This document shows, piece after piece, positions 1 to 64,000 of a DNA stretch of 64,000 nucleotides (position 1 is the stretch's first letter; the number at the start of each line of letters is the position of its first letter). The translations under genes and the position numbers were made by a program. The notes below the pieces were generated by a model. The model saw only the letters and a program-made list of their open reading frames with translations. It made no database searches and was not told the origin of the DNA. The stretch comes from Flavobacterium limnophilum (GTDB taxonomy: Bacteria; Bacteroidota; Bacteroidia; Flavobacteriales; Flavobacteriaceae). The stretch lies in the NCBI RefSeq assembly GCF_027111315.2, contig NZ_CP114289.2, forward strand, positions 434,001 to 498,000. The letters run 5' to 3'.

Positions 1-67
1 AATTAGTTGCGAACATCATTGAGATTGCAAATACCAATGCAATCTTAATTTTTTCTGTAGTTTTCAT
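1..67 (-). CDS. N-terminal fragment of a secreted or membrane protein (cut by window edge)
   Basis: An ATG at 67-65 on the minus strand opens a frame that runs off the left edge. The 22 visible residues read MKTTEKIKIALVFAISMMFA and onward: a positively charged start followed by a hydrophobic stretch, the form of a signal peptide or signal anchor. A TAnnTTTG promoter element lies about 38 bases upstream. The function cannot be told. It is transcribed divergently from the MATE gene. Confidence 0.6.
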   Translation of the reverse strand, partial: MKTTEKIKIALVFAISMMFATN

Positions 68-104
68 AATTTTGTTTTTAGTGTTGTGTTTATAGACAAC
101 GATA

Positions 105-112
105 CAAATGTA
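105..112 (-). promoter_or_regulatory. Candidate -7 promoter element for the leftmost gene
   Basis: The minus strand reads TACATTTG, matching the Bacteroidota -7 consensus TAnnTTTG. I see no TTG at the expected -33 distance, so the call rests on the -7 box and its position ahead of the secreted-protein start at 67. Confidence 0.4.
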
Positions 113-211
113 GGTTGGTCATTGAGTGTGGTTATTATAGAATTAAAGTCGTTTGTTATATAATTATAGGGTTGTAGTTGAAATAGTTTTATAGAATCGA
201 TTTGTTCTGAT

Positions 212-219
212 TACCTTTG
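212..219 (+). promoter_or_regulatory. Candidate -7 promoter element for the MATE gene
   Basis: TACCTTTG matches TAnnTTTG and ends 19 bases before the TTG start at 239, giving a very short leader. This supports a translation start near 239 rather than at the first internal ATG. Confidence 0.4.
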
Positions 220-238
220 CCAACCAAAATAAAAGAAA

Positions 239-1615
239 TTGAATTTATTCCAATACACAAAAGAGTTCTCCTATAATTTAAAACTGGCTTTTCCCGTTAT
301 TTTGGGAATGCTGGGGCATACCTTGATAGGAATAGTAGATAATTTTATGGTTGGAAACCTTGGTTCCACCGAGCTGGCGGCGGTTTCGCTGGGCAATAGT
401 TTTATTTTCATAGGAATGTCGTTGGGAATTGGATTTTCCACGGCCATCACGCCTTTGATAGCAGAAGCCGATGCCGAAAAAAACGACAAAAAAATCCGAA
501 CTACTTTTCACCACGGATTGTTGTTGTGTACGCTTTTGGGAATAGCCATTTTTATCTTGATTGTTTTGGCTAAGCCAATAATGCGCTTGATGAACCAACC
601 CGAAGCGGTTGTCGAATTGGCCGCACCTTATATTGATTGGGTTGCGTTTTCGTTGATTCCGGTTATTATTTTCCAAGGATACAAGCAATTTGCTGACGGT
701 TTGTCGCAAACCAAATATTCGATGTATGCCATTTATTTGGCCAATGTGGTTCACGTTTTCTTTAATTATGTGTTGATTTATGGAGTTTGGGGTTTTCCAA
801 AATTTGGAATTCTTGGAGCGGCATTGGGAACCGTGATTTCTAGAATTATGATGGTGGTTTTTATGCACTACATCCTTCGACAAAATTTAGCTTTCAAACG
901 ATATTTCAAGAATTTTACCTTCAAGGAAATCAAGAAATCTATTTTGAAGAAAATCATTAATCTGGGATTGCCATCCGCGATGCAAATGTTGTTTGAGGTG
1001 ACTTTATTTACGGCGGCAATATGGCTTTCGGGTTCGCTGGGCAAGAACAGTCAGGCGGCGAATCAGATTGCGTTGACACTGGCTTCTTCTACTTTTATGG
1101 TGGCAATGGGTTTTAGTGTGGCGGCAATGATTCGAGTTAGTAATGCCAAAGGGATGAAAGATTACAAGCAATTAATTACCGTGGCCCGCTCCATTTTTTT
1201 ATTGGCCATTATGGTCGAAATTTTCTTTGCACTTGTTTTCGTGGTTTCGCATAATTTCTTGCCGCATTTATTTTTGAACATATCCGATGCTTCTCAACAA
1301 TTTGACAATACTGAAATAATATTTATTGCCTCCAAACTGCTTTTAGTTGCGGCTGTTTTTCAAATTTCTGATGGAATTCAAGTGGTTGTTTTGGGAGCTT
1401 TGAGAGGTTTGCAAGACGTGAAAATTCCAATGTACATTACTTTCGTGGCTTATTGGGTTGTGGGATTTCCAATTTCCTATTATTTGGGAAAACATACAAA
1501 TTTGGGAGCAACCGGAATTTGGATTGGGCTTTTGGCTGGATTAACGGCGGCAGCTTTATTTTTGTATATTCGCTTTGCGAGATTGACCAAAAGATTGGTA
1601 TTGGAAAACCTGTAA
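239..1615 (+). CDS. MATE family multidrug/Na+ antiporter
   Basis: This 458-residue membrane protein has the hydrophobic pattern of about 12 helices in two halves and the length usual for NorM/DinF-type MATE exporters, which expel cationic compounds using Na+ or H+ gradients. The segment around residues 17-45 (FPVILGMLGH then DNFMVGNLG) is typical of the first MATE helix. The start is a TTG: an in-frame TAA lies just upstream at 230-232, and the first ATG (codon 24) would remove part of helix 1. The gene is monocistronic as far as can be seen, with a divergent partner to its left. The substrate is unknown. Confidence 0.88.
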   Translation: MNLFQYTKEFSYNLKLAFPVILGMLGHTLIGIVDNFMVGNLGSTELAAVSLGNSFIFIGMSLGIGFSTAITPLIAEADAEKNDKKIRTTFHHGLLLCTLLGIAIFILIVLAKPIMRLMNQPEAVVELAAPYIDWVAFSLIPVIIFQGYKQFADGLSQTKYSMYAIYLANVVHVFFNYVLIYGVWGFPKFGILGAALGTVISRIMMVVFMHYILRQNLAFKRYFKNFTFKEIKKSILKKIINLGLPSAMQMLFEVTLFTAAIWLSGSLGKNSQAANQIALTLASSTFMVAMGFSVAAMIRVSNAKGMKDYKQLITVARSIFLLAIMVEIFFALVFVVSHNFLPHLFLNISDASQQFDNTEIIFIASKLLLVAAVFQISDGIQVVVLGALRGLQDVKIPMYITFVAYWVVGFPISYYLGKHTNLGATGIWIGLLAGLTAAALFLYIRFARLTKRLVLENL

Positions 1616-1699
1616 ATTTTTTTAAGTTTTTTCTTAAAATAATGTAACTTCTAATTTAGTTTCACGTATAATCATCGAACAAATTAATTTTTAAAAAAA

Positions 1700-2608
1700 A
1701 TGATACTATTAATTATTATTGGGGTTATATTACTGATTGTAAGTTTTGCTGTAAAAAGCAATGCCAGCAATCCGTTTTTCAAGTTTTCGAATACGCTTAA
1801 AATGATTGGGGTTGTTGTAATTGCATTGGGGATTTTTTCATCGATGTTCAAGCAAATTGATGCTGGAAAAGTGGGGGTTAAATCACTTTACGGAAGTGTT
1901 CAATCCGACGTTTTGGAAAGTGGATTGCATTTGATAAATCCGCTTTTGGACGTAACGGATTTTGACATTCAAACCCAGAATTACACGATGTCTGCCGATC
2001 ATAGTGAGGGTGCGCAAGAAGGCGATGATGCCATTCGTGTCTTGTCGAATGATGGATTGGAAGTGGTTATTGATTTAACCGTTTTGTATAAAATTTCACC
2101 TACGGATGCACCAAAAATATTCAAACAAATTGGCGTAAATTATACGGATAAAATTGTGCGTCCCGTTACCAGAACCCGTATTCGTGACAACGCTGTTTAT
2201 TATGACGCCGTGGCTTTATATTCAACAAAAAGAAACGAATTTCAGCAACGAATTTTCAAAACTATCGAAGCCGATTTTAAAACTAGGGGATTGATTTTAG
2301 AGCAATTATTGATTCGAAACATCAATCTTCCCGCTTCTGTCAAAACGACTATCGAAAGCAAAATCAACGCAGAACAAGATGCACAAAAAATGCAGTTTGT
2401 TTTGCAGAAAGAAAAACAAGAAGCCGAAAGAAAACGGGTGGAAGCTCAAGGTATTGCCGATTATCAAAGAATTATTTCTACGGGACTAACCGATAAGCAA
2501 TTGCAATACGAACAAATTAAAGCGCAAAAAGAAATCGCAACATCTCCAAATACCAAAATTATTTTTATGGGAAAAGGAAGTGCACCAGTAATTTTGTCTG
2601 ACAAATAG
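1700..2608 (+). CDS. SPFH/band 7 (prohibitin-like) membrane protein
   Basis: 302 residues. Two hydrophobic stretches at about 1-20 and 35-48 anchor the protein. A band 7/prohibitin domain follows from about residue 50 (DAGKVGVKSLYGSV) to about 215, including the RPVTRTRIRD segment, and then a charged coiled-coil region rich in Q, K and E (about 215-260). Prohibitin-like proteins form ring-shaped membrane scaffolds and often control FtsH-type proteases, but no protease gene is next to it here. The ATG start follows an A-rich stretch usual for this group. The specific role is inferred only from the family. Confidence 0.85.
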   Translation: MILLIIIGVILLIVSFAVKSNASNPFFKFSNTLKMIGVVVIALGIFSSMFKQIDAGKVGVKSLYGSVQSDVLESGLHLINPLLDVTDFDIQTQNYTMSADHSEGAQEGDDAIRVLSNDGLEVVIDLTVLYKISPTDAPKIFKQIGVNYTDKIVRPVTRTRIRDNAVYYDAVALYSTKRNEFQQRIFKTIEADFKTRGLILEQLLIRNINLPASVKTTIESKINAEQDAQKMQFVLQKEKQEAERKRVEAQGIADYQRIISTGLTDKQLQYEQIKAQKEIATSPNTKIIFMGKGSAPVILSDK

Positions 2609-2618
2609 TTTTTTTCGG

Positions 2619-2674
2619 TTAATCGGTTATTTGTTTAATCGGTTAATCGAATAACCAAATAACCGATTAAACAA
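2619..2674. repeat. Intergenic nested inverted repeat
   Basis: The 15-base arm 2619-2633 is the exact reverse complement of 2656-2670, and 2631-2644 is the exact reverse complement of 2661-2674, so alternative hairpins can form from the repeated TTAATCGG / CCGATTAA units. It fills the gap between the SPFH gene and the next small gene. It could end transcription or be a dispersed repeat; there is no long T run. Confidence 0.6.
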
Positions 2675-2680
2675 TTAAAA

Positions 2681-2911
2681 ATGGAATTACCAAAATTTTT
2701 ACTAGGCGACAACACTGATTTTCCCGATGATATTTTCATCATTCATTTGGATTATCCAAGATTCATCATCAATCTAAAAGACGATGAAGTGGAATTTATG
2801 GAAGAAGCCGAAGACCTTGACGAAGCCGAATTAAATGCCGAAATGGAAGGACTTATCGTTGAAGCCAATGATTTTTATGACCGCGAAATGGAACGTTACG
2901 AGAAAGAGTAA
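2681..2911 (+). CDS. Small acidic conserved-type hypothetical protein
   Basis: 76 residues, strongly acidic, with a run of Glu/Asp from about residue 34 onward (DDEVEFMEEAEDLDEAEL) predicted helical. There is no signal peptide, membrane segment or known motif. The ATG follows an A-rich ribosome-binding region and the frame has no competing ORF. I recognise no family; its compact acidic composition would suit a protein-binding partner, but that is a guess. Confidence 0.65.
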   Translation: MELPKFLLGDNTDFPDDIFIIHLDYPRFIINLKDDEVEFMEEAEDLDEAELNAEMEGLIVEANDFYDREMERYEKE

Positions 2912-2931
2912 TAAATGCATTAAATTTATTT

Positions 2932-3153
2932 ATGAAAAATTTGTTTTTTTTTATTTTAGGAATGTATCTTGTTGGTAAAGGTTTTTATAAATTTTTCCCT
3001 TTTAATTTGAAATCAATTTCCGAAAGTAACACAGCCTATGACTTAGGTCATAACGTCGGTTATTTTATTGGTAAAACGGGTGGGATTGTACTAGGGATCT
3101 TAGTAATTAAATATGCTTATGAAATGTATTTTGAAGAAAAAAAACTGGAGTAA
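2932..3153 (+). CDS. Small two-helix membrane protein, unknown function
   Basis: 73 residues with a hydrophobic N-terminus (FFFILGMYLVGKGFY) and a second hydrophobic segment at about 44-62 (GYFIGKTGGIVLGILVI), so probably a two-span membrane protein. It starts 20 bases after the acidic small gene and may be cotranscribed with it. Its stop is only 4 bases from the stop of convergent meaB, with no clear terminator between them. No family recognised. Confidence 0.6.
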   Translation: MKNLFFFILGMYLVGKGFYKFFPFNLKSISESNTAYDLGHNVGYFIGKTGGIVLGILVIKYAYEMYFEEKKLE

Positions 3154-3157
3154 AAAT

Positions 3158-4243
3158 TTAAGCACGATATTTTTCCAACAATAATTGAGCGGCTGCGAAA
3201 GGTGATAATTCATTGTTTTGCACCGCTTTTTTTGTGGAATCCAAAAGATTTTGAATTTCAGGATGATTGTAAAAGTTAGTTTTCAATTGCTCGTTGATGG
3301 TTTCCAACATCCAATATTGATTCTGCTCTTTTCGTTTTTCGAAGAAATAATTATTTCCTTTTGTGAGTTCAATAAACTTTAAAATTGTTTCCCAAACTTC
3401 CGGAATTCCTTCGTGAGTTATGGCGCTGCAAGTGGCAGTCGTTGGTATCCAACCCGATTTCTTGGCGGGAAATAAATGCAAAGCCCTGCTGAATTCCGCT
3501 TTTGCCAAATTTGCTTTTTTGATATTGTCGCCATCCGCTTTGTTGATGATGATGGCATCGGCCATTTCCATAATCCCCCGTTTGATGCCTTGCAGTTCGT
3601 CGCCGGCACCGGAAATTTTCAACAGTAAAAAGAAATCCACCATTCCGTGAACGGCGGTTTCGCTTTGTCCAACGCCAACGGTTTCTATGAGTATCGTGTC
3701 AAAACCAGCAGCTTCACAAAGCGTGATGGCTTCCCTGGTTTTTCGAGCCACGCCACCCAAAGTTTCTCCCGAAGCTGAAGGCCTGATAAAGGCATTGGGG
3801 TCTTTTACCAATTCTTCCATTCGGGTTTTGTCTCCCAAAATGCTCCCGTGCGAAATTGTGCTGCTGGGATCAACGGCTAAAACGGCCACTTTTTTCCCCA
3901 AGGAAGTCAAATATTTCCCAAAAGATTCTATAAAAGTACTTTTTCCAACACCGGGAACTCCCGTGATTCCTATCCGAACCGATTGATTGGCGTGTGGCAA
4001 GCAGGCAGTAATCACTTCATTGGCTTTCGCCAAATGGTTGACGTTGGTGCTTTCGACCAAAGTAATCGCTCGACTCAAAGCAGAAATGTTTTTAGACAAA
4101 ATCCCGTCAATCAACTCTTTTGAAGAAGGTTGTGTTTTTCTATATTTCTGGACTTGGTTGACTGCTTTTGAACTGATGGATTCTGGTTGGGAAACACCAG
4201 GTTTTTCGTGTAAACTACTCGTATGTTGTTTTTTATTGGTCAA
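3158..4243 (-). CDS. meaB: Methylmalonyl-CoA mutase-associated GTPase MeaB (ArgK family)
   Basis: A P-loop GTPase of the MeaB/ArgK family, which guards and reloads the adenosylcobalamin cofactor of methylmalonyl-CoA mutase. Visible motifs are the Walker A GVPGVGKS (about residues 95-102), the LAVDPSS switch segment, ETVGVGQSE and the NKADG base-recognition motif. The frame is open to 4291, but that stretch overlaps the terminator hairpin of the gene upstream. I therefore prefer the TTG at 4243, giving 361 residues starting MTNKKQH, near the family length. The mutase subunits are not in this window. Confidence 0.88.
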   Translation of the reverse strand: MTNKKQHTSSLHEKPGVSQPESISSKAVNQVQKYRKTQPSSKELIDGILSKNISALSRAITLVESTNVNHLAKANEVITACLPHANQSVRIGITGVPGVGKSTFIESFGKYLTSLGKKVAVLAVDPSSTISHGSILGDKTRMEELVKDPNAFIRPSASGETLGGVARKTREAITLCEAAGFDTILIETVGVGQSETAVHGMVDFFLLLKISGAGDELQGIKRGIMEMADAIIINKADGDNIKKANLAKAEFSRALHLFPAKKSGWIPTTATCSAITHEGIPEVWETILKFIELTKGNNYFFEKRKEQNQYWMLETINEQLKTNFYNHPEIQNLLDSTKKAVQNNELSPFAAAQLLLEKYRA

Positions 4244-4278
4244 AATTACTTGTTTGAGTAGTAAAAGTAGTGAAAACA

Positions 4279-4317
4279 AAAACAGTTTCAAAAAGCACGG
4301 CTTAATGAAACTGTTTT
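4279..4317 (-). terminator. Intrinsic terminator of the 4339-4986 gene
   Basis: On the minus strand AAAACAGTTTCA (4317-4306) pairs with TGAAACTGTTTT (4290-4279): a 12-bp stem with a 15-base loop and a T-rich trailing side. It lies just past the stop of the NAD(P)-binding gene and before the meaB start. Confidence 0.7.
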
Positions 4318-4338
4318 ATTAAAAATTGTGATATTAAT

Positions 4339-4986
4339 TTAGTAGGCTGCCGTAAAACGAACCTGGTGGTGTTTTGGAGTTTCCACTTCGTCGGCAATGA
4401 CAACGGCCAAATCTTCCACCGACAAAATGCTTCGTTGTTCATCATTAAAAATAGGATTTTCCAATCCCAAACGGTACTTTCCGGTTCTTCCTGTTTTGGT
4501 TCCCTGATGCATTTCGATGGCTGGACTGAAAAAAGCCCAATCCAAGTCTTTTTCTTCTTTAATAATATTCAAATAATCCCTTGCGGCATTTGCCCCGTCA
4601 AATATTTCTTTTGGAAATTCAGGAGTGTCAATCAATTGTAGATTGGGTGCAATGTATAAACTTCCCGCTCCACCAATGGTGATAAACCTTTTTACTCCTG
4701 ATTTTTTCACCGCTTCCTGAATGGCTTTTGCCCCAGATATGGAATCGTTATAAATGTTTGGATTGGTCCATCCTGGATTGTAGGCACTCACAACAATATC
4801 ATTTCCAGCAAGGATTTTAGATAATTCTTCAATGTTGTTTACGTCTGCTTTTTGCCAATTGATGTTTGGTTTTTCATCTTTTTTTGGATTTCTGGCTATG
4901 GCCGTAATTTCGTGGTTTCTGCTGGCCAATTCGTTCAAAATGCTGGAACCTACAAATCCAGTGGCTCCAATAATTGCGATTTTCAT
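4339..4986 (-). CDS. NAD(P)-binding NmrA-like/SDR-type oxidoreductase
   Basis: 215 residues. A Rossmann dinucleotide-binding motif sits at the extreme N-terminus (IGATGFVGSS, about residues 5-14), with AIARNP after strand 2 as in NADP-preferring NAD(P)H-binding (PF13460-type) proteins. It lacks the full Tyr-x-x-x-Lys site of classical SDRs, so it may act as a quinone/flavin-type reductase or a redox sensor. It lies 55 bases downstream of an Rrf2 regulator on the same strand, a pairing seen in other bacteria (for example ywnA-ywnB of Bacillus), so it is probably regulated by that protein. Substrate unknown. Confidence 0.8.
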   Translation of the reverse strand: MKIAIIGATGFVGSSILNELASRNHEITAIARNPKKDEKPNINWQKADVNNIEELSKILAGNDIVVSAYNPGWTNPNIYNDSISGAKAIQEAVKKSGVKRFITIGGAGSLYIAPNLQLIDTPEFPKEIFDGANAARDYLNIIKEEKDLDWAFFSPAIEMHQGTKTGRTGKYRLGLENPIFNDEQRSILSVEDLAVVIADEVETPKHHQVRFTAAY

Positions 4987-5041
4987 AATGGTATGTATTT
5001 ATAAGTAATAAAAAATGTTACAGTTTTGTTCAAAAAAAAGT

Positions 5042-5449
5042 TTAAAATTGGTTCGAAAAATCTTCCAATGAAATACCTTTCAATTGCAGGCTAATTTTCT
5101 CGTTGATATCCTCGTATAAATTCTCCAAATTTTCATTGATTTTTTTCCCAACAGGGCATTTGGGGTTAGGTGTGTTTTTTGAAAAGCCCAATGATACTGT
5201 TTCAAAAGTTATTTTGTAAATGGCATCCAATGAAATACTGGAAGCCGATTTGGATAGTTTTGTGCCTCCATTTTTACCTTCCTTGCTTTCTACAATATTG
5301 TTTTTCTTCAGGTTGGCAATTTCTTTCCTGACCAAAACCGGGTGCAAGTTCATGCTTCCCGCTATAAATTCAGAGGACAAATAGTCGTCCGGGAATTTGG
5401 AGAGCAGTGTAAGGATGTGAATGGTTATTGCAAATTTGCCTGAAATCAT
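5042..5449 (-). CDS. Rrf2 family transcriptional regulator
   Basis: 135 residues with an N-terminal winged helix-turn-helix (about residues 3-65, including LSSEFIAGSMNLHPVLVRKEIANL and a glycine-rich KEGKNGGTKL wing) typical of Rrf2 proteins. Only one cysteine is visible in the C-terminal half (NPKCPVGKK), so it lacks the three-cysteine Fe-S cluster site of IscR/NsrR. It probably senses something by a single thiol or a ligand, as in YwnA-like members. It probably controls itself, the downstream NAD(P)-binding gene and perhaps the divergent AEC carrier. The upstream promoter is well formed. Confidence 0.87.
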   Translation of the reverse strand: MISGKFAITIHILTLLSKFPDDYLSSEFIAGSMNLHPVLVRKEIANLKKNNIVESKEGKNGGTKLSKSASSISLDAIYKITFETVSLGFSKNTPNPKCPVGKKINENLENLYEDINEKISLQLKGISLEDFSNQF

Positions 5450-5468
5450 ACTGTAATAAAATATGTTA

Positions 5469-5498
5469 CAAATATACGGCTAAAATTAATATGAACAA
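5469..5498 (-). promoter_or_regulatory. Promoter of the Rrf2 gene (-33 TTG, -7 TATATTTG)
   Basis: On the minus strand TTG (5498-5496) is followed after 19 bases by TATATTTG (5476-5469), matching the Flavobacterium promoter pattern TTG, 17-23 bases, TAnnTTTG. The -7 box ends 19 bases before the ATG at 5449. Confidence 0.6.
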
Positions 5499-5562
5499 GT
5501 TTTTTTGTTTTTTTAATTGACATAAATGCGGATTTATCTGTTTTCAAAATAAATTTAAGTGG

Positions 5563-5570
5563 TATTTTTG
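5563..5570 (+). promoter_or_regulatory. Candidate -7 element for the AEC carrier gene
   Basis: TATTTTTG matches TAnnTTTG and ends 16 bases before the ATG at 5587. No TTG lies at the right -33 distance, so the promoter may be weak or activator-dependent. Confidence 0.45.
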
Positions 5571-5586
5571 CACCCAATCCAGCACT

Positions 5587-6498
5587 ATGAACAACTTTGT
5601 CCTGATTATTGTTTTCTTGTTTCTTGGAATTGTTTTGCAAAAGATAAAACGTTTTCCAACTGATATTTATAAATTATTCAATAAAATTGTAATATACCTT
5701 TGTCTTCCTTCATTGGCACTTTACTACATTCCAAAAATAAAATTAGACACTAATTTATTGTTTCCCATAGGAGTTACTTGGATTAGTTTTACAACAGCCA
5801 TTTTGTTTTTTGGTTTGTTGGGAAAAAGAATGGGATGGTCCCGAAAATTGACGGGATGCCTGATTATGACTGCGGGTTTTAGCAATACTTCTTTTTTGGG
5901 TTTTCCAATTATTCAGGCCTTGTATGGCGAAGAAGGATTGAAAATGGCCATCGTTGTCGACCAGCCGGGAACCTTTGTGGTGCTTTCCACTTTGGGAGTT
6001 GTTATTGCGACTTTGTATTCTACAGGGAATCCAAACGGATTTTATATTGCCAAAAAAATTATCTTTTTTCCTCCATTTATAGCTTTTTTATTGGCTTGTT
6101 TTATGAATGTTTTTCAATTTGATTTTCATCAATACATCCAGTTTGGTTTGCAGAAAATAGGCAGTGTAATGACACCTCTGGCAATGCTTTCCGTGGGGTT
6201 GCAATTGCATTTTGACAAGAAGAGCAAGCATTGGAAATTCTTGAAATTGGGACTTTTCTATAAATTAATTTTGACACCGGCACTAATCTATTTTTTGTAT
6301 GTGGTTGTTTTTGACCAGCATTCCAAAATGATTCAAGTTTCGATAATGGAGGCTGCGATGGCGCCCATGATTTCGTCAAGTATTATTGCTGCTTCCCATG
6401 GTTTGAAACCCAGATTGTGCAGTATGATGATTGGTTTTGGCATACCGATTTCTTTTGTTACCTTGGTGTTTTGGTATTTTGTGGCGAGTTATCTTTGA
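5587..6498 (+). CDS. AEC family transporter (auxin efflux carrier-like)
   Basis: 303 residues with about ten hydrophobic segments, the usual size and pattern of bacterial AEC (PF03547) carriers, which export organic anions such as malate or malonate; the auxin name comes from plant homologues. The glycine/asparagine-rich stretch FSNTSFLGFPIIQALYGEEG in the middle of the N-terminal half is characteristic of the family. It is divergent from the Rrf2 gene across 137 bases holding both promoters, so shared control is plausible. Substrate unknown. Confidence 0.85.
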   Translation: MNNFVLIIVFLFLGIVLQKIKRFPTDIYKLFNKIVIYLCLPSLALYYIPKIKLDTNLLFPIGVTWISFTTAILFFGLLGKRMGWSRKLTGCLIMTAGFSNTSFLGFPIIQALYGEEGLKMAIVVDQPGTFVVLSTLGVVIATLYSTGNPNGFYIAKKIIFFPPFIAFLLACFMNVFQFDFHQYIQFGLQKIGSVMTPLAMLSVGLQLHFDKKSKHWKFLKLGLFYKLILTPALIYFLYVVVFDQHSKMIQVSIMEAAMAPMISSSIIAASHGLKPRLCSMMIGFGIPISFVTLVFWYFVASYL

Positions 6499-6546
6499 AG
6501 AAATTAACCGGTTTTTTTTTGTTTTATTTGGAGGGTAAATCCATGA

Positions 6547-6804
6547 TTAATCGTAATGATGTCTGCATTTTACAATTTGTATTTCATCTTCCAAATACCG
6601 ATAAATTAATCGATGTTCATCATCAATGCGGCGTGACCAAAAACCAGCATATTTGTGTTTTAAAGGTTCGGGTTTGCCTATTCCTTCAAATGGTGTGCGA
6701 GAAATATCCTTGAGCAATTCGTTGATTTTTTTTACCTTTTTCTTGTCGATTTTCTGCCAATACAAATAATCCTCCCAGGATTCATCCACGAAGACATATC
6801 TCAT
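6547..6804 (-). CDS. yoeB: Type II toxin YoeB (Txe/YoeB family mRNA endoribonuclease)
   Basis: 85 residues closely matching the YoeB toxin, a RelE-fold RNase that cleaves mRNA in the ribosomal A site. Conserved landmarks are DYLYWQ, KKINELLKDI, RTPFEG, KPEPLKH, GFWSRRI and EHRLIY. The known catalytic residues of E. coli YoeB fall on the same numbers: Glu46, Arg65 and His83. The length is normal and it looks intact. It starts one base after the antitoxin stop, so the pair is translationally coupled. Confidence 0.95.
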   Translation of the reverse strand: MRYVFVDESWEDYLYWQKIDKKKVKKINELLKDISRTPFEGIGKPEPLKHKYAGFWSRRIDDEHRLIYRYLEDEIQIVKCRHHYD

Positions 6805-6805
6805 A

Positions 6806-7060
6806 TTATTCTTCTATTAAATCTTTGGCGAAAGATTGGTTGTTTTTCAATTTTTCGATAGCGGCATCAAGACGTTTTTCATTGAGGCGTGACGATAATT
6901 CGTAATTTGTTGCCATCAGAGAATTATATTCTTCCAATGATATTACTACAATACCCGAATCTTTTCCTCTGTTAATGATAAGAGTCTCAAAATTCTTCGC
7001 CACTGCATCAAAGTATGATTTAATATCTTTTCTAAAATCTGAAATATTGGTAATTACCAT
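6806..7060 (-). CDS. yefM: Type II antitoxin YefM (Phd/YefM family)
   Basis: The 84-residue antitoxin begins MVITNISDFRKDIKSYFDAV, a typical Phd/YefM DNA-binding N-terminus, and carries the IVVISLEEYNSL segment of the family. The acidic C-terminal half should wrap YoeB. A longer frame opening with TTG at 7093 is open but lies inside the operator and promoter, so I chose the ATG at 7060. The protein neutralises YoeB and should repress the operon together with it. Confidence 0.92.
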   Translation of the reverse strand: MVITNISDFRKDIKSYFDAVAKNFETLIINRGKDSGIVVISLEEYNSLMATNYELSSRLNEKRLDAAIEKLKNNQSFAKDLIEE

Positions 7061-7074
7061 AACTGTATTTTTTA

Positions 7075-7092
7075 TGTACAAATATATGTACA
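7075..7092 (-). promoter_or_regulatory. yefM-yoeB operator with two TGTACA boxes enclosing the -7 promoter element
   Basis: TGTACA occurs at 7087-7092 and 7075-7080, exactly 12 bp apart. In E. coli, YefM-YoeB binds palindromes with a TGTACA core at the same 12-bp centre-to-centre spacing. On the minus strand the sequence between and across the boxes is TATATTTG (7086-7079), a perfect TAnnTTTG -7 element, so bound repressor would cover the promoter. The ATG at 7060 lies 18 bases further on. Confidence 0.8.
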
Positions 7093-7212
7093 ATATTTGG
7101 TAATTTTTTATAAGATGGTGTTAAATTGTAATAAGTAATTTTATTAAATTCAAATTCTTGATTATTTCAAAATAAGGCTTAATATGTCTCGGAGTTATAT
7201 GGTTGAAAAAAA

Positions 7213-7794
7213 TCAAACCAACTTATTTATTTTGGCATATTGCAACAGCATCACGGTTTTGGCATCCTTGATTTCTCCCGTTGCAATCATGGCATAAGCT
7301 TCGTCGAAAGGCAGTTCCATCACTTCAATATGTTCCTGTTCGGCATCTAGTCCGCCGCCTTCGTGTACTTTCATGGTCTCGTCATATTCGCCCACAAATA
7401 AATACAAAATCTCGGTCACGGCACCTGGCGACATATAGGTTTCCATAACTTTCTGGACTTTTGCTATGCGATATCCGGTTTCTTCTTCGGTTTCTCGAAT
7501 GATGCATTGTTCGGGATGGTCTTTGTCCAACAGTCCTGCACAAACTTCAATCATCATTCCTGTTTTGTTGCCGTTGAGGTAGGACGGCAATCGAAACTGG
7601 CGCGTCAAAATCACGGTTTTTTGAATCGAATTGTAAAGCAAAATAGCAGCACCGTTTCCTCGGTCATAGACTTCCCGAATGTGGGTTTCCACGTTCTTAT
7701 CCTCTTCTTGGTAATCGTAAGTTACTTTGTTTAAAATATACCAATTGTCTGAAAGCAATTCGGTTTTTTGGATAGTTATTTTTGGGTTGTTCAT
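7213..7794 (-). CDS. nudK: GDP-mannose pyrophosphatase NudK (Nudix hydrolase)
   Basis: 193 residues, near the length of E. coli NudK, with NudK-specific stretches: an early LLSDNWY, REVYDRGNGAAILLYN, VILTRQFRLP, the Nudix box from GLLDKDHPEQ to RETEEETGY (about residues 87-109), METYMSPGAVTE and a late GEIKDAKTVMLLQY. NudK hydrolyses GDP-mannose to GMP and mannose-1-phosphate with Mg2+. It lies downstream of purA, but a terminator separates them, so it probably has its own promoter. Action on ADP-ribose is an alternative within this Nudix subfamily. Confidence 0.87.
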   Translation of the reverse strand: MNNPKITIQKTELLSDNWYILNKVTYDYQEEDKNVETHIREVYDRGNGAAILLYNSIQKTVILTRQFRLPSYLNGNKTGMMIEVCAGLLDKDHPEQCIIRETEEETGYRIAKVQKVMETYMSPGAVTEILYLFVGEYDETMKVHEGGGLDAEQEHIEVMELPFDEAYAMIATGEIKDAKTVMLLQYAKINKLV

Positions 7795-7817
7795 TTATTC
7801 TGATTGTAAAGGGTTGT

Positions 7818-7845
7818 AAAAAAAACGTCCCGATAAATCGAGACG
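7818..7845 (-). terminator. Intrinsic terminator of purA
   Basis: On the minus strand CGTCTCGAT (7845-7837) pairs with ATCGGGACG (7834-7826) with one G-T pair, then a run of T (7825-7818). It starts 10 bases past the purA stop. Confidence 0.85.
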
Positions 7846-7854
7846 CTTAAGTTA

Positions 7855-9126
7855 TTATTTTAAAATTGTCTGCTTTCTGTCTGGTCCAACAGAAACAATT
7901 TTTATTGGCACTTCAACAGCCGCTTCAATAAATTCGATGTATTCTTTCAACTCGATTGGCAATTCTTCGTAAGTGGTCATTCCAGTCAAATCAGCTTGCC
8001 ATCCTTTGAATTCTTTGTAAACGGGAGTCACGTTTTCTGGTTCGATATTGTAAGGGAAATGAGAAATGTTTTTTCCTTTATAGTTGTATTCCGTGCACAC
8101 TTTCAATGTTGGAAATCCTGAAAGCACGTCGCCTTTCATCATCATCAATTGCGTAACACCATTGATTTGAACGGCATATTTCAAGGCCACCAAATCCAAC
8201 CATCCGCAACGTCTTTGTCTTCCTGTTACAGAACCAAATTCATTTCCAACACTTGCCATTGTAGCACCATCTTCGTCAAAAAGTTCTGTTGGGAAAGGGC
8301 CGCTTCCCACACGGGTTACATACGCTTTGAAAATTCCGTAAACATCTTTGATTTTGTTTGGGGCAATTCCTAAACCGGTACAAGCACCAGCTGCAGTAGT
8401 ATTCGATGAAGTCACAAACGGATAAGTTCCAAAATCAACATCAAGCAACGAACCTTGGGCTCCTTCACACAAAATTGATTTTCCTGCTCTTTGTGCTTGA
8501 TTGATGTATTCTTCGCTGTCTATGAAATCTATTTTTTTCAATTCTTCGATAGATTCAAAGAATTCTTTTTCCATTTCTTCTAAATTGTACTGGATGTCAA
8601 CATCGTAGAATGCAATCATTTCTTCGTGTTTGTTAGCCAAAGCACGGTATCTTTCCTTGAAATCTTCCAATTCGATATCGCCAACACGAATTCCGTTTCT
8701 ACCGGTTTTGTCCATATAAGTTGGGCCAATTCCTTTAAGAGTGGAACCAATTTTGGCTTTCCCTTTTGAAGCTTCGGAGGCTGCATCCAGCAAACGGTGT
8801 GTCGGTAAAATTAAGTGTGCTTTTCTGGAAATAATCAATTTGGATTTGACATCCATATTGAATTTGGCCAATCCTTCGATTTCTTTTTGAAAAACAACAG
8901 GGTCAATAACTACTCCATTTCCAATGATGTTGATGGCAGTTTTGTGAAAAATCCCGGAAGGAATGGTTCTAAGAACGTGTTTTATTCCGTCAAATTCTAA
9001 AGTGTGTCCTGCATTTGGCCCTCCTTGAAAGCGGGCAATAATGTCGTATTTTGAAGTAAGAACATCAACTATTTTTCCTTTTCCTTCATCTCCCCATTGT
9101 AATCCTAGTAATAAATCTGCGGTCAT
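7855..9126 (-). CDS. purA: Adenylosuccinate synthetase
   Basis: 423 residues, the normal length. PurA joins IMP and aspartate using GTP, the first committed step to AMP. The signature WGDEGKGKIVD is at about residues 11-21, GPNAGHT follows, and the later GSTLKGIGPTYMDK and VTGRQRRCGWLDLVALKYA segments are also characteristic. The start codon ATG at 9126 lies 30 bases after the stop of the Fur-family gene, and the rel gene lies before that, so rel, fur and purA form a minus-strand series ended by the hairpin at 7818-7845. Coupling of a (p)ppGpp enzyme with purine synthesis is noteworthy because PurA is a known (p)ppGpp target in other bacteria. Confidence 0.97.
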   Translation of the reverse strand: MTADLLLGLQWGDEGKGKIVDVLTSKYDIIARFQGGPNAGHTLEFDGIKHVLRTIPSGIFHKTAINIIGNGVVIDPVVFQKEIEGLAKFNMDVKSKLIISRKAHLILPTHRLLDAASEASKGKAKIGSTLKGIGPTYMDKTGRNGIRVGDIELEDFKERYRALANKHEEMIAFYDVDIQYNLEEMEKEFFESIEELKKIDFIDSEEYINQAQRAGKSILCEGAQGSLLDVDFGTYPFVTSSNTTAAGACTGLGIAPNKIKDVYGIFKAYVTRVGSGPFPTELFDEDGATMASVGNEFGSVTGRQRRCGWLDLVALKYAVQINGVTQLMMMKGDVLSGFPTLKVCTEYNYKGKNISHFPYNIEPENVTPVYKEFKGWQADLTGMTTYEELPIELKEYIEFIEAAVEVPIKIVSVGPDRKQTILK

Positions 9127-9156
9127 TCTATTTGTTGTTTGTAGTTAATTTGCGTG

Positions 9157-9621
9157 TTATTTTTTTCTTTTTGTTCCGTATAAGTATAAGGAGTGATGCG
9201 TGATATCGATATCAAATATTTCCTCCATTGTTTGTTTGATTGTTTGTATTCTGGGATCGCAAAATTCGATTACCTCGCCGGTATCGGTCATTATGATGTG
9301 ATCGTGTTGTTTGTCGAAATATGATTTTTCGTAATGCGCCTGATTTTGTCCAAATTGGTGTTTTCGAACCAAACCGGATTCCAAAAGAAGTTCAATTGTG
9401 TTGTACAGCGTAGCTCTACTCACACGATAATTTTTGTTTTTCATTTTGATATACAGGTTTTCTATATCAAAATGCTCTTCGCTGTCATAAATTTCTTGAA
9501 GTATAGCGTAGCGTTCAGGCGTTTTGCGGTGTCCGTGAGATTCAAGATAGAGTGTAAAAACATTTTTTACAATTTCTTGATTGTTACTATTATTGGATGA
9601 AATTTGTGTCATATCCTGCAA
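9157..9621 (-). CDS. Fur family transcriptional regulator
   Basis: 154 residues with the Fur winged-helix domain (about 20-95: [28 protein letters not shown]) and the metal-binding [17 protein letters not shown] segment (about 108-125). The two CxxC structural zinc motifs of classical Fur/PerR are missing; only a single Cys is visible, after VIEF. It may sense iron, zinc or peroxide; the class cannot be decided. The start could also be the second Met (MTQISS). It sits between the rel gene and purA on the same strand. Confidence 0.88.
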
Positions 9622-9700
9622 AGATAAATTTTATTTTTTAGTTTGAAAGTTTAAAAGTTTAGAAACTAAATCTTAAACCAAACAGTTTCAATTTTTTTTG

Positions 9701-11920
9701 TTAGTTTTTATACTCTCGGGTTACTTTTTCGATGCCGTCAATTTTCTTGATGTTGTCCATTAATCGTTTCAAGATGGTGTTGTTTTGCACGATTACGGCT
9801 ATTTGTCCGTTGAATATTCCGGCATCTCCACTCAGGGATATGCTTTGAATGTTTACGTTCATGTTATCCGAAATTACCTTGGTCAATTTGTTGGTAAGCC
9901 CCATGGTGTCCATTCCCGTAATATGTAAAATTGCCTTAAATTCTTGTTGCGATGAGTCGATCCATTTGGCCATAATAATTCTATAGGCATAATTGGATTG
10001 CAGGCTTATGGCATTCGGACAGTCTTTTTTGTGCACTTTTATTCCTTCGTTTATGGTGATGAAGCCAAAAACTTCGTCACCGGGAATGGGGTTGCAACAG
10101 CTGGATAATTTATAATCCAATTTGTCTTGGTCAGCACCAAAAACCAGCATGTCGTAATTATTGTTCAGTACTTGTTTGTGAATGTCTTCATTGGCCGTAC
10201 TTGCGGAACGCTTGATTTTGCTTTTGAAAAAATTGATGAAGGTGTTGCTTTTTTGGGCAGCATAATCTTTTAATTGTTGGTTTTCGATAGCGCCAATTCC
10301 AACACGGTAAAATAAATCCAGACTCGTTTTTAGTTTGAAAAAATTGACTAATTCGTTGACAACGGATTCGCTAAGAGTAATTTTTAAGTGTTTTAATTTT
10401 CGAGTAAGTATTTCTTTTCCTTCTTCGGCAATTTTTTTGGTGTTTTCGTTTAGAACATTTTTTATTTTATTTTTTGCTCTTGAAGTCGTCACATAATCCA
10501 GCCAGTTGATGGTTGGTTTTTGGTATTGCGAGGTAATTATTTCAATCTGGTCGCCACTTTTTAATTCGTGATTCAGGGGAACTAATTTCCCGTTGACACG
10601 AGTTCCTCTAGTACGAATACCAACTTCGGAATGGATACTGAAGGCAAAATCAAGTGAAGTGGCTCCTTTGGGCAACGATTTTATTTCTCCTTTTGGCGTG
10701 AACACGAAGATTTCCTTGGAATATAAATTCATTTTGAAGTCTTCCACAAAATCCACTGCGTTCATTTCAGGATTTTCTAAAGCTTCTTTGAGTAAATTTA
10801 GCCAGGCATCCAATCCGCTGTCTTCCGATCCTCCTTGTTTGTATTTGTAATGCGCTGCATATCCTTTTTCGGCAATTTCATCCATGCGTTCGCTTCGAAC
10901 CTGTACTTCGACCCAACGACCTTTTGGTCCCATAACCGTGATGTGCAAGGCTTCGTAACCCGTAGTTTTTGGCGATGAAATCCAGTCGCGTAAACGGCTC
11001 GGACTTGGACGGTAATGGTCTGTCACGATGGAATATATTTTCCATGCCAAGAATTTTTCCTCGTGAGGACTTGATTTGTAAACAATTCGCAAAGCAAATT
11101 TATCGTAAACTTCATCGAAACCCACGCCTTGAGCTTTCATTTTTCTATAAATGGAATAAATGGATTTTGGTCTTCCTTTTATGATATAATCCATTTTTTC
11201 GTCGTCCAATGCTTTTTTTAGAACATCAGAAATGTCTTTTATGTAGGCATCTTGCTCTTCTTTGGTTTCTTTTAACTTGCTTACAATGTCATTGTAAATT
11301 TCGGGTTCCGTATATTTTAACCCCAAATCTTCCAGTTTGTTTTTTATTTTATATAGGCCCAAACGATGTGCCAATGGTGCATAAATGTATAAAGTTTCGG
11401 AGGCAATTTTGACCTGTTTAAAATCTTCCATTGTGTCCAAAGTTTGCATATTATGCAATCTATCGGCAATTTTTATCAGAATTACTCGCACATCATCGTG
11501 AAGTGTCAACAGCATTTTTCGAAAATTCTCGGCTTGCATGGAAACGTTCATTTCCTTTTGCACTTTCGAAATCTTGGTCAATCCTTCCACCAGTTGAGCC
11601 ACTTTTGGATTGAACATTTTTTCGATATCCTCTATGGTTATTGGTGTGTCTTCGACCACGTCATGCAGCAAGGCTGCTGCAATGGCGGTAGCACCCAAAC
11701 CTATTTCCGAAGCCACAATTTTGGCCACGGCAATGGGATGGAAAAAGTAGGCTTCACCTGATTTTCTTCTTTGGTCTTTGTGGGCGTCCATAGCGACGTC
11801 AAAAGCCTTTCGAATCAGTTTCTTGTCTTCGGGACTCAACGTTTGATAACTGATGCGAAGTAACTCTTTGTATTCCTGGAGGATTGCCTTGTTTTCTTTT
11901 TCGAAATCTATTTCTAACAT
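9701..11920 (-). CDS. RelA/SpoT bifunctional (p)ppGpp synthetase/hydrolase
   Basis: 739 residues in the standard long RSH order. The N-terminal HD hydrolase domain has the HDVVED metal site at about residues 86-91. The synthetase domain has GRPKSIYSIYRKM and the TGYEALH and EVQVRSERMDEIAEKG segments (about 250-365). A TGS domain follows (FVFTPKGEIKSLPKGATSLDFAF, about 400-460), then a conserved cysteine region (SSCCNPIPGDE) and a C-terminal ACT domain. Both catalytic halves appear intact, so it should make and degrade the stringent-response alarmone. It is the first gene of the rel-fur-purA series. Confidence 0.96.
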   Translation of the reverse strand: MLEIDFEKENKAILQEYKELLRISYQTLSPEDKKLIRKAFDVAMDAHKDQRRKSGEAYFFHPIAVAKIVASEIGLGATAIAAALLHDVVEDTPITIEDIEKMFNPKVAQLVEGLTKISKVQKEMNVSMQAENFRKMLLTLHDDVRVILIKIADRLHNMQTLDTMEDFKQVKIASETLYIYAPLAHRLGLYKIKNKLEDLGLKYTEPEIYNDIVSKLKETKEEQDAYIKDISDVLKKALDDEKMDYIIKGRPKSIYSIYRKMKAQGVGFDEVYDKFALRIVYKSSPHEEKFLAWKIYSIVTDHYRPSPSRLRDWISSPKTTGYEALHITVMGPKGRWVEVQVRSERMDEIAEKGYAAHYKYKQGGSEDSGLDAWLNLLKEALENPEMNAVDFVEDFKMNLYSKEIFVFTPKGEIKSLPKGATSLDFAFSIHSEVGIRTRGTRVNGKLVPLNHELKSGDQIEIITSQYQKPTINWLDYVTTSRAKNKIKNVLNENTKKIAEEGKEILTRKLKHLKITLSESVVNELVNFFKLKTSLDLFYRVGIGAIENQQLKDYAAQKSNTFINFFKSKIKRSASTANEDIHKQVLNNNYDMLVFGADQDKLDYKLSSCCNPIPGDEVFGFITINEGIKVHKKDCPNAISLQSNYAYRIIMAKWIDSSQQEFKAILHITGMDTMGLTNKLTKVISDNMNVNIQSISLSGDAGIFNGQIAVIVQNNTILKRLMDNIKKIDGIEKVTREYKN

Positions 11921-12009
11921 ATAATAAGGGTGTTCAATTTTTAAATTTAGGCATTAGGAATGAGAAAAACAAATGCTTAATTTGAATTGTAATTATTTGA
12001 AAAGGGTTG

Positions 12010-13563
12010 TTACTGAACTCTAATTAGATCTAAATCCTGAAAATCATAACTAAAGTCTGTTAAATCGGATATGGGTTTCATTTTAATTTGAATTGATTTT
12101 CCAGTTTCATCCATTTCAAATAATAAAAAAGCATCCGCATTGAAACTTCGATTATTCCATTTTACGGTAAATGTATTGTCTTTGTAAAAGAAAACTTCAC
12201 CAACAAGTTTTGGCGATCGAATGGATTTAAATAACAATTTTCCTTTTTTTTCAAAAAGTTCAATTTTTCCAAACCAATTGTCAACATACAAACCTGTATA
12301 TTTTTTATAATCGATTTTTAGCTTTTCTTTTTGATTTTTGGCAATGGTAGCCCAAACTTCATTGGTGGTTTTATCGGCTTCGGCGATGTTGTCTTTTTCT
12401 CTTTTGCTGTAGATTTCTACATAATTGGTGTACGGAATATCAAGATAACTGTCTTTGATGGTATTGGTAATAGCGGTAAATGCTGCTCCTGATTGTTGAT
12501 TGGTCAACACCACAATTCCCAAATTCAATTCTGGAAACAAGGTGGTTTGAGTCACAATTCCTTCCAATCCACCAGTGTGGGTCACTTGTTTGTAGCCTTT
12601 GACATCACTCAAAAACCAACCGAGTCCGTAGCCGCTAAAGTGCGTGTTATAAGGAGGTTTTGTGTTGGCGGGAATGATGGTTTGAAGACTCCACATTTCG
12701 TTTTGTTCCTTTTTAGAAAACAATTGGAGTTGGTTTTCGGAACCATATTTTCCGTTTTGCAATTGCACAATCATCCATTTGCCCAGATCATTTACATTCG
12801 AATAAATTCCGGCTGCAGCATCGAAAGTCTGATTTTTATAGCGCGAAATTATTTTGAGTTTTCCATCGGTAGGAACGTGTGGAGCAATAACATTTGAAGT
12901 GTCTTTCAATCGTACAAAAGAAGCAGCACTATGATTCATTTCCAAAGGTTTCATAATGCGTTCTTCAATAAAATCGCACCACGATTTTCCACTCACTTTC
13001 GCAATAACTTCGCCCGCCACGATGTACAATAAATTGTCGTAATCGTATTTGGTTCTAAAAGCCGAAACAGGTTTCAAGTACTGTAAATTATGAATAATAT
13101 CCGTCGTTTTAAAGTCGCTTCCGTCAGGCCAAATCATCAAATCGCCTGCGCCAAGCCCCAATCCACTGCGATGTGTCACTAAATCCCGAATAGTAAATTC
13201 GTTGGTTACATAGTCGTTATACATTTTGAAATCGGGAAGATATTGGGTCACTTTATCGTCCCATTTTATTTTTTTTTCATCGACCAACATGGCCAAAGCA
13301 GCAGTCGTAAAAGCTTTGCTGTTCGAAGCAATTCCAAACAAGGTGTTGGCATCGACTTTCTCTTTGGTAAGCATCGATTTTATTCCATAACCTTTGGCAA
13401 GAACCACTTTTCCGTCTTTGACAATCGCAACGGCGATTCCGGGAACATTGAAGCTTTTTAATGTGTTTTCGACCAATTCGTCAACTTGTTTTTCGCTTAT
13501 TTGTGCAAATGAGTTACAAGCAATAAACAATAACAATAAGGCAATTAATTTTTTCGTATTCAT
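12010..13563 (-). CDS. Secreted serine hydrolase, class C beta-lactamase/PBP4-like
   Basis: 517 residues. A signal peptide (KKLIALLLLFIACNSFA, cleavage near residue 20) sends it to the periplasm. The beta-lactamase-fold catalytic residues are present: Ser80-x-x-Lys83 in GIASNSKAF, a YDN triad near residue 175, and HTGG in the place of the third motif. A C-terminal domain of about 100 residues rich in beta structure matches the DUF3471-type tail found on such esterase/peptidase-like proteins. It probably hydrolyses esters or peptides rather than antibiotics, but this cannot be decided from sequence. No neighbour suggests a substrate. Confidence 0.85.
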   Translation of the reverse strand: MNTKKLIALLLLFIACNSFAQISEKQVDELVENTLKSFNVPGIAVAIVKDGKVVLAKGYGIKSMLTKEKVDANTLFGIASNSKAFTTAALAMLVDEKKIKWDDKVTQYLPDFKMYNDYVTNEFTIRDLVTHRSGLGLGAGDLMIWPDGSDFKTTDIIHNLQYLKPVSAFRTKYDYDNLLYIVAGEVIAKVSGKSWCDFIEERIMKPLEMNHSAASFVRLKDTSNVIAPHVPTDGKLKIISRYKNQTFDAAAGIYSNVNDLGKWMIVQLQNGKYGSENQLQLFSKKEQNEMWSLQTIIPANTKPPYNTHFSGYGLGWFLSDVKGYKQVTHTGGLEGIVTQTTLFPELNLGIVVLTNQQSGAAFTAITNTIKDSYLDIPYTNYVEIYSKREKDNIAEADKTTNEVWATIAKNQKEKLKIDYKKYTGLYVDNWFGKIELFEKKGKLLFKSIRSPKLVGEVFFYKDNTFTVKWNNRSFNADAFLLFEMDETGKSIQIKMKPISDLTDFSYDFQDLDLIRVQ

Positions 13564-13658
13564 TTTTTAATTCTAAGTTTCTATAATCTGTCGTCTTCCA
13601 TCTGTGATCCTGAGCGTAGTTTAAGGACTTCTTCCAACTCCCATCTTCCAACTCCCAA

Positions 13659-14444
13659 CTAAAACCCTCTCTGTCTTTTGGCTTCGAAAATCAAAATGGC
13701 TGCGGCAACCGAAACGTTCATGCTGTCGATTTCGCCCTGCATCGGGATGATGATGTTTTGTGTGGCGGCATCTCGCCATTCTTGGGTCAGTCCTGTGGCT
13801 TCGGTTCCAACAACCAAAGCGGTCGGATTGGTGTAATCTTGGGTGTGATAGGAAGTTGAATTTTGCAAAGTCGCACAATAAATATGGATGTTTTGTTCTT
13901 TCAAGAAGGCAATAATTTCGGTTGTTGTTCCTGTTGCAATTTGGTTGGTAAACAAACAACCCACGCTGGAGCGAACAATATTCGGATTGTACAAATCACT
14001 TTTGGGATTGGCAATAATCACGGCATCGAGATTGGCTGCATCGGCAGTTCGCAATAAAGCACCAATATTTCCTGGTTTTTCAGGAGCTTCGGCAACGAGA
14101 ATCAAAGGATTTTCAGATAATTTCAAATCCGATAACTGCAGGGATTTGGTTTTGGCTACAGCCAAAATGCCTTCGGTAGTATCTCTGTAAGCCAGTTTTT
14201 GATAGACTTCTTTCGAAATTTCGATCAATTCGGCAGTTCTCGAAAGTTGGTGTGCTTCTTTTTCCGAGATGATTTCGGGCAAAAACAAAATCGTTTCCAT
14301 TTCGTAACCGCCTTTTAGGGCAATTTCGATTTCTCTTTTGCCTTCAATCAAAAAAGTGCCGGATTGTTTTCTTGCTTTTGCTTTTTCCTGTAAAAGCACC
14401 AAGGATTTGATGAACGGATTTTGAACCGAAGCGATTTGTTTCAA
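13659..14444 (-). CDS. TrmH/SpoU family RNA 2'-O-methyltransferase
   Basis: 261 residues. An N-terminal substrate-binding part (FIKSLVLLQEKAKARKQSGTF) is followed by the SPOUT domain with its knotted SAM site: PGNIGALLRTADAA, VVGTEATGLTQEW and IPMQGEIDSMNVSVAAAI (about residues 120-250). These match the three SpoU motifs, including the Asn/Arg of motif 1. It should methylate a ribose in 23S rRNA or a tRNA; which one cannot be said. The start at 14444 gives MKQIASVQNP, the expected N-terminus for RlmB/TsnR-like proteins. Confidence 0.92.
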   Translation of the reverse strand: MKQIASVQNPFIKSLVLLQEKAKARKQSGTFLIEGKREIEIALKGGYEMETILFLPEIISEKEAHQLSRTAELIEISKEVYQKLAYRDTTEGILAVAKTKSLQLSDLKLSENPLILVAEAPEKPGNIGALLRTADAANLDAVIIANPKSDLYNPNIVRSSVGCLFTNQIATGTTTEIIAFLKEQNIHIYCATLQNSTSYHTQDYTNPTALVVGTEATGLTQEWRDAATQNIIIPMQGEIDSMNVSVAAAILIFEAKRQRGF

Positions 14445-14540
14445 TGTATAAAAGATAAGTGTTTTGAATTTGCTAAAATACTAAGATTTTTTTAAAAAGG
14501 AATTATAGAGATTGACTAAAAGAAATAGAATGATTTGGTT

Positions 14541-14548
14541 TATTTTTG
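14541..14548 (+). promoter_or_regulatory. Candidate -7 promoter element for the TRIC-type channel gene
   Basis: TATTTTTG matches TAnnTTTG and ends 24 bases before the ATG at 14573. A TTG at 14512-14514 is 26 bases upstream, slightly longer than the usual spacing. Confidence 0.45.
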
Positions 14549-14572
14549 CAAAAAAATAAATAAATCTCTGTT

Positions 14573-15184
14573 TTGATGTTCAAATTTTTAGAAATAATAG
14601 GTGTTGTTGCTTTTGCTATGTCGGGTTCCTTGACTGGAATGCATAAAAAATTGGATCTTTTTGGCGTTTTCGTCATTGCACTTGCCACCTCTTTTGGTGG
14701 CGGAACTTTGCGTGATGTATTGATGGGTGAAAAGGTTTTCTGGCTCAAAACTGAAAATTTGATCTATATTTATGTTGCCGTTTTGGGTTATCTATTGGCT
14801 ATTTTTTTTCATAAAAAATTGGAATATTTTCGTATTTCGCTATTTTTATTTGATACAATAGGATTGGGTTTATATACCTTGGTTGGACTTGAAAAAGGTT
14901 TGGTTTTTGGATTAAATCCTGTTATATGTGTTGCATTGGGCACAATTACTGCCTGTTTTGGAGGGGTGACTCGGGATATTTTATGTGCCGAGGTGCCAAA
15001 TTTATTTAAGCAGGAAATCTATGCGACCATTTGTGTGGCTGGAGGAATTGTGTTTTTTGGATTGAAAAAAATAAATATGGATAACGATATGGTGTATTTG
15101 ACAACTTCGCTTTTTATTATTTCCGTCCGATTATTGGCTGTTAAATACAAATGGCAAATCAAGGCACTAAAAATCGATGAATAA
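14573..15184 (+). CDS. Trimeric intracellular cation (TRIC) channel family protein, UPF0126/YicG-like
   Basis: 203 residues with about seven hydrophobic helices and two copies of the UPF0126 repeat, each with a glycine-rich hinge before Arg-Asp: FGGGTLRDVLMG in the first and FGGVTRDIL in the second. Bacterial TRIC homologues are trimeric cation (K+) channels; physiological roles are little known, and some members are tied to amino-acid transport. The gene stands alone, between genes on the opposite strand, with its own promoter. Confidence 0.87.
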   Translation: MMFKFLEIIGVVAFAMSGSLTGMHKKLDLFGVFVIALATSFGGGTLRDVLMGEKVFWLKTENLIYIYVAVLGYLLAIFFHKKLEYFRISLFLFDTIGLGLYTLVGLEKGLVFGLNPVICVALGTITACFGGVTRDILCAEVPNLFKQEIYATICVAGGIVFFGLKKINMDNDMVYLTTSLFIISVRLLAVKYKWQIKALKIDE

Positions 15185-15231
15185 TGGGTTAGTATCTGTT
15201 TGCATAAATTTCAAATAGGCGCAATCAAAAA

Positions 15232-15280
15232 TCTAAACTCTGCAACCTGAATTCTGCGATCTAAATTCTGCAATCTAAAA
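15232..15280. repeat. Short degenerate tandem repeats
   Basis: Units close to TCTAAATTCTGCAA recur about three and a half times (TCTAAACTCTGCAACC, TGAATTCTGCGA, TCTAAATTCTGCAA, TCTAAAATT) between the converging channel and DUF58 genes. No coding role seen. Confidence 0.55.
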
Positions 15281-16612
15281 TTAAAGAATCCCTCTCGCCT
15301 TGATTTCCAAATATTTATTGATGGTGTCCAAAGTCAGGTTTTCGGGTTGGGTGAGTACCGAATAAATCCCGTATTTTTTGAGTTCGTTGACGATTAATCG
15401 TTTTTCGAAAGAAAATTTCTCGGCGATTACTTTGTCGTAAACTTCTTGAATGTTTTCGGCTTTTTTGTTGATGAGTTCATTCAGTTCGGTGTTCTGGAAG
15501 AAAACCACAACCAACAAATGGTTTTTGGCAATCCCTTTTAAATAGGGAAGTTGGCGATGCAAACCGTCCATAGTTTCGAAATTAGTGTACAAAACAATCA
15601 AACTTCTTTGATTGATGTTTTTCTTGATGTCGGTGTACAAACGGCTGAAATCACTTTCGAAAAAATCGGTTTTGATGTTGTACAAGGTTTCCAGAATTTT
15701 GTGCATTTGTGAAGCTCGTCTTTCGGCAAAAACCCGGTTTTCCACTTTTTTGGAAAAGGTCAACATTCCCGCCTTGTCCTGTTTTTTCAAGATGACATTC
15801 GATAAAACCAGCGTGGCATTGATGGCATAATCCAGCAAACTCAGTCCGTTGAAAGGCATTTTCATCACGCGGCCTTTATCGATAATCATATAAACCGATT
15901 GCGATTTTTCGTCCTGAAATTGGTTGACCATTAAGGCATTTTTCTTGGCAGTAGCTTTCCAATTTAAGGTTCTAATGTCGTCGCCTTGATTGTATTCCTT
16001 GATTTGTTCAAACTCCATAGTGTGACCAATTCTTCGGATTTTCTTGATACCATATTGAAACAAATTGTTGGAAAAAGCCATCAAACTGTATTTTCGTAAC
16101 TGAATGTAGGATGGATAAGTCGGCACCATTCTTTGATTGTCGAATTGGAATCGTCTCGAAATTAAAAATAGGGGCGAAGAAACATAAACGTTCAAATTTC
16201 CAAAATAATATTCGCCACGCTCGGTGGGACGCAAATAATATTGGATTTCTTTTTCCGAAGAGGCTTTTATTTTTTGTTTGATATTAAAATTACGAACCTG
16301 AAACTGAAACGGAATTTCGTCAATTATTTTCACCGAAATCGGAAACGTATAATAGTTTTTAATGCCAACTCTTATTTCGTTTTCATCGCCATTAGATAAT
16401 TTTTCGGGCATCATTCTAGTTCCTTCGATGCCGTTTTTGGTGAAAAACAAAATCAGGACATCCAGAACCAAAAAAGTCAAAAGTACCAACAAAACATACC
16501 AAGTGGCGTTATACAAAGCGGGAAATATGAAGGATAAAACAAACAATCCCACCACGCCCAAAAGCGCATAGAAAAAGAAATTGTTGATGTATAAACTTTT
16601 TAGTAGTTTCAT
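15281..16612 (-). CDS. DUF58 domain protein (MoxR-associated, vWA-like)
   Basis: 443 residues. Two hydrophobic helices near the N-terminus (about 12-32 and 36-56) anchor it; a beta-rich middle is followed by the DUF58 core (EFEQIKEYNQGDDIRTLNWKA, about residues 200-220) and a vWA-like domain with VYMIIDKGRVM. DUF58 proteins are usually encoded beside MoxR AAA+ ATPases and are thought to be client or partner proteins in envelope assembly. Here the MoxR gene is upstream on the same strand, but an Abi-like gene now lies between. The gene is intact; its first 27 codons occur again at 17545-17625. Confidence 0.88.
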   Translation of the reverse strand: MKLLKSLYINNFFFYALLGVVGLFVLSFIFPALYNATWYVLLVLLTFLVLDVLILFFTKNGIEGTRMMPEKLSNGDENEIRVGIKNYYTFPISVKIIDEIPFQFQVRNFNIKQKIKASSEKEIQYYLRPTERGEYYFGNLNVYVSSPLFLISRRFQFDNQRMVPTYPSYIQLRKYSLMAFSNNLFQYGIKKIRRIGHTMEFEQIKEYNQGDDIRTLNWKATAKKNALMVNQFQDEKSQSVYMIIDKGRVMKMPFNGLSLLDYAINATLVLSNVILKKQDKAGMLTFSKKVENRVFAERRASQMHKILETLYNIKTDFFESDFSRLYTDIKKNINQRSLIVLYTNFETMDGLHRQLPYLKGIAKNHLLVVVFFQNTELNELINKKAENIQEVYDKVIAEKFSFEKRLIVNELKKYGIYSVLTQPENLTLDTINKYLEIKARGIL

Positions 16613-16614
16613 AA
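16534..16614. repeat. 81-bp direct repeat, copy 1 (5' end of the intact DUF58 gene)
   Basis: These 81 bases are identical to 17545-17625. They cover the first 26 codons of the DUF58 gene, its ATG and two bases before it. Together with copy 2 they bracket the Abi-like gene. Confidence 0.95.
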
Positions 16615-16651
16615 ATAGAGAACTTTTTTTAGTAAATATTGTTGAGGATAA

Positions 16652-17333
16652 TCATAATGCGTCAATTTGATTACAGATTGTCTCTACGTGGTCAAGACCA
16701 TAAAGTAGTGCAGATTCATTAATATTCATCCATTGGAATAATTGTTTGATTATAGCATAATGTTCTCTTGCATAAATTGTGTCTTTTACGGGCTGACCAG
16801 CAATAAAGCATATAGGGTTCGTGATGGGCAATTCGGTTTCTTATGTCGTTGATTCTGGACAATTGATTGAATATATGAACATTATTGTATTGGGTTAGTG
16901 GAGTACTGGTTGGTTTCAAAGGAAATATTTTTAATAAAGTTTTTCCTGTGGCGGTATATTGATTTTGTGCAAACATAAATCTCCAAAATCCAAAGCCAAG
17001 TTCAGCAACCAGCTTACTGTGAGTGTAGTTGTGATTTAATTTGTAGATAGCATCATTTATATTTATACAAGTAAATTTGCATTTGATGTTATCAAAACAA
17101 CCGCCTTGAGCTGCTCCATTTTGAAGCCAATCATTTCCTGTTTTTGCGATGTTGTGCTTGTTTATAGCATTTCGCAAACAAATTTCAAAACAGCAAATTA
17201 CGGTAAAAAGTTCTTGGGATAACCTTAAATTCAAGCGATATAAAGTCATTGCTTTTTTTGTTGAAGCAGTTGCAGTGGTGTAGCGACTCATTCTCGCAAC
17301 AGACATTATTTCTTCGAATTCTGAATATCTCAT
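16652..17333 (-). pseudogene. Abi-family (AbiD/F-like, HEPN-type) abortive infection gene with a frameshift
   Basis: The start is best placed at the ATG 17333 (MRYSEFEEIMS). The frame matches Abi_2-type proteins: LRLSQELFTVICCFEICLRNAI and, near the end, RNRIAHHEP, which holds the R-N-x-x-x-H signature of HEPN RNases. Just after HHEP (around 16811-16817) the open frame goes out of phase and stops at 16719 with an unlikely tail. Dropping one base there restores a plausible 53-residue end (ICFIAGQPVKDTIYAR ... QIDAL) to a TGA at 16652-16654, for a 226-residue protein. So it carries a one-base insertion or a sequencing error. It lies between the two 81-bp repeats, inside the MoxR/DUF58 series. 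Confidence 0.75.
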
Positions 17334-17544
17334 AATTTCGTTTGTTTTTTGATTTATTTGCTTATCTTTGCTGAATCTTATTCCCGATGTTTGTCCCTGA
17401 AGCAATTCAAACCGTCGGGTTTCGTTTTTTTATAAACTTTCCATTTCTACTTTTATTTAGAGAAAAGCTTATTTTTTTCTTGACATAATTTACTTTACCA
17501 AAGTTTATATTTTAAACCCACCTCAGAATCCTCAACGCTTCCCA

Positions 17545-17625
17545 ATAAAACAAACAATCCCACCACGCCCAAAAGCGCATAGAAAAAGAAATTGTTGATG
17601 TATAAACTTTTTAGTAGTTTCATAA
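17545..17625 (-). pseudogene. Orphan copy of the DUF58 gene's 5' end (81-bp direct repeat, copy 2)
   Basis: It is identical over 81 bases to 16534-16614. It encodes MKLLKSLYIN and on to GVVGLFVL from an ATG at 17623-17621, then the frame leaves DUF58 and stops at 17495. It sits where the DUF58 gene would be expected to start downstream of the SIMPL gene, so it is probably one boundary of the inserted Abi cargo. The surrounding stretch 17334-17717 holds no other gene that I can support. Confidence 0.9.
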
Positions 17626-17662
17626 TTTTAGTGTCTGGAAACTTGATAATTAAGGTTTTTAA

Positions 17663-17695
17663 ATCTTTGTCAAAGTTCAAAACTTTGACAAAGAT
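17663..17695. repeat. Perfect 15-bp inverted repeat downstream of the SIMPL gene
   Basis: ATCTTTGTCAAAGTT (17663-17677) and AACTTTGACAAAGAT (17681-17695) are exact reverse complements with a 3-base loop. It lies 22 bases past the SIMPL stop and could end that transcript, although no T run follows on the minus strand. Confidence 0.65.
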
Positions 17696-17717
17696 GTCGT
17701 GTAACCAGTTGTGTATT

Positions 17718-18419
17718 TTATTCAAGTAAATATTTTACACTTACTTGAACTTCAAATTTCACTTTTTGAAATTCAGTGTAAATTGGGTCTGTTGCTCTAC
17801 TGCCATAAATACTAGACATTCCTCTTATTGTTATTCCTGGAGCTTTACCTTGCAAAGAATTAGAAATAGTATTTAAATCAGAAATATATATAGCTTTTCC
17901 AACTTTTTGAGATAATGGATGGGCCAATTTTTCGGCCGTTTGCTTTGTTTTTCTTACCGCTATTGATTTTAATGCTAAAATTAATTCTTCTTCTTTTGAA
18001 TATTCAGTTCTTTCTATGTTTACATTTGAAATTCCAATACTTTCTAGTTCAGCCAATACTTTTCCTGCTGTCACTGCATCTCTGACCAGTAATGAGTACA
18101 TTTTTGACTTAATAATATTTTGTCCTTTCAAAAAATAGTTTTTAAAATTGCTTGAAAAATCAAGCAAGGATAAATCTTTTTCAGTATTTATGTTTAGGCT
18201 TTTAAGAGTAGCTTCAATCATTTTTTCTTGGTCTTCTACTGATTTTTTATTCTTGCTGTCAGCTTCGTTCAGATTTATCGATATAAAAATTTTATCTGGT
18301 ATTACCAATGTATCTGCATTAGCAACTGTCTCAATAAATGGTTGGTCAATATAATTCTTTTGGGCAAATGTTGTAGTTTGAGTGACCAAAATGATAAGTA
18401 ATAGAAGGATTTTTTTCAT
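17718..18419 (-). CDS. SIMPL domain (DUF541) periplasmic protein
   Basis: 233 residues from the ATG at 18419; a longer frame to 18449 has no signal-peptide logic. The N-terminus KKILLLLIILVTQTTTFA is a signal peptide with a likely cut before QKN. The body has the SIMPL/DUF541 pattern: an early VIPDKIFISINLNEAD strand, then SVEDQEKMIEATLKSLN, and a C-terminal VQVSVKYLLE strand. Proteins of this family lie in the periplasm or outer membrane; their job is not well known. It lies between the MoxR gene and the DUF58 region on the same strand, so it may belong to that operon. Confidence 0.78.
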   Translation of the reverse strand: MKKILLLLIILVTQTTTFAQKNYIDQPFIETVANADTLVIPDKIFISINLNEADSKNKKSVEDQEKMIEATLKSLNINTEKDLSLLDFSSNFKNYFLKGQNIIKSKMYSLLVRDAVTAGKVLAELESIGISNVNIERTEYSKEEELILALKSIAVRKTKQTAEKLAHPLSQKVGKAIYISDLNTISNSLQGKAPGITIRGMSSIYGSRATDPIYTEFQKVKFEVQVSVKYLLE

Positions 18420-18493
18420 AGCTGGAGTTGTTAGCTTGTTAATACGCAAAATATTTATTAAACTTTATAATTATTAAATTAAGAAACTAGTAA

Positions 18494-19501
18494 TCACCTC
18501 GGAATCTCCACACTTTCCAAAATCTGCTTGATTATTTCGATACTTGTAATTCCTTCCATTTCGCGTTCTGGCGTTACGATGACACGGTGTTGCAACACAG
18601 GAATAGCAGCTTCCTTGATGTCTTCTGGAGTCACGAAATCACGTCCGCGAATGGCAGCAAAACCTTTGGCGGCATTCAAAATCGCTATTGAAGCACGAGG
18701 CGAAGCACCGAGATACAAAAAGGCATTTTCACGGGTGTTAATCACGATTTTGGCAATGTATTCCAGCAGGTTTTGTTCGACGATAATTTGTTTGACCAGA
18801 GCTTGATAGTATTTGATTTCTTCCGAAGAAAGCAAGGTTTTGATGTTGTCGAGTTTTCCTTGGTTTTGGAGTAAATGTTCTCTTTGGATAATCAGGATTT
18901 CCTCGTCCATTTTTGGATAATCGATAGAAATTTTGAACAGAAAACGGTCTAATTGCGCTTCCGGCAAACGATAGGTTCCTTCTTGTTCGATTGGGTTTTG
19001 TGTTGCAATGACCAAAAATGGCGTGTCCAAAACGTATGTTGTACCATCGATGGTGATTTGGCGTTCTTCCATTACTTCAAAAAGTGCGGCTTGTGTTTTT
19101 GCCGGCGCTCGATTGATTTCGTCAATCAAAATCAAGTTGGAAAAAATAGGGCCTTTTTTGAATTCAAATTCTGATTTTTTCAAGTCGAAAACCGAGGTTC
19201 CCAAAATGTCCGAAGGCATCAAATCGGGCGTAAATTGGATTCGGCTGAAGCCAATGTTCAAGGTTTTGGACAACAATTTAGCAGTAATCGTTTTGGCTAC
19301 ACCGGGAACACCTTCGAGCAAAACGTGACCGTTAGACAAAATAGCGACCAGCAATTGATCGATCATTTTACTTTGTCCCACGATAACGGTTCCGAGTTCC
19401 TGTTTGATGGTGTTGATGCTTTCCAAAAGCGGTTCCAAGTTAATTCGAGATTGAAAATTTACGTTTTCGGTAGGATTTTCAGAGTTGGTTATTTCTTCCA
19501 T
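18494..19501 (-). CDS. MoxR family AAA+ ATPase
   Basis: 335 residues. Walker A is GVPGVAKT (about residues 64-71), Walker B is LILIDEINRAPAK, and sensor 1 lies in FLVIATQNPIEQEGTYRLPEAQLDRF, all diagnostic for MoxR. The C-terminal lid includes GASPRASIAILNAAKGFAAIRGRDFVTPEDI. MoxR proteins act as chaperone-like ATPases on vWA or DUF58 partners; here DUF58, DUF4129 and DUF4350 genes are on the same strand nearby. The 128-base gap upstream holds an inverted repeat, so an internal promoter is possible. Confidence 0.96.
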   Translation of the reverse strand: MEEITNSENPTENVNFQSRINLEPLLESINTIKQELGTVIVGQSKMIDQLLVAILSNGHVLLEGVPGVAKTITAKLLSKTLNIGFSRIQFTPDLMPSDILGTSVFDLKKSEFEFKKGPIFSNLILIDEINRAPAKTQAALFEVMEERQITIDGTTYVLDTPFLVIATQNPIEQEGTYRLPEAQLDRFLFKISIDYPKMDEEILIIQREHLLQNQGKLDNIKTLLSSEEIKYYQALVKQIIVEQNLLEYIAKIVINTRENAFLYLGASPRASIAILNAAKGFAAIRGRDFVTPEDIKEAAIPVLQHRVIVTPEREMEGITSIEIIKQILESVEIPR

Positions 19502-19517
19502 ATATTTTTGTTTTTTT

Positions 19518-19612
19518 AGCCACGAATTACACGAATTGTTTGTCGTTTTAAATTACACAAATTCCTATTTAGGTGGAAATAAAATTTGTGTAAATTCGTG
19601 TAATTCGTGGCT
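19518..19612. repeat. Long inverted repeat with perfect 20-bp arms
   Basis: AGCCACGAATTACACGAATT (19518-19537) is the exact reverse complement of 19593-19612. Inner segments (ATTACACAAATT and AATTTGTGTAA) also partly pair. Repeats with this wording are, to my knowledge, scattered through Flavobacterium genomes. It fills the gap between the DUF4350 and MoxR genes. Confidence 0.8.
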
Positions 19613-19629
19613 GAATTTTTATTTTTTAA

Positions 19630-20829
19630 TTAGTTCATTATTTTTTCTATCGCATTATTAATTTGCAGCAAATCATCTTCGATGCTTATGTAATTATTTT
19701 TTCGATAGGCTTTTATCAAAGACACCACATTTTGAATGTCTTCTGATTTTTTTCCTGATTTATGATGCAATTTTTTGATAAAATCATCGTCTAATTTATG
19801 CGTGTCAATCAAATATTCGTTGCGAATTTTTTCGAGAAAATAAATAATTTTTTTGTCGATAATGTTGTTGTGGTCGCCTTCCTGATAATACAAATTCCCG
19901 ATGGTTTTCGTGAAATCGACCGTGGTGTTGGCTAATGGTTTGATGATGGGAACGACTCTTTGTTTTCGTTTGGCATTGAAAAAGATGAAAACAAGCATTC
20001 CCATCAAGAAAATATACCAAGCCCATTTGAGCGCCGGTTGACTCAAAATATAACGCATTGGCGAATCTGAAATCACTTCTCCAGTTTGATCTTTGGTGCA
20101 CCAAAACACTTTTCCTTCAGGGATGTAAGACAAGACTTTTTCGGCATATTCGTGATGATTTCCTTTCAATAAATGAAAATTGGTAAACGCCACGGGTTGG
20201 GTGTGCAAATAAAATACACCACTTTTGTAGTTGACTTTTATGAAATTCACTCTGGTGCTGTCGCCATTTTGATAGCCCAAAACAGTTGTGTTCAGGGTGT
20301 CAATTTTAGAAAAATAATTGTTGTTGACGCCTTCGGTGATTTTGTATTTTTGATTTCCGAGTTTTTTGTTGGCGACCCAATTGTAGATGCTGTCCGAGTA
20401 TTTGTATTCGCTGTCCATTTTCAGGTTCAAACTGTCCAATAAGGCATTCGGAATCATTTCGGAACTGATAAAAGCATTGTTTCCGTGATTGACAAAGGAG
20501 CAAATTTCGGTAATCGATGCTGCGTCTAAATTCGAAATTTTGGAAATGCTTAGAAAAGTTCCCTTTATTCGGTAATCGTTTACGAGCGTGTCATAGTCAA
20601 ATTTACTGTCGAAATATTCATAAGGAGTCGTGTTGAATTTCCTGATTTTTTGACCTTTCAAAAGTGACTCAATTTCCTGGTCGAAAACATACATTCCGTA
20701 AGGAATTTTGTCTTTGAGGGAAAAGGTTGGTGTCCAATCAATGGGTTTCGGGCGATTGCTGTCGATTACAACAATAGCCGCAATGAGCAACACCAAAAGA
20801 GCGATGTAGATTTTCAGCGTTTTATCCAT
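19630..20829 (-). CDS. DUF4350 domain protein
   Basis: 399 residues. There is an N-terminal membrane helix (about 6-24: IYIALLVLLIAAIVVI), a periplasmic domain starting near SLKDKIPYGMYVFDQEIESLL (typical of the DUF4350 group), a second helix at about 265-285 (WAWYIFLMGMLVFIFF) and a cytoplasmic tail. Proteins of this type are common in MoxR operons of Bacteroidota and have no established biochemical role. It overlaps the upstream DUF4129 gene by 8 bases, indicating cotranscription and translational coupling. Confidence 0.82.
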   Translation of the reverse strand: MDKTLKIYIALLVLLIAAIVVIDSNRPKPIDWTPTFSLKDKIPYGMYVFDQEIESLLKGQKIRKFNTTPYEYFDSKFDYDTLVNDYRIKGTFLSISKISNLDAASITEICSFVNHGNNAFISSEMIPNALLDSLNLKMDSEYKYSDSIYNWVANKKLGNQKYKITEGVNNNYFSKIDTLNTTVLGYQNGDSTRVNFIKVNYKSGVFYLHTQPVAFTNFHLLKGNHHEYAEKVLSYIPEGKVFWCTKDQTGEVISDSPMRYILSQPALKWAWYIFLMGMLVFIFFNAKRKQRVVPIIKPLANTTVDFTKTIGNLYYQEGDHNNIIDKKIIYFLEKIRNEYLIDTHKLDDDFIKKLHHKSGKKSEDIQNVVSLIKAYRKNNYISIEDDLLQINNAIEKIMN

Positions 20830-21595
20830 TGTTGATTTTTTTTATTGATTTTTCGAAAGCGTTTTTGGCTTTTGTAAAAGTGGCTTCGTCCAATTCGAAT
20901 TCTCCATACCAAATATTATTGTATAAATACGATAAATACGCAAAATCCTCTTTTTGGGCTTCGTCTTTTATTTCATATAGATAATCGGAGTTGGTTTTTT
21001 CGACATCCCATTCGATGAGTTGTTTTTCGGACATTTTTTTGAGCAACCAAAGGTAATAATAGCGAATAGTCAATCGATTTTCGCCCGATTCTAGGCTTTT
21101 TTGAATGAGTTTTTCGAAATCTACCAAATGAAGGTTTTTCTCGATTTCGTCATAATTGATGATTTTTCTATCGGAATTTTTGCCAAAAATCCATTGTCCC
21201 TCCTTGTTCATTATGGCTTTTACGATCATGTAAATTACGGCGACAACAATAAGAATTGCGATGGTTCGGAGTAAAATATTCACAAAATTTGCAGCTGATT
21301 TGCTATCCGTAAAGCTGAATATATTCTTGAAGAAGTTGGCCAGCCATTCTTTGAACCGATCCCAGGCATTTTTCTCGGGCGTTTTAAATTCGTAGATAAA
21401 TTCCTTGTCGGTGTACTTGGTTTTGAAATTTTTGGCAAACGGTTTTAGTGCGACAAAAGCCGAATCGACAACGATATCTTTTTCTGTAAAAACGATTTTT
21501 TCTTTTTTAGCTACAGCCAACGAGTCTTTGGCTCCAACATTGGAACAAAAGAAAAACAGTATTATAATGAGGATTTTATTCAAGGTCAGTGCCAA
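20822..21595 (-). CDS. DUF4129 domain protein
   Basis: 257 residues. A signal peptide or first helix comes first (LNKILIIILFFFCSNVGA), then a periplasmic part with WDRFKEWLANFFKNIF, a transmembrane helix at about 108-126 (LLRTIAILIVVAVIYMIV) and a cytoplasmic C-terminal domain with LTIRYYYLWLLKKMSEK, typical of DUF4129. The start is a TTG at 21595, or alternatively the TTG at 21583; either overlaps the end of the preceding gene. It overlaps DUF4350 by 8 bases, so these form one operon. Confidence 0.8.
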   Translation of the reverse strand: MALTLNKILIIILFFFCSNVGAKDSLAVAKKEKIVFTEKDIVVDSAFVALKPFAKNFKTKYTDKEFIYEFKTPEKNAWDRFKEWLANFFKNIFSFTDSKSAANFVNILLRTIAILIVVAVIYMIVKAIMNKEGQWIFGKNSDRKIINYDEIEKNLHLVDFEKLIQKSLESGENRLTIRYYYLWLLKKMSEKQLIEWDVEKTNSDYLYEIKDEAQKEDFAYLSYLYNNIWYGEFELDEATFTKAKNAFEKSIKKINNG

Positions 21596-22532
21596 TTAAA
21601 TCGATTTGACTTTTGGTGGAATTGTTTTCTTTTTCTTCCTGCAAACCATAATAAATAAGTCCTTGATTGACGAGAATAAAATTATTGAAAATGTAACTCA
21701 ACAAGACCGAGAACACCATTATCACGGCAAATAGAATTCCCATTGTCGAAAAAGTGTCGGTTCGTGAAGTTTGAGATTGTATGTCTTGAGTGGAAACAAA
21801 CATCCAAATTATGCTGATTACATAAGGAATCATCGTGATAAATCCTTGTATGATTTGGACCAACATCATCATTAGAAATGTGGTCCCCACGATAGTCCAA
21901 AATTGTTGCTTGACTAAGCCAAATCCATTGGATAAAGCCGTAAAATAACCAACATCTTTCAGAATATATTCATAGTAAGACAACGTAATCCAAGATATGA
22001 AAGCCGAGCCCACAATGATGATCAGCGGAATCCCGATGAGTATCAAACAGAGGAAAACAAGCACGCCAAAAACGATGAAGGCCAGAGGCATTATAATGAA
22101 TATACTTCCCAACAAGAACATAATCATTTTTCCAATATTTGCTTTCAAACCGCCCATAATTTCTTGGATTGCAAAAGCATTGCCGTTTGTTTTTTCTACA
22201 AGTCCCAAATAAATCACCGGATAACTGATATTGAGCATCGACAAAACGACAATTAGTAGAAAAGTGATGATGAAACCTCCTGCAATGAGAGCCATATTAT
22301 TGTTGAAATAGGCCATCAGGTAGTTTGGATTATTCTTCATATTGGTTATTCCGGAGAAAAGCACTTCCATATAAACTTTGGAAATAAAATAAATCAAAAC
22401 AACCAATACCATCAAGAAAATACCGTTGATGACAAAATAATTTTTGAAATAATGCTTTCCAAAAGTTTTAAAAAAAGCAATGGTATCGGAGAAATTGGCG
22501 CTTAAATCACGCTTTTTGTAGAGTTCGAACAT
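21576..22532 (-). CDS. Six-helix integral membrane protein of the MoxR/SpoIIM module
   Basis: 318 residues with about six long hydrophobic segments and a short charged C-terminal tail (EEKENNSTKSQID). The pattern resembles the DUF4013/glycerophosphodiester-phosphodiesterase membrane-domain proteins that accompany SpoIIM-like and MoxR genes, but I cannot name it with certainty. The stop overlaps the DUF4129 start, and its ATG overlaps the last base of the SpoIIM-like gene, so it is in the same operon. Function unknown. Confidence 0.72.
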   Translation of the reverse strand: MFELYKKRDLSANFSDTIAFFKTFGKHYFKNYFVINGIFLMVLVVLIYFISKVYMEVLFSGITNMKNNPNYLMAYFNNNMALIAGGFIITFLLIVVLSMLNISYPVIYLGLVEKTNGNAFAIQEIMGGLKANIGKMIMFLLGSIFIIMPLAFIVFGVLVFLCLILIGIPLIIIVGSAFISWITLSYYEYILKDVGYFTALSNGFGLVKQQFWTIVGTTFLMMMLVQIIQGFITMIPYVISIIWMFVSTQDIQSQTSRTDTFSTMGILFAVIMVFSVLLSYIFNNFILVNQGLIYYGLQEEKENNSTKSQIDLIGTDLE

Positions 22533-23497
22533 TAGATAGATGGTATTTTTTTGTGAACAATAAAAGGATAAATCAGGTAATAAAAAGAGATAATTGCCAA
22601 GGTGAACAAAATGATAAAACTGCTCAACCAGTTGGGCATATCAATGGAATAGCGGGTGATGAAACCTTCCAGAAAGCCCGCTGCAATGGTAAAAGGTACG
22701 GTACTCAAAAATATTTTGAAACTGTTTTTGAAGCCAATTTTAAAAGAATTCATTCTCGAATAGGTTTTGGGGAATAGGATGGAAGCACCTAGAATGTAAC
22801 CGGCGGCAGTTTCGATCACGATGCCGAAAATTTCCATCGAACCATGTATCCAAATGCCGCGAACACTTTTCCAGAAAACGCCTTGTTGCAAGAAAAAATA
22901 TTGGAAAGAACCCAGCATAATGGCGTTTTGAAGGGAAATATAAAAAGTGCCAATACCACCAAAAATCCCAAAAAGGTAACAGGTCATTCCCACCTTCAAA
23001 TTATTGAAAGTGATGCCAATAAAACTGCCCCAATTGCTTCCCGATTTATAAATGGCCACCGGATTCCCAGCCTTGATGTTTTCCAAGGTTTCGTTGACAT
23101 AGCCGTCGCCCAGGATTAATCGAACAAAATCGGCATCGTATCGGGCAGAAATAACTCCGAGGAAAACTGTAGCAAAGAAAAGCACGAAAGCATAAACCAA
23201 ATACCTGCGATAGTCGTAAACGATTAGCGGAACTTCGGTTTTGAAGAAATAAGCCAATCGATTGCTTTCCGTTCGTTTGGTCTTGTAAATTTTCTGGTAA
23301 ATCTGTGAGGCTAAATAGTTTAGATAAACAACGGTTTTGCTTTTGGGATAATAGCTTTGAGCGTAAGACAAATCATTCATTAATTGAATGTATAAATTTG
23401 CCATTTCATCAGGATTTTTTTTAGCTTTACCAAAAATAGCTTGCTCAAACTCAAGCCATTTTTCTTTATTGATTTTTATAAACGCAATTTCTCTCAT
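22532..23497 (-). CDS. Stage II sporulation protein M (SpoIIM/DUF95) family membrane protein
   Basis: 321 residues. The N-terminal soluble part (about 1-100) includes MREIAFIKINKEKWLEFE, and the DUF95/SpoIIM-like membrane domain follows with five or so helices, including GSNWGSFIGITFNNLKVGMT and a GIWIHGSMEIFGIVIETAAG segment, both typical. In non-sporulating bacteria these proteins occur with RDD and MoxR genes and are thought to be envelope permease-like components. It is the first gene of the minus-strand operon, starting only 20 bases from the divergent RDD gene. Confidence 0.88.
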   Translation of the reverse strand: MREIAFIKINKEKWLEFEQAIFGKAKKNPDEMANLYIQLMNDLSYAQSYYPKSKTVVYLNYLASQIYQKIYKTKRTESNRLAYFFKTEVPLIVYDYRRYLVYAFVLFFATVFLGVISARYDADFVRLILGDGYVNETLENIKAGNPVAIYKSGSNWGSFIGITFNNLKVGMTCYLFGIFGGIGTFYISLQNAIMLGSFQYFFLQQGVFWKSVRGIWIHGSMEIFGIVIETAAGYILGASILFPKTYSRMNSFKIGFKNSFKIFLSTVPFTIAAGFLEGFITRYSIDMPNWLSSFIILFTLAIISFYYLIYPFIVHKKIPSI

Positions 23498-23517
23498 CGA
23501 GTGCTAAAATAAGAAAT

Positions 23518-24261
23518 ATGTCAGAATTATCTATAAGTACAACACAAAATGTTGTAATAAATTTTAAAGCGGCTTCAGTAGGTGAGAGAATGTTGGCCAG
23601 TTTGTTGGATTTCCTCATAAAAGTGGCTTATATTATTGTTATTGGTTACGTCTTTTTTTATTTGCTGGGTATTGCCAATCTGTTGGATCGAGTAGATATG
23701 TGGTCAAGAATGTCTGTAATACTATTTTTTTTCTTCCCGGTCATGATTTATTCCGTGACACTCGAAAGCATTTTTGAAGGACAAACCATTGGAAAAAAAT
23801 TGATAAAGATAAAAGTTGTAAAGATTGACGGATACCAAGCCGGGTTCGGTGATTATCTTATTCGTTGGCTTTTCAGGATTGTCGAAAACAATTTGATGGG
23901 AGGATTAATCGGATTGATAGCCATGTTGGCCAGCACCAAAGTTCAGAGAATGGGTGACATGGCAGCTGGAACGGCCGTCATCACTCTTAAAAACAATATC
24001 TCTATTGATCATACCATTCTCGAAGAAATTGGGGACGCTTATGTGCCCATTTATCCGTTGGTCATCAAACTTTCGGATAATGACATGCGAATTATAAAGG
24101 ACACTTTTCAAATTGCAGAAAAGAAAGGCGATGCGGAAACCATTGAGAAATTATCCAAAAAAATTGAATCGGTTACCGGAATTAAAAATCAATCCGGCAA
24201 TGAAATTGATTTTATAAAAACCGTTTTGAAAGATTATAATTTTTACACCCGAAATATGTGA
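23518..24261 (+). CDS. RDD family membrane protein
   Basis: 247 residues with an RDD domain over about residues 15-160: GERMLASLLDFLIKVAYIIV (helix 1 with the Arg and Asp of the family), SIFEGQTIGKKLIKIKVV, and RMGDMAAGTAVI at the end. A soluble C-terminal region of about 85 residues follows. It is divergent from the SpoIIM-like gene; the start codons are only 20 bases apart, so promoters must lie inside the facing coding regions. The neighbourhood suggests work with the SpoIIM/MoxR module. Confidence 0.88.
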   Translation: MSELSISTTQNVVINFKAASVGERMLASLLDFLIKVAYIIVIGYVFFYLLGIANLLDRVDMWSRMSVILFFFFPVMIYSVTLESIFEGQTIGKKLIKIKVVKIDGYQAGFGDYLIRWLFRIVENNLMGGLIGLIAMLASTKVQRMGDMAAGTAVITLKNNISIDHTILEEIGDAYVPIYPLVIKLSDNDMRIIKDTFQIAEKKGDAETIEKLSKKIESVTGIKNQSGNEIDFIKTVLKDYNFYTRNM

Positions 24262-24355
24262 TTTTAAGTGGGAAGTGGGAGGTTAGAAGTTAGAAGTAGG
24301 TGGAGGGAAGTATGCAAAATGAATTGCTTAATTTTATAAAGTCAAAATTTAAATA

Positions 24356-25330
24356 GTGAAGAATTACACCGTCAGGCTATACAAAGAAAACGATTACGAG
24401 AACTGGAATGCATTTATCGGCCAAGCCAAAAATGCTACATTTCTATTTCATCGTGATTTTATGGAATACCACAGCGATCGATTCCAGGATTATTCCTTGA
24501 TTGTTCTGGATGGCCAAAAATGGGTTGCCGTTCTTCCTGCCAATGTTGTCGGGAACCAAGTTTTCTCGCATCAAGGGTTGAGTTATGGCACCATTGTTAC
24601 CCAAAACGAAATTAGAATTAAAGAATATCTGAATATTATTAGAATGTTAATGTTGTATTTATTTCAAAATAATATTGCTTTTATTGATTTTAAACTTCTA
24701 CCCAAAATTTATAATAAATTATTAGCAGATGAATTAGATTATGTGTCTTTTTTGATGAACGCAAATGTTTATCGTTCAGATGTATATATGGTTATTGATA
24801 GGGGGCAGGAATATAAGCCAAATCGGAATAGAAATCGAGCTTTAAAAATAGCCAATGATTTAGGAATTGAAATACGAGAAGATGATAATTATGAGGGTTT
24901 TTGGGATGAAATTCTAATTCCCAATTTAAGAAATAGATTTGATGTTTTGCCGGTTCACACTGTAAATGAAATCAAAACTTTGTCGTTGCTTTTTCCAAAT
25001 AAAATTAAATTATTTAATGCTTATATAGATGGAGTTTTAAAAGCGGGTGTTGTAGTTTTTATAATGGAAAATGTTGCTCATTTTCAATATAGCTCAGGTG
25101 CTGATGATAGAAAAGACACAGCTGCTTTGGATATTCTTTTTGATTTCATTGTTCGTAAATTTTTGGATAAAAAATATATAAGTTTTGGGAGTTCCTCTGA
25201 AAAAAATGGACTTGTTTTGAATACAGGTTTGGCATATTGGAAAGAAAGTTTTGGGGCTCAGGCAACTGTTCAATATTTTTTAAAATTTGAAACTAAAAAT
25301 TACACAAAATTAGACAGCTTTATTTTATGA
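24356..25330 (+). CDS. GNAT/FemAB-like acyltransferase of the polysaccharide locus
   Basis: 324 residues starting at a GTG. The fold pattern is of the BioF2/FemAB-like double GNAT type: an N-terminal half with [15 protein letters not shown] and [19 protein letters not shown], and a C-terminal half with a late [13 protein letters not shown] segment and [24 protein letters not shown]. It overlaps the aminotransferase gene by 4 bases (ATGA), so the pair is coupled. With that aminotransferase and the 3,4-ketoisomerase further on, it probably acylates a 3-amino-3,6-dideoxysugar. That role is inference. Confidence 0.72.
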
Positions 25331-26424
25331 TAAAATTCCTTGACTTAAAAAAAGTAAACGAACCTTATGAAACCGCTTTTCAAGAAAAATTGAAATTGGT
25401 TTTAGAAAAGGGCTGGTATATTTTGGGCAATAAAGTTGCAGCATTTGAAAGCAGTTTTTCCCATTATTGTGGAACAAAATATTGTGTTGGTGTAGGGAAC
25501 GGTTTTGATGCCTTGGTCTTGATTTTTAAAGGCTACATTCAACTGGGAAAATTGCAAAAAGGGGATGAAGTAATCGTTCCTGCCAATACTTATATCGCTA
25601 GTATTTTGGCAATTTTGGAAGCCGATTTGATTCCTGTTTTGGTTGAGCCAAAATTAAAAACCTACAATCTCAATCCTGTTTTAATTCAAGAAAAAATCAC
25701 AAGTAAAACCAAGGCAATTCTAGCAGTTCATCTTTATGGACAATTAGCCGAAATGGATGCAATCAATGAAATTGCACTGCAAAATAATCTTTTGGTTATC
25801 GAGGATGCCGCACAAGCCCACGGAGCCATTTCAAATTTCGGAAAATCAGGAAATGTATCCAATGCTGCCGCTTTTAGCTTTTATCCCGGGAAAAATTTGG
25901 GCGCTTTGGGAGATGGAGGGGCAGTTACCACCAATGATGATGACTTGGCAAAAGTCATTCAGTCTTTGAGAAATTATGGCTCCGAGGCAAAATACAAGAA
26001 TGAATTTATTGGTGTAAATTCACGATTGGACGAATTGCAAGCCGCTTTCTTGAATGTCAAATTGCCCAATTTAGATGCAGAAAACAATGTCAGAAAAGCA
26101 ATTGCTAAACGCTATTTAAATGAAATAAAAAATGATAAAATCACCTTGCCTTTTTGGGATTTGACAGACAATCACGTTTTTCATTTGTTTGTCATTCGAA
26201 CCGAAAATAGAGAAGAATTACAGCAGTATTTACTAGAAAAAGGAATTCAAACGATGATTCATTATCCAATTCCTCCTCATAAACAAAAAGCTTTTTCAAC
26301 TTGGAATAATTTATCATTTCCAATTACCGAAAAAATTCACAAAGAAGTCCTGAGTTTGCCAATAAGTCCTGTGGTGACAGAAGATGAGGTAGGATTTGTT
26401 GTTTCAATTTTAAATAACTATTAA
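25327..26424 (+). CDS. DegT/DnrJ/EryC1 family sugar aminotransferase (FdtB-like)
   Basis: 365 residues of the PLP-dependent sugar aminotransferase family. Seen: [12 protein letters not shown] (cofactor phosphate), [23 protein letters not shown] with the cofactor Asp, [17 protein letters not shown] with the Schiff-base Lys near residue 189, and the C-terminal HLFVIR. Together with the 3,4-ketoisomerase at 30929 it fits the FdtA/FdtB pathway to dTDP-3-amino-3,6-dideoxygalactose or a close isomer. The enzymes making the dTDP-4-keto precursor are not in this window. Confidence 0.88.
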
Positions 26425-26443
26425 ATTGGATTTTATTAAAAAC

Positions 26444-27760
26444 ATGAAAAATTTGAAATCAATTATTAAGCAATATGTGCCCGAAAAAATATGGGTTTCA
26501 CTTTCCAAAACATATCATTTTTTAAAATTTAGAAATCTATATGATTTTTATTTAATTCAGAGAGCGCCTAGCAAGCATCGAAAAGCACTTGAAATCGTTA
26601 GAGGAAAAGAAAAAATTAAAGTAGCTTTCTTTTTGATTCACGAATCTGTATGGAAATATGATATTCTTTTTGATTTGATGTTGCAGCATCCTAGATTCGA
26701 ACCTGTTATATTTGTTTGCCCCGCAGTGAATTATGGCAAGGAAAATATGTTATTTGAAATGAACAAATCATTTGAATCATATAGAAAAAAGGGATACAAT
26801 GTTATTAAAACGTATGATGATGAAACGGGGAAGTATTTGGACATAAAAAAAACTTTTTCTCCTGATATGGTATTTTACACAAATCCGTATGAAGGCTTGC
26901 AAGACGAAAGTTTTTTCATAAAACAGTTTTCAGAAGTTTTGACATGTTACGTGCCTTATGCCATTATGACTACTAATTATGATTCTTTCTATAACTTGAA
27001 TTTTCATAATCTTGTTTGGAAAATTTTTTCTGAAACTCCCATCCACAAAGAAATAGCTTTGCAAAAACAAATAAACAAAGCACAAAATAACATTGTGACA
27101 GGCTATCCAGGATTCGATCAGCTGTTGACTAATAAAAGTCCAAATGAAGAGGTATGGAAAAATAAAAATCCAACCCTAAAAAAAATTATTTGGGCTCCCC
27201 ACCACCTAATGACGGAGTTGAATGAAGTGTCCAATTTTTTGGAGTATCATGATTTTTTTCTAGAATTGGCTGATAATTACAGGGATAAAATGCAAATTGC
27301 ATTTAAACCACATCCTTTGTTAAGGGTTAAATTGGAGAAAGATCCAAATTGGGGTAAAGAAAAAGCAGATATATATTATAATAAATGGATGAACTTGGAG
27401 AATGGCCAGTTTGAAAATTCTGAATATGCAGATCTGTTTTTAACATCCGACGCCCTGATTCATGATTGTGGTTCATTTATGTCTGAATATCTTATTGTAG
27501 GTAAGCCTTCATTATTTATGATTAGAAATGAGTCTATTATGAAAGAGTGGAGTCGTTATGGAGAAAAAGCATTGGAAGTACATTATCAATCCAGAAACAA
27601 AAAACAATTAGTAGATTTTGTCGAAAATGTGGTGTTGAATGGTAACGATTGGATGAAAGAAGAACGCAATGATTTTGTGCAAAACACCTTGATTCCAAAG
27701 AATAATTTAACGGCATCCCAAAATATATTGAATTACTTGGAAAGCCAAATATTTCAATAA
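26444..27760 (+). CDS. CDP-glycerol/CDP-ribitol phosphotransferase family (TagB/TagF-like)
   Basis: 438 residues from the ATG at 26444; a TTG at 26426 would add six. The C-terminal half has the GT-B-like features of the glycerophosphotransferase family: IIWAPHHLM, MQIAFKPHPLL, and LFLTSDALIHDCGSFMSEYL, where the last equals the DYSS-type active segment. Such enzymes polymerise or transfer polyol-phosphate units from a CDP donor. The next gene makes such a donor, so it probably adds ribitol-phosphate to the polysaccharide; the donor is inferred from context. Confidence 0.78.
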   Translation: MKNLKSIIKQYVPEKIWVSLSKTYHFLKFRNLYDFYLIQRAPSKHRKALEIVRGKEKIKVAFFLIHESVWKYDILFDLMLQHPRFEPVIFVCPAVNYGKENMLFEMNKSFESYRKKGYNVIKTYDDETGKYLDIKKTFSPDMVFYTNPYEGLQDESFFIKQFSEVLTCYVPYAIMTTNYDSFYNLNFHNLVWKIFSETPIHKEIALQKQINKAQNNIVTGYPGFDQLLTNKSPNEEVWKNKNPTLKKIIWAPHHLMTELNEVSNFLEYHDFFLELADNYRDKMQIAFKPHPLLRVKLEKDPNWGKEKADIYYNKWMNLENGQFENSEYADLFLTSDALIHDCGSFMSEYLIVGKPSLFMIRNESIMKEWSRYGEKALEVHYQSRNKKQLVDFVENVVLNGNDWMKEERNDFVQNTLIPKNNLTASQNILNYLESQIFQ

Positions 27761-27810
27761 GTTAAAGATGTTTTTTGAAATTCAGGATTTACTTAAAAAA
27801 TATATAATAG

Positions 27811-29166
27811 ATGAACATAGCTGTAATTTTAGCCGGAGGAGTAGGGAGTAGATTAGAAAAATCTTTGCCCAAACAGTTTTTTAAAGTTGCAGGGAAGATG
27901 GTTATAGAACATGCAGTTGACGCATTTGAACGAAATGAATTAATAGACGAAATTGCAATCGTGATTAGTAATCATTATCTATTTATGGTAGAAGACATGA
28001 TTATTAGAAATGGATGGCAAAAAGTAAAACGTATCTTGATTGGGGGAGAAGAACGATACCATTCCAGCCTTGCGGCAGTGAATGCTTACCAAGACTTTGA
28101 ACAAGCTAATTTGATTTTTCATGATGCGGCTCGTCCTTTGGTTAGTCAAAGAATTATCAATGATGTCGTGAAATCAATGGATAATTATAATGCAGTGGAC
28201 GTTGCCATTAGTTCTGCCGACACAATTATTGAGGTGGAAAACGATATTATAACCACGATTCCAGACAGGATTAAAATGCGTAGGGGACAGACTCCCCAAG
28301 GTTTTAAACAGGAGGTTATTGCAAAAGCATATGATTTGGCTCTTAAAGATGAAAATTTCAAAGCTACTGATGATTGCGGAATTGTAAGCAAGTATTTGCC
28401 TCATGAAAAGATATTTGTAGTAAATGGTGAAGAGGTCAATATGAAGTTGACTTATCCCGAGGATACTTATTTGTTGGACAAGTTATTTCAATTGCGTTCG
28501 GTCGAAATTCAAAATATACATTTATCACAAGAATGCTTGGCAGATAAGGTTATGGTCGTTTTTGGTGGGGCTTATGGGATTGGGAAAAGTGTTGTGGATT
28601 TAGGTCTTTCGAATGGTGTTCGTGTTTATAGTTTTTCTCGTAGCGAAAATAACGTTGATGTCTCCAACATAGAAGATGTTAAGAACGCATTGGACAAAGT
28701 GTTTCAGATAGAAAAGAAAATTGATTTTATTGTTAACACTGCCGGGGTATTGCATAAGGAACCATTAGCAACTATGGACTCCCAAACCATTCTTGATTCC
28801 ATAAATATTAATTATTTTGGAATGGTTAACGTTGCTCTTGCGTCTTTACCTTATTTAAAAGAGTCGAAGGGACATATTTTGTTTTTTACTTCTAGTTCTT
28901 ATACCAGAGGTAGAGCGTTTTACAGTATTTATTCTTCAACTAAAGCAGCCACTGTTAATTTTGTTCAGGCAATTTCTCAAGAATGGGAAACGCTGGGTAT
29001 TAAAGTAAATTGTATTAATCCAGAGCGCACGCAAACACCAATGAGGATGAAAAATTTTGGCAGTGAACCAGAAGATACTTTATTGAAACCAGATGTAGTT
29101 GCTTTAAGATGCATTCAGGCTTTGTTGTCTAACTATACTGGGCAGGTAATAGATGTTCGGCTTTAA
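27811..29166 (+). CDS. Bifunctional cytidylyltransferase/short-chain reductase (CDP-ribitol synthase type)
   Basis: 451 residues, two domains. Residues 1-230 are an IspD/TarI cytidylyltransferase: LAGGVGSRLEKSLPKQF, HDAARP near 104-109, KMRRGQTPQGF. Residues 245-451 are an SDR: GGAYGIG (252-258), NTAG, and the catalytic YSSTK (374-378). The same domain order is known in Haemophilus Bcs1/Acs1, which reduces ribulose-5-phosphate and makes CDP-ribitol. Its place next to a TagF-like transferase supports this over isoprenoid synthesis. The shift from IspD to a polyol donor is inferred, not proven. Confidence 0.85.
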   Translation: MNIAVILAGGVGSRLEKSLPKQFFKVAGKMVIEHAVDAFERNELIDEIAIVISNHYLFMVEDMIIRNGWQKVKRILIGGEERYHSSLAAVNAYQDFEQANLIFHDAARPLVSQRIINDVVKSMDNYNAVDVAISSADTIIEVENDIITTIPDRIKMRRGQTPQGFKQEVIAKAYDLALKDENFKATDDCGIVSKYLPHEKIFVVNGEEVNMKLTYPEDTYLLDKLFQLRSVEIQNIHLSQECLADKVMVVFGGAYGIGKSVVDLGLSNGVRVYSFSRSENNVDVSNIEDVKNALDKVFQIEKKIDFIVNTAGVLHKEPLATMDSQTILDSININYFGMVNVALASLPYLKESKGHILFFTSSSYTRGRAFYSIYSSTKAATVNFVQAISQEWETLGIKVNCINPERTQTPMRMKNFGSEPEDTLLKPDVVALRCIQALLSNYTGQVIDVRL

Positions 29167-29242
29167 GAAGAACAATGCCTAAAATAATACTGATTATAAT
29201 TGAATCGAGAAGTGAAGTACAATAAATTTTAATTTTTTTTAA

Positions 29243-30697
29243 ATGCACAATACCTCTCTAAAATCAACCGCTACAAAAGGAATTATTTGGTCTGCGATTG
29301 ATAAATTTGCTGTTCAATTCGGGCAATTCGTTGTGGGTATAGTGCTTGCTCGAATTTTGATACCGGAGGATTTTGGTTTAATGGGAATGCTGGCTATTTT
29401 TATAGCTTTGTCACAAACTTTTATCGAAAGTGGTTTGGGAATGGGTTTAATTCAACGGCAAGACAGGAAAGAAATTGATTTTTCAACTTTATTTGTGTTC
29501 AATTTAGTTGTAAGCAGTTTTTTTTATTTGTTGCTGTTTTTTTCGGCCCCTTTTATTTCCCGTTTTTTTGAGCAACCAAAATTAATCGATCTAACAAGAA
29601 TATTGGGTTTGAGTTTGTTTGTAAATGCTTTTGCAATAGTTCCGCGAACGAAATTAACAATTGCTGTTGATTTTAAATCTATTGCCAAGAGTAATCTGGC
29701 AGGGATGATAGTAGGTGGATTGTCTGGGGTATTATCGGCAATAAATGGATATGGTGTCTGGTCGTTGGTTATTCAAATCCTTGTTGGATCTTTGGCTTCG
29801 TCAATTTCTTTATGGTTTTTTAGTAATTGGAGTCCATCCATTGCCTTTTCAAAAAAATCTTTTAAATCTTTATTTGATTTTGGGTCAAAACTATTGGTAG
29901 CTGGTTTGTATGCTCAATTACTAAATAATATTTATAATATTTGTTTGGGTAAATTTTATCCAGCGGCTTCATTAGGTTATTATACTAGAGCTAAAAGTTT
30001 TGCAGACCTATCTGCGGGTACAATTGTTAGTGTTTTGCAACAGGCTACATTTCCAATTCTTACTGCAGTTCAGTATGATAAAGAAAAGTTGGTTTCTATT
30101 TATAGCAGAATGATTCGAATGTCAGCTTTTTTTATTATCCCGATTATGACACTTATTGCTTTGCTGGCAAAACCAATCGTCATTCTATTGCTCACAGAGA
30201 AATGGGCTACCCTAATTCCACTTTTGCAATGGATGGTTTTTGCACGTATTTTTCTTCCAATGAGTGCTGTCAATTTGAATTTGTTAAATGCAATCGGGCG
30301 TTCTGATTTATTTTTAAAAGTAGATTTGTCTAAATTACCGCTGACGCTGCTTGCCATGGTAGTTACAATTCCTCTAGGAGTAAAGGCAATGATAATTGGA
30401 CATGTTATTACATCTGCCCTATCTTTTTTAATAAATGCATACCTTCCGGGGAAGTTTTATGGTTATGGTCCAATTCATCAATTGAAAGATATGTTGCCTG
30501 TTTTTGTTGCTGCAGCAGGAATGGCAATTCCAGTAATTGTGTTGTCTAGTTTTATGGATAATTTAGTCCTGCAATTATTTTTCGGAGGTTTACTTGGATT
30601 GATTGCTTATGTATTTATCTGTTGGATGTTAAAATTAGGAGAGCTTGAAGAGGTTTGGGAATTACTTTTGAAGTTTAAAGAAAAACGGGTATGGTAA
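29243..30697 (+). CDS. Polysaccharide flippase (Wzx/MOP superfamily)
   Basis: 484 residues with about 12-14 membrane helices. The start SLKSTATKGIIWSAIDKFAVQFGQFVVGIVLARIL and DFGLMGMLAIFIALSQTFIESGLGMGLIQR are typical of the WzxC/lipopolysaccharide biosynthesis group, as is the following RFFEQPKLIDLTRILGLSLF. It should move the lipid-linked repeat unit across the inner membrane. It follows the CDP-ribitol gene by 76 bases. The 231-base gap after it contains no gene that I can support. Confidence 0.9.
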   Translation: MHNTSLKSTATKGIIWSAIDKFAVQFGQFVVGIVLARILIPEDFGLMGMLAIFIALSQTFIESGLGMGLIQRQDRKEIDFSTLFVFNLVVSSFFYLLLFFSAPFISRFFEQPKLIDLTRILGLSLFVNAFAIVPRTKLTIAVDFKSIAKSNLAGMIVGGLSGVLSAINGYGVWSLVIQILVGSLASSISLWFFSNWSPSIAFSKKSFKSLFDFGSKLLVAGLYAQLLNNIYNICLGKFYPAASLGYYTRAKSFADLSAGTIVSVLQQATFPILTAVQYDKEKLVSIYSRMIRMSAFFIIPIMTLIALLAKPIVILLLTEKWATLIPLLQWMVFARIFLPMSAVNLNLLNAIGRSDLFLKVDLSKLPLTLLAMVVTIPLGVKAMIIGHVITSALSFLINAYLPGKFYGYGPIHQLKDMLPVFVAAAGMAIPVIVLSSFMDNLVLQLFFGGLLGLIAYVFICWMLKLGELEEVWELLLKFKEKRVW

Positions 30698-30928
30698 AAA
30701 AGTGAATTGAAAAGAAGAAGCCACTGATTGTCTTTATTTGCCAAGATAAAATTCTTGTAAATAAAAACCTGTAGGACTAATGAGTTTTTTATTAAAAAAC
30801 GAAGAGCTGTGTATAATAATTGTAAACATAACCTGTTAAAAACATTCGGAAATTTCCATTAGATGTTCGAAAACAATGATTAAATTTGGTCGAATTAGAA
30901 GACGTTTATAACAAGTCTACATAGAATT

Positions 30929-31318
30929 ATGAAAATAGAAATTATTGAAATTCCTAAAATAGAAGACAGTTTGGGGAATATTGCGGTTATTGAAAATGAC
31001 GTGATTCCATTTGATATCAAAAGAGTTTATTATTTGTATGATATCCCAAGTTCATCCATACGAGGGGGGCATTCCCATAAAAAGCTACAACAAGTATTGA
31101 TTGCCATTTCCGGGAGTTTTGACGTGGTTCTAAAAGATGGAATATCGATCACTACAATTACTCTAAATAAACCAGACAAGGGATTGCTCATAAAAAACAA
31201 TACCTGGAGAGAATTGCAAAATTTTTCGTCAGGAGCTGTTTGTCTTGTTGTTGCTTCTGAAGTTTTTGATGAAGCAGATTACATACGCGACTACAATGAT
31301 TTTTTGCAGACAAAATAA
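30929..31318 (+). CDS. dTDP-sugar 3,4-ketoisomerase (FdtA/QdtA, WxcM-like cupin)
   Basis: 129 residues of cupin type. DIPSSSIRGGHSHKKLQQVLIAISGSFDV has the His residues of the FdtA/QdtA active site, and the later NNTWRELQNFSSGAVCLVVASEVFDEADYIRDY is also diagnostic. These enzymes shift the keto group of dTDP-4-keto-6-deoxyglucose from C4 to C3, the step before transamination by the enzyme at 25327. It is separated from the flippase by 231 bases and probably has its own promoter. Confidence 0.9.
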   Translation: MKIEIIEIPKIEDSLGNIAVIENDVIPFDIKRVYYLYDIPSSSIRGGHSHKKLQQVLIAISGSFDVVLKDGISITTITLNKPDKGLLIKNNTWRELQNFSSGAVCLVVASEVFDEADYIRDYNDFLQTK

Positions 31319-31322
31319 TTCT

Positions 31323-32204
31323 TTATATTGATTTTAAACCAATTTGAAAACGGAGATACATGTTTTTCAGCATTAAAACATAGTTGCCTGTTCTGTATGA
31401 GTTTAGTATTTCAAAATTCACTCTTTTTGTTAAAATCGTATGCTCATTCTTGTTTTTGTTGAGTTTATATGCTTTTCTTAAAATGATATATGTTGAATAA
31501 CTATTTTTATTTTTTTTGGTATATAAAGTAGTTTGCAAGGAGTTTGTTGTGATTCTTTTTTTTATTAAAATTTCATCAATAAACTCAATGTTATAATCTC
31601 TAGAAACTCGAATCCAAAAATCAAAATCTTCATAGGATAAGGTCGTGTCATAACCATTTAACTTGTCGAAAATCTCTTTTTTATACATTGACGAAACGGA
31701 ACAAATTATCGTTTCGGAACTAATAACATTACTGTAAATATTTCCGGAAGGCCTTTTGGTTTTAGTTTTTAAATCCTCGTCAACATCAAAATAATAAGAA
31801 GAATGGTTTCCATCTTCAGTAATCAATTCTGCATTTCCATAAACAAGAGCCAGATTTTTATAATGACTGTTTTTGAATGTGTTTAATTGAATTTCAATAC
31901 AATTAGGTTGTAAAACATCGTCGGCTGCCAAATCAATAAAATAGTCGCCTTTGACATAACGCATAGCATTGGTAACTGATTTTGTAATGCCAAGATTGGT
32001 TTTGTTTTTTATAAAAATAATTTCTGGATTTTGTATTACGTACTTTTCAATCTCCTCTACGGAATTATCGGTACTATTGTCGTCAACAACGATTATTTGA
32101 ACTTTTTTGTGGGTTTGGTTTAAAACAGATTGAATACTTTTACCAACAAATTCTTGGTGATTGAAACACGAACAAATGACGGTTACCAAAGTAGTATCTT
32201 GCAT
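31323..32204 (-). CDS. Glycosyltransferase family 2
   Basis: 293 residues. The N-terminal GT-A fold reads VTVICSCFNHQEFVGKSIQSVLNQ, VDDNSTDNS and a metal-binding DLAADDVL near residue 90. The C-terminal part contains SYEDFDFWIRVSRDYN, usual in polysaccharide GT2 enzymes. It lies on the opposite strand to its neighbours, ending 4 bases past the ketoisomerase stop (convergent). Base composition here is more AT-rich than in the housekeeping regions, as often in swapped surface-sugar genes. Donor and acceptor unknown. Confidence 0.88.
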   Translation of the reverse strand: MQDTTLVTVICSCFNHQEFVGKSIQSVLNQTHKKVQIIVVDDNSTDNSVEEIEKYVIQNPEIIFIKNKTNLGITKSVTNAMRYVKGDYFIDLAADDVLQPNCIEIQLNTFKNSHYKNLALVYGNAELITEDGNHSSYYFDVDEDLKTKTKRPSGNIYSNVISSETIICSVSSMYKKEIFDKLNGYDTTLSYEDFDFWIRVSRDYNIEFIDEILIKKRITTNSLQTTLYTKKNKNSYSTYIILRKAYKLNKNKNEHTILTKRVNFEILNSYRTGNYVLMLKNMYLRFQIGLKSI

Positions 32205-32251
32205 TAGATTTTTAATTTAATATATTTGAGACTAAATTAAAGAAATAATTA

Positions 32252-32422
32252 GTGTTAAACCAAAACAAAAAATATAAAATTGCTACGGTAAAAATATTTA
32301 ATCCAAGTTTAAGTTCGACCGGTTATTTACTTTCTGATTTTCCGTTAGAAAAAAAGAATATTATTGGATTGTTGAATGCCAATAACGTTATCATAAAAAA
32401 GAAAATAATTGTAGGAAAATGA
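32252..32422 (+). CDS. Small possible protein or gene remnant upstream of a glycosyltransferase
   Basis: A GTG at 32252 opens a 56-residue frame (LNQNKKYKIATVKIFNPSL ... VIIKKKIIVGK) that ends at TGA 32420-32422, overlapping the ATG of the next gene as ATGA. The coupling suggests it is translated; on the other hand its ending could be a remnant of a truncated gene. No family recognised. It fills the otherwise empty 214-base gap between two divergent glycosyltransferase genes. Confidence 0.4.
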   Translation: MLNQNKKYKIATVKIFNPSLSSTGYLLSDFPLEKKNIIGLLNANNVIIKKKIIVGK

Positions 32423-33522
32423 AAATTTTATATATAATTTCCGCTATAAATAATCAAGGTGGTGTAGCAAGAGTATTGGCTGCCAAAACTAATTATTTTG
32501 TTGAAAATTTTGGATATGAGGTAATTATAGTAACTGAAAATAACGGAAATGGGCCATTATTTTTTGAATTTAATCCTAAAATAAAAATTATTGACATTAA
32601 GTTATCCAAAAATAAAGTTGCTGAAATTATAGAGTATAAAACTAAGATTCAAAATATAATTAACGAGCAAAATCCAAATTACATTATTACATTAAATTTT
32701 TATTTTAAATCTTTTCTAATTCCTTATTTACTAAAAACTAAAATCCCTATTATTTTTGAGCCTCACGGATCAAAATTTAATGAGGAGTTATTCGTCGGTA
32801 ATTCGATTTATCATACTTTTAGACGAAAAATAAAAGTTCTTTATAGAGGCTTTTTAGCTAATAAATTTGATTTTTGTATTGTTTTGTCTCCCCAAAGTTT
32901 TGAAGAATGGAATATTAAAAATGCTGTAATAATTCCAAATGCAATTTGGTTTCAAGTTGATAAGTTGGCAACTTTGCAATCAAAAAAAATTATTGCAGTT
33001 TCTCGTCATTCTTACGAAAAAGGGTTGGATAGATTATTGCCAATTTGCAAAAAAATTACAGAAAAACACCCCGATTGGGTATTAGAAATTTATGGTGAAG
33101 ATAATGAAAATCATAAATTAGTACTGCAATCCTCAGAATTGAATATTGAAAATAATGTTGTTTTTTTAAGACCTGTTTCTGATATTATTTCAAAATATCA
33201 ATCGAGTTCAATCTATGTAATGACTTCTCGAAGTGAAGCTTTTCCTATGGTTTTGTTAGAGGCAATGATGTGTGGTTTGCCAGTTATAGCCTATGATTGT
33301 CCAACAGGACCAAGAGCGATAGTAAAAAATAACGAAGATGGATTTTTGATTGAAAATGGGAATGAAAAAGAATTTGTTTCTAAATTACTGGAACTGATAG
33401 AAAACCAAGATTTGCGGATTAAAATAGGCGCAAAGGCACATCAAAGCGTTGTTAAGTATGATTTGAAAATGGTTATGAATCAATGGAATGCTTTTTTTGT
33501 GGAAAATATTATTCTCAGTTAA
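32419..33522 (+). CDS. Glycosyltransferase family 4
   Basis: 367 residues with a GT-B fold. The N-terminal domain begins KILYIISAINNQGGVARVLAAK; the C-terminal nucleotide-sugar domain has ISKYQSSSIYVMTSRSEAFPMVLLEAMMCGLPVIAYDCPTGP with the EAFPMVLLEA signature (E-x7-E type) of GT4 retaining enzymes. It starts coupled to the small ORF before it and ends overlapping the convergent GT2 gene by 8 bases. Probably adds one sugar of the repeat unit. Confidence 0.9.
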   Translation: MKILYIISAINNQGGVARVLAAKTNYFVENFGYEVIIVTENNGNGPLFFEFNPKIKIIDIKLSKNKVAEIIEYKTKIQNIINEQNPNYIITLNFYFKSFLIPYLLKTKIPIIFEPHGSKFNEELFVGNSIYHTFRRKIKVLYRGFLANKFDFCIVLSPQSFEEWNIKNAVIIPNAIWFQVDKLATLQSKKIIAVSRHSYEKGLDRLLPICKKITEKHPDWVLEIYGEDNENHKLVLQSSELNIENNVVFLRPVSDIISKYQSSSIYVMTSRSEAFPMVLLEAMMCGLPVIAYDCPTGPRAIVKNNEDGFLIENGNEKEFVSKLLELIENQDLRIKIGAKAHQSVVKYDLKMVMNQWNAFFVENIILS

Positions 33523-34465
33523 AACTGGAAAATCGCTTTCCCTTTTTTAAAAAAGCAAGTTTGAGTTTCGAAATTAATTGTAAGACAAAAGGAGGTAATT
33601 CCAATAATATTCTTTGTTTTAAGTTTAATCCAGAAATTTCGGGATTTTTATGGATGCCTTTTTTTAATTTTTGCCAATTAACCAAATCATTTTCTTTTTT
33701 ATAATTACTCGCCATCATATAGCGGTTAATGTCTAAATATTTTTTTAGGCTTTTGTCTGAAACGGACAATGGTTCATAAAAATCAAAATCGGTTATGGTC
33801 TTGTTCTTTAAACCACTGTTGGTGATCTTGTTTTCAGCATACATAATATTATAGACTAAAACGGTATTTGAATAAGCTAATTTGAATGTGCTATTGGCTC
33901 TAATATTAAAATCAATATCTTCACCGTAATTGATTTTTGTATTATAGCCCCCAATTTTTTCAAAAAGCTCTTTCTTTACGCATAAACTCGAAGGACAGTA
34001 TATGTTTTGGTACAAATTACTTTCAAAAAAATCCAGTATAATGTCATCTTTAATGAAATTATTTAAATTTGAGGATGGACTTACCGCTACTTTTTTTGAA
34101 TATACTTCCACGTAATTAGTTGCAAACAAATGTGCTTTTGGAAATTCTTGTATTAGTTGATGAATTTTTTCTAAAAACTCTTTATGCCAAATGTCATCAG
34201 CATCTAAAAAAGCCAGAAAATCCGAATTTGAATTTTGAATCCCGGTATTTCTTGATGCCGAAAGGCCTTTATTAACTTCGTGCTGAATTATTCTTATTTT
34301 TTCGGAAATAATAGATTCAGCTTTCAGGTTGCTATTGTCTGTTGAACAATCTTCAACAATGATAACTTCAAAATCCTGAAAATTTTGATTTAAAACACTT
34401 TTTAGGGTTTCCTCAATATGGTTTTCTTTGTTGTATAGCGGAATAATTACTGAGAAAAAAGCCAT
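33515..34465 (-). CDS. Glycosyltransferase family 2
   Basis: 316 residues. GT-A motifs are FFSVIIPLYNKENHIEETLKSVLNQ, VEDCSTDNS and FLDADDIWH (the DxD site near residue 92); then NYGEDIDFNIRA in the acceptor part. The ATG at 34465 comes 3 bases after the stop of the GT4 gene at 34469, so the two form a minus-strand pair. It overlaps convergently with the GT4 gene on the plus strand. Specificity unknown. Confidence 0.9.
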   Translation of the reverse strand: MAFFSVIIPLYNKENHIEETLKSVLNQNFQDFEVIIVEDCSTDNSNLKAESIISEKIRIIQHEVNKGLSASRNTGIQNSNSDFLAFLDADDIWHKEFLEKIHQLIQEFPKAHLFATNYVEVYSKKVAVSPSSNLNNFIKDDIILDFFESNLYQNIYCPSSLCVKKELFEKIGGYNTKINYGEDIDFNIRANSTFKLAYSNTVLVYNIMYAENKITNSGLKNKTITDFDFYEPLSVSDKSLKKYLDINRYMMASNYKKENDLVNWQKLKKGIHKNPEISGLNLKQRILLELPPFVLQLISKLKLAFLKKGKRFSSFN

Positions 34466-34468
34466 TGT

Positions 34469-35563
34469 TTAGTCTTTAAGTATATAATCAAAAATGGAAT
34501 TCCAATCGTTGAATTGAGAACTTTCGTCAAAAGCATACTTGTTTCCTTGATAAGCAATTGTTTTATTTGCAAATTGGGTAATTAATGCAGCCAATTCTTC
34601 GGGTTCATCAACATCAAAAAAAGAGACTTTGTTATAATCTCCCATCGTTTCTTTGGCATAAGGTAAATTAGCCAATAACATTGGTTTTTTGAATGCTTTT
34701 GCTTCGCTGATAGGTAAACCCCAAGTTTCTAATTTAGAAGGAAAAATTAAACAATCCATTTTTTCGTAATATCCAAAAACCTCTTTGCGATTTATTTTTC
34801 CGATATAATTTATTGCTGTTGTTGTATAATTAGCTATTATATAATTAGCATAATTTGAATCTCCCTCTTTTACAGTTAGATGTATTTTTATTTTACATTT
34901 TATGTTTTCAGGAAGTAGTTTTATAGCCTCTCCGATACATTCAATATTTTTAAAACTTTGAGGAATCAAAGGGTAAAAAAAATGAATTTTTGAAGTGTCC
35001 AAAATAATTTCTTTAAAATCGAAATTTGGAATAAATTCGGGTATGCTAACCATTACGTTTTTTATATTGAAAAGTGATTTAAACTCCTTTTTAATCCAAT
35101 GTTGCTGTACAAAAACAGCCTCATTTTTAGTAATGTTAATTTGAAAAAGATATTTATATAATACTGAAAACAGACCTATTTTATAATCGAATTTCCAATC
35201 TTTTAGTTTTGCGTTATAAAAGAGAGTAGCGTGGTGACAATACACAAAACGCTTTTTTGCCACAACATTTGGACTGACATCGTGCAGCGAAAACCAAACA
35301 TCGGGTTTTATTTTTTTGGAAAGTTTTTTGAAATAAAAATATTCGTAATATAATCGTAAAAACCAAGATTTCTTCGACTTTGGAAACTCAATATATTCTA
35401 TGTTTGGATAGTCAAATTTTGATTTATCGTTGACTAATGCAATTACTTTTAGCTCTTTGTTTTCAGAATAATTGGAGATTTTTTGCAAACAATTATCCAA
35501 AATGGTAAATATACCACCTTCGACCATATTAATGCCTGAAATGACGATTATCTGCTGTTTCAA
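34469..35563 (-). CDS. Glycosyltransferase family 4-like
   Basis: 364 residues. It begins KQQIIVISGINMVEGGIFTILDNCL; KPDVWFSLHDVSPNV and YCHHATLFYNAKL lie in the N-terminal domain, and the C-terminal domain has GYYEKMDCLIFPSKLETWGLPISEAKAFKKP with the glutamate signature of GT4 enzymes. This form (with FSLHDVSP) is common among flavobacterial O-antigen or capsule loci. First gene of the minus-strand GT4-GT2 pair. Sugar not determinable. Confidence 0.87.
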   Translation of the reverse strand: MKQQIIVISGINMVEGGIFTILDNCLQKISNYSENKELKVIALVNDKSKFDYPNIEYIEFPKSKKSWFLRLYYEYFYFKKLSKKIKPDVWFSLHDVSPNVVAKKRFVYCHHATLFYNAKLKDWKFDYKIGLFSVLYKYLFQINITKNEAVFVQQHWIKKEFKSLFNIKNVMVSIPEFIPNFDFKEIILDTSKIHFFYPLIPQSFKNIECIGEAIKLLPENIKCKIKIHLTVKEGDSNYANYIIANYTTTAINYIGKINRKEVFGYYEKMDCLIFPSKLETWGLPISEAKAFKKPMLLANLPYAKETMGDYNKVSFFDVDEPEELAALITQFANKTIAYQGNKYAFDESSQFNDWNSIFDYILKD

Positions 35564-35614
35564 TTGGAATTAATTAGATAATATAAAGTAGATTAGCGTT
35601 TTGTATAGAAAGCA

Positions 35615-36298
35615 TTAGACCGTTTTTTGAACCACCTCAAAAATATGGGAATCCTCGCATTTCAATGTTTTGGATGGGAATTTCATCAACATGGCATAAT
35701 CATGTGTGGCCATAATGACTGTTTTTCCGGTGGCATTGATTTTTTTCAAAACGTCAAGAACTTCAATGCTGGTTTGGGGGTCAAGATTTCCGGTTGGTTC
35801 GTCGGCAAGAATGAATTCGGGATTGTTCAGCAAAGCGCGCGCTATGGCAATTCGTTGTTGCTCACCACCCGAAAGTTGATGCGGCATTTTGTCGATGTAG
35901 GCTTTCATCCCAACTTTATCCAGAACTTCGTCAATTTTGTTTTGTATTTCTTCTTTTTCTGTCCATCCAGTTGCCTTCAACACAAACAACAAATTGTCTT
36001 TTACGGAACGATCGGGCAATAATTTAAAATCCTGGAAAACAAAACCTATCTTTCTTCTCAAAAACGGAATATCGTCCTCTTTTAAAGTCGCCAAATCAAA
36101 ATCCACAATTCGTCCTTCTCCCTCAGCCAAAGGCAAATCGGCATAAAGGGCTTTCATGAAAGTACTTTTTCCTGAACCCGTTTTCCCGATAATATAAATA
36201 AATTCACCGTGATTTACTTGTAGATTTACATTTGTTAAAATGTTTTTTCCTCCTTGGGCAATGGTTACGTTTTTTAAAGACAATACGGTTTTTGACAT
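35615..36298 (-). CDS. ftsE: Cell-division ABC ATPase FtsE
   Basis: 227 residues. Walker A is GKTGSGKS (about 38-45), the Q-loop is VFQDFKLLPDRSVKDNL, the ABC signature is LSGGEQQRIAIARAL, and Walker B is FILADEPTGNLDP. The LLPDR and TGNLD pattern and the short length mark FtsE rather than LolD or MacB. FtsE works with the membrane protein FtsX to activate septal cell-wall hydrolysis; ftsX is not adjacent in this window, which is usual in Bacteroidota. Confidence 0.88.
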   Translation of the reverse strand: MSKTVLSLKNVTIAQGGKNILTNVNLQVNHGEFIYIIGKTGSGKSTFMKALYADLPLAEGEGRIVDFDLATLKEDDIPFLRRKIGFVFQDFKLLPDRSVKDNLLFVLKATGWTEKEEIQNKIDEVLDKVGMKAYIDKMPHQLSGGEQQRIAIARALLNNPEFILADEPTGNLDPQTSIEVLDVLKKINATGKTVIMATHDYAMLMKFPSKTLKCEDSHIFEVVQKTV

Positions 36299-36463
36299 GA
36301 TAGTTCTGATTTTATTTGGTAAATGTAATTATCAATTAGCACACGAGCAAGCAAAAAAATAATTTTATGTACAGCGAGAGTCATTATCTGGCTTTTGCTT
36401 TTTGTTAAAACTTTTGTTCATAATAAAAACCGTTTGCCTTCCGTTATACCCTTCAGAATATGA

Positions 36464-36471
36464 TATATTTG
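36464..36471 (+). promoter_or_regulatory. Candidate -7 promoter element for the TPR gene
   Basis: TATATTTG matches the -7 consensus and ends 21 bases before the ATG at 36493. The nearest upstream TTG (36434-36436) is 27 bases away, longer than usual. The rest of the 194-base gap shows nothing else. Confidence 0.45.
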
Positions 36472-36492
36472 AATTATTAAATCAAAACCGCA

Positions 36493-39400
36493 ATGCATAA
36501 AATTTCTTGGCTCTTCTTTTTGTTTGTTTTTATTCAATCCCTGTCCATTTCAGCCCAAAAATCAGCAATTTACACTCACGATTCGAAAGATTTCGACAAA
36601 GCTCTTTCGTTATATAATGAACGCCAATACGCTTCGGCACAGTTGCTTTTCGAAAAAGTGAAATCGGCTGCGGCCAATGAAGAACTCAAGTCCGACTGTT
36701 CTTATTATGTTGCCAATTGCGCCATTCGCACCAATCAATCAGGAGCTGATGTGTTGATGGAACGATTCGTGGCGGATTATCCCACAAGTAGAAAACAAAA
36801 TCAGGCTTACATAGGAGTGGCTCACTATTATTTTGCACAAGGCAATTATCCCCAAGCTTTGGAATGGTTCGAAAAAGTCGATGAAAATAATTTGAGTTAC
36901 AGCGACCGAGACCAATACAACTTCCAAAAAGGCTACAGTTTTTTTAGTTCCAAAAACAAAAAAGAGGCCGCAACTTATTTTAATAAAGTGGTGAATTCGG
37001 CTGAATATGGTGCACAAGCCAAGTATTACCTGGGTTTTATGGCTTATGAAGGCGATGATTACAAGCAAGCTACGAAGTATTTTGACGAAGTTTCGGGCGA
37101 AGAAAAATACAAGGAAAAATTGTCCTATTACCAAGCCGACATGAATTTCAAATTGGGAAATTTCCAAAAAGCGATTGATTTGGGCTTGAAAGCAATGCCC
37201 AAATCGAATGCTTTAGAACAATCGGAATTGAATAAAATCATTGGCGAAAGCTATTTCAATTTGAAACAATACGACAAATCCATTCCGTATTTAGCATTGT
37301 ATAAAGGTAAAAAAGGAAAATGGAACAACACCGATTTCTACCAATTAGGCTATGCTTATTACAAGCAAAAAGATTATGAAAACGCCATTTCACAATTCAA
37401 TAAAATCATAGAAGGAAAAGATTTTGTAGCCCAGAATGCCTATTATCATTTGGGCGAAAGCTACTTGAACTTGGATAAAAAACAACAAGCCTTGAACGCT
37501 TTCAAGAACGCTTCAGAAATGGAATTTGATGCTGCCATTCAGGAAGACGCGAGTTTGAATTATGCCAAATTGAGTTACGAAATAGGGAATTCCTATCAAA
37601 GTACGCCCGCTGTTTTGATGGCTTTTATAAAAAAATATCCAAATAATGCCAATACATCCGAAATTGAAAGATTGTTGATCGATTCCTATATTTCATCCAG
37701 AAACTACAAGGAAGCATTGGTCTTGTTGGAAAAGAACAAATCTCCCGAAAACAAATTGGCTTACCAAAAAGTCACTTTTTATAGAGGATTGGAATTGTAC
37801 ACGGACTCCAACTATCAGGAAGCGGCAACCCAATTCGAAAATTCATTGAACCAACAAAAAGATGCCAAATTCACCGCAAGAGCCACGTTCTGGAAAGGTG
37901 AAACCGAGTATGTTTTGAACGATTTCAAAAATGCTTTGTTAAGTTACCAACAATTTAAAGGTTTAGCTGCCGCCACAACAACGCCGGAATACAAAAACTG
38001 CAATTACAATATTGCGTATTCGTATTTCAAGTTGAAGGAATACGATCAAGCGGGAAATTATTTCCAGAACCAGATTGATAATGCGAAAGACGACAAGGTT
38101 CGTTTGCACGATTCTTATTTGCGTTTGGCCGATTGCCGATTCGTGACTTCAAAATATACTTCGGCTCTAGAAGCTTATAACAAGGTCATCGAATTGAAAA
38201 GTGTCGATGCGGATTATGCCTATTTCCAAAAAGCCTTGTGCTACGGATTTGTTTCCAAAAACGACAAGAAAATTCAAGAACTCAATGCTTTCTTGCAATT
38301 ATATCCCAAATCAGAATACCGTGATGACGCCTTTTTCGAACTTGGAAATACCTATGTTGCCGATAACAAACAAGACTTGGCGATAAAAACCTACGACAAA
38401 TTGAATGCCGAATTCAAAAACGGTTCGTTCACTTCCAAAGCGATTTTGCGTCAAGGATTGGTGTATTACAATGCCGACAAAGACGAACAAGCCTTGATTA
38501 AATTAAAGAAAGTCGCCGCCGATTTTCCGAAAACTTCCGAAGCCTTGGAAGCCGTTTCCACAGCTCGATTAATTTATGTCGATAACGGAAGAGTGGATGA
38601 ATACGCCACTTGGGTTCGTACTTTGGATTTTGTTGCCGTGACCGATGCCGAATTGGACAACGATACTTACGAAGCTGCCGAAAAACAATATTTGCAAAAC
38701 AATACTAAGCAAGCCATATCTGGATTTAGTGGTTATGTTGCCAAATTTCCACGAGGAATCCATTCCTTGAAAGCTAATTTCTATTTGGCCCAATCTTATT
38801 TTTCCGATGGGCAAGAAAGCAAATCAGCTTCTAATTATGAGTATGTTATTGAACAGCCTCGAAGTGAATTTACGGAGCAATCTTTGGCGCGATTGGCACA
38901 AATTTTCTTGAAAAACGACGATAAAACGAAAGCTATTTCAGTCTTGACTCGATTGGAAAACGAAGCCGATTTTCCACAGAACAAAACATTCGCCCAATCC
39001 AATTTGATGAAATGTTATTACGAAAACAAGGATTATCCCAATTCGGTTGTGTATGCCGAAAAGGTTTTGGCCAACCCAAAAACGGACGATAATGTAAAAA
39101 GCGATGCCCAGATTATCATTGCTCGCGCGGCAATTCAAACGGGAGATGAAACCAAAGCGCGTTCGGCTTACGCCAAATTGCAAACCATTGCCAAAGGTGA
39201 ATTGGCCGCCGAAGCCTTGTATTATGAAGCTTATTTCAAAAACAAGGATGGAAAATTTGAAGATTCAAACACGGTAGTTCAAAAATTGGCCAAGAATTAT
39301 TCTGGTTACAAATATTTTGGAGCCAAAGGTTTAATCTTGATGGCAAAGAATTTCTACGGATTGAAAGACAGTTTTCAAGCAACTTATATTTTGGACAGCG

Positions 39401-39507
39401 TGATAAAAAACTTCACCGATTTTCCGGATGTAGTTTCGGAAGCTCAAACAGAATTGGATACCATCAAAAGGGAAGAAGCCAAAACAAATTCATCCGTAAC
39501 TAATTAA
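36493..39507 (+). CDS. Large tetratricopeptide-repeat exported protein
   Basis: 1004 residues. A signal peptide (SWLFFLFVFIQSLSISAQ, cut near residue 21) is followed by TPR helices over almost the whole length (for example YYLGFMAYEGDDYKQATKYFDEV, DFYQLGYAYYKQKDYENAISQFNKI, DAFFELGNTYVADNKQDLAIKTYDKL). It has no enzyme motif, so it is probably a periplasmic scaffold or assembly factor. The outer-membrane barrel gene follows 96 bases later on the same strand, suggesting the two act together. Frequent SEL1/YbgF-like variants make the exact class uncertain. Confidence 0.85.
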   Translation: MHKISWLFFLFVFIQSLSISAQKSAIYTHDSKDFDKALSLYNERQYASAQLLFEKVKSAAANEELKSDCSYYVANCAIRTNQSGADVLMERFVADYPTSRKQNQAYIGVAHYYFAQGNYPQALEWFEKVDENNLSYSDRDQYNFQKGYSFFSSKNKKEAATYFNKVVNSAEYGAQAKYYLGFMAYEGDDYKQATKYFDEVSGEEKYKEKLSYYQADMNFKLGNFQKAIDLGLKAMPKSNALEQSELNKIIGESYFNLKQYDKSIPYLALYKGKKGKWNNTDFYQLGYAYYKQKDYENAISQFNKIIEGKDFVAQNAYYHLGESYLNLDKKQQALNAFKNASEMEFDAAIQEDASLNYAKLSYEIGNSYQSTPAVLMAFIKKYPNNANTSEIERLLIDSYISSRNYKEALVLLEKNKSPENKLAYQKVTFYRGLELYTDSNYQEAATQFENSLNQQKDAKFTARATFWKGETEYVLNDFKNALLSYQQFKGLAAATTTPEYKNCNYNIAYSYFKLKEYDQAGNYFQNQIDNAKDDKVRLHDSYLRLADCRFVTSKYTSALEAYNKVIELKSVDADYAYFQKALCYGFVSKNDKKIQELNAFLQLYPKSEYRDDAFFELGNTYVADNKQDLAIKTYDKLNAEFKNGSFTSKAILRQGLVYYNADKDEQALIKLKKVAADFPKTSEALEAVSTARLIYVDNGRVDEYATWVRTLDFVAVTDAELDNDTYEAAEKQYLQNNTKQAISGFSGYVAKFPRGIHSLKANFYLAQSYFSDGQESKSASNYEYVIEQPRSEFTEQSLARLAQIFLKNDDKTKAISVLTRLENEADFPQNKTFAQSNLMKCYYENKDYPNSVVYAEKVLANPKTDDNVKSDAQIIIARAAIQTGDETKARSAYAKLQTIAKGELAAEALYYEAYFKNKDGKFEDSNTVVQKLAKNYSGYKYFGAKGLILMAKNFYGLKDSFQATYILDSVIKNFTDFPDVVSEAQTELDTIKREEAKTNSSVTN

Positions 39508-39603
39508 TTCATTGCGGGGAACGAAGCAATCCCATAACGAGAGCAATAAATGTGATTTCTCCTTCGTCGAAATGACAAAATGGAATAAAAATACAATCAA
39601 CTT

Positions 39604-41355
39604 ATGAAAATCAATTTCAAAAATATAATAGTCTTTACCTTATTACTAATTGCCCAATTTTCTTTCGCCCAAAAAAAGGACGAAAATATTGGAACAGAAG
39701 TGGTAAATGTGGTAAAACCATATACGCCAACCATTTCGGATGCCTTCAAAGTAAGCGAAACTCCCGTGCTTGACGATGCTGAAAATACCAAAAAAGAACC
39801 TGTTAAGTACAATATTTTTTCCTTTCCGGTGGCTTCGACTTTCACGCCATCCAAAGGGAAAGCCGAAGGGGTTGAAAAAGAAAAACAAGCCCATTTGTTT
39901 AATAATTACGCCACTTTCGGAGGTGGAAATTACGGAACTTTCAATGCCGAATTATTCGTCAATCAAGAGTTGGGAGCCAATGATTATGTGGGCGGAATGT
40001 TTCGTCATCTTTCCTCGCAAGGCGGAATAAATGACGTTGAATTGAAGGATTCATTTTATGATACTTCCATTGATTTGACGTATGGCGTTCGCCAAAATGA
40101 CTTGTCTTGGAATGTGGATTTGGGCTTTCAAAATCAAATCTACAATTGGTACGGATTGCCAATGGATTTTGGTGGTTCATTAACTCCAATTGATAGAGAA
40201 AATTTGATTGACGGAATTAATCCACAACAAAGTTACAACAACATTTATTTGGGCGGTAAAATAAGTTTGAATGAAGGTGTTTTGAAAGAAGCGAGCGTGA
40301 AATTCAATCATTTTTCGGATGCTTTTGGTTCTTCGGAAAATAGATTTTTTGTGAAGCCTTCTTTGGAATTCAACATCAGTGACAAAGCCGTAAAAACCAA
40401 TGTTATTGTGGATTATTTGGGAGGAAGTTTCGAGAAAAATTATTCAAATACAAACCCGATAAAATATGGTTTTGCCAATTTTGGAATAGTGCCAAGTTTT
40501 GTAATGAATGAGGACGATTGGACAGTGAATATTGGTCTTGGCTTGTTCTATAGCTCGGATTTAGAAAACGATAACAACAAATTTTTGGTTTATCCACAGA
40601 TTAATGCTTCCTATAAAGTGGTCGGCGATTTGATGATTTTCTACGCTGGAGCCGAGGGGAATTTGGAACAAAACACCTATTCGGATTTTGTCAATGCAAA
40701 TCCTTATTTGTCGCCAACCTTGAACATTGCACCAACAGACAAACAGTATGATGTTTTCGCCGGTTTGAAAGGAAAATTGACCAATACCGTGAGTTACAAT
40801 ATTCGTGGATCTTATGTGAACGAAAGAGACAAAGCTTTGTTCAAAAGCAATGATTATAACGAAGATATTACCAATGAAGATTACGCTTTTGGAAATTCCC
40901 TTCAAGTGGTTTATGACGATACGAAAACGGTAAGTTTTTATGGCGAATTAAAAGCCGATATTTCGGAGGATGTGACTTTTGGAATTGACGGAACTTTTAG
41001 CAGTTATACGAATGAGTTTCAAGCGGAAGCCTGGAATTTGCCGGCCATAAAATTAAACGCCAAAGTAGATTTCAACATTACCGAAAAATGGTATGCCGGT
41101 GCGAAAGTATTCTTTGTAGGCGAACGAAAAGACCAAAAACTGAATACGGACATCGTTTATGTTACCGCTCCAAGTCCAATAACATTGGATAGTTATTTTG
41201 ATGTAAATGCGCACCTTGGATTCAAATACAGTGAACGTTTGACAGCTTTTTTGAGAGCGAATAATATCACGAACAAATCCTATCAAAAATGGCTGGACTA
41301 CCCAGTTCAGGGATTTCAGGTGGTTTTGGGAGCGAATTATAAATTTGATTTTTAA
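39604..41355 (+). CDS. TonB-dependent-receptor-like outer-membrane beta-barrel protein without a plug
   Basis: 583 residues. A signal peptide (FKNIIVFTLLLIAQFSFAQ) is followed by a short linker with VKPYTPTISDAFKV and then alternating strands ending in the aromatic GANYKFDF, as outer-membrane barrels do. DYPVQGFQVVLGANYKF is the typical last strands of TonB-dependent receptors. No plug domain or CarboxypepD-like N-terminus fits in the short N-terminal part, so it may not be a classical transporter. It probably works with the TPR protein encoded before it. Confidence 0.8.
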   Translation: MKINFKNIIVFTLLLIAQFSFAQKKDENIGTEVVNVVKPYTPTISDAFKVSETPVLDDAENTKKEPVKYNIFSFPVASTFTPSKGKAEGVEKEKQAHLFNNYATFGGGNYGTFNAELFVNQELGANDYVGGMFRHLSSQGGINDVELKDSFYDTSIDLTYGVRQNDLSWNVDLGFQNQIYNWYGLPMDFGGSLTPIDRENLIDGINPQQSYNNIYLGGKISLNEGVLKEASVKFNHFSDAFGSSENRFFVKPSLEFNISDKAVKTNVIVDYLGGSFEKNYSNTNPIKYGFANFGIVPSFVMNEDDWTVNIGLGLFYSSDLENDNNKFLVYPQINASYKVVGDLMIFYAGAEGNLEQNTYSDFVNANPYLSPTLNIAPTDKQYDVFAGLKGKLTNTVSYNIRGSYVNERDKALFKSNDYNEDITNEDYAFGNSLQVVYDDTKTVSFYGELKADISEDVTFGIDGTFSSYTNEFQAEAWNLPAIKLNAKVDFNITEKWYAGAKVFFVGERKDQKLNTDIVYVTAPSPITLDSYFDVNAHLGFKYSERLTAFLRANNITNKSYQKWLDYPVQGFQVVLGANYKFDF

Positions 41356-41371
41356 TTTAAGACACAAGGTT

Positions 41372-41475
41372 TTTTGCCACAAAGACACAAAGACGCAAAG
41401 TTTTTTTGTTCTTTTGTGATTGATTTAAACAAATATTATTTTTTTTCTTTGTGACTTAGCGCCTTTATGGCAAAA
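41372..41475. repeat. Imperfect inverted repeat, dispersed-repeat type
   Basis: The 29-base arms 41372-41400 and 41447-41475 pair at 23 of 29 positions (TTTTGCCACAAAGACACAAA against its partner ending TTTATGGCAAAA). The right arm ends 4 bases before the next ATG. This wording recurs in Flavobacterium genomes to my knowledge. Confidence 0.65.
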
Positions 41476-41479
41476 TTCT

Positions 41480-41929
41480 ATGACTTTCAAACAAAAAATA
41501 CACCAACATTATTTACAATTAGTCCAGGACAGAATCGATGTTTTCAGGGATATGATTGTCGCATTAACCGAAGATTCAAAAAACGATGCCAAAGGTTCTG
41601 CTGGCGATAAACACGAAACGGCTTTATCAATGATGCACATCGAACAAGAAAAACTCAATCACAAATTGAAAGAAGTATTGGCTCAAAAAGCAGTTTTAGA
41701 TAAAATTGATTCGACCACAATTGCCAAAACTATTATTGTGGGCAGCTTGGTCAAAGCCAATGGAATTTACCTTTATTTGAGTGCAGCGCTTCCTAAAATT
41801 GCTGTAGAAGGAATCAATGTAATTGCTCTTTCTCCACAATCGCCTTTGGGAAATAAACTGATGGGAAATGAAGTGGGTTTTCAATTTGAGATTAATGGTA
41901 CGAAGTATTTGATTGAAGAAATTAGTTGA
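41480..41929 (+). CDS. Small Gre-like protein (GreA/GreB C-terminal-type)
   Basis: 149 residues. The first half is a helical coiled-coil-like region (MTFKQKIHQHYLQLVQDRI, then SAGDKHETALSMMHIEQEK); the second half has SPQSPLGNKLMGNEVGFQF and the closing TKYLIEEI, which resemble the C-terminal domain of GreA/GreB transcript-cleavage factors (SPIG-ALLG-K-GD). It may bind RNA polymerase's secondary channel; members are often mislabelled as acyl-carrier synthases. The protein's last 26 residues occur again, diverged, at 43170-43250. Confidence 0.68.
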   Translation: MTFKQKIHQHYLQLVQDRIDVFRDMIVALTEDSKNDAKGSAGDKHETALSMMHIEQEKLNHKLKEVLAQKAVLDKIDSTTIAKTIIVGSLVKANGIYLYLSAALPKIAVEGINVIALSPQSPLGNKLMGNEVGFQFEINGTKYLIEEIS

Positions 41930-41934
41930 TAATT

Positions 41935-42582
41935 TCAAAGCAAGAAGAGTTTTTCTGCAAAGTCAATTTTTATCATTTCCCAATTTTTATCAAGCAAACA
42001 ATTAGGATCAAAATCTAAATCGGCGGCATCAAAATTAACGAGCATCTCTTTGATTTTTAGAGCGCCATCGGTATAAGGGTATCGTTTTTCGAAAAAAGAA
42101 ATCATTTCGTCTATCGGAATTTTGTCCAAAAAATAATGTAAATCCCAAAAATCCTTTTTTCGTCCGCCTCGCAAAATCACATCCAATTTCATGGCAATAA
42201 TTTCTTGAATACTAGCCATTCTGATGGTTGAAACTTCTTGAATGGAATCTATATACGGGTCGGTATAGTACAAATCTAATTTTATAAAATCACTCTCTGA
42301 ATTTCCAATTTCAAAATACGTACCGAAAGCAATAATTTCTACGTGACTTGTATTGTAAAAATCATATTTATTTTTTAAGAATGTTTTAATTTTTTCAAAA
42401 TCGATAGAACCATAATCGGCATCGGTAAAAAGATCAATGTCAACCGACATTCGGTGTCCAATTTGCAAACTCAAGGCTGTGCCACCCACCAATCGGAAAG
42501 GCGAAAATAGTTCTTCTTGCATCAAATCGATCAAAATTTCTTTGAGCAAAGGCGAAACGGTATTCCAATGTAAATTTTCCAA
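41935..42582 (-). CDS. AbiEii/AbiGii-family nucleotidyltransferase toxin
   Basis: 215 residues. The N-terminal nucleotidyltransferase motif reads FRLVGGTALSLQIGHRMSVDIDLFTD (GG-TALSL and the D-x-D pair), the mark of the AbiEii toxin family. A late KLDVILRGGRKKDFWDLHYFLDKI also matches that family. AbiEii enzymes block growth by adding nucleotides to RNA and act in phage abortive infection. It starts 5 bases after the HTH gene stop on the same strand, so they form a toxin-antitoxin pair. The pair is bracketed by partial duplicates of a host gene end. Confidence 0.9.
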   Translation of the reverse strand: MENLHWNTVSPLLKEILIDLMQEELFSPFRLVGGTALSLQIGHRMSVDIDLFTDADYGSIDFEKIKTFLKNKYDFYNTSHVEIIAFGTYFEIGNSESDFIKLDLYYTDPYIDSIQEVSTIRMASIQEIIAMKLDVILRGGRKKDFWDLHYFLDKIPIDEMISFFEKRYPYTDGALKIKEMLVNFDAADLDFDPNCLLDKNWEMIKIDFAEKLFLL

Positions 42583-42587
42583 AACGC

Positions 42588-43049
42588 TTACAATTGATGT
42601 TTCATTAATTTAATTTTTTCAACCGTATCAGCACCATAAAAACGGGTGATTTCTTCTTGTTCTTCCTCGGTTCCTCTCGAAAAAACACGTTTTACAACGG
42701 CAACTTTCATTTGTTCCCAATCAATTTTATCGATTGTGGTATCCCAAAATGTGCCTTTTCTTAATTTAGAAATATCGGGTGTTCGTTGGTTTTTTTTCTT
42801 GAAAACTTTGATGTCATAATAATTTTGCAAAGTCATCAAAAAACCTTCTTCTAATTCCAGTTTTTCTTCAATTTTCAAAGAAAGAGGAACATTCATTCTG
42901 CGAGTCCCTTTTATTATGGCGCCTAGAGTCTGCGGATGTTCCCCAATTGCAATGGCAAATTGTCGCTTGTTAATACCTTTTTTAAGCATTTCGCGCTCTA
43001 CAAATTTGCCAGGATGTACGCCTTTTATTATTTTAAGAATGTCTTTCAT
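42588..43049 (-). CDS. Helix-turn-helix antitoxin partner of the AbiEii toxin
   Basis: 153 residues from the ATG at 43049; a longer frame to 43109 starts inside the probable promoter. The N-terminal HigA-like HTH includes HPGKFVEREMLKKGINKRQFAIAIGEHPQTLGAIIKG. The C-terminal half (RKGTFWDTTIDKIDWEQMKVAVVKRVFSRG) is a small domain often joined to such HTHs in AbiEii pairs. It probably represses its own operon from the palindrome just upstream and restrains the toxin. It lies first in the pair, with a 5-base gap before the toxin gene. Confidence 0.82.
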   Translation of the reverse strand: MKDILKIIKGVHPGKFVEREMLKKGINKRQFAIAIGEHPQTLGAIIKGTRRMNVPLSLKIEEKLELEEGFLMTLQNYYDIKVFKKKNQRTPDISKLRKGTFWDTTIDKIDWEQMKVAVVKRVFSRGTEEEQEEITRFYGADTVEKIKLMKHQL

Positions 43050-43053
43050 ATTA

Positions 43054-43075
43054 CAAATGTAAACAAAATTGTTTA
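43054..43075 (-). promoter_or_regulatory. Promoter and probable operator of the AbiEii/HTH pair
   Basis: The palindrome TAAACAAAATTGTTTA (43060-43075; two 7-base arms around AA) overlaps the -7 element TACATTTG (minus strand, 43061-43054). The -7 box ends only 4 bases before the ATG at 43049, so the transcript may be leaderless. This layout suits autorepression by the HTH protein. Confidence 0.6.
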
Positions 43076-43169
43076 TATTAAAAATATATTTTAAAGTACT
43101 GATAAACAAAATAAATACTTGCTTTTTGATAGTAATACTATTATTTCTGTTTCCTCTTGTTCTCTATTA

Positions 43170-43250
43170 GGAAATAAATTGATGGGGAATGAAGTGGGAT
43201 TTACTTTTGAAATAAATAGAACGAAGTATTTGATCGAAGAAATTAGATAA
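43170..43250 (+). pseudogene. Orphan copy of the Gre-like gene's 3' end
   Basis: Twenty-seven codons (GNKLMGNEVGFTFEINRTKY LIEEIR and stop, given in two parts) match 41849-41929 with 13 of 81 bases different, 3 residue changes and 6 silent codon changes. Upstream codons in the same frame (TIISVSSCSLL) still resemble the parent weakly. It lies on the far side of the AbiEii/HTH pair and directly before the small membrane gene, probably the old end of the locus. Confidence 0.82.
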
Positions 43251-43257
43251 TTTGCAA

Positions 43258-43464
43258 ATGAATTATATGCATTTAATCTGTAGTTTTTCTTTTTTTGGAG
43301 CGGCTTTTGCTTTTTATAAAATTCATAAGCTTTGGCGTAAAGATGTTACTGAAAATGATAAGCTTTATAAATTTCAGATAAAAGCTGGAAACTTCAAACA
43401 TTGGATAGGAATTATAATGCTTATAATTGCCGGAATTGTTTATTTATTCAAAGTAATAGGATAA
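43258..43464 (+). CDS. Small two-helix membrane protein
   Basis: 68 residues from the ATG at 43258 (an upstream TTG is less likely). There are hydrophobic segments at about 3-18 (HLICSFSFFGAAFAFY) and 48-65 (WIGIIMLIIAGIVYLF) with a charged loop between. No family recognised. It follows the orphan Gre-like end by 7 bases, so before the cargo arrived it was probably directly downstream of the Gre-like gene. The 228-base gap after it shows no gene; it holds a stretch of dispersed-repeat type and the gatC upstream region. Confidence 0.6.
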   Translation: MNYMHLICSFSFFGAAFAFYKIHKLWRKDVTENDKLYKFQIKAGNFKHWIGIIMLIIAGIVYLFKVIG

Positions 43465-43692
43465 TTTCTTTTAAAAATCCGCGATGCTTGCATCTGTTTC
43501 ATCCGTGTTCCATTCTTCTTAACAGGATTCATTTTATAACAATCTAACATATTATAACAAAATTAAACATAATGTTAAATTAGTGTATTCTTTGGTTGAA
43601 AACCTTCTAAATCATTAAAAAATAGAAATCCCTAATAAAACTTTTCGTAAATTCGCGACCTTAAAAGTTTGACTTTAAAACGAAACGAAATT

Positions 43693-43962
43693 ATGAGCAA
43701 AACAATGACAGTCGACATCTTGTCGAGTATTAAAGGAGCACAGCCCTCAGAGTCCGTGAACCAATTATTTGAGGTGATTAAAAATGCAATTCCAACAAAT
43801 AATAATTCCTTGAATAATGTCAATCATAATTGTGTGTCCGTGAGTGATTTAAGAGAAGATGTTGTGATGGAGAGTTCGGCTATGGAGAAACAGCTCATTA
43901 TAGAAAACTTCCCGAACAAGAAAAATGGTTTTTTAGTGGTTGCAAAAGTGATAGAAGGATAA
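43693..43962 (+). CDS. gatC: GatC-like subunit of the tRNA-dependent amidotransferase
   Basis: 89 residues from the ATG at 43693. The C-terminal half reads LREDVVMESSAMEKQLIIEN, then KNGFLVVAKVIEG, matching the end of GatC (LREDVV ... NAP ... FFVVPKVIE). The N-terminal helix region is diverged, with an Asn-rich insertion (TNNNSLNNVNHN), so it is easily missed by searches. GatC holds GatA and GatB together in the complex that turns misacylated Asp-tRNA(Asn) or Glu-tRNA(Gln) into the amide. It ends one base before gatA, and gatB follows. Confidence 0.78.
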   Translation: MSKTMTVDILSSIKGAQPSESVNQLFEVIKNAIPTNNNSLNNVNHNCVSVSDLREDVVMESSAMEKQLIIENFPNKKNGFLVVAKVIEG

Positions 43963-43963
43963 G

Positions 43964-45361
43964 ATGGAATCTCAAATAAAAAAAATACACCAACAATTGG
44001 TGTCAAAACAAATAACTTGTACAGCTTTGGTGCAAGAAAAATTAGACTTACTTAAGCAAAATACCTATAACTCTGTAAACTCTTTATTGGATACTTTGGC
44101 ACTAGATTTAGCTGCTAAAGTCGATGCGAAAATTGCAAACGGAGAAACAATAGGTTTGCTGGAAGGAATTCCTTTTGGAATTAAAGATGTCTATATGGTG
44201 CAAGGAACTTACACTACGGCAAGTTCTGATTTGTTGAAAAATTATAAATCGCCTTACACGGCTACTGCAATCCAGAAATTATTGGATGCAGGTGCTATTC
44301 CTTTGGTAAAAGAAAACTGTGATAGTTTTGGTCACGGATCTTCCAGTGAAAACACCATTTTTGGTGCTGTAAAAAACGCCATCAATCCAGAATTAGTTGC
44401 CGGAGGTTCAAGTGGTGGATCTGCTGTGAATGTGGCAAAAGATTATACTGTTTTTTCTATTGGTGGAGATACAGGAGGTTCAATTCGTCAGCCTGCCGGG
44501 TACAATCATATTTATGGTTTTAAACCTACTTACGGAAGAATTTCTCGATTTGGTCTAATGGCTTATGCTTCTTCTACAGATTGCGTTGGTCCATTGGCAA
44601 AATCAATTGAAGATATTCGAATTGTGTTGAATGTAATGAGTGGGAAAGATCCAAAAGATCAAACATCAGTCGCTTCAACAGAAATTAGCGAAGAAGCAAT
44701 TGCGACTTCTCCTGTGAAAACAGTAGGGTATTTCAAAAACTTTATCGAAAGCGACGCTATCGATGCCCAAATAAAAGGGGATTTCTTGGCAAGCATCGAA
44801 AAAATAAAAGCCAGAGGAATTGAAGTAAAAGAATTGGACTTTTTCAAATCGGATATTTTGGTTTCGACGTATTATACGCTGGCAATGGCGGAAACGGCTT
44901 CGAATTTATCTCGTTTGGACGGCACCAATTACGGAAACCGAATTGAAGCCGAGAATCTAATTGAAACTTATGCCGTTACCCGTTCTGAAAATTTTTCAGA
45001 AGAAACAAAACGTAGAATTGTTGGTGGAAATCAAGTATTGTCTCAAGGTTTTTCGGATGAAATATATTTAAAAGGATTGGCTTTGAGAGATCAGATTTCT
45101 GAAAACTTCAGTAAAGATTTTGAAGAGGTGGATATTATTTTATCGCCGGTTACACCAAGTACTCCTCCCAAAATTGGAGACAGTTTAAAAGATCCTTTGG
45201 CGATGTATTTGTCCGATGCTTATACGGTTGGATTTAGTTTAGGGCAATTGCCAACTTTAACCGTGCCACAAGGAACGAGTACTGGATTGCAAATTACGGC
45301 AGCAAAAAATAATGATGAATTAGTGTTGAAGTTCGCAAACTTCTTAAAAGATACAATATAA
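43964..45361 (+). CDS. gatA: Asp/Glu-tRNA amidotransferase subunit A (glutaminase/amidase)
   Basis: 465 residues of the amidase-signature family. The catalytic Lys lies in IPFGIKDVYMVQG (near residue 70), the cis-Ser and nucleophilic Ser in GGSSGGSA and GDTGGSIRQPA (about 150-180). GatA releases ammonia from glutamine and passes it to GatB. The stop overlaps the ATG of gatB by one base (ATAATGG), giving tight coupling; gatC ends one base before its start. Confidence 0.94.
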   Translation: MESQIKKIHQQLVSKQITCTALVQEKLDLLKQNTYNSVNSLLDTLALDLAAKVDAKIANGETIGLLEGIPFGIKDVYMVQGTYTTASSDLLKNYKSPYTATAIQKLLDAGAIPLVKENCDSFGHGSSSENTIFGAVKNAINPELVAGGSSGGSAVNVAKDYTVFSIGGDTGGSIRQPAGYNHIYGFKPTYGRISRFGLMAYASSTDCVGPLAKSIEDIRIVLNVMSGKDPKDQTSVASTEISEEAIATSPVKTVGYFKNFIESDAIDAQIKGDFLASIEKIKARGIEVKELDFFKSDILVSTYYTLAMAETASNLSRLDGTNYGNRIEAENLIETYAVTRSENFSEETKRRIVGGNQVLSQGFSDEIYLKGLALRDQISENFSKDFEEVDIILSPVTPSTPPKIGDSLKDPLAMYLSDAYTVGFSLGQLPTLTVPQGTSTGLQITAAKNNDELVLKFANFLKDTI

Positions 45362-48300
45362 TGGAATTGGAGCAATTAACGGCGGCTTTAAAAGCCCACG
45401 ATTTAGAATTGGTAATTGGACTGGAAACTCACGTTCGATTGAATACCAAAACCAAGTTGTTTTGTTCTTGTCCAAATCAAGAAATAGAAACACCTAACGA
45501 AAATATATGTTCGGTTTGTACGGGACAAATGGGCGTTTTGCCTGCCTTGAACAAAGAGGCGATTACAAAAGCGATTTATTTTGGTAAAGCGGTCGATTCG
45601 TCATTCAGTAATGAAATTATCTCTTGGGATAGAAAGCATTACGAATATCCGGACAATCCAAAAAATATTCAAATCACGCAATTTCACAATCCAATAATTC
45701 CTGACGGACACGTTTCTTGTTACCGAAATGACGGTACGCAATTTACCGTAAATTTAACCCAGGTTCATATTGAAGAGGATGCCGCGAAATTGATGCACGA
45801 AAAGAAGATTTCGTTAGTCGATTTCAACAAAGCGGGTGTACCATTGATTGAAATTGTTACGGAACCTTGTATTCGTAATATTGAAGATGCTTCAACTTAT
45901 GCACAATACATCCAGCGTATAGTTCAAAACTTAGGGATTTCTGAAGCGAATTTGGAGAAAGGAGAGTTTAAATCGGATGTTTCGGTTTCTTTGCGCAAAA
46001 AACATTCTTACGAATTGAACCCAAGAACGGAAATTAAAAACTTGAACTCGTTTAAGTTTATGATCGAAGCTTTGAAAGAAGAAGTGGAGAAACAATTCAA
46101 TTATTTTATTGAGCACAAAGAGTTTAGACCTGATCAAACGACTGTATTATGGGATGCTGATTTAAAGCAAACCAAAGTGATGCGTAAAAAAGAATTTGAA
46201 GCGGATTACCGTTTTATTTCGGAACCCGATTTACCTTTTGTAAATATCAAAGCGGAGATTGAAGCGATTAAAGTGGATACAAGCGCATTGCCTTATGCTG
46301 TTGAATCTATTTTGATTAACGGAGGTGTTTTGCCGCAAGATGCTAAGTTCTTTACCGCAGATAAGTTGCGTTCGCAAACATTTGTGGAAATTAATAACGA
46401 AATCAAAGATCCTTCGTTTGTTGCCAAAACTTTGGCGAACAATATTAAGGCTGAAGATTACGCTGAAATTCATAGTATAGCTCATTTAACGGATATTTTC
46501 AAATTATTCAAAGCCGAAAAAATTACGGCAGTTTTGGTTCAAAATGCCATTACATCTTATTTGAAAGATCGCACTTTTGACTACAACAAGTACTTTGATG
46601 ACAATACTATTTCTGAAGATACAATTCAGGAAGTTATTGCTAAAGTGCTTTTAGAAAATGAGGCTGTTGCCAATGATATTAAAGCGGGAGACCAAGGAAA
46701 AGCGGGTATTTTAGTTGGTAAAGTTTTAGGCGTTATCGGAAAAGGAGCGAATGGAAAAGTAATTCGTCAAATTATTTTAGGCAAATTAGGAGCTGCCGCA
46801 ATTTTAGAAAAGAAGGAAGCGGCTGAAAAAGTTACGACAGAAACAATTGTTGAGAATAAAGAAAGTCAAGAAGAAACACTTCCTGAAATTCCAATTATTA
46901 TAAAGGACACGTACAGAACACATAAAATTTCGCAATTATCCGAAGGAAACATCGGTGAAGAAGTGATGTTGTCGGGTTGGGTTGCCAGTGTTCGTGACCA
47001 CGGTGAATTAATGTTTATTGATTTGCGTGATTCCAGTTATGAGATTTTTCAAGTTAGAATCAGCAGAGAATCATTTCCTAATATTGATGAGTTGGTGAAA
47101 TTGAAACCAGAATCTGTAATTTCGGTAACTGGAATTGTTGTCGGTCGTAACGAAGATGATTACAATGCAGGATTACGTACTGGTAAAATCGAATTAGAAA
47201 CTTCGGCTTTAGAAATTTTAAACTTGTCTAAAACATTGCCTTTTGAAATTAAAAGAGCTGCAAAAACAAATGAAGCTATTCGTTTTCAATACAAGTTTTT
47301 GGATCATAGAAATGAAGAAGTAAGAAGAGCGATTGTAAACCGTCATAAAGTAATTAAATTATTGCGTGACATTTTGGATGAAGAGGAATTTTTAGAAATT
47401 GAAACGCCAATTTTAAGTGCAGGAACCGATGAAGGAGCACGTGAATTTATTGTTCCAACTCGTAAAGGTTCTGGTTTGTTTTATACCTTGCCACAAGCGC
47501 CTCAGCAGTTCAAACAGATGTTGATGGTGAGTGGTTATGAGAAGTATTTCCAAATTGCGCGTTGTTTCAGGGATGAGGATTCTCGTGGAGACCGTCAACC
47601 GGAATTCACGCAATTGGATTTAGAAATGGCTTACGCCAGTATGCAGCAAATTATTGATTTGAACACTAAAATGTTTAATGAAGTAGTGAAGAAAATCTAT
47701 GGCAACAAATGGATTTTACGTCCGTTTGAAGTGATTACCTATAAAGAAGCATTGGATTTCTATGGTTGCGACAGACCGGATTTACGTTACGGATTGAAAA
47801 TGCAAGACATTACCGATATCGTAAAAGATACGACTTTCCAAGTATTTAGTAAGCCTATTGAAGAAGGTGGAATTGTAAAATGCATCAAAGTTTCGGCTAA
47901 AGAGCAAGGAAATAAGCGTATGTCTAAAGGCCAAATCGAAAATCTTACCGCTATTGCGCAACAGCACGGTTTAGGTGGATTGGCTTATATTATTGTAAAT
48001 GAAGACGAACTGCAATCACCAATTATTAAGTTTTTAGGAGAAGATATTGCGACAGGAATCATAAAAGCGACTGATGCACAAGTAGGAGATATTGTTTTCT
48101 TCTCGGCAGCAGATTATGCAACGGCAAACAAAGCTTTGGATGCTGTTCGTCAAGAATTAGGTAAAATATTGCATTTAATCAATCCGAAGGAATTATGTCC
48201 AGCTTGGGTAGTTGATTTTCCAATGTTTGAAAGAACGGATGAAGGAAGATGGACATTTACGCACAATCCTTTTTCGATGCCTGCAATTTATGATTTGCAA

Positions 48301-48690
48301 AAACATATGAATGGAACTGATGAAGAAATCGGAACTATCATCGCGCAACAATACGACATTATCTTAAACGGTTACGAAATAGGTGGAGGTTCAGTTCGTG
48401 CACATAAATCAGAGATTCTAGAAGCAACTTATAGAAATATGGGATACAACAAAGAAGAAATGATAAAAAGCGTAGGAACGATGTACAAAGCTTTTCAATA
48501 CGGCGCGCCACCACACGGAGGAATCGCTTGGGGAATCGACCGTTTGATGATGATTTTGGAGAAAAAAGCATCCATTAGAGAAGTTATGGCTTTCCCGAAA
48601 ACAGGTTCTAGCGAAGATTTATTGTTTGGCGCACCGTCTATTTTATCGGATAAAAAGGTAGAAGAAATGAATGTGAGGATTATGAGATAA
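45361..48690 (+). CDS. gatB-aspS: GatB-AspRS fusion: amidotransferase subunit B joined to aspartyl-tRNA synthetase
   Basis: 1109 residues. Roughly the first 480 form GatB: VIGLETHVRLNTKTKLFCSC with the zinc cysteines, CSVCTGQMGVLPALN, NKAGVPLIEIVTEP, and a YqeY-like end with DQGKAGILVGKVLG. A charged linker (about 485-510) leads to a complete bacterial AspRS: OB domain with GWVASVRDHGELMFIDLRD, class II motif 2 in FRDEDSRGDRQPEFTQLD, GAD insert, and motif 3 in GGIAWGIDRLMMILEK. The His in RDHG agrees with non-discriminating AspRS of the Pseudomonas type. The fusion should pair Asp-tRNA(Asn) formation with its amidation. The last 47 codons recur at 51483-51623. Confidence 0.93.
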   Translation: MELEQLTAALKAHDLELVIGLETHVRLNTKTKLFCSCPNQEIETPNENICSVCTGQMGVLPALNKEAITKAIYFGKAVDSSFSNEIISWDRKHYEYPDNPKNIQITQFHNPIIPDGHVSCYRNDGTQFTVNLTQVHIEEDAAKLMHEKKISLVDFNKAGVPLIEIVTEPCIRNIEDASTYAQYIQRIVQNLGISEANLEKGEFKSDVSVSLRKKHSYELNPRTEIKNLNSFKFMIEALKEEVEKQFNYFIEHKEFRPDQTTVLWDADLKQTKVMRKKEFEADYRFISEPDLPFVNIKAEIEAIKVDTSALPYAVESILINGGVLPQDAKFFTADKLRSQTFVEINNEIKDPSFVAKTLANNIKAEDYAEIHSIAHLTDIFKLFKAEKITAVLVQNAITSYLKDRTFDYNKYFDDNTISEDTIQEVIAKVLLENEAVANDIKAGDQGKAGILVGKVLGVIGKGANGKVIRQIILGKLGAAAILEKKEAAEKVTTETIVENKESQEETLPEIPIIIKDTYRTHKISQLSEGNIGEEVMLSGWVASVRDHGELMFIDLRDSSYEIFQVRISRESFPNIDELVKLKPESVISVTGIVVGRNEDDYNAGLRTGKIELETSALEILNLSKTLPFEIKRAAKTNEAIRFQYKFLDHRNEEVRRAIVNRHKVIKLLRDILDEEEFLEIETPILSAGTDEGAREFIVPTRKGSGLFYTLPQAPQQFKQMLMVSGYEKYFQIARCFRDEDSRGDRQPEFTQLDLEMAYASMQQIIDLNTKMFNEVVKKIYGNKWILRPFEVITYKEALDFYGCDRPDLRYGLKMQDITDIVKDTTFQVFSKPIEEGGIVKCIKVSAKEQGNKRMSKGQIENLTAIAQQHGLGGLAYIIVNEDELQSPIIKFLGEDIATGIIKATDAQVGDIVFFSAADYATANKALDAVRQELGKILHLINPKELCPAWVVDFPMFERTDEGRWTFTHNPFSMPAIYDLQKHMNGTDEEIGTIIAQQYDIILNGYEIGGGSVRAHKSEILEATYRNMGYNKEEMIKSVGTMYKAFQYGAPPHGGIAWGIDRLMMILEKKASIREVMAFPKTGSSEDLLFGAPSILSDKKVEEMNVRIMR

Positions 48691-48718
48691 TAGATTTTTA
48701 AAATCTAAAATAAATAGT

Positions 48719-48759
48719 AAAAGCGGATTTGTACTGAAAAGTATGAATTCGCTTTTTTT
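48719..48759 (+). terminator. Intrinsic terminator after gatB-aspS
   Basis: AAAAGCGGATT (48719-48729) pairs with AATTCGCTTTT (48746-48756) with one G-T pair, then more T. It lies 29 bases past the stop and before the NACHT gene, so the cargo has its own transcription unit. Confidence 0.65.
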
Positions 48760-48820
48760 ATGGAATTCTCAATGTGATAAAATATAGAAAATGTACTACA
48801 TTTGTTGAAAAATATAATAT

Positions 48821-51457
48821 ATGGAAATTAAACTAAAATTCTCAAAATTAAAACTCACGATTAACTTAAAAGAAGTTGTTAAAAATATTTTTGACTTTAA
48901 TATTGGAACTGTTTTAACAGAAACTTTAAGAATTGAAAATACAAACGAACAAAAGGCCTTTTTGTTACTCTTAAAGACGATACAAAAAACCAATGTTGAA
49001 TTAGCAAAGAAATATGGACAACAAGAACTAAACAAAGAAGCCGATTTGGTTTTGAAAGCAAGTTTGCTTGAATCAAATATTGTTTCCTTTTTAGAAAGGG
49101 AAGTGGTAATTAAAAGAGAATTTTTTGAAGATATTATCCAGTTTAATCCAAATTATTTACGCGAGTCATATTTGTTTTTTAAAGAGTATTTAGATCTCTT
49201 GAATATTAAATATCCTAATGATTTAAATTTTATTTATTTTAATGATTTTAGAATAAATCTTGAAGATGAATTTCAAGAGAATAGAGAAATATATAAATCA
49301 TTAATAGAATACTTTGATAATCCTATATTCAATGAAAATAAAAAAATGTTGAAACAATTGGATTATTATAAGAAATTAATCAAAAGTTTTGTAGAACCTC
49401 TTCAGTCAGACATTCCTGAATGTAAAGAAACTTTAAAAGATCTATACGTTGAACCTTTTTTTGAAATTCATAAAAATAGCTTTACTTCAAAAACTGCAGA
49501 AAGTATAAGTGAATTTAATGGACTAGAAAAGGAGATATCTACTCATTTATTTCTAAAAGATTATTACTTTAAAAATAAAAAGCATCCAAATTTTACAAAT
49601 AGTTATAATTTACTTTTTGTTCTTGGGCAGCCAGGTCAAGGTAAGACTTCATTTTGTAGTAAATTAGTGTATGATTATATAGTTGAATCAGATGGGATTC
49701 CAAAAATTCCTTTGTTTTTTGTGAAAATTAGAGATTTAGTTGCAAGAGATTTTATTGATACTCCTTTTAATGAAATCCAAAGACAAATTAATCAAAATTT
49801 CGACTTTCAAAATAATGAATGCATATTGGTTTTAGATGGTCTTGATGAGGCCTATATGAGTGGTGGTCTAAATGATGGTGATTTACGGAATTTATATGAA
49901 CGTTTAAAAAGCACTACACAATCAAATGAAGATTTAAAAATAATTTTGACTTCGAGATTTAATTATTTGAAGCTTAATGATTCTTGTATTGATCGTTCTT
50001 CTGTAATTCAGTTAAGTACTTTGAATAGTTCACAAATAAAAGAATACTCTGAAAAATTTAAGCAATTTTATCCAGAGAATAAATTGGTAGAGAAAATTGA
50101 TAAAATTTTAACTGATAAAAAGTATGAACATATTTTAGAGCTTTTGCAACAAGCTGTTTTGTTGTATTTTATAGCCATATCTGATATTGATATTGAAGAA
50201 CAAGATTCCAGAACTGTTGTTTATGATAAAATTTTTAATTCGTTAGCAATGCGAAGTTGGGATAAAAATGGTCAGCTAAGTTACATTAAACAAACATTAA
50301 AGGATAATCCATTTCGTTATGAAAAACTATTAAGAGATTATATTCGAAATATAGCATTTGCAATTTATCAATCACCAAAATTATATATTACAATTAATCA
50401 GTTACTTGAATTAGATGCAACAACTGAATTTATAAATAAATGTTTTGATGATAGTATAAATTATTCTCAAGAAAAAATAAAAGAGATTAGTAAATATTTA
50501 TTAATCAGTTTTTACTTCCAAGAATCCAAATCCAATGATTCGTCGGACACGGCTATTGAATTTTTTCATAACTCATTATGGGAATATTTGACAGCAGAAT
50601 ATATGTGGGAAGAAAATAAAAAGTTGTTGCTCGATAAAGATAGTTATGGAGATTACAAAACTGTTAATAGAGAGAAATACTTTAATTTATTGGATCGATT
50701 AATAGGTCAAAAAAAATTAGGCGATGCCACTTTAGAAAACTTAACAAATATAATTATTAATGCTTCAGAATCAGAAAAAAAAGAGATTGCTCTTTTGTCA
50801 AAACCTCTCTTTGATAAACTTCTACAAGATGATTTTTTATTAGAATATAGTATCAGAGATAATCGTTTAAGTTCTATAGAGAAATCTATTGCTATTTTTG
50901 AATTATTCTGGGTTTTTTATTATCGATCAAGTCTTGCTACTACCAATATTATTATTGGGGATGATAATTTAATTAAATACTTATTTGATTATTCGTATTC
51001 ATTTAGAATTAATGGTAGTCTAAAGAATATGAAATTTGTCGGTGATATGATTTCAACATCATTTGCTGCTAGTTTTGATTATGAGAATATTGAATTTAAT
51101 TCTGAGATAGATAATAGTTGGTTTGCTCGATGTAATTTTAAAGATTTGAAATTTACAGCGGGATTTGGATTATGTGTTTTTTCAGGTTGTAATTTTGATG
51201 GTGTAGTTATAGAAGAATGTAGTATGTATAAATATTCTAATTTTGCAGAGAATAAATTTGAAAATTGCAGATTTGAAAATGTATATGTTGAAAATATTAA
51301 TTGGCTAAAAGATTTGAATAAAAAGAATACTTTGACTCAAGCAATGTTGACAAATCATAAAGTCGAAAAAACTTTTGAGGTTAATCGTATTAGTGGTAAA
51401 AGAGAAGTTAAATATATCGTTAGGTATATTGGAGAAGATGTTAAAATAAATGAATGA
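48821..51457 (+). CDS. NACHT-type STAND NTPase with pentapeptide-like C-terminus
   Basis: 878 residues. A helical N-terminal domain (about 1-230) has no recognised enzyme motif. The NACHT core has Walker A in LGQPGQGKTSFCS (about 268-280) and the typical LVLDGLDEA (336-344) with the extra acidic residues of NACHT Walker B, then ILTSRFNY. A helical region follows, then about residues 740-845 contain degenerate pentapeptide-like repeats (NCRFENVYVENINW, CNFKDLKFTAG, CNFDGVVIEEC). Bacterial NACHT proteins of this form protect against phages. The gene is very AT-rich compared with its neighbours and lies between gatB-aspS and an orphan copy of its end. Confidence 0.85.
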   Translation: MEIKLKFSKLKLTINLKEVVKNIFDFNIGTVLTETLRIENTNEQKAFLLLLKTIQKTNVELAKKYGQQELNKEADLVLKASLLESNIVSFLEREVVIKREFFEDIIQFNPNYLRESYLFFKEYLDLLNIKYPNDLNFIYFNDFRINLEDEFQENREIYKSLIEYFDNPIFNENKKMLKQLDYYKKLIKSFVEPLQSDIPECKETLKDLYVEPFFEIHKNSFTSKTAESISEFNGLEKEISTHLFLKDYYFKNKKHPNFTNSYNLLFVLGQPGQGKTSFCSKLVYDYIVESDGIPKIPLFFVKIRDLVARDFIDTPFNEIQRQINQNFDFQNNECILVLDGLDEAYMSGGLNDGDLRNLYERLKSTTQSNEDLKIILTSRFNYLKLNDSCIDRSSVIQLSTLNSSQIKEYSEKFKQFYPENKLVEKIDKILTDKKYEHILELLQQAVLLYFIAISDIDIEEQDSRTVVYDKIFNSLAMRSWDKNGQLSYIKQTLKDNPFRYEKLLRDYIRNIAFAIYQSPKLYITINQLLELDATTEFINKCFDDSINYSQEKIKEISKYLLISFYFQESKSNDSSDTAIEFFHNSLWEYLTAEYMWEENKKLLLDKDSYGDYKTVNREKYFNLLDRLIGQKKLGDATLENLTNIIINASESEKKEIALLSKPLFDKLLQDDFLLEYSIRDNRLSSIEKSIAIFELFWVFYYRSSLATTNIIIGDDNLIKYLFDYSYSFRINGSLKNMKFVGDMISTSFAASFDYENIEFNSEIDNSWFARCNFKDLKFTAGFGLCVFSGCNFDGVVIEECSMYKYSNFAENKFENCRFENVYVENINWLKDLNKKNTLTQAMLTNHKVEKTFEVNRISGKREVKYIVRYIGEDVKINE

Positions 51458-51482
51458 AAATTTAAAATTTATTCAGGTTAGC

Positions 51483-51623
51483 ATAATTTTAGAGAAAAAA
51501 GCATCCATTAGAGAGGTTATGGTTTTTCCAAAAACGGGTTCTAGCGAAGATTTATTGTTCGGAGCACCATCTCTTTTATCGGATAAAAAGGTGGAAGAAA
51601 TGAATGTTCGAATTATGAGATAA
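51483..51623 (+). pseudogene. Orphan copy of the gatB-aspS 3' end
   Basis: Forty-seven codons from IILEKKASIREVMVFPKTGS to MR-stop match 48550-48690. Fifteen of 141 bases differ, but only 3 residues change (M to I, A to V, I to L); 11 codons differ silently. It has no start and no body, and is followed directly by a good terminator. The 351-base stretch 51458-51808 holds this copy, the terminator and the gyrB promoter region, and no other gene. Confidence 0.93.
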
Positions 51624-51653
51624 TAGTTTAGATTTTGTTATCTAAAACCATTT

Positions 51654-51684
51654 AAAAACGTCCTCCATTCGAGGGCGTTTTTTA
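51654..51684 (+). terminator. Intrinsic terminator, probably the original gatB-aspS terminator
   Basis: AAAAACGTCCTC (51654-51665) pairs with GAGGGCGTTTTT (51671-51682) with one G-T pair and a T-rich end. It stands 31 bases after the orphan aspS stop. Confidence 0.8.
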
Positions 51685-51761
51685 TTACAACAAACTAGTA
51701 AAATGTTAATAACTTAACAACTTAAAACATGATTTTTATCATAAAATCCTTTATGGTTTGT

Positions 51762-51769
51762 TATATTTG
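51762..51769 (+). promoter_or_regulatory. Candidate -7 promoter element of gyrB
   Basis: TATATTTG matches TAnnTTTG and ends 39 bases before the gyrB ATG. No TTG is at the -33 distance. Confidence 0.5.
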
Positions 51770-51796
51770 CGTGTTATACGAAAAATACATTTTTAG

Positions 51797-53752
<1,956 letters not shown>

Positions 53753-53796
53753 TTAAGTTTTTATAAAATTAATAATAAACATTAAAAAAAATCAAA

Positions 53797-54732
53797 ATGA
53801 AAGTTACAGTTGTAGGAGCAGGAAATGTGGGAGCATCTTGTGCAGATTCAATTTCTTATAGAGGAATTGCAAGTGAAGTAGTATTATTGGATATTAGAGA
53901 AGGTTTTGCCGAAGGTAAAGCAATGGATATCATGCAATGTGCTACCAATACAGGTTTTAATACTAGAGTTTCTGGTGTTACCAATGATTATTCAAAAACG
54001 GCCAATAGTGATGTAGTGGTAATTACATCTGGAATTCCAAGAAAACCGGGGATGACTCGTGAAGAGTTGATCGGTATCAATGCTGGAATTGTAAAATCGG
54101 TTGCAGATAATGTGTTGGTACATTCTCCAAACGCAATTATCGTTGTGGTTTCAAACCCTATGGATACAATGACTTATTTGACATTGAAAGCCACAGGTTT
54201 GCCAAAAAACAGAGTTATCGGAATGGGTGGAGCATTGGATAGCTCCCGTTTCAGATATTATTTGTCACAAGCTTTGGATAAACCATCAAATGATATTTCT
54301 GCAATGGTTATTGGTGGTCACGGTGATACTACCATGATTCCTTTGACAAGATTGGCTTCTTACAACGGAATTCCAGTTTCTGAATTCTTGTCAGAAGAAG
54401 AATTGGCTAAAGTAGCGGCTGCAACCATGGTGGGTGGAGCTACACTGACAGGTTTGTTGGGAACTTCTGCTTGGTATGCGCCTGGAGCTTCCGTGGCTTA
54501 TTTGGTGGACAGTATCTTGAATGACCAAAAGAAAATGATTGCTTGTTCCGTTTTTGTTGAAGGAGAGTACGGTCAAAACGATATTTGTATCGGAGTGCCT
54601 TGTATCATTGGTAAAAACGGTGTGGAAGAAATTTTGGACATTGCATTAAACGATGCTGAAAAAGCAGCTTTCGCTAAAAGTGCCGATGCAGTCAGAAACA
54701 TGAATGCTGATTTAAAATCAGTATTGGCATAA
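53797..54732 (+). CDS. mdh: Malate dehydrogenase
   Basis: 311 residues of the lactate/malate dehydrogenase family in its LDH-like MDH group. The NAD-binding GAGNVGASCAD is at about residues 7-17, substrate-binding Arg lies in IPRKPGMTREELIGINAGI, and the catalytic His in IGGHGDTTMIPLTRLA (near residue 175). It turns malate and oxaloacetate into each other in the citric acid cycle. A terminator follows immediately. Confidence 0.97.
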   Translation: MKVTVVGAGNVGASCADSISYRGIASEVVLLDIREGFAEGKAMDIMQCATNTGFNTRVSGVTNDYSKTANSDVVVITSGIPRKPGMTREELIGINAGIVKSVADNVLVHSPNAIIVVVSNPMDTMTYLTLKATGLPKNRVIGMGGALDSSRFRYYLSQALDKPSNDISAMVIGGHGDTTMIPLTRLASYNGIPVSEFLSEEELAKVAAATMVGGATLTGLLGTSAWYAPGASVAYLVDSILNDQKKMIACSVFVEGEYGQNDICIGVPCIIGKNGVEEILDIALNDAEKAAFAKSADAVRNMNADLKSVLA

Positions 54733-54751
54733 TAATATATAGGTAAAAATG

Positions 54752-54781
54752 AAAAGACTGCACTTTTGCAGTCTTTTTTTT
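54752..54781 (+). terminator. Intrinsic terminator after mdh
   Basis: AAAAGACTGCA (54752-54762) and TGCAGTCTTTT (54767-54777) form a perfect 11-bp stem with a 4-base loop, followed by T. Confidence 0.9.
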
Positions 54782-54801
54782 GATATTAATCAATAAATAT
54801 A

Positions 54802-54832
54802 TTGGTTAATCTTTACGTTAATTATATATTTG
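54802..54832 (+). promoter_or_regulatory. secDF promoter (-33 TTG, -7 TATATTTG)
   Basis: TTG (54802-54804) and TATATTTG (54825-54832) are 20 bases apart, within the known Flavobacterium spacing. The transcript leader before the ATG at 54956 would be about 115 bases. Confidence 0.65.
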
Positions 54833-54955
54833 CTCGGTTTATAAAAAAAGTTGTTGTTATAGTTGTTTTGTTTTTGAAACGAAATATATATAACAATCTC
54901 TTTTTTAATTGTTTAAACAAAAATATATACAATAAATAATTAATTTTTAGTAATA

Positions 54956-57925
54956 ATGCAGAATAAAGGACTTATTAAATTTTTCGCAATTCTATTTGCA
55001 TTGGTAAGTATTTACCAACTTTCTTTCACTTTTGTTTCCAACAAAGTTAAAAGTGATGCAAAATCTTTTGCTAACGGAAATCCGGATAAAGAATTGAAAT
55101 ATTTGGATTCCATAGGTAAAGAAAGCGTATTCAATCTTGGATTTACCAATTTTACTTTCAATGAAGTAAAAGACAAACAAATCAACAAAGGACTTGACTT
55201 GGAAGGTGGTATCAACGTGATATTGCAAATCTCGGTTAAAGACGTTTTGAAAGGCTTGTCCAATAATTCAAAAAACCCGGTTTTTAATAAATCTTTGGCC
55301 GATGCCAGTGCTAATCAAGAGGGAAACCAGACCTATATTGATGCTTTTTTCGAAGCTTTCGAAGCCAATTCAAAAGGAACAGTAAAACTGGCTTCTCCAG
55401 ATATTTTTGCCAATAAAACTTTGCAAGGAGAAGGAGGGATTGATTTTAGAATGACTGATTCTGAAGCTAAAAAAGTGATCAGAAAAAAAGTTGACGAATC
55501 AGTTGATAGTGCTTTTGGTGTTTTGAGAGAGCGTATCGACAAGTTTGGTGTAACTCAACCCAATATTCAAAAATTAGGTGAAACTGGAAGAATTCTTGTG
55601 GAACTTCCGGGTGCAAAAGATGTAGATAGAATTAAAAGGTTATTGCAAAGTACGGCTCAGTTAGAGTTTTGGGAAACATACAAAATCGAAGAGATTGGAA
55701 ATTTCTTGATGGCTGCAAATGAGTCATTGAAAAAAACTGAAGTTGCGAAAGTTGAAACTAAAGCCGTGGTTAAAGATTCCATAAGTGCTTTGTTGACAAA
55801 TGCAAAAGATACTGCAACTGATAAAAAAGGAAACAATCCTTTATTGGATAAAATTATCGGTCAAGGTGGAGGTCCAGTTTTGGGCTTGTTTTCACCAAAA
55901 GACACCGCTACTGTTGGAGGTTATTTAAGAAGAGCTGATGTTAGAATTTTATTGGGTGCAAACCAAAAGTATGCAAAATTTGTTTGGGGAAAACCAACTT
56001 CAATCAAAGATGAAAAAGGTAAAAACATTGAAGCGGTAGAATTATATGCATTGAGAGGAAATCGTGACAATGTAGCTGCCATGAGCGGTGGAGTTGTTAC
56101 TGATGCAAGCGATACATTTGACCAAATGGGAAAACCAGCCGTTTCCATGCAAATGAGCGGTAAAGGAGCAAAAATCTGGGAAGAATTGACAGGTAGAGCT
56201 TATACTCAAAAAAGCAATATTGCCATCGTTTTGGATAATGTGGTATATTCTGCACCGGGTGTTTCCAGCGGTCCAATTTCTGGTGGAAGATCAGAAATTT
56301 CGGGTACTTTCGAAATTTCAGAAACTAAAGATTTAGCCAACGTTCTTAGAGCAGGTAAACTTCCTGCTGCTGCAGATATTATTCAATCGGAAGTGGTTGG
56401 ACCATCCTTGGGTCAAGAAGCCATTGACAATGGTACTAATTCAGCTCTTTTAGGATTGCTTATTGTGTCACTTTGGATGATGATTTATTATGGTAAAGCG
56501 GGTTGGTATGCCAATATTGCATTGGCAGTCAATTTATTGTTCTTGTTCGGAATCTTGGCGAGTTTAGGTGCTGTGCTAACATTACCTGGTATTGCCGGTA
56601 TCGTTTTGACGATGGGAACTGCAGTGGATGCGAATATCATTATTTACGAAAGGGCGAAAGAAGAATTGCGTTCCGGAAAAACATTGCCAGAAGCCATTGC
56701 CGCTTCCTATAGTTGGAAAGGAGCGATGCGTTCTATTGTTGATGCCAACGTAACTCACGTTTTGACAGGTGCCGTATTGTTTATTTTTGGTTCAGGACCA
56801 ATTAAAGGTTTTGCAACTACATTGTTGATAGGTATAATTACCTCATTGTTTACTTCTATCTTTATTGCCAGAATATTTTTGGATTGGAGTGCTGCCAAAA
56901 GTGATAAATTATCATTCATTACAGGATTCTCTAAAAATTTCTTTACCAATTTCCATTTCGATTTCTTGGGAGTAAAAAAATGGACTTATGCTTTCTCGGC
57001 AATTGTTACAATTGTGAGTATTTATTCATTGGCGACCAACGGTTTGGATCAAGGTGTGGATTTTGTGGGAGGAAGAACTTTTCAAGTGCGTTTTGAAAAA
57101 CCTGTTGAAGTAGAAACAGTAAAAGCAGAATTGGGTAAAGTTTTTGACGGAAGTGCCGAGGTAAAAGTCTTTGGTAATGATAATCAATTGAAAATAACGA
57201 CCAAATATAAGGTTCAAGAGCATGGAAGTGAAGCGGACGAAGAAGTGAACAAATTATTGTACGAAAATTTGAAACAACATTATTCAGCCGGATTGACTTA
57301 TGATAAATTTGTAAATGCTTACGATGGTAAAAAACTAGGTATTCTACAAGCTTCAAAAGTGGGTCCTACAGTTGCGGAAGACATCAAAACCAATGCTTAT
57401 TGGGCTGTTCTTGGTGCAATGATTATTGTAGGTTTGTATTTGGTAATCAGTTTCAGAAAATGGCAATACAGTTTGGGAGCGATTGCTGCCGTTGCGCATG
57501 ACGTTATTTTCGTATTGGGTATTTACTCTTTGTGTTACAAATTTATGCCTTTCGGAATGGAGATTGACCAGCACTTTATCGCTGCGATTCTTACCGTAAT
57601 TGGATATTCGATGAATGATACCGTAATCGTGTTTGACAGGGTTCGTGAGTATTTGGGAGGAAAAGCCAAAGGTAATTTCAACAGCATCGTAAACCAATCC
57701 ATTAATAGTACAATGTCAAGAACCATCAATACTTCCTTGACGATGATTTTGGTATTGTTGATCATGTTTGTTTTTGGTGGAGATTCTATCCGTGGATTTA
57801 TCTTCGCAATGTTGGTGGGTATAGTAGTGGGAACTTATTCTTCACTATTTATTGCTACTCCAGTTTTGTGTGACACCATTTCAGCAGAGGAACACAAAAG
57901 AATTGAAGAAGAGCACAACGCTTAA
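54956..57925 (+). CDS. secDF: Fused protein-export factor SecDF
   Basis: 989 residues joining SecD and SecF, an arrangement common in Bacteroidota. The SecD half has DLEGGINVILQ (D1 motif), a large periplasmic domain with FGVLRERIDKFGVTQPNIQKLG, and the membrane motif GTAVDANIIIYERAKEEL. The SecF half begins near residue 690 with DFVGGRTF and has VIGYSMNDTVIVFDRVRE. It uses the proton gradient to help pull exported proteins through SecYEG. It has its own promoter and terminator. Confidence 0.98.
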   Translation: MQNKGLIKFFAILFALVSIYQLSFTFVSNKVKSDAKSFANGNPDKELKYLDSIGKESVFNLGFTNFTFNEVKDKQINKGLDLEGGINVILQISVKDVLKGLSNNSKNPVFNKSLADASANQEGNQTYIDAFFEAFEANSKGTVKLASPDIFANKTLQGEGGIDFRMTDSEAKKVIRKKVDESVDSAFGVLRERIDKFGVTQPNIQKLGETGRILVELPGAKDVDRIKRLLQSTAQLEFWETYKIEEIGNFLMAANESLKKTEVAKVETKAVVKDSISALLTNAKDTATDKKGNNPLLDKIIGQGGGPVLGLFSPKDTATVGGYLRRADVRILLGANQKYAKFVWGKPTSIKDEKGKNIEAVELYALRGNRDNVAAMSGGVVTDASDTFDQMGKPAVSMQMSGKGAKIWEELTGRAYTQKSNIAIVLDNVVYSAPGVSSGPISGGRSEISGTFEISETKDLANVLRAGKLPAAADIIQSEVVGPSLGQEAIDNGTNSALLGLLIVSLWMMIYYGKAGWYANIALAVNLLFLFGILASLGAVLTLPGIAGIVLTMGTAVDANIIIYERAKEELRSGKTLPEAIAASYSWKGAMRSIVDANVTHVLTGAVLFIFGSGPIKGFATTLLIGIITSLFTSIFIARIFLDWSAAKSDKLSFITGFSKNFFTNFHFDFLGVKKWTYAFSAIVTIVSIYSLATNGLDQGVDFVGGRTFQVRFEKPVEVETVKAELGKVFDGSAEVKVFGNDNQLKITTKYKVQEHGSEADEEVNKLLYENLKQHYSAGLTYDKFVNAYDGKKLGILQASKVGPTVAEDIKTNAYWAVLGAMIIVGLYLVISFRKWQYSLGAIAAVAHDVIFVLGIYSLCYKFMPFGMEIDQHFIAAILTVIGYSMNDTVIVFDRVREYLGGKAKGNFNSIVNQSINSTMSRTINTSLTMILVLLIMFVFGGDSIRGFIFAMLVGIVVGTYSSLFIATPVLCDTISAEEHKRIEEEHNA

Positions 57926-57950
57926 TTGAATTAAGTTTTAAATATTTTTA

Positions 57951-57980
57951 AAAGACCCGAAATTTCGGGTCTTTTTTTTG
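57951..57980 (+). terminator. Intrinsic terminator after secDF
   Basis: AAAGACCCGAAA (57951-57962) and TTTCGGGTCTTT (57963-57974) form a perfect palindrome followed by T. Confidence 0.9.
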
Positions 57981-58123
57981 GAATTGTTTTACTGGAATAT
58001 GAGTTGTTCTATTGTTAGTTGGACAAAATTTATAGAATTAGTTTTATTGAAGAGTCAAATTTTATATATTTACTAAATATTGCTATAATTCCACCAAATT
58101 TTTGCAACCTAAAATAACCAAAA

Positions 58124-60286
58124 ATGATGAAAAAACTAATCAAGTTGTTCGTTTTTCTGTTTTTGATTACTATTTTATCGAGTTCAAGTACATTCGCTAA
58201 AAGCGGTATTAGTGGTTTTGCAAATATGGGGCTTGCTCCAGTACCACCAATAGTCACGACTCCTGTTTATCTATGCCAAAATAGTGTTGCAGTACCATTA
58301 ACGGCGACACCTTCTGGAGGAGGAACTTTGACTTGGTATGCTGGATTATCAGGAGGGATTGCATTGCCGGGTGCGCCTACACCAAGCACAACCACAGTGG
58401 GATCAACGACTTATTATGTCACCGAAACTGTTGCTGGTGTAGAGAGTACACCTCGTACCCCAATTGTGGTTAATGTGGTTGCAGATTCAGGTGGTGTACT
58501 GACATTGTTTTGTGATGCGGCTAACACAACACCTACATCCGTAGCTTTTGATTGGAATAATGTAATTGGATATTTAGGGTATAATTATTCGTATTCAGTA
58601 GCAGGAGAACCATTAGTAACGGGGTTTCAAGTTGCTCCATCACATTTTGATGTTCCAGTTCCTGGACCGGGTACAACTGTAAAATTTACTATTTTATCGG
58701 TATTGGGACTTCCTTGTGTAAAATCAATTTCGGTTACCTGTAATTCTACTTGTACTATCGCCCAAAGCATAGCGCCAAAATTCACTCCAATCCCTTCTTT
58801 TTGTTCAGGGACTCCTGCTCCATCCTTGCCTGCAACATCATTGGAAGGCATATCGGGAACTTGGTCACCTGCAACAATTAGCAACACCGCCAGTGGAAAT
58901 TATGTATTTACACCGGATCCAATATTGTTTCCTTGCGCTTTAATTCCAGCTCCATTAGCCGTTACTGTTACATCAATGGTAAGTCCAACATTTTCGGGCA
59001 TTCCAGCCGTTGTTTGTCAAGGAGCTCCAGCACCGGTTTTGCCTTTGATTTCTTCTAATGCTACTCCGATAACTGGAACTTGGAGCCCTTTTCCTGTTGA
59101 TACATCGACACTGGGAACTACTGATTATACTTTTATACCAACACCGGGTCAGTCCTGTGTTTCGGCTACCCCGACCACTGCATCGATAAGAATTGATCCA
59201 GTTCTAACGCCCACTTTTACGCAAATAGGGGCAATATGTTCAGGCGGTACTTTGTTGGCTTTACCAACTACTTCCAATAACGGAATTACGGGTTCTTGGT
59301 CACCAGCCTTGAATAACACGGCAACGACTTTATACACTTTTACCCCAACTGCTGGACAATGTGCCACTACGACTACTATGTCTATAACCGTGAATACTAA
59401 TGTTACACCAACATTTAATGGAGTGGGGCCAATTTGTTCTGGTGATATTTTAGCGCCTTTGCCAACCCTTTCCAACAATGGAATCAACGGAACTTGGTCT
59501 CCTTCCTTGAATAATACGACTACAACTACCTATATTTTTGCACCATCTTCAGGGCAATGTGCTACCACTACGCCGCTAACAATCGTTGTAAACCCACTTG
59601 TTGAACCTAGTTTTGTGGATTTGTCAATCTGTTCCGGAAGTACACCTCCTAATTTGGATACTATGTCGCCAAATGGAATTACGGGAAATTGGATGCCATC
59701 AAGCATTGACAACACAACCAATGGTGCTTATGTTTTTACTCCAGATGCGCCGCAATGCGCTACGGTAAAAACCATTAATGTTACCGTAAATCCATCCAAT
59801 ACTTTAGTGGCTATGGATTGGACAGTTACCGATGCATTCACAAAAAATCAAATAGTTACCATTGTGGCAACAGGTTCTGGGAATTATTTATATCAAATGG
59901 ATTCTGGCCCATTCCAGACTAGTCCTGTTTTTGAGAACGTGGCTTATGGAATGCATTCCATTACGGTGAAAGATGTGAATAGTTGCAGTACTCAAATAAC
60001 GGAAACCAATGTCTTGGTAATTGGTTATCCTAAATATTTTACGCCAAACGGCGACACTTATAATGATACTTGGAATATTTTTGATTTGAAAGATCAAGTG
60101 GCTTCGAGAATTTATATTTTTGACCGATACGGTAAACTCTTGAAAGATATAAGTCCAAAAGGTTCTGGCTGGGATGGTACTTATATTGGGCAACCAATGC
60201 CTGCTGCGGATTATTGGTTTACGGTTGAATATTCTGAACAAGGAATCACCAAAAAATTCAATTCCCATTTTTCTTTAAAACGATAA
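58124..60286 (+). CDS. Surface protein with repeated Ig-like units and T9SS type B sorting domain
   Basis: 720 residues. A signal peptide (LIKLFVFLFLITILSSSSTFA) is followed by about five repeats near 75-95 residues long, each with a C-SG segment and a [GT]-W-SP motif (for example GISGTWSPATI, PITGTWSPFPV, GITGSWSPAL, GINGTWSPSL, GITGNWMPSS). The final 85 residues (PKYFTPNGDTYNDTWNIFDL to HFSLKR) are the gliding-motility-associated C-terminal domain, the sorting signal for type IX secretion of the SprB/type B class. It is probably a cell-surface adhesin or filament. Confidence 0.92.
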   Translation: MMKKLIKLFVFLFLITILSSSSTFAKSGISGFANMGLAPVPPIVTTPVYLCQNSVAVPLTATPSGGGTLTWYAGLSGGIALPGAPTPSTTTVGSTTYYVTETVAGVESTPRTPIVVNVVADSGGVLTLFCDAANTTPTSVAFDWNNVIGYLGYNYSYSVAGEPLVTGFQVAPSHFDVPVPGPGTTVKFTILSVLGLPCVKSISVTCNSTCTIAQSIAPKFTPIPSFCSGTPAPSLPATSLEGISGTWSPATISNTASGNYVFTPDPILFPCALIPAPLAVTVTSMVSPTFSGIPAVVCQGAPAPVLPLISSNATPITGTWSPFPVDTSTLGTTDYTFIPTPGQSCVSATPTTASIRIDPVLTPTFTQIGAICSGGTLLALPTTSNNGITGSWSPALNNTATTLYTFTPTAGQCATTTTMSITVNTNVTPTFNGVGPICSGDILAPLPTLSNNGINGTWSPSLNNTTTTTYIFAPSSGQCATTTPLTIVVNPLVEPSFVDLSICSGSTPPNLDTMSPNGITGNWMPSSIDNTTNGAYVFTPDAPQCATVKTINVTVNPSNTLVAMDWTVTDAFTKNQIVTIVATGSGNYLYQMDSGPFQTSPVFENVAYGMHSITVKDVNSCSTQITETNVLVIGYPKYFTPNGDTYNDTWNIFDLKDQVASRIYIFDRYGKLLKDISPKGSGWDGTYIGQPMPAADYWFTVEYSEQGITKKFNSHFSLKR

Positions 60287-60290
60287 AACA

Positions 60291-60320
60291 AAAAAAGCTT
60301 CCAAATCAGGAAACTTTTTT
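60291..60320. terminator. Bidirectional terminator between converging genes
   Basis: AAAAAAGCTTCC (60291-60302) pairs with GGAAACTTTTTT (60309-60320), with A and T runs on the two flanks. It can serve both the surface-protein gene and lgt. Confidence 0.75.
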
Positions 60321-60333
60321 ATCAATTATGGTT

Positions 60334-61260
60334 TTATATTTTAACTGGTTTTTCGGACGTAAAAACAAAATATAGCCCAACGAGGATAAATGGAATACTC
60401 AACCATTGTCCTGTCGAGAATAATCCCAATGCGCTTTCAAAACCACCCTGGCTTTCTTTCACATATTCTACAATAAAACGGATAGACCACAAAAGCACTA
60501 GAAATAGACCAAATAAATAACCGCTTTTTTCTCTTGCATTTGTTTTCCAATACAAGAAAAACAATAAGGCAAAAACAAAGATGTAGCAAACTGCTTCGTA
60601 CAATTGTGCCGGATGTTTTACGGGAACTTGCTGTAATAATTCTGAAAATTTTGGATCTGTGGCTATGGCGTGATAAGCCTCTTTTGGGTTTGCAATTTTG
60701 GTTGCATTTACGGCATCATTTGGAGTGAAATAGTCCCTAACGAATTTTATTCCAAAGTCAGAATCAGTTTCTTTGCCAACAATTTCCGAATTGAAAAAAT
60801 TCCCCAATCTTACAAAAATAGCGCCGCTTGATACAGGAATTACTATTCTGTCCAAAATCCACATTTGGGGTCTCTTTAATATTTTTTTGCTGTAATAATA
60901 CATGGTTATTATGATGGATATTGCAGCTCCATGGCTTGCTAATCCTTGGAAACCGGTAAATTCAAAATTGGGACTGAATCTAAAAGGCAAAAATATTTCC
61001 AATAAATGATTGCGATAATATTCCCAATCATAGAACAAAACATGTCCTAGTCTGGCTCCTATCAATGTGGCCAAAACTGTCCAAATAAACAAGGTGTCCA
61101 ATTTTTCTACAGATTCATTTTCACGTTCAAAAATGTTTTTCATGATGTACCAACCCAATCCAAAGGCGATTACAAACATTAGGCTGTAAAACCGAATTAC
61201 AAAAAAACCTAAATCAATCCCTTCCGATGGATTCCAAACTATGTTTAAAGCGTGTGCCAT
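60334..61260 (-). CDS. lgt: Prolipoprotein diacylglyceryl transferase
   Basis: 308 residues with about seven membrane helices. The Lgt signature is GAIFVRLGNFFNSEIVGKETD (near residues 141-161, with the conserved Arg, Asn and Glu), and HPAQLYEAVCYI (near 220) is also characteristic. It moves diacylglycerol from phosphatidylglycerol to the lipobox cysteine of lipoproteins, the first step of lipoprotein maturation, needed for the many surface lipoproteins of these bacteria. Transcribed toward the surface-protein gene. Confidence 0.96.
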   Translation of the reverse strand: MAHALNIVWNPSEGIDLGFFVIRFYSLMFVIAFGLGWYIMKNIFERENESVEKLDTLFIWTVLATLIGARLGHVLFYDWEYYRNHLLEIFLPFRFSPNFEFTGFQGLASHGAAISIIITMYYYSKKILKRPQMWILDRIVIPVSSGAIFVRLGNFFNSEIVGKETDSDFGIKFVRDYFTPNDAVNATKIANPKEAYHAIATDPKFSELLQQVPVKHPAQLYEAVCYIFVFALLFFLYWKTNAREKSGYLFGLFLVLLWSIRFIVEYVKESQGGFESALGLFSTGQWLSIPFILVGLYFVFTSEKPVKI

Positions 61261-61324
61261 ATAGTAAATGTTTTATATTGTTGTAAAAATAAATATTTAA
61301 AGTAGAGTATGTCTTTATAAAAAG

Positions 61325-61573
61325 TTAATGTTTGTGCGAACATTCTTTTTCTGGAACGGGATCATAACCGCTTTTTCCCCAAGGATGACAACTCAAGATT
61401 CTTTTGATTCCTAAATAACCTCCATAAAATAAACCGTGTTTTTGCAAGGCTTCGATCATGTAGCTCGAGCATGTGGGCTCAAATCTGCAAGCTGCCGGCG
61501 TAAATGGAGATATGGCAGATTGGTAGAATCTGACGAGCAATACAAATGGATAAATGAGGATTTTTGACATCAT
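61325..61573 (-). CDS. yidD: Membrane protein insertion efficiency factor YidD
   Basis: 82 residues. It has the full YidD pattern: [35 protein letters not shown], then [20 protein letters not shown], with three conserved Cys and the CR-x-PTCS core. It assists YidC in membrane protein insertion. It lies 48 bases after cysS on the same strand and 64 bases before lgt, so these three may share a transcript. Confidence 0.95.
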
Positions 61574-61621
61574 CTTTTAGAAGTTACAATTTGAAATCCT
61601 TCGTGACCACAAAATAACAGA

Positions 61622-63103
61622 TTACTGGACACTGAATGTCGTGCCTTCTTTACCGTCTTTCAATTGAATTCCCAAAGCAATCAATTGATCTCGAATTTGG
61701 TCTGACATGGCAAAGTCTTTGTTGGCTCTGGCTTCCATTCGCATATTGATTAACATATGAATAACTCCTTCTAGTTTGTCGTTGTTGTTTCCAATTGCTT
61801 TTTCATCTTTTAAACCCAAAACATCGAATACAAAAGCATTCATTGTTTTTGTGAAATTTTTCAAATCTTCAGCAGTAAGCATGGCAGAATTGTCTTTTAA
61901 TAAATTGATAAAACGAACGCCTTCAAACAGTTGTGCAATCAAAATCGGACTGTTGAAATCGTCATTCATGGCGTCATAACAATTTTGTTTCCAGCTTGCA
62001 ATATCTAGGGTAGAAGATGAGCTTGGCTTGATTGCTGCCAATCCATCCACGGCTTCCATTAATCTGTAAAATCCTTTTTCGGCAGCAAGAATAGCGTCAT
62101 TGGTAAAATCGAGATTGCTTCTATAATGAGCCTGAAGCACAAAAAAGCGAGCCACACTTGGCGAAAATGCCTTGCTTAAATTTGGGTTTTCTCCAGTTAG
62201 AATCTCTCTTGGCAAGATGTTGTTTCCAGTTGACTTTGCCATTTTCTTGCCATTCAAAGTCAGCATATTGGCATGCATCCAGTAATTTACAGGCGTATGA
62301 CCCGTGCAAGCTTGATTTTGTGCTATTTCGCATTCATGGTGCGGAAATTTTAAATCCATTCCACCGCCGTGAATGTCAAAATGATTGCCCAAATATTTGG
62401 TACTCATTGCAGTACATTCCAAATGCCAACCAGGAAAACCGTCGCTCCAAGGCGAAGGCCATCGCATAATATGTTGTGGTTCTGCTTTTTTCCAAAGGGC
62501 AAAATCCTGTGCATTTTTTTTGTCGCCTTGACCGTCCAAGTCTCTGGTGTTGGCCAACATATCTTCAATATTTCGACCGCTTAAAATACCGTAATTGTTG
62601 GTCTTGTTGTATTTTACAACGTCAAAGTACACGGAACCATTAACTTCATAAGCCAATCCATTGTCAATAATTTTTTTGACAATTTCAATTTGTTCTATAA
62701 TATGACCCGTTGCAGTTGGTTCGATACTTGGCGGCAAAAAGTTGAATAAATTCAATATTTCGTGAAAATCAACGGTATATTGTTGCACAACTTCCATTGG
62801 TTCAAGTTGTTCCAATCGTGCTTTTTTGGCAATTTTGTCTTCGCCATCATCCACGTCATCCACTATATGCCCAACGTCGGTAATGTTTCTAACATAACGG
62901 GTTTTGTAACCCAAATGCAAAAAATACCTATAGATTACGTCAAAAGACATAAAAGTGCGCACATTTCCAAGATGCACATTGCTGTAAACCGTTGGTCCGC
63001 AAACATACATTCCTACATTTCCTTCGTGAATTGGCGTAAAAACTTCTTTTTCTCCTGAAAGAGAATTGTATATTTTTAAGGTTTGGGTTTTGTATAAAGG
63101 CAT
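61622..63103 (-). CDS. cysS: Cysteinyl-tRNA synthetase
   Basis: 493 residues, class [18 protein letters not shown] holds the HIGH-type motif (HLGN), [10 protein letters not shown] is the KMSKS motif, and [10 protein letters not shown] with [11 protein letters not shown] gives the zinc-site residues. It charges tRNA(Cys). Length and ends are normal; first of the cysS-yidD-lgt group. Confidence 0.97.
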
Positions 63104-63118
63104 TGTTGTTTGTGGTTT

Positions 63119-63249
63119 TCCCCACCCCAGCCCTCCCTGAAGGGAAGGGAGTAGAGAGGTGAATGTGTTGTTGATAATAAATTTATTTTTTGCTGAATTT
63201 TTATTTTCCAGTCTTCACTCCCTCACCTTTGGAGAGGGTCGGGGAGAGG
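63119..63249. repeat. GC-rich imperfect inverted repeat
   Basis: The arm at 63119-63151 (CCCCAGCCCTCCCTGAAGGG and on) resembles the reverse complement of 63218-63249 (ending TTTGGAGAGGGTCGGGGAG). It is GC-rich against an AT-rich background and lies between folE and cysS. This wording is typical of dispersed repeats in Flavobacterium. Confidence 0.65.
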
Positions 63250-63250
63250 A

Positions 63251-63925
63251 CTAAAATTTTGTTTCCAATTTAATGTAATCCAATAATTCTCTGCGAGTTT
63301 GTTCGTCTTTAAATTGTCCGCCAAATTCAGCTGTTACGGTGCTGCTTTCGATGTCTTTTATTCCTCTGGAATTCACGCAAAGGTGTTTGGCATCTATAAT
63401 ACAAGCAACGTCTTCGGTTCCAAGAGCGATTTGTAATTCTTGCACAATTTGCATTGTCAAACGCTCTTGAACTTGAGGTCTTTTGGCATAAAATTCAACG
63501 ATTCTATTTATTTTGGATAATCCAATGACTCTTCCTTTCGAGATATAGGCCACATGGGCTCTTCCTATTATGGGAAGCAAATGGTGTTCGCAGGTAGAGT
63601 AGAGGGTGATGTTTTTTTCGACCAACATTTCGCCATATTTATAGCCATTTTCAAAAGTGGAAGCGCTTGGTTTTCTGGCAGGATTCAGTCCTCCAAAAAT
63701 TTCTTTCACAAACATTTTGGCCACACGATTGGGAGTTCCTTTAAGGCTGTCATCAGTCAAATCCATCCCAAGTGTAAGCAGGATGTTTTCGACATCCTTT
63801 TTTATTCTTTCAATTTTTTGATCGTCAGTAATATTGAAAGCGTCTTCTCTGACTGGATTTTTTGCGTTTAAACTAATATGATTGTCTCCTATTTCGTCAT
63901 GAAATTCTTCGTTGTTTATCATCAA
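63251..63925 (-). CDS. folE: GTP cyclohydrolase I
   Basis: 224 residues. TCEHHLLPIIGRAHVAYI holds the zinc Cys and His residues and the catalytic His, and GLSKINRIVEFYAKRPQVQERLTMQI and the second zinc Cys in DAKHLCVNSRGI are present. It makes dihydroneopterin triphosphate from GTP, the first step of folate and pterin synthesis. The start may be the first or second Met of MMINNEEFH. A dispersed-type repeat separates it from cysS. Confidence 0.97.
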   Translation of the reverse strand: MMINNEEFHDEIGDNHISLNAKNPVREDAFNITDDQKIERIKKDVENILLTLGMDLTDDSLKGTPNRVAKMFVKEIFGGLNPARKPSASTFENGYKYGEMLVEKNITLYSTCEHHLLPIIGRAHVAYISKGRVIGLSKINRIVEFYAKRPQVQERLTMQIVQELQIALGTEDVACIIDAKHLCVNSRGIKDIESSTVTAEFGGQFKDEQTRRELLDYIKLETKF

Positions 63926-63971
63926 AAGTTGCTATTATGGTGGTGTATAAATTTAAGGGGGTAAAGATAAT

Positions 63972-64000
63972 TAATAAAAGCCAAAGAAATTCGATGGCTT
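63972..64000 (-). terminator. Probable terminator of the next gene to the right (partly seen)
   Basis: On the minus strand AAGCCA (64000-63995) pairs with TGGCTT (63984-63979) and T-rich bases follow. It would end a minus-strand gene lying beyond the window; the stem may continue past the edge. Confidence 0.4.

Follow-up and report, generated by a model that had tools for sequence, protein, structure and literature searches.

Three gene insertions in Flavobacterium limnophilum each lie between an intact host gene and an orphan copy of that gene's end, and the sequence comparisons made here indicate that such orphans are probably the scars of tail-anchored insertion. Incoming DNA of another species would carry the end of a neighbouring gene together with its terminator and one or two cargo genes, and would recombine with the resident gene within the common gene end. 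The resident gene would gain the newcomer's last codons and terminator and remain whole, and its own last codons and terminator would be shifted to the far side of the cargo, becoming the orphan. The incoming molecule may have been circular or circularised and have entered by one crossover, which is the best fit to a switch between the gene-end copies at aspS, and uptake was presumably by transformation. The comEC and dprA families were found in the F. limnophilum genome; as they also matched in 10 and 11, respectively, of the 14 genomes serving as controls, they are no proof of competence.

Direct repeats and cargoes in the window

The window, meaning the whole stretch of 64,000 nt under analysis, covers positions 434,001-498,000 (forward strand) of contig NZ_CP114289.2, assembly GCF_027111315.2; coordinates such as 16534-16614 count from its first letter, and relatives are labelled G307, G340 and so on. 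An earlier note on this DNA had described three direct-repeat pairs enclosing an Abi-like gene, an AbiEii/HTH pair and a NACHT NTPase, with no integrase nearby. All three pairs were found where it had placed them, and a self-search over 413 kb set them well apart from chance matches (E = 7e-34 for the DUF58 gene, 4e-18 for a gene of 149 aa and 6e-48 for aspS). Pfam agreed with the description of every cargo, and the tyrosine recombinase family PF00589 had no match inside the window, the nearest of the genome's 11 matches lying 26 kb to its left.

The gatB-aspS locus

The host gene is a gatB-aspS fusion (45361-48690, + strand) that was present in 45 of 398 genomes of the genus. Its intact 3' end (48550-48690, +), which the repeat and the switch test described below mark as probably foreign over the stretch between about -55 and the stop codon, is followed by a class A terminator (48691-48770, +) that is foreign by comparison of terminator classes. 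The cargo, a NACHT/STAND-type NTPase of 878 aa (48821-51457, +; PF05729, PF20720), has a pentapeptide-like C-terminal region that falls under the Pfam cut-off, and it matched no PADLOC model. Beyond it lies the orphan aspS 3' end (51483-51623, +), identical to the intact copy at 126 of 141 bases and differing at 15, in which the part up to about -61 is probably foreign and the part beyond about -55 native. A class C terminator and native flank (51624-51730, +) then lead to gyrB (51809-53752, +), the right-hand neighbour of aspS at the empty sites of relatives, which measure 178-185 bp in G307, G167 and G160.

Terminator classes at this locus point to two ancestries. The class A terminator of the intact copy has its best matches in G283, G382 and G040, and the class C flank of the orphan is 95% identical over 105 bp to the empty site of G307; in 2.01 Mb of sequence, from this genome and from relatives, neither flank had a match of E<1e-3 away from the aspS locus. 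Since the intact gene carries class A, and the orphan class C as in the empty site of the nearest relative, the gene tail and terminator of a relative came in along with the cargo. Of 24 intervals measuring at least 600 bp, 10 also had an aspS-type terminator on the far side of the cargo, versus 1 of 17 shorter ones (a hand count, uncorrected for length), and class A or C figures in five of these 11 later terminators. Because class B terminators are similar to repeats found elsewhere, assignments to that class, the orphan flank of G283 among them, carry less weight than those to A and C.

The differences between copies tell a similar story at the codon level. They fell at third codon positions in 59 of 82 cases when eight orphan pairs were pooled across the genus (p=1e-12), in 12 of 15 cases for the aspS pair (p=0.0003), in 8 of 12 for the 149-aa pair (p=0.02) and in 18 of 32 for a pair at 263177, outside the window (p=0.006); the bias was not significant in the single pairs of G252 (7/16), G373 (5/8) and G283 (2/2). 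Because of this bias, both copies at aspS and at the 149-aa gene must have served as functional gene ends while diverging in separate lineages, and do not stem from plain duplication; duplication followed by decay was ruled out for these two loci on the same ground. At aspS, then, two gene-end ancestries, two terminator ancestries, an orphan in native context and a relative's empty site are all shown, and the earlier suggestion that cargo travels with a relative's host-gene end, leaving the host gene whole, held there. A search for the donor of the NACHT gene found none, the nearest homologues being 49% and 46% identical, with others at 48% and 41%, and sliding-window identity over aspS gave nothing, all species being about 90% alike.

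Probable native and foreign stretches within the copies

When the aspS pair was compared with G307, agreement passed from the intact copy to the orphan at -61/-55 (p=0.0035, from 15 sites at one locus). G307 is the nearest relative read by gyrB and the fifth nearest by gatA. Against all 40 references, seven gave p<0.05, all with the same order, these values being uncorrected and six of the seven not being close relatives. For G235, the switch had p=0.056 against G340 and 0.54 against G241, its nearest by gyrB, with 1 of 39 references below 0.05, which is the chance level; no switch was seen in the G340 pair or in the window's own 149-aa pair. A homologous stretch was found on both sides of the insert, as single-crossover (Campbell-type) integration expects, and the aspS switch favours, to a degree, a circular molecule entering by a single crossover. 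The case for that route is tempered by two results: the switch was not special to the nearest relative, and G235 gave nothing.

In strict homology-facilitated illegitimate recombination (HFIR), a linear fragment would pair at the gene end and its other side would be joined at random, by microhomology, upstream, doubling the gene end. Several observations agree with this: orphan boundaries vary, the two ends and two terminators of aspS place homology at one end of the incoming DNA, and at G340, the sole junction with both parents represented by relatives, inspection by eye allows a microhomology of 3-4 bases (AAT or CATT), where strict HFIR expects 3-10 bp. The G340 orphan is also native throughout, as expected (11 of 13 informative sites match G307), and this pair, lacking a swap, fits either a single crossover or one-sided illegitimate joining. 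However, strict HFIR predicts identical copies upstream of the crossover, and the aspS copies differ in that stretch, for the most part at third positions, and it is the intact copy that matches G307 there. Published products, in the part of PMC3240628 relied on here, are moreover generally insertions with deletion, whereas the resident end is here kept and doubled. It is a plausible explanation that falls somewhat short of an even chance. The earlier proposal of homology on one side and illegitimate joining on the other is one candidate route, the apparent part-way swap in the aspS pair being what a single crossover by a circular molecule would give.

The 149-aa gene locus

Tail-anchored insertion can be recognised in part at the second locus, where there are two gene ends, and where the orphan's flank lies 3' of the intact gene in some relatives. 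The host gene (41480-41929, +), whose end was matched in 47 of 50 genomes, encodes 149 aa and had no match in a Pfam search, which leaves the earlier label of 'Gre-like' unverified. Its intact 3' end (41846-41929, +) and the orphan (43167-43250, +) form a real repeat, although the earlier figure of 13 differing bases in 81 became, on recounting, 14 of the last 84 (70 identical). Between them lie an AbiEii nucleotidyltransferase toxin homologue (41935-42582, - strand; PF08843, E=1e-19; PADLOC AbiEii) and a partner protein with HTH and DUF6922 matches in Pfam (42588-43109, -). The partner had a weak PADLOC match (E=0.001), and its gene adjoined an AbiEii homologue in all 14 loci fetched from other genomes.

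The sequence downstream of the orphan (43251-43700, +) is found 3' of the intact gene in G373, and partly in G340 and G235; the match of 43166-43700 to G373 is 83.6% over 535 bp. In G307, the nearest relative, the flank of the 149-aa gene is a different one, and an insert of 2.5 kb there has no orphan, so that 'native' is less sure at this locus. The claim of a relative's gene end thus fared less fully here than at aspS, with the third-position bias and the G373 flank in its favour. In the stretches read, neither of the nearest AbiEii homologues (75% and 73% identical) adjoins the 149-aa gene, and no donor emerged.

The DUF58 locus

The DUF58 gene (15281-16612, -; PF01882) and the orphan of its 5' end (17545-17625, -) share an 81-bp repeat, the intact copy at 16534-16614 (-) being identical to the orphan at 81 of 81 bases. 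Between them lies an Abi_2 family gene (16719-17405, -; PF07751, E=6e-7), an ORF of 228 aa, or 204 aa from the first ATG, for which the PADLOC matches were PD-T4-5 and AbiD. Alignment to relatives places the orphan in its native context: 17547-17700 is 92% identical to the DUF58 start and upstream region of G340, and 17547-17647 is 93% identical to that of G307. In those loci of relatives that were read, DUF58 is next to the gene for the MoxR ATPase, which lies here at 18494-19501 (-) and was recognised by its family match and by that comparison. A SIMPL gene (17718-18449, -; PF04402), which had no counterpart in the relatives' DUF58 loci read, is a further insertion between the two, without an orphan; the earlier account of an Abi cargo between 81-bp copies was correct but had overlooked it.

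Identical copies say nothing on the foreign ancestry of either end, and the claim that cargo came with a relative's gene end found no foreign end to stand on at DUF58. The layout, being the same, may reflect tail-anchored insertion from a donor of the same species, or plain insertion with long target duplication, in which cargo enters a staggered break of wide span, leaving a copy of the target stretch on either side. The identical copies flanking the Abi_2 gene and the native context of the orphan are what that process would give. At the other two loci, however, the copies differ by 11-17%, mostly at third positions, and those of aspS have different terminator classes, so that the two had not recently been a single sequence in this lineage when the insertion occurred, and as a general explanation long target duplication is unlikely.

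Orphans in relatives and the survey

Orphans recurred in relatives at the aspS and 149-aa sites, with differing boundaries and cargoes, which makes a fixed att site unlikely. An integrative element with its att site at the gene end, and an integrase lost or acting remotely, would share the anatomy of islands that restore a gene end, and the genome does hold 11 PF00589 matches elsewhere. Against this, the family is absent from the window, and orphan starts, in own and relatives' sequence, were at -141, -159, -50, -27 and -254 at aspS, a spread of up to 227 bases, and at -84, -92 and -75 at the 149-aa gene, a spread of 17, with no common core, though decay could shift apparent starts. An att-site island was rejected on these grounds and is highly improbable. 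The orphan start in G373 is possibly further up, given a second small match.

The survey covered 2.01 Mb (813 kb of the own genome and 400 kb each of G307, G340 and G373) and listed 15 candidates, of which seven were accepted: the three given cases, own 263177 (repeat of 113 bp, 72%; cargo DUF1842), G307 363544 (33 bp, 100%; cargo of 248 aa), and one each in G340 and G373. Dropped were own 168850 and 292486, inside repeat clusters; own 250122 (32 bp), with two large genes without annotation between the copies; G307 226515, adjoining genes with alike starts; 1191068 (37 bp, 89%) and 1196988 (27 bp, E=6e-3) in a second own stretch, whose cargo proteins had no PADLOC match; own 1218946 (75 bp), near a gene of alike size and read as a tandem copy; and own 1376506, with no gene between the repeat copies. 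The tally would shift if some of these eight were counted. Weak matches were also left out, namely 13 bp in G241 at aspS and, at the 149-aa gene, five cross-panel matches of 24-31 bp.

The earlier note had envisaged a habitual, defence-specific route of exchange, and this found no support in the survey. A genome-wide habitual route was rejected on the seven accepted candidates in 2.01 Mb, and in one pairwise comparison of relatives an orphan was present at 4 of 26 variable junctions; other comparisons gave 2 of 18 (own-G340) and 3 of 28 (G307-G340), the sites being partly shared and one orphan among them, a match of 27 bp in G307, being left out of the tally. Orphan-flanked cargo is often a virus-defence gene, not always. 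All three given cases carry one, the G283 cargo is of LmuA/B/C type, and in G066 a HigB/HigA-type pair is flanked by two copies of a class B terminator. When the given cases are counted, 4 of the 11 cargoes flanked by orphans were defence-like, compared with 1 of 19 proteins used as comparators (one-sided p=0.047), but without those three, which are what drew attention, the figures were 1 of 8 versus 1 of 19 (p=0.51). These figures are rough, setting events against single proteins: 20 comparators were picked by hand from 78 ORFs, and one beyond the G307 orphan was dropped. A defence-specific route is accordingly quite unlikely. Two observations had been named in advance as counting against it. 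Orphans flanking ordinary genes were found, in a small sample, the relatives' orphans mostly flanking ordinary or unknown genes; an orphan without cargo was nearly found in G340, where just about 270 bp and a 68-aa ORF precede it.

Significance and relation to known systems

Between conserved genes, much of the turnover happens with no record of its route. A displaced gene end with its terminator reveals polarity (by the native side), ancestry (by terminator class) and perhaps the position of the crossover. If general, such scars would measure, from sequence alone, the rate at which single genes, defence genes included, move without mobile elements, and would tell circular from linear intermediates. 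A more far-reaching picture, speculative and on balance doubtful, is that in this genus housekeeping gene ends and their terminators act as portable docking handles: circles of relatives' chromosomes would enter by one crossover, leaving the host gene unbroken, and arrivals would stack, the displaced terminators beyond aspS recording their order and source, with no mobile element involved.

In Rhs systems the displaced end is itself functional cargo, whereas the gene end here would be a docking handle alone. The likeness to Rhs C-terminal displacement, as named in PMC5361080, is that a new 3' region takes the place of the old, which persists as an orphan. The main subject of that 2017 report, in the portion drawn on here, is displacement of T6SS effector-immunity modules in Vibrio cholerae, where a module anchors upstream by homology and leaves an orphan downstream, events stack serially, and an HFIR-like mechanism was proposed. 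The upstream anchor, the displaced resident end and the downstream orphan are shared with the present loci. The V. cholerae orphans, however, are immunity genes within one weapon locus, as that portion describes them, and here they are ordinary gene ends, the orphan at aspS keeping its terminator and the cargo being unrelated to the host gene.

Insertion of restriction-modification genes with long target duplication (Nobusato et al. 2000, as cited in the passage of PMC3031569 used here) likewise leaves long, variable host direct repeats flanking the insert; the DUF58 case fits that description, unlike the 149-aa and aspS loci, where the copies stem from different lineages. Recircularised, partly degraded DNA entering by a single crossover gave partial duplications of 109-950 bp (PMC3240628, in the section on these products), with the same order of gene, cargo and truncated gene-end copy; that was a selected conjugated plasmid in E. 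coli, and the present case is inferred from natural genomes. Oliveira and colleagues (2017; PMC5635113) described, in the sections relevant here, hotspots without an integrase whose content is exchanged through recombination in the core genes on either side; they resemble these loci in having variable cargo between conserved genes and no need of a mobile element. Double recombination at both flanks was proposed there, in contrast to what is seen here, since it would presumably leave no orphan. Tail-anchored insertion was known before; what is new is the variant seen here.

Three defence-type insertions and their gene-end repeats

The three direct-repeat pairs named in the earlier note were recovered by a repeat search of the window. 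Each consists of an intact gene bordering the cargo and, on the far side of the cargo, a leftover partial copy of one gene end (orphan). The two copies of the DUF58 5' end (16534-16614 and 17545-17625) were identical at 81/81 bases; those of the ends of a 149-aa gene and of a gatB-aspS fusion (45361-48690) differed at 14/84 and 15/141 bases, respectively (E-values 7e-34, 4e-18 and 6e-48, self-search of 413 kb). The cargoes carry Abi_2 (DUF58 locus), AbiEii plus HTH/DUF6922 (149-aa locus) and NACHT/STAND (aspS locus) domains. The Abi_2 and AbiEii proteins were matched by PADLOC models and the NACHT protein by none, so that the label 'defence' is taken there from the domain type.

Of the relatives read, G307 is the closest by gyrB (91.8% DNA identity). 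Its aspS-gyrB site, 183 bp long, is empty, and its sequence following aspS matched the downstream flank of the F. limnophilum orphan (95% over 105 bp), not that of the intact gene. The DUF58 orphan side matched the upstream region of two relatives (G340, 92%; G307, 93%), and the 149-aa orphan with 450 bp downstream corresponded over 535 bp (83.6%) to the sequence downstream of the intact G373 gene, part of this flank being common also to G340 and G235. These flank matches indicate that the aspS and DUF58 orphans lie in native surroundings, with the cargo adjoining the intact gene. The same is probable for the 149-aa orphan, where the assignment is less sure because G307 has a different flank and an insert at that gene.

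In relatives, the next match beside DUF58 was MoxR, separated from it by as little as some tens of bases and by as much as roughly 1.5 kb, and neither the Abi_2 nor the SIMPL protein had a match at these loci; both genes thus appear to be additions in F. limnophilum. Of the two, the SIMPL gene (17718-18449, between MoxR and DUF58) lacks an orphan and the Abi_2 gene alone is accompanied by one. Since the DUF58 copies are identical, there is no sign that either is foreign; at this locus a donor of the same species, or simple long target duplication, is equally possible.

Two lineages of gene ends

Decay after duplication would spread changes over all codon positions. Eight orphan pairs, two from the window and six from relatives, together had 59/82 differences in third positions (p = 1e-12): 12/15 and 8/12 in the F. 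limnophilum aspS and 149-aa pairs, 13/13 in G235, 7/10 in G340, 5/6 in G059, and 5/8 in G373, 2/2 in G283 and 7/16 in G252, these last three not being significant alone. A ninth pair, at 263177 of F. limnophilum and outside the window, gave 18/32 (p = 0.006). Such a bias argues that the copies stem from two lineages, rather than from one sequence that was duplicated and then decayed.

The terminators following aspS provide evidence independent of codon positions. The 110 bases after the gene, taken from 40 relatives, the F. limnophilum intact gene and four orphan flanks, fell into class A (18 rows), class B (17) and class C (5), plus five single rows. In F. limnophilum the intact gene is followed by class A and the orphan by class C; each flank folds as a hairpin followed by a T run, and outside the aspS locus neither was matched at E < 1e-3 in 2.01 Mb. 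In G283 the intact gene was class A and the orphan class B (a weaker assignment), and the orphan of G373 was class A.

The aspS-gyrB and 149-aa intervals

The aspS-gyrB interval appears to be a layered hotspot. The fusion was scored as present in 45/398 genomes of the genus, in which its final 80 residues were matched at 91% or more; other full-length matches to its end, among the matches listed, were 42-51% identical. The interval, read in 40 of 44 fusion-bearing relatives (gyrB was not reached in 3), varied in length, with 178 bp as the shortest and over 6.7 kb as the longest. Gene-end orphans occurred in 4/40 relatives (G059, G373, G235 and G283) as well as in the window, and a later, second aspS-type terminator in 11/41 intervals, six of these calls being made solely on class B. 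Second terminators were found in 10/24 intervals of at least 600 bp and 1/17 shorter ones, a cut-off chosen post hoc, and chance favours longer intervals. About 276 bp downstream of aspS, G274 (L059) has a class C terminator on the far side of a class A one, with no ORF of at least 90 aa between them, possibly a scar left after cargo loss. A fixed recombination core at the gene end was considered, and the orphan start positions, which vary between genomes, argue against it.

Downstream of the 149-aa gene, the interval was read in 44 relatives (the right end was not reached in 8), and orphans were found in G340 and G252. The stretch between gene and orphan in G340 was the one that follows the F. 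limnophilum orphan and the intact gene of G373, so the flank brought by one arrival appears to be the older ground of another.

Route of entry

The earlier note proposed that cargo travelling with a relative's gene end recombines by homology on one side and joins illegitimately on the other. The foreign gene end was upheld at aspS and, less fully, at the 149-aa gene; one-sided joining is one of two candidate routes. A linear molecule joined on one side would leave copies identical upstream of the crossover, and the aspS copies differ there. A circular molecule carrying a gene end and entering by a single crossover would swap native and foreign sequence between the copies. Counting back from the gene end, G307 agreed with the intact copy at 8/9 differing sites between -139 and -61, then with the orphan at 6/6 between -55 and -13 (permutation p = 0.0035). 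Seven other references first tried gave no signal (p 0.75-1.0); among all 40, seven gave p < 0.05, the order of the swap being identical in each. Apart from G307 these were G010, G332, G252, G045, G165 and G182, which are not close relatives and some of which are class A themselves, and the pattern is therefore not specific to the sister. It places odd bases upstream in the orphan and downstream in the intact gene, the arrangement expected if an outlying donor took part in the crossover.

The G235 pair did not bear out a swap, with p = 0.056 against G340 and 0.54 against its nearest relative by gyrB, with 1/39 references below 0.05. The G340 orphan was native throughout (11/13 sites match G307), which would be compatible with the circular and linear routes alike; its junction, the sole one with both parents represented by relatives, has 3-4 bases of microhomology placeable by eye. 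In a published Escherichia coli assay designed for one-sided joining, 56/60 clones yielded a partial-duplication PCR product, with duplications of 109-950 bp in the 14 sequenced, which its authors read as single crossovers of recircularised DNA (PMC3240628). Insertion anchored by a gene tail is therefore well supported, and of the two routes a circular intermediate is somewhat the likelier.

Frequency and cargo

A habitual route specific to defence genes, as had been suggested, was not borne out. Between F. limnophilum and G307, 26 of 93 collinear gene pairs differ by at least 400 bp, and orphans mark only 4/26 of these variable junctions: three found by script, and the F. limnophilum 149-aa junction, added separately because the script examined the larger side only. 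Searching 2.01 Mb against itself for gene-end repeats yielded 15 candidates, of which seven were accepted. Over all material, the 11 accepted orphan-flanked cargoes were the Abi_2, AbiEii-pair and NACHT cargoes of the window, an LmuA/LmuB/LmuC-type system (G283), glycosyl hydrolase 65 (G059), a 68-aa ORF (G340), DUF6090, below cut-off (G252), DUF1842 (F. limnophilum 263177), and cargo with no family match in G373, G235 and G307. The defence share was 4/11 against 1/19 comparator proteins (p = 0.047) with the three original cases included, and 1/8 (p = 0.51) without them. In the aspS-gyrB interval of G066 (L051), a HigB/HigA-type pair (PADLOC PD-Lambda-2) lies between doubled class B terminators; both proteins in G005 (L062), and the antitoxin-like one in G356 (L069), are similar by eye. 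Toxin-antitoxin and defence cargo is therefore common, and the route is not restricted to it.

Two further regions of the F. limnophilum genome were recorded. The gene at G000:C1:263177-265204 is peptidase-like by eye, with a 3'-end orphan (72%) about 800 bp away at 262270-262382 and the DUF1842 gene between them. Seven tyrosine recombinase matches, six near-equal in score and length, lie within 21 kb at G000:C1:997351-1018478.

Relation to known systems

Searches of open-licence papers gave no description of a gene-end-plus-terminator scar at housekeeping genes. Related processes are known: T6SS modules and Rhs genes undergo displacement that leaves orphans (PMC5361080), restriction-modification genes have long target duplications (work cited in PMC3031569), and hotspots lacking an integrase show exchange at the core genes that flank them (PMC5635113).
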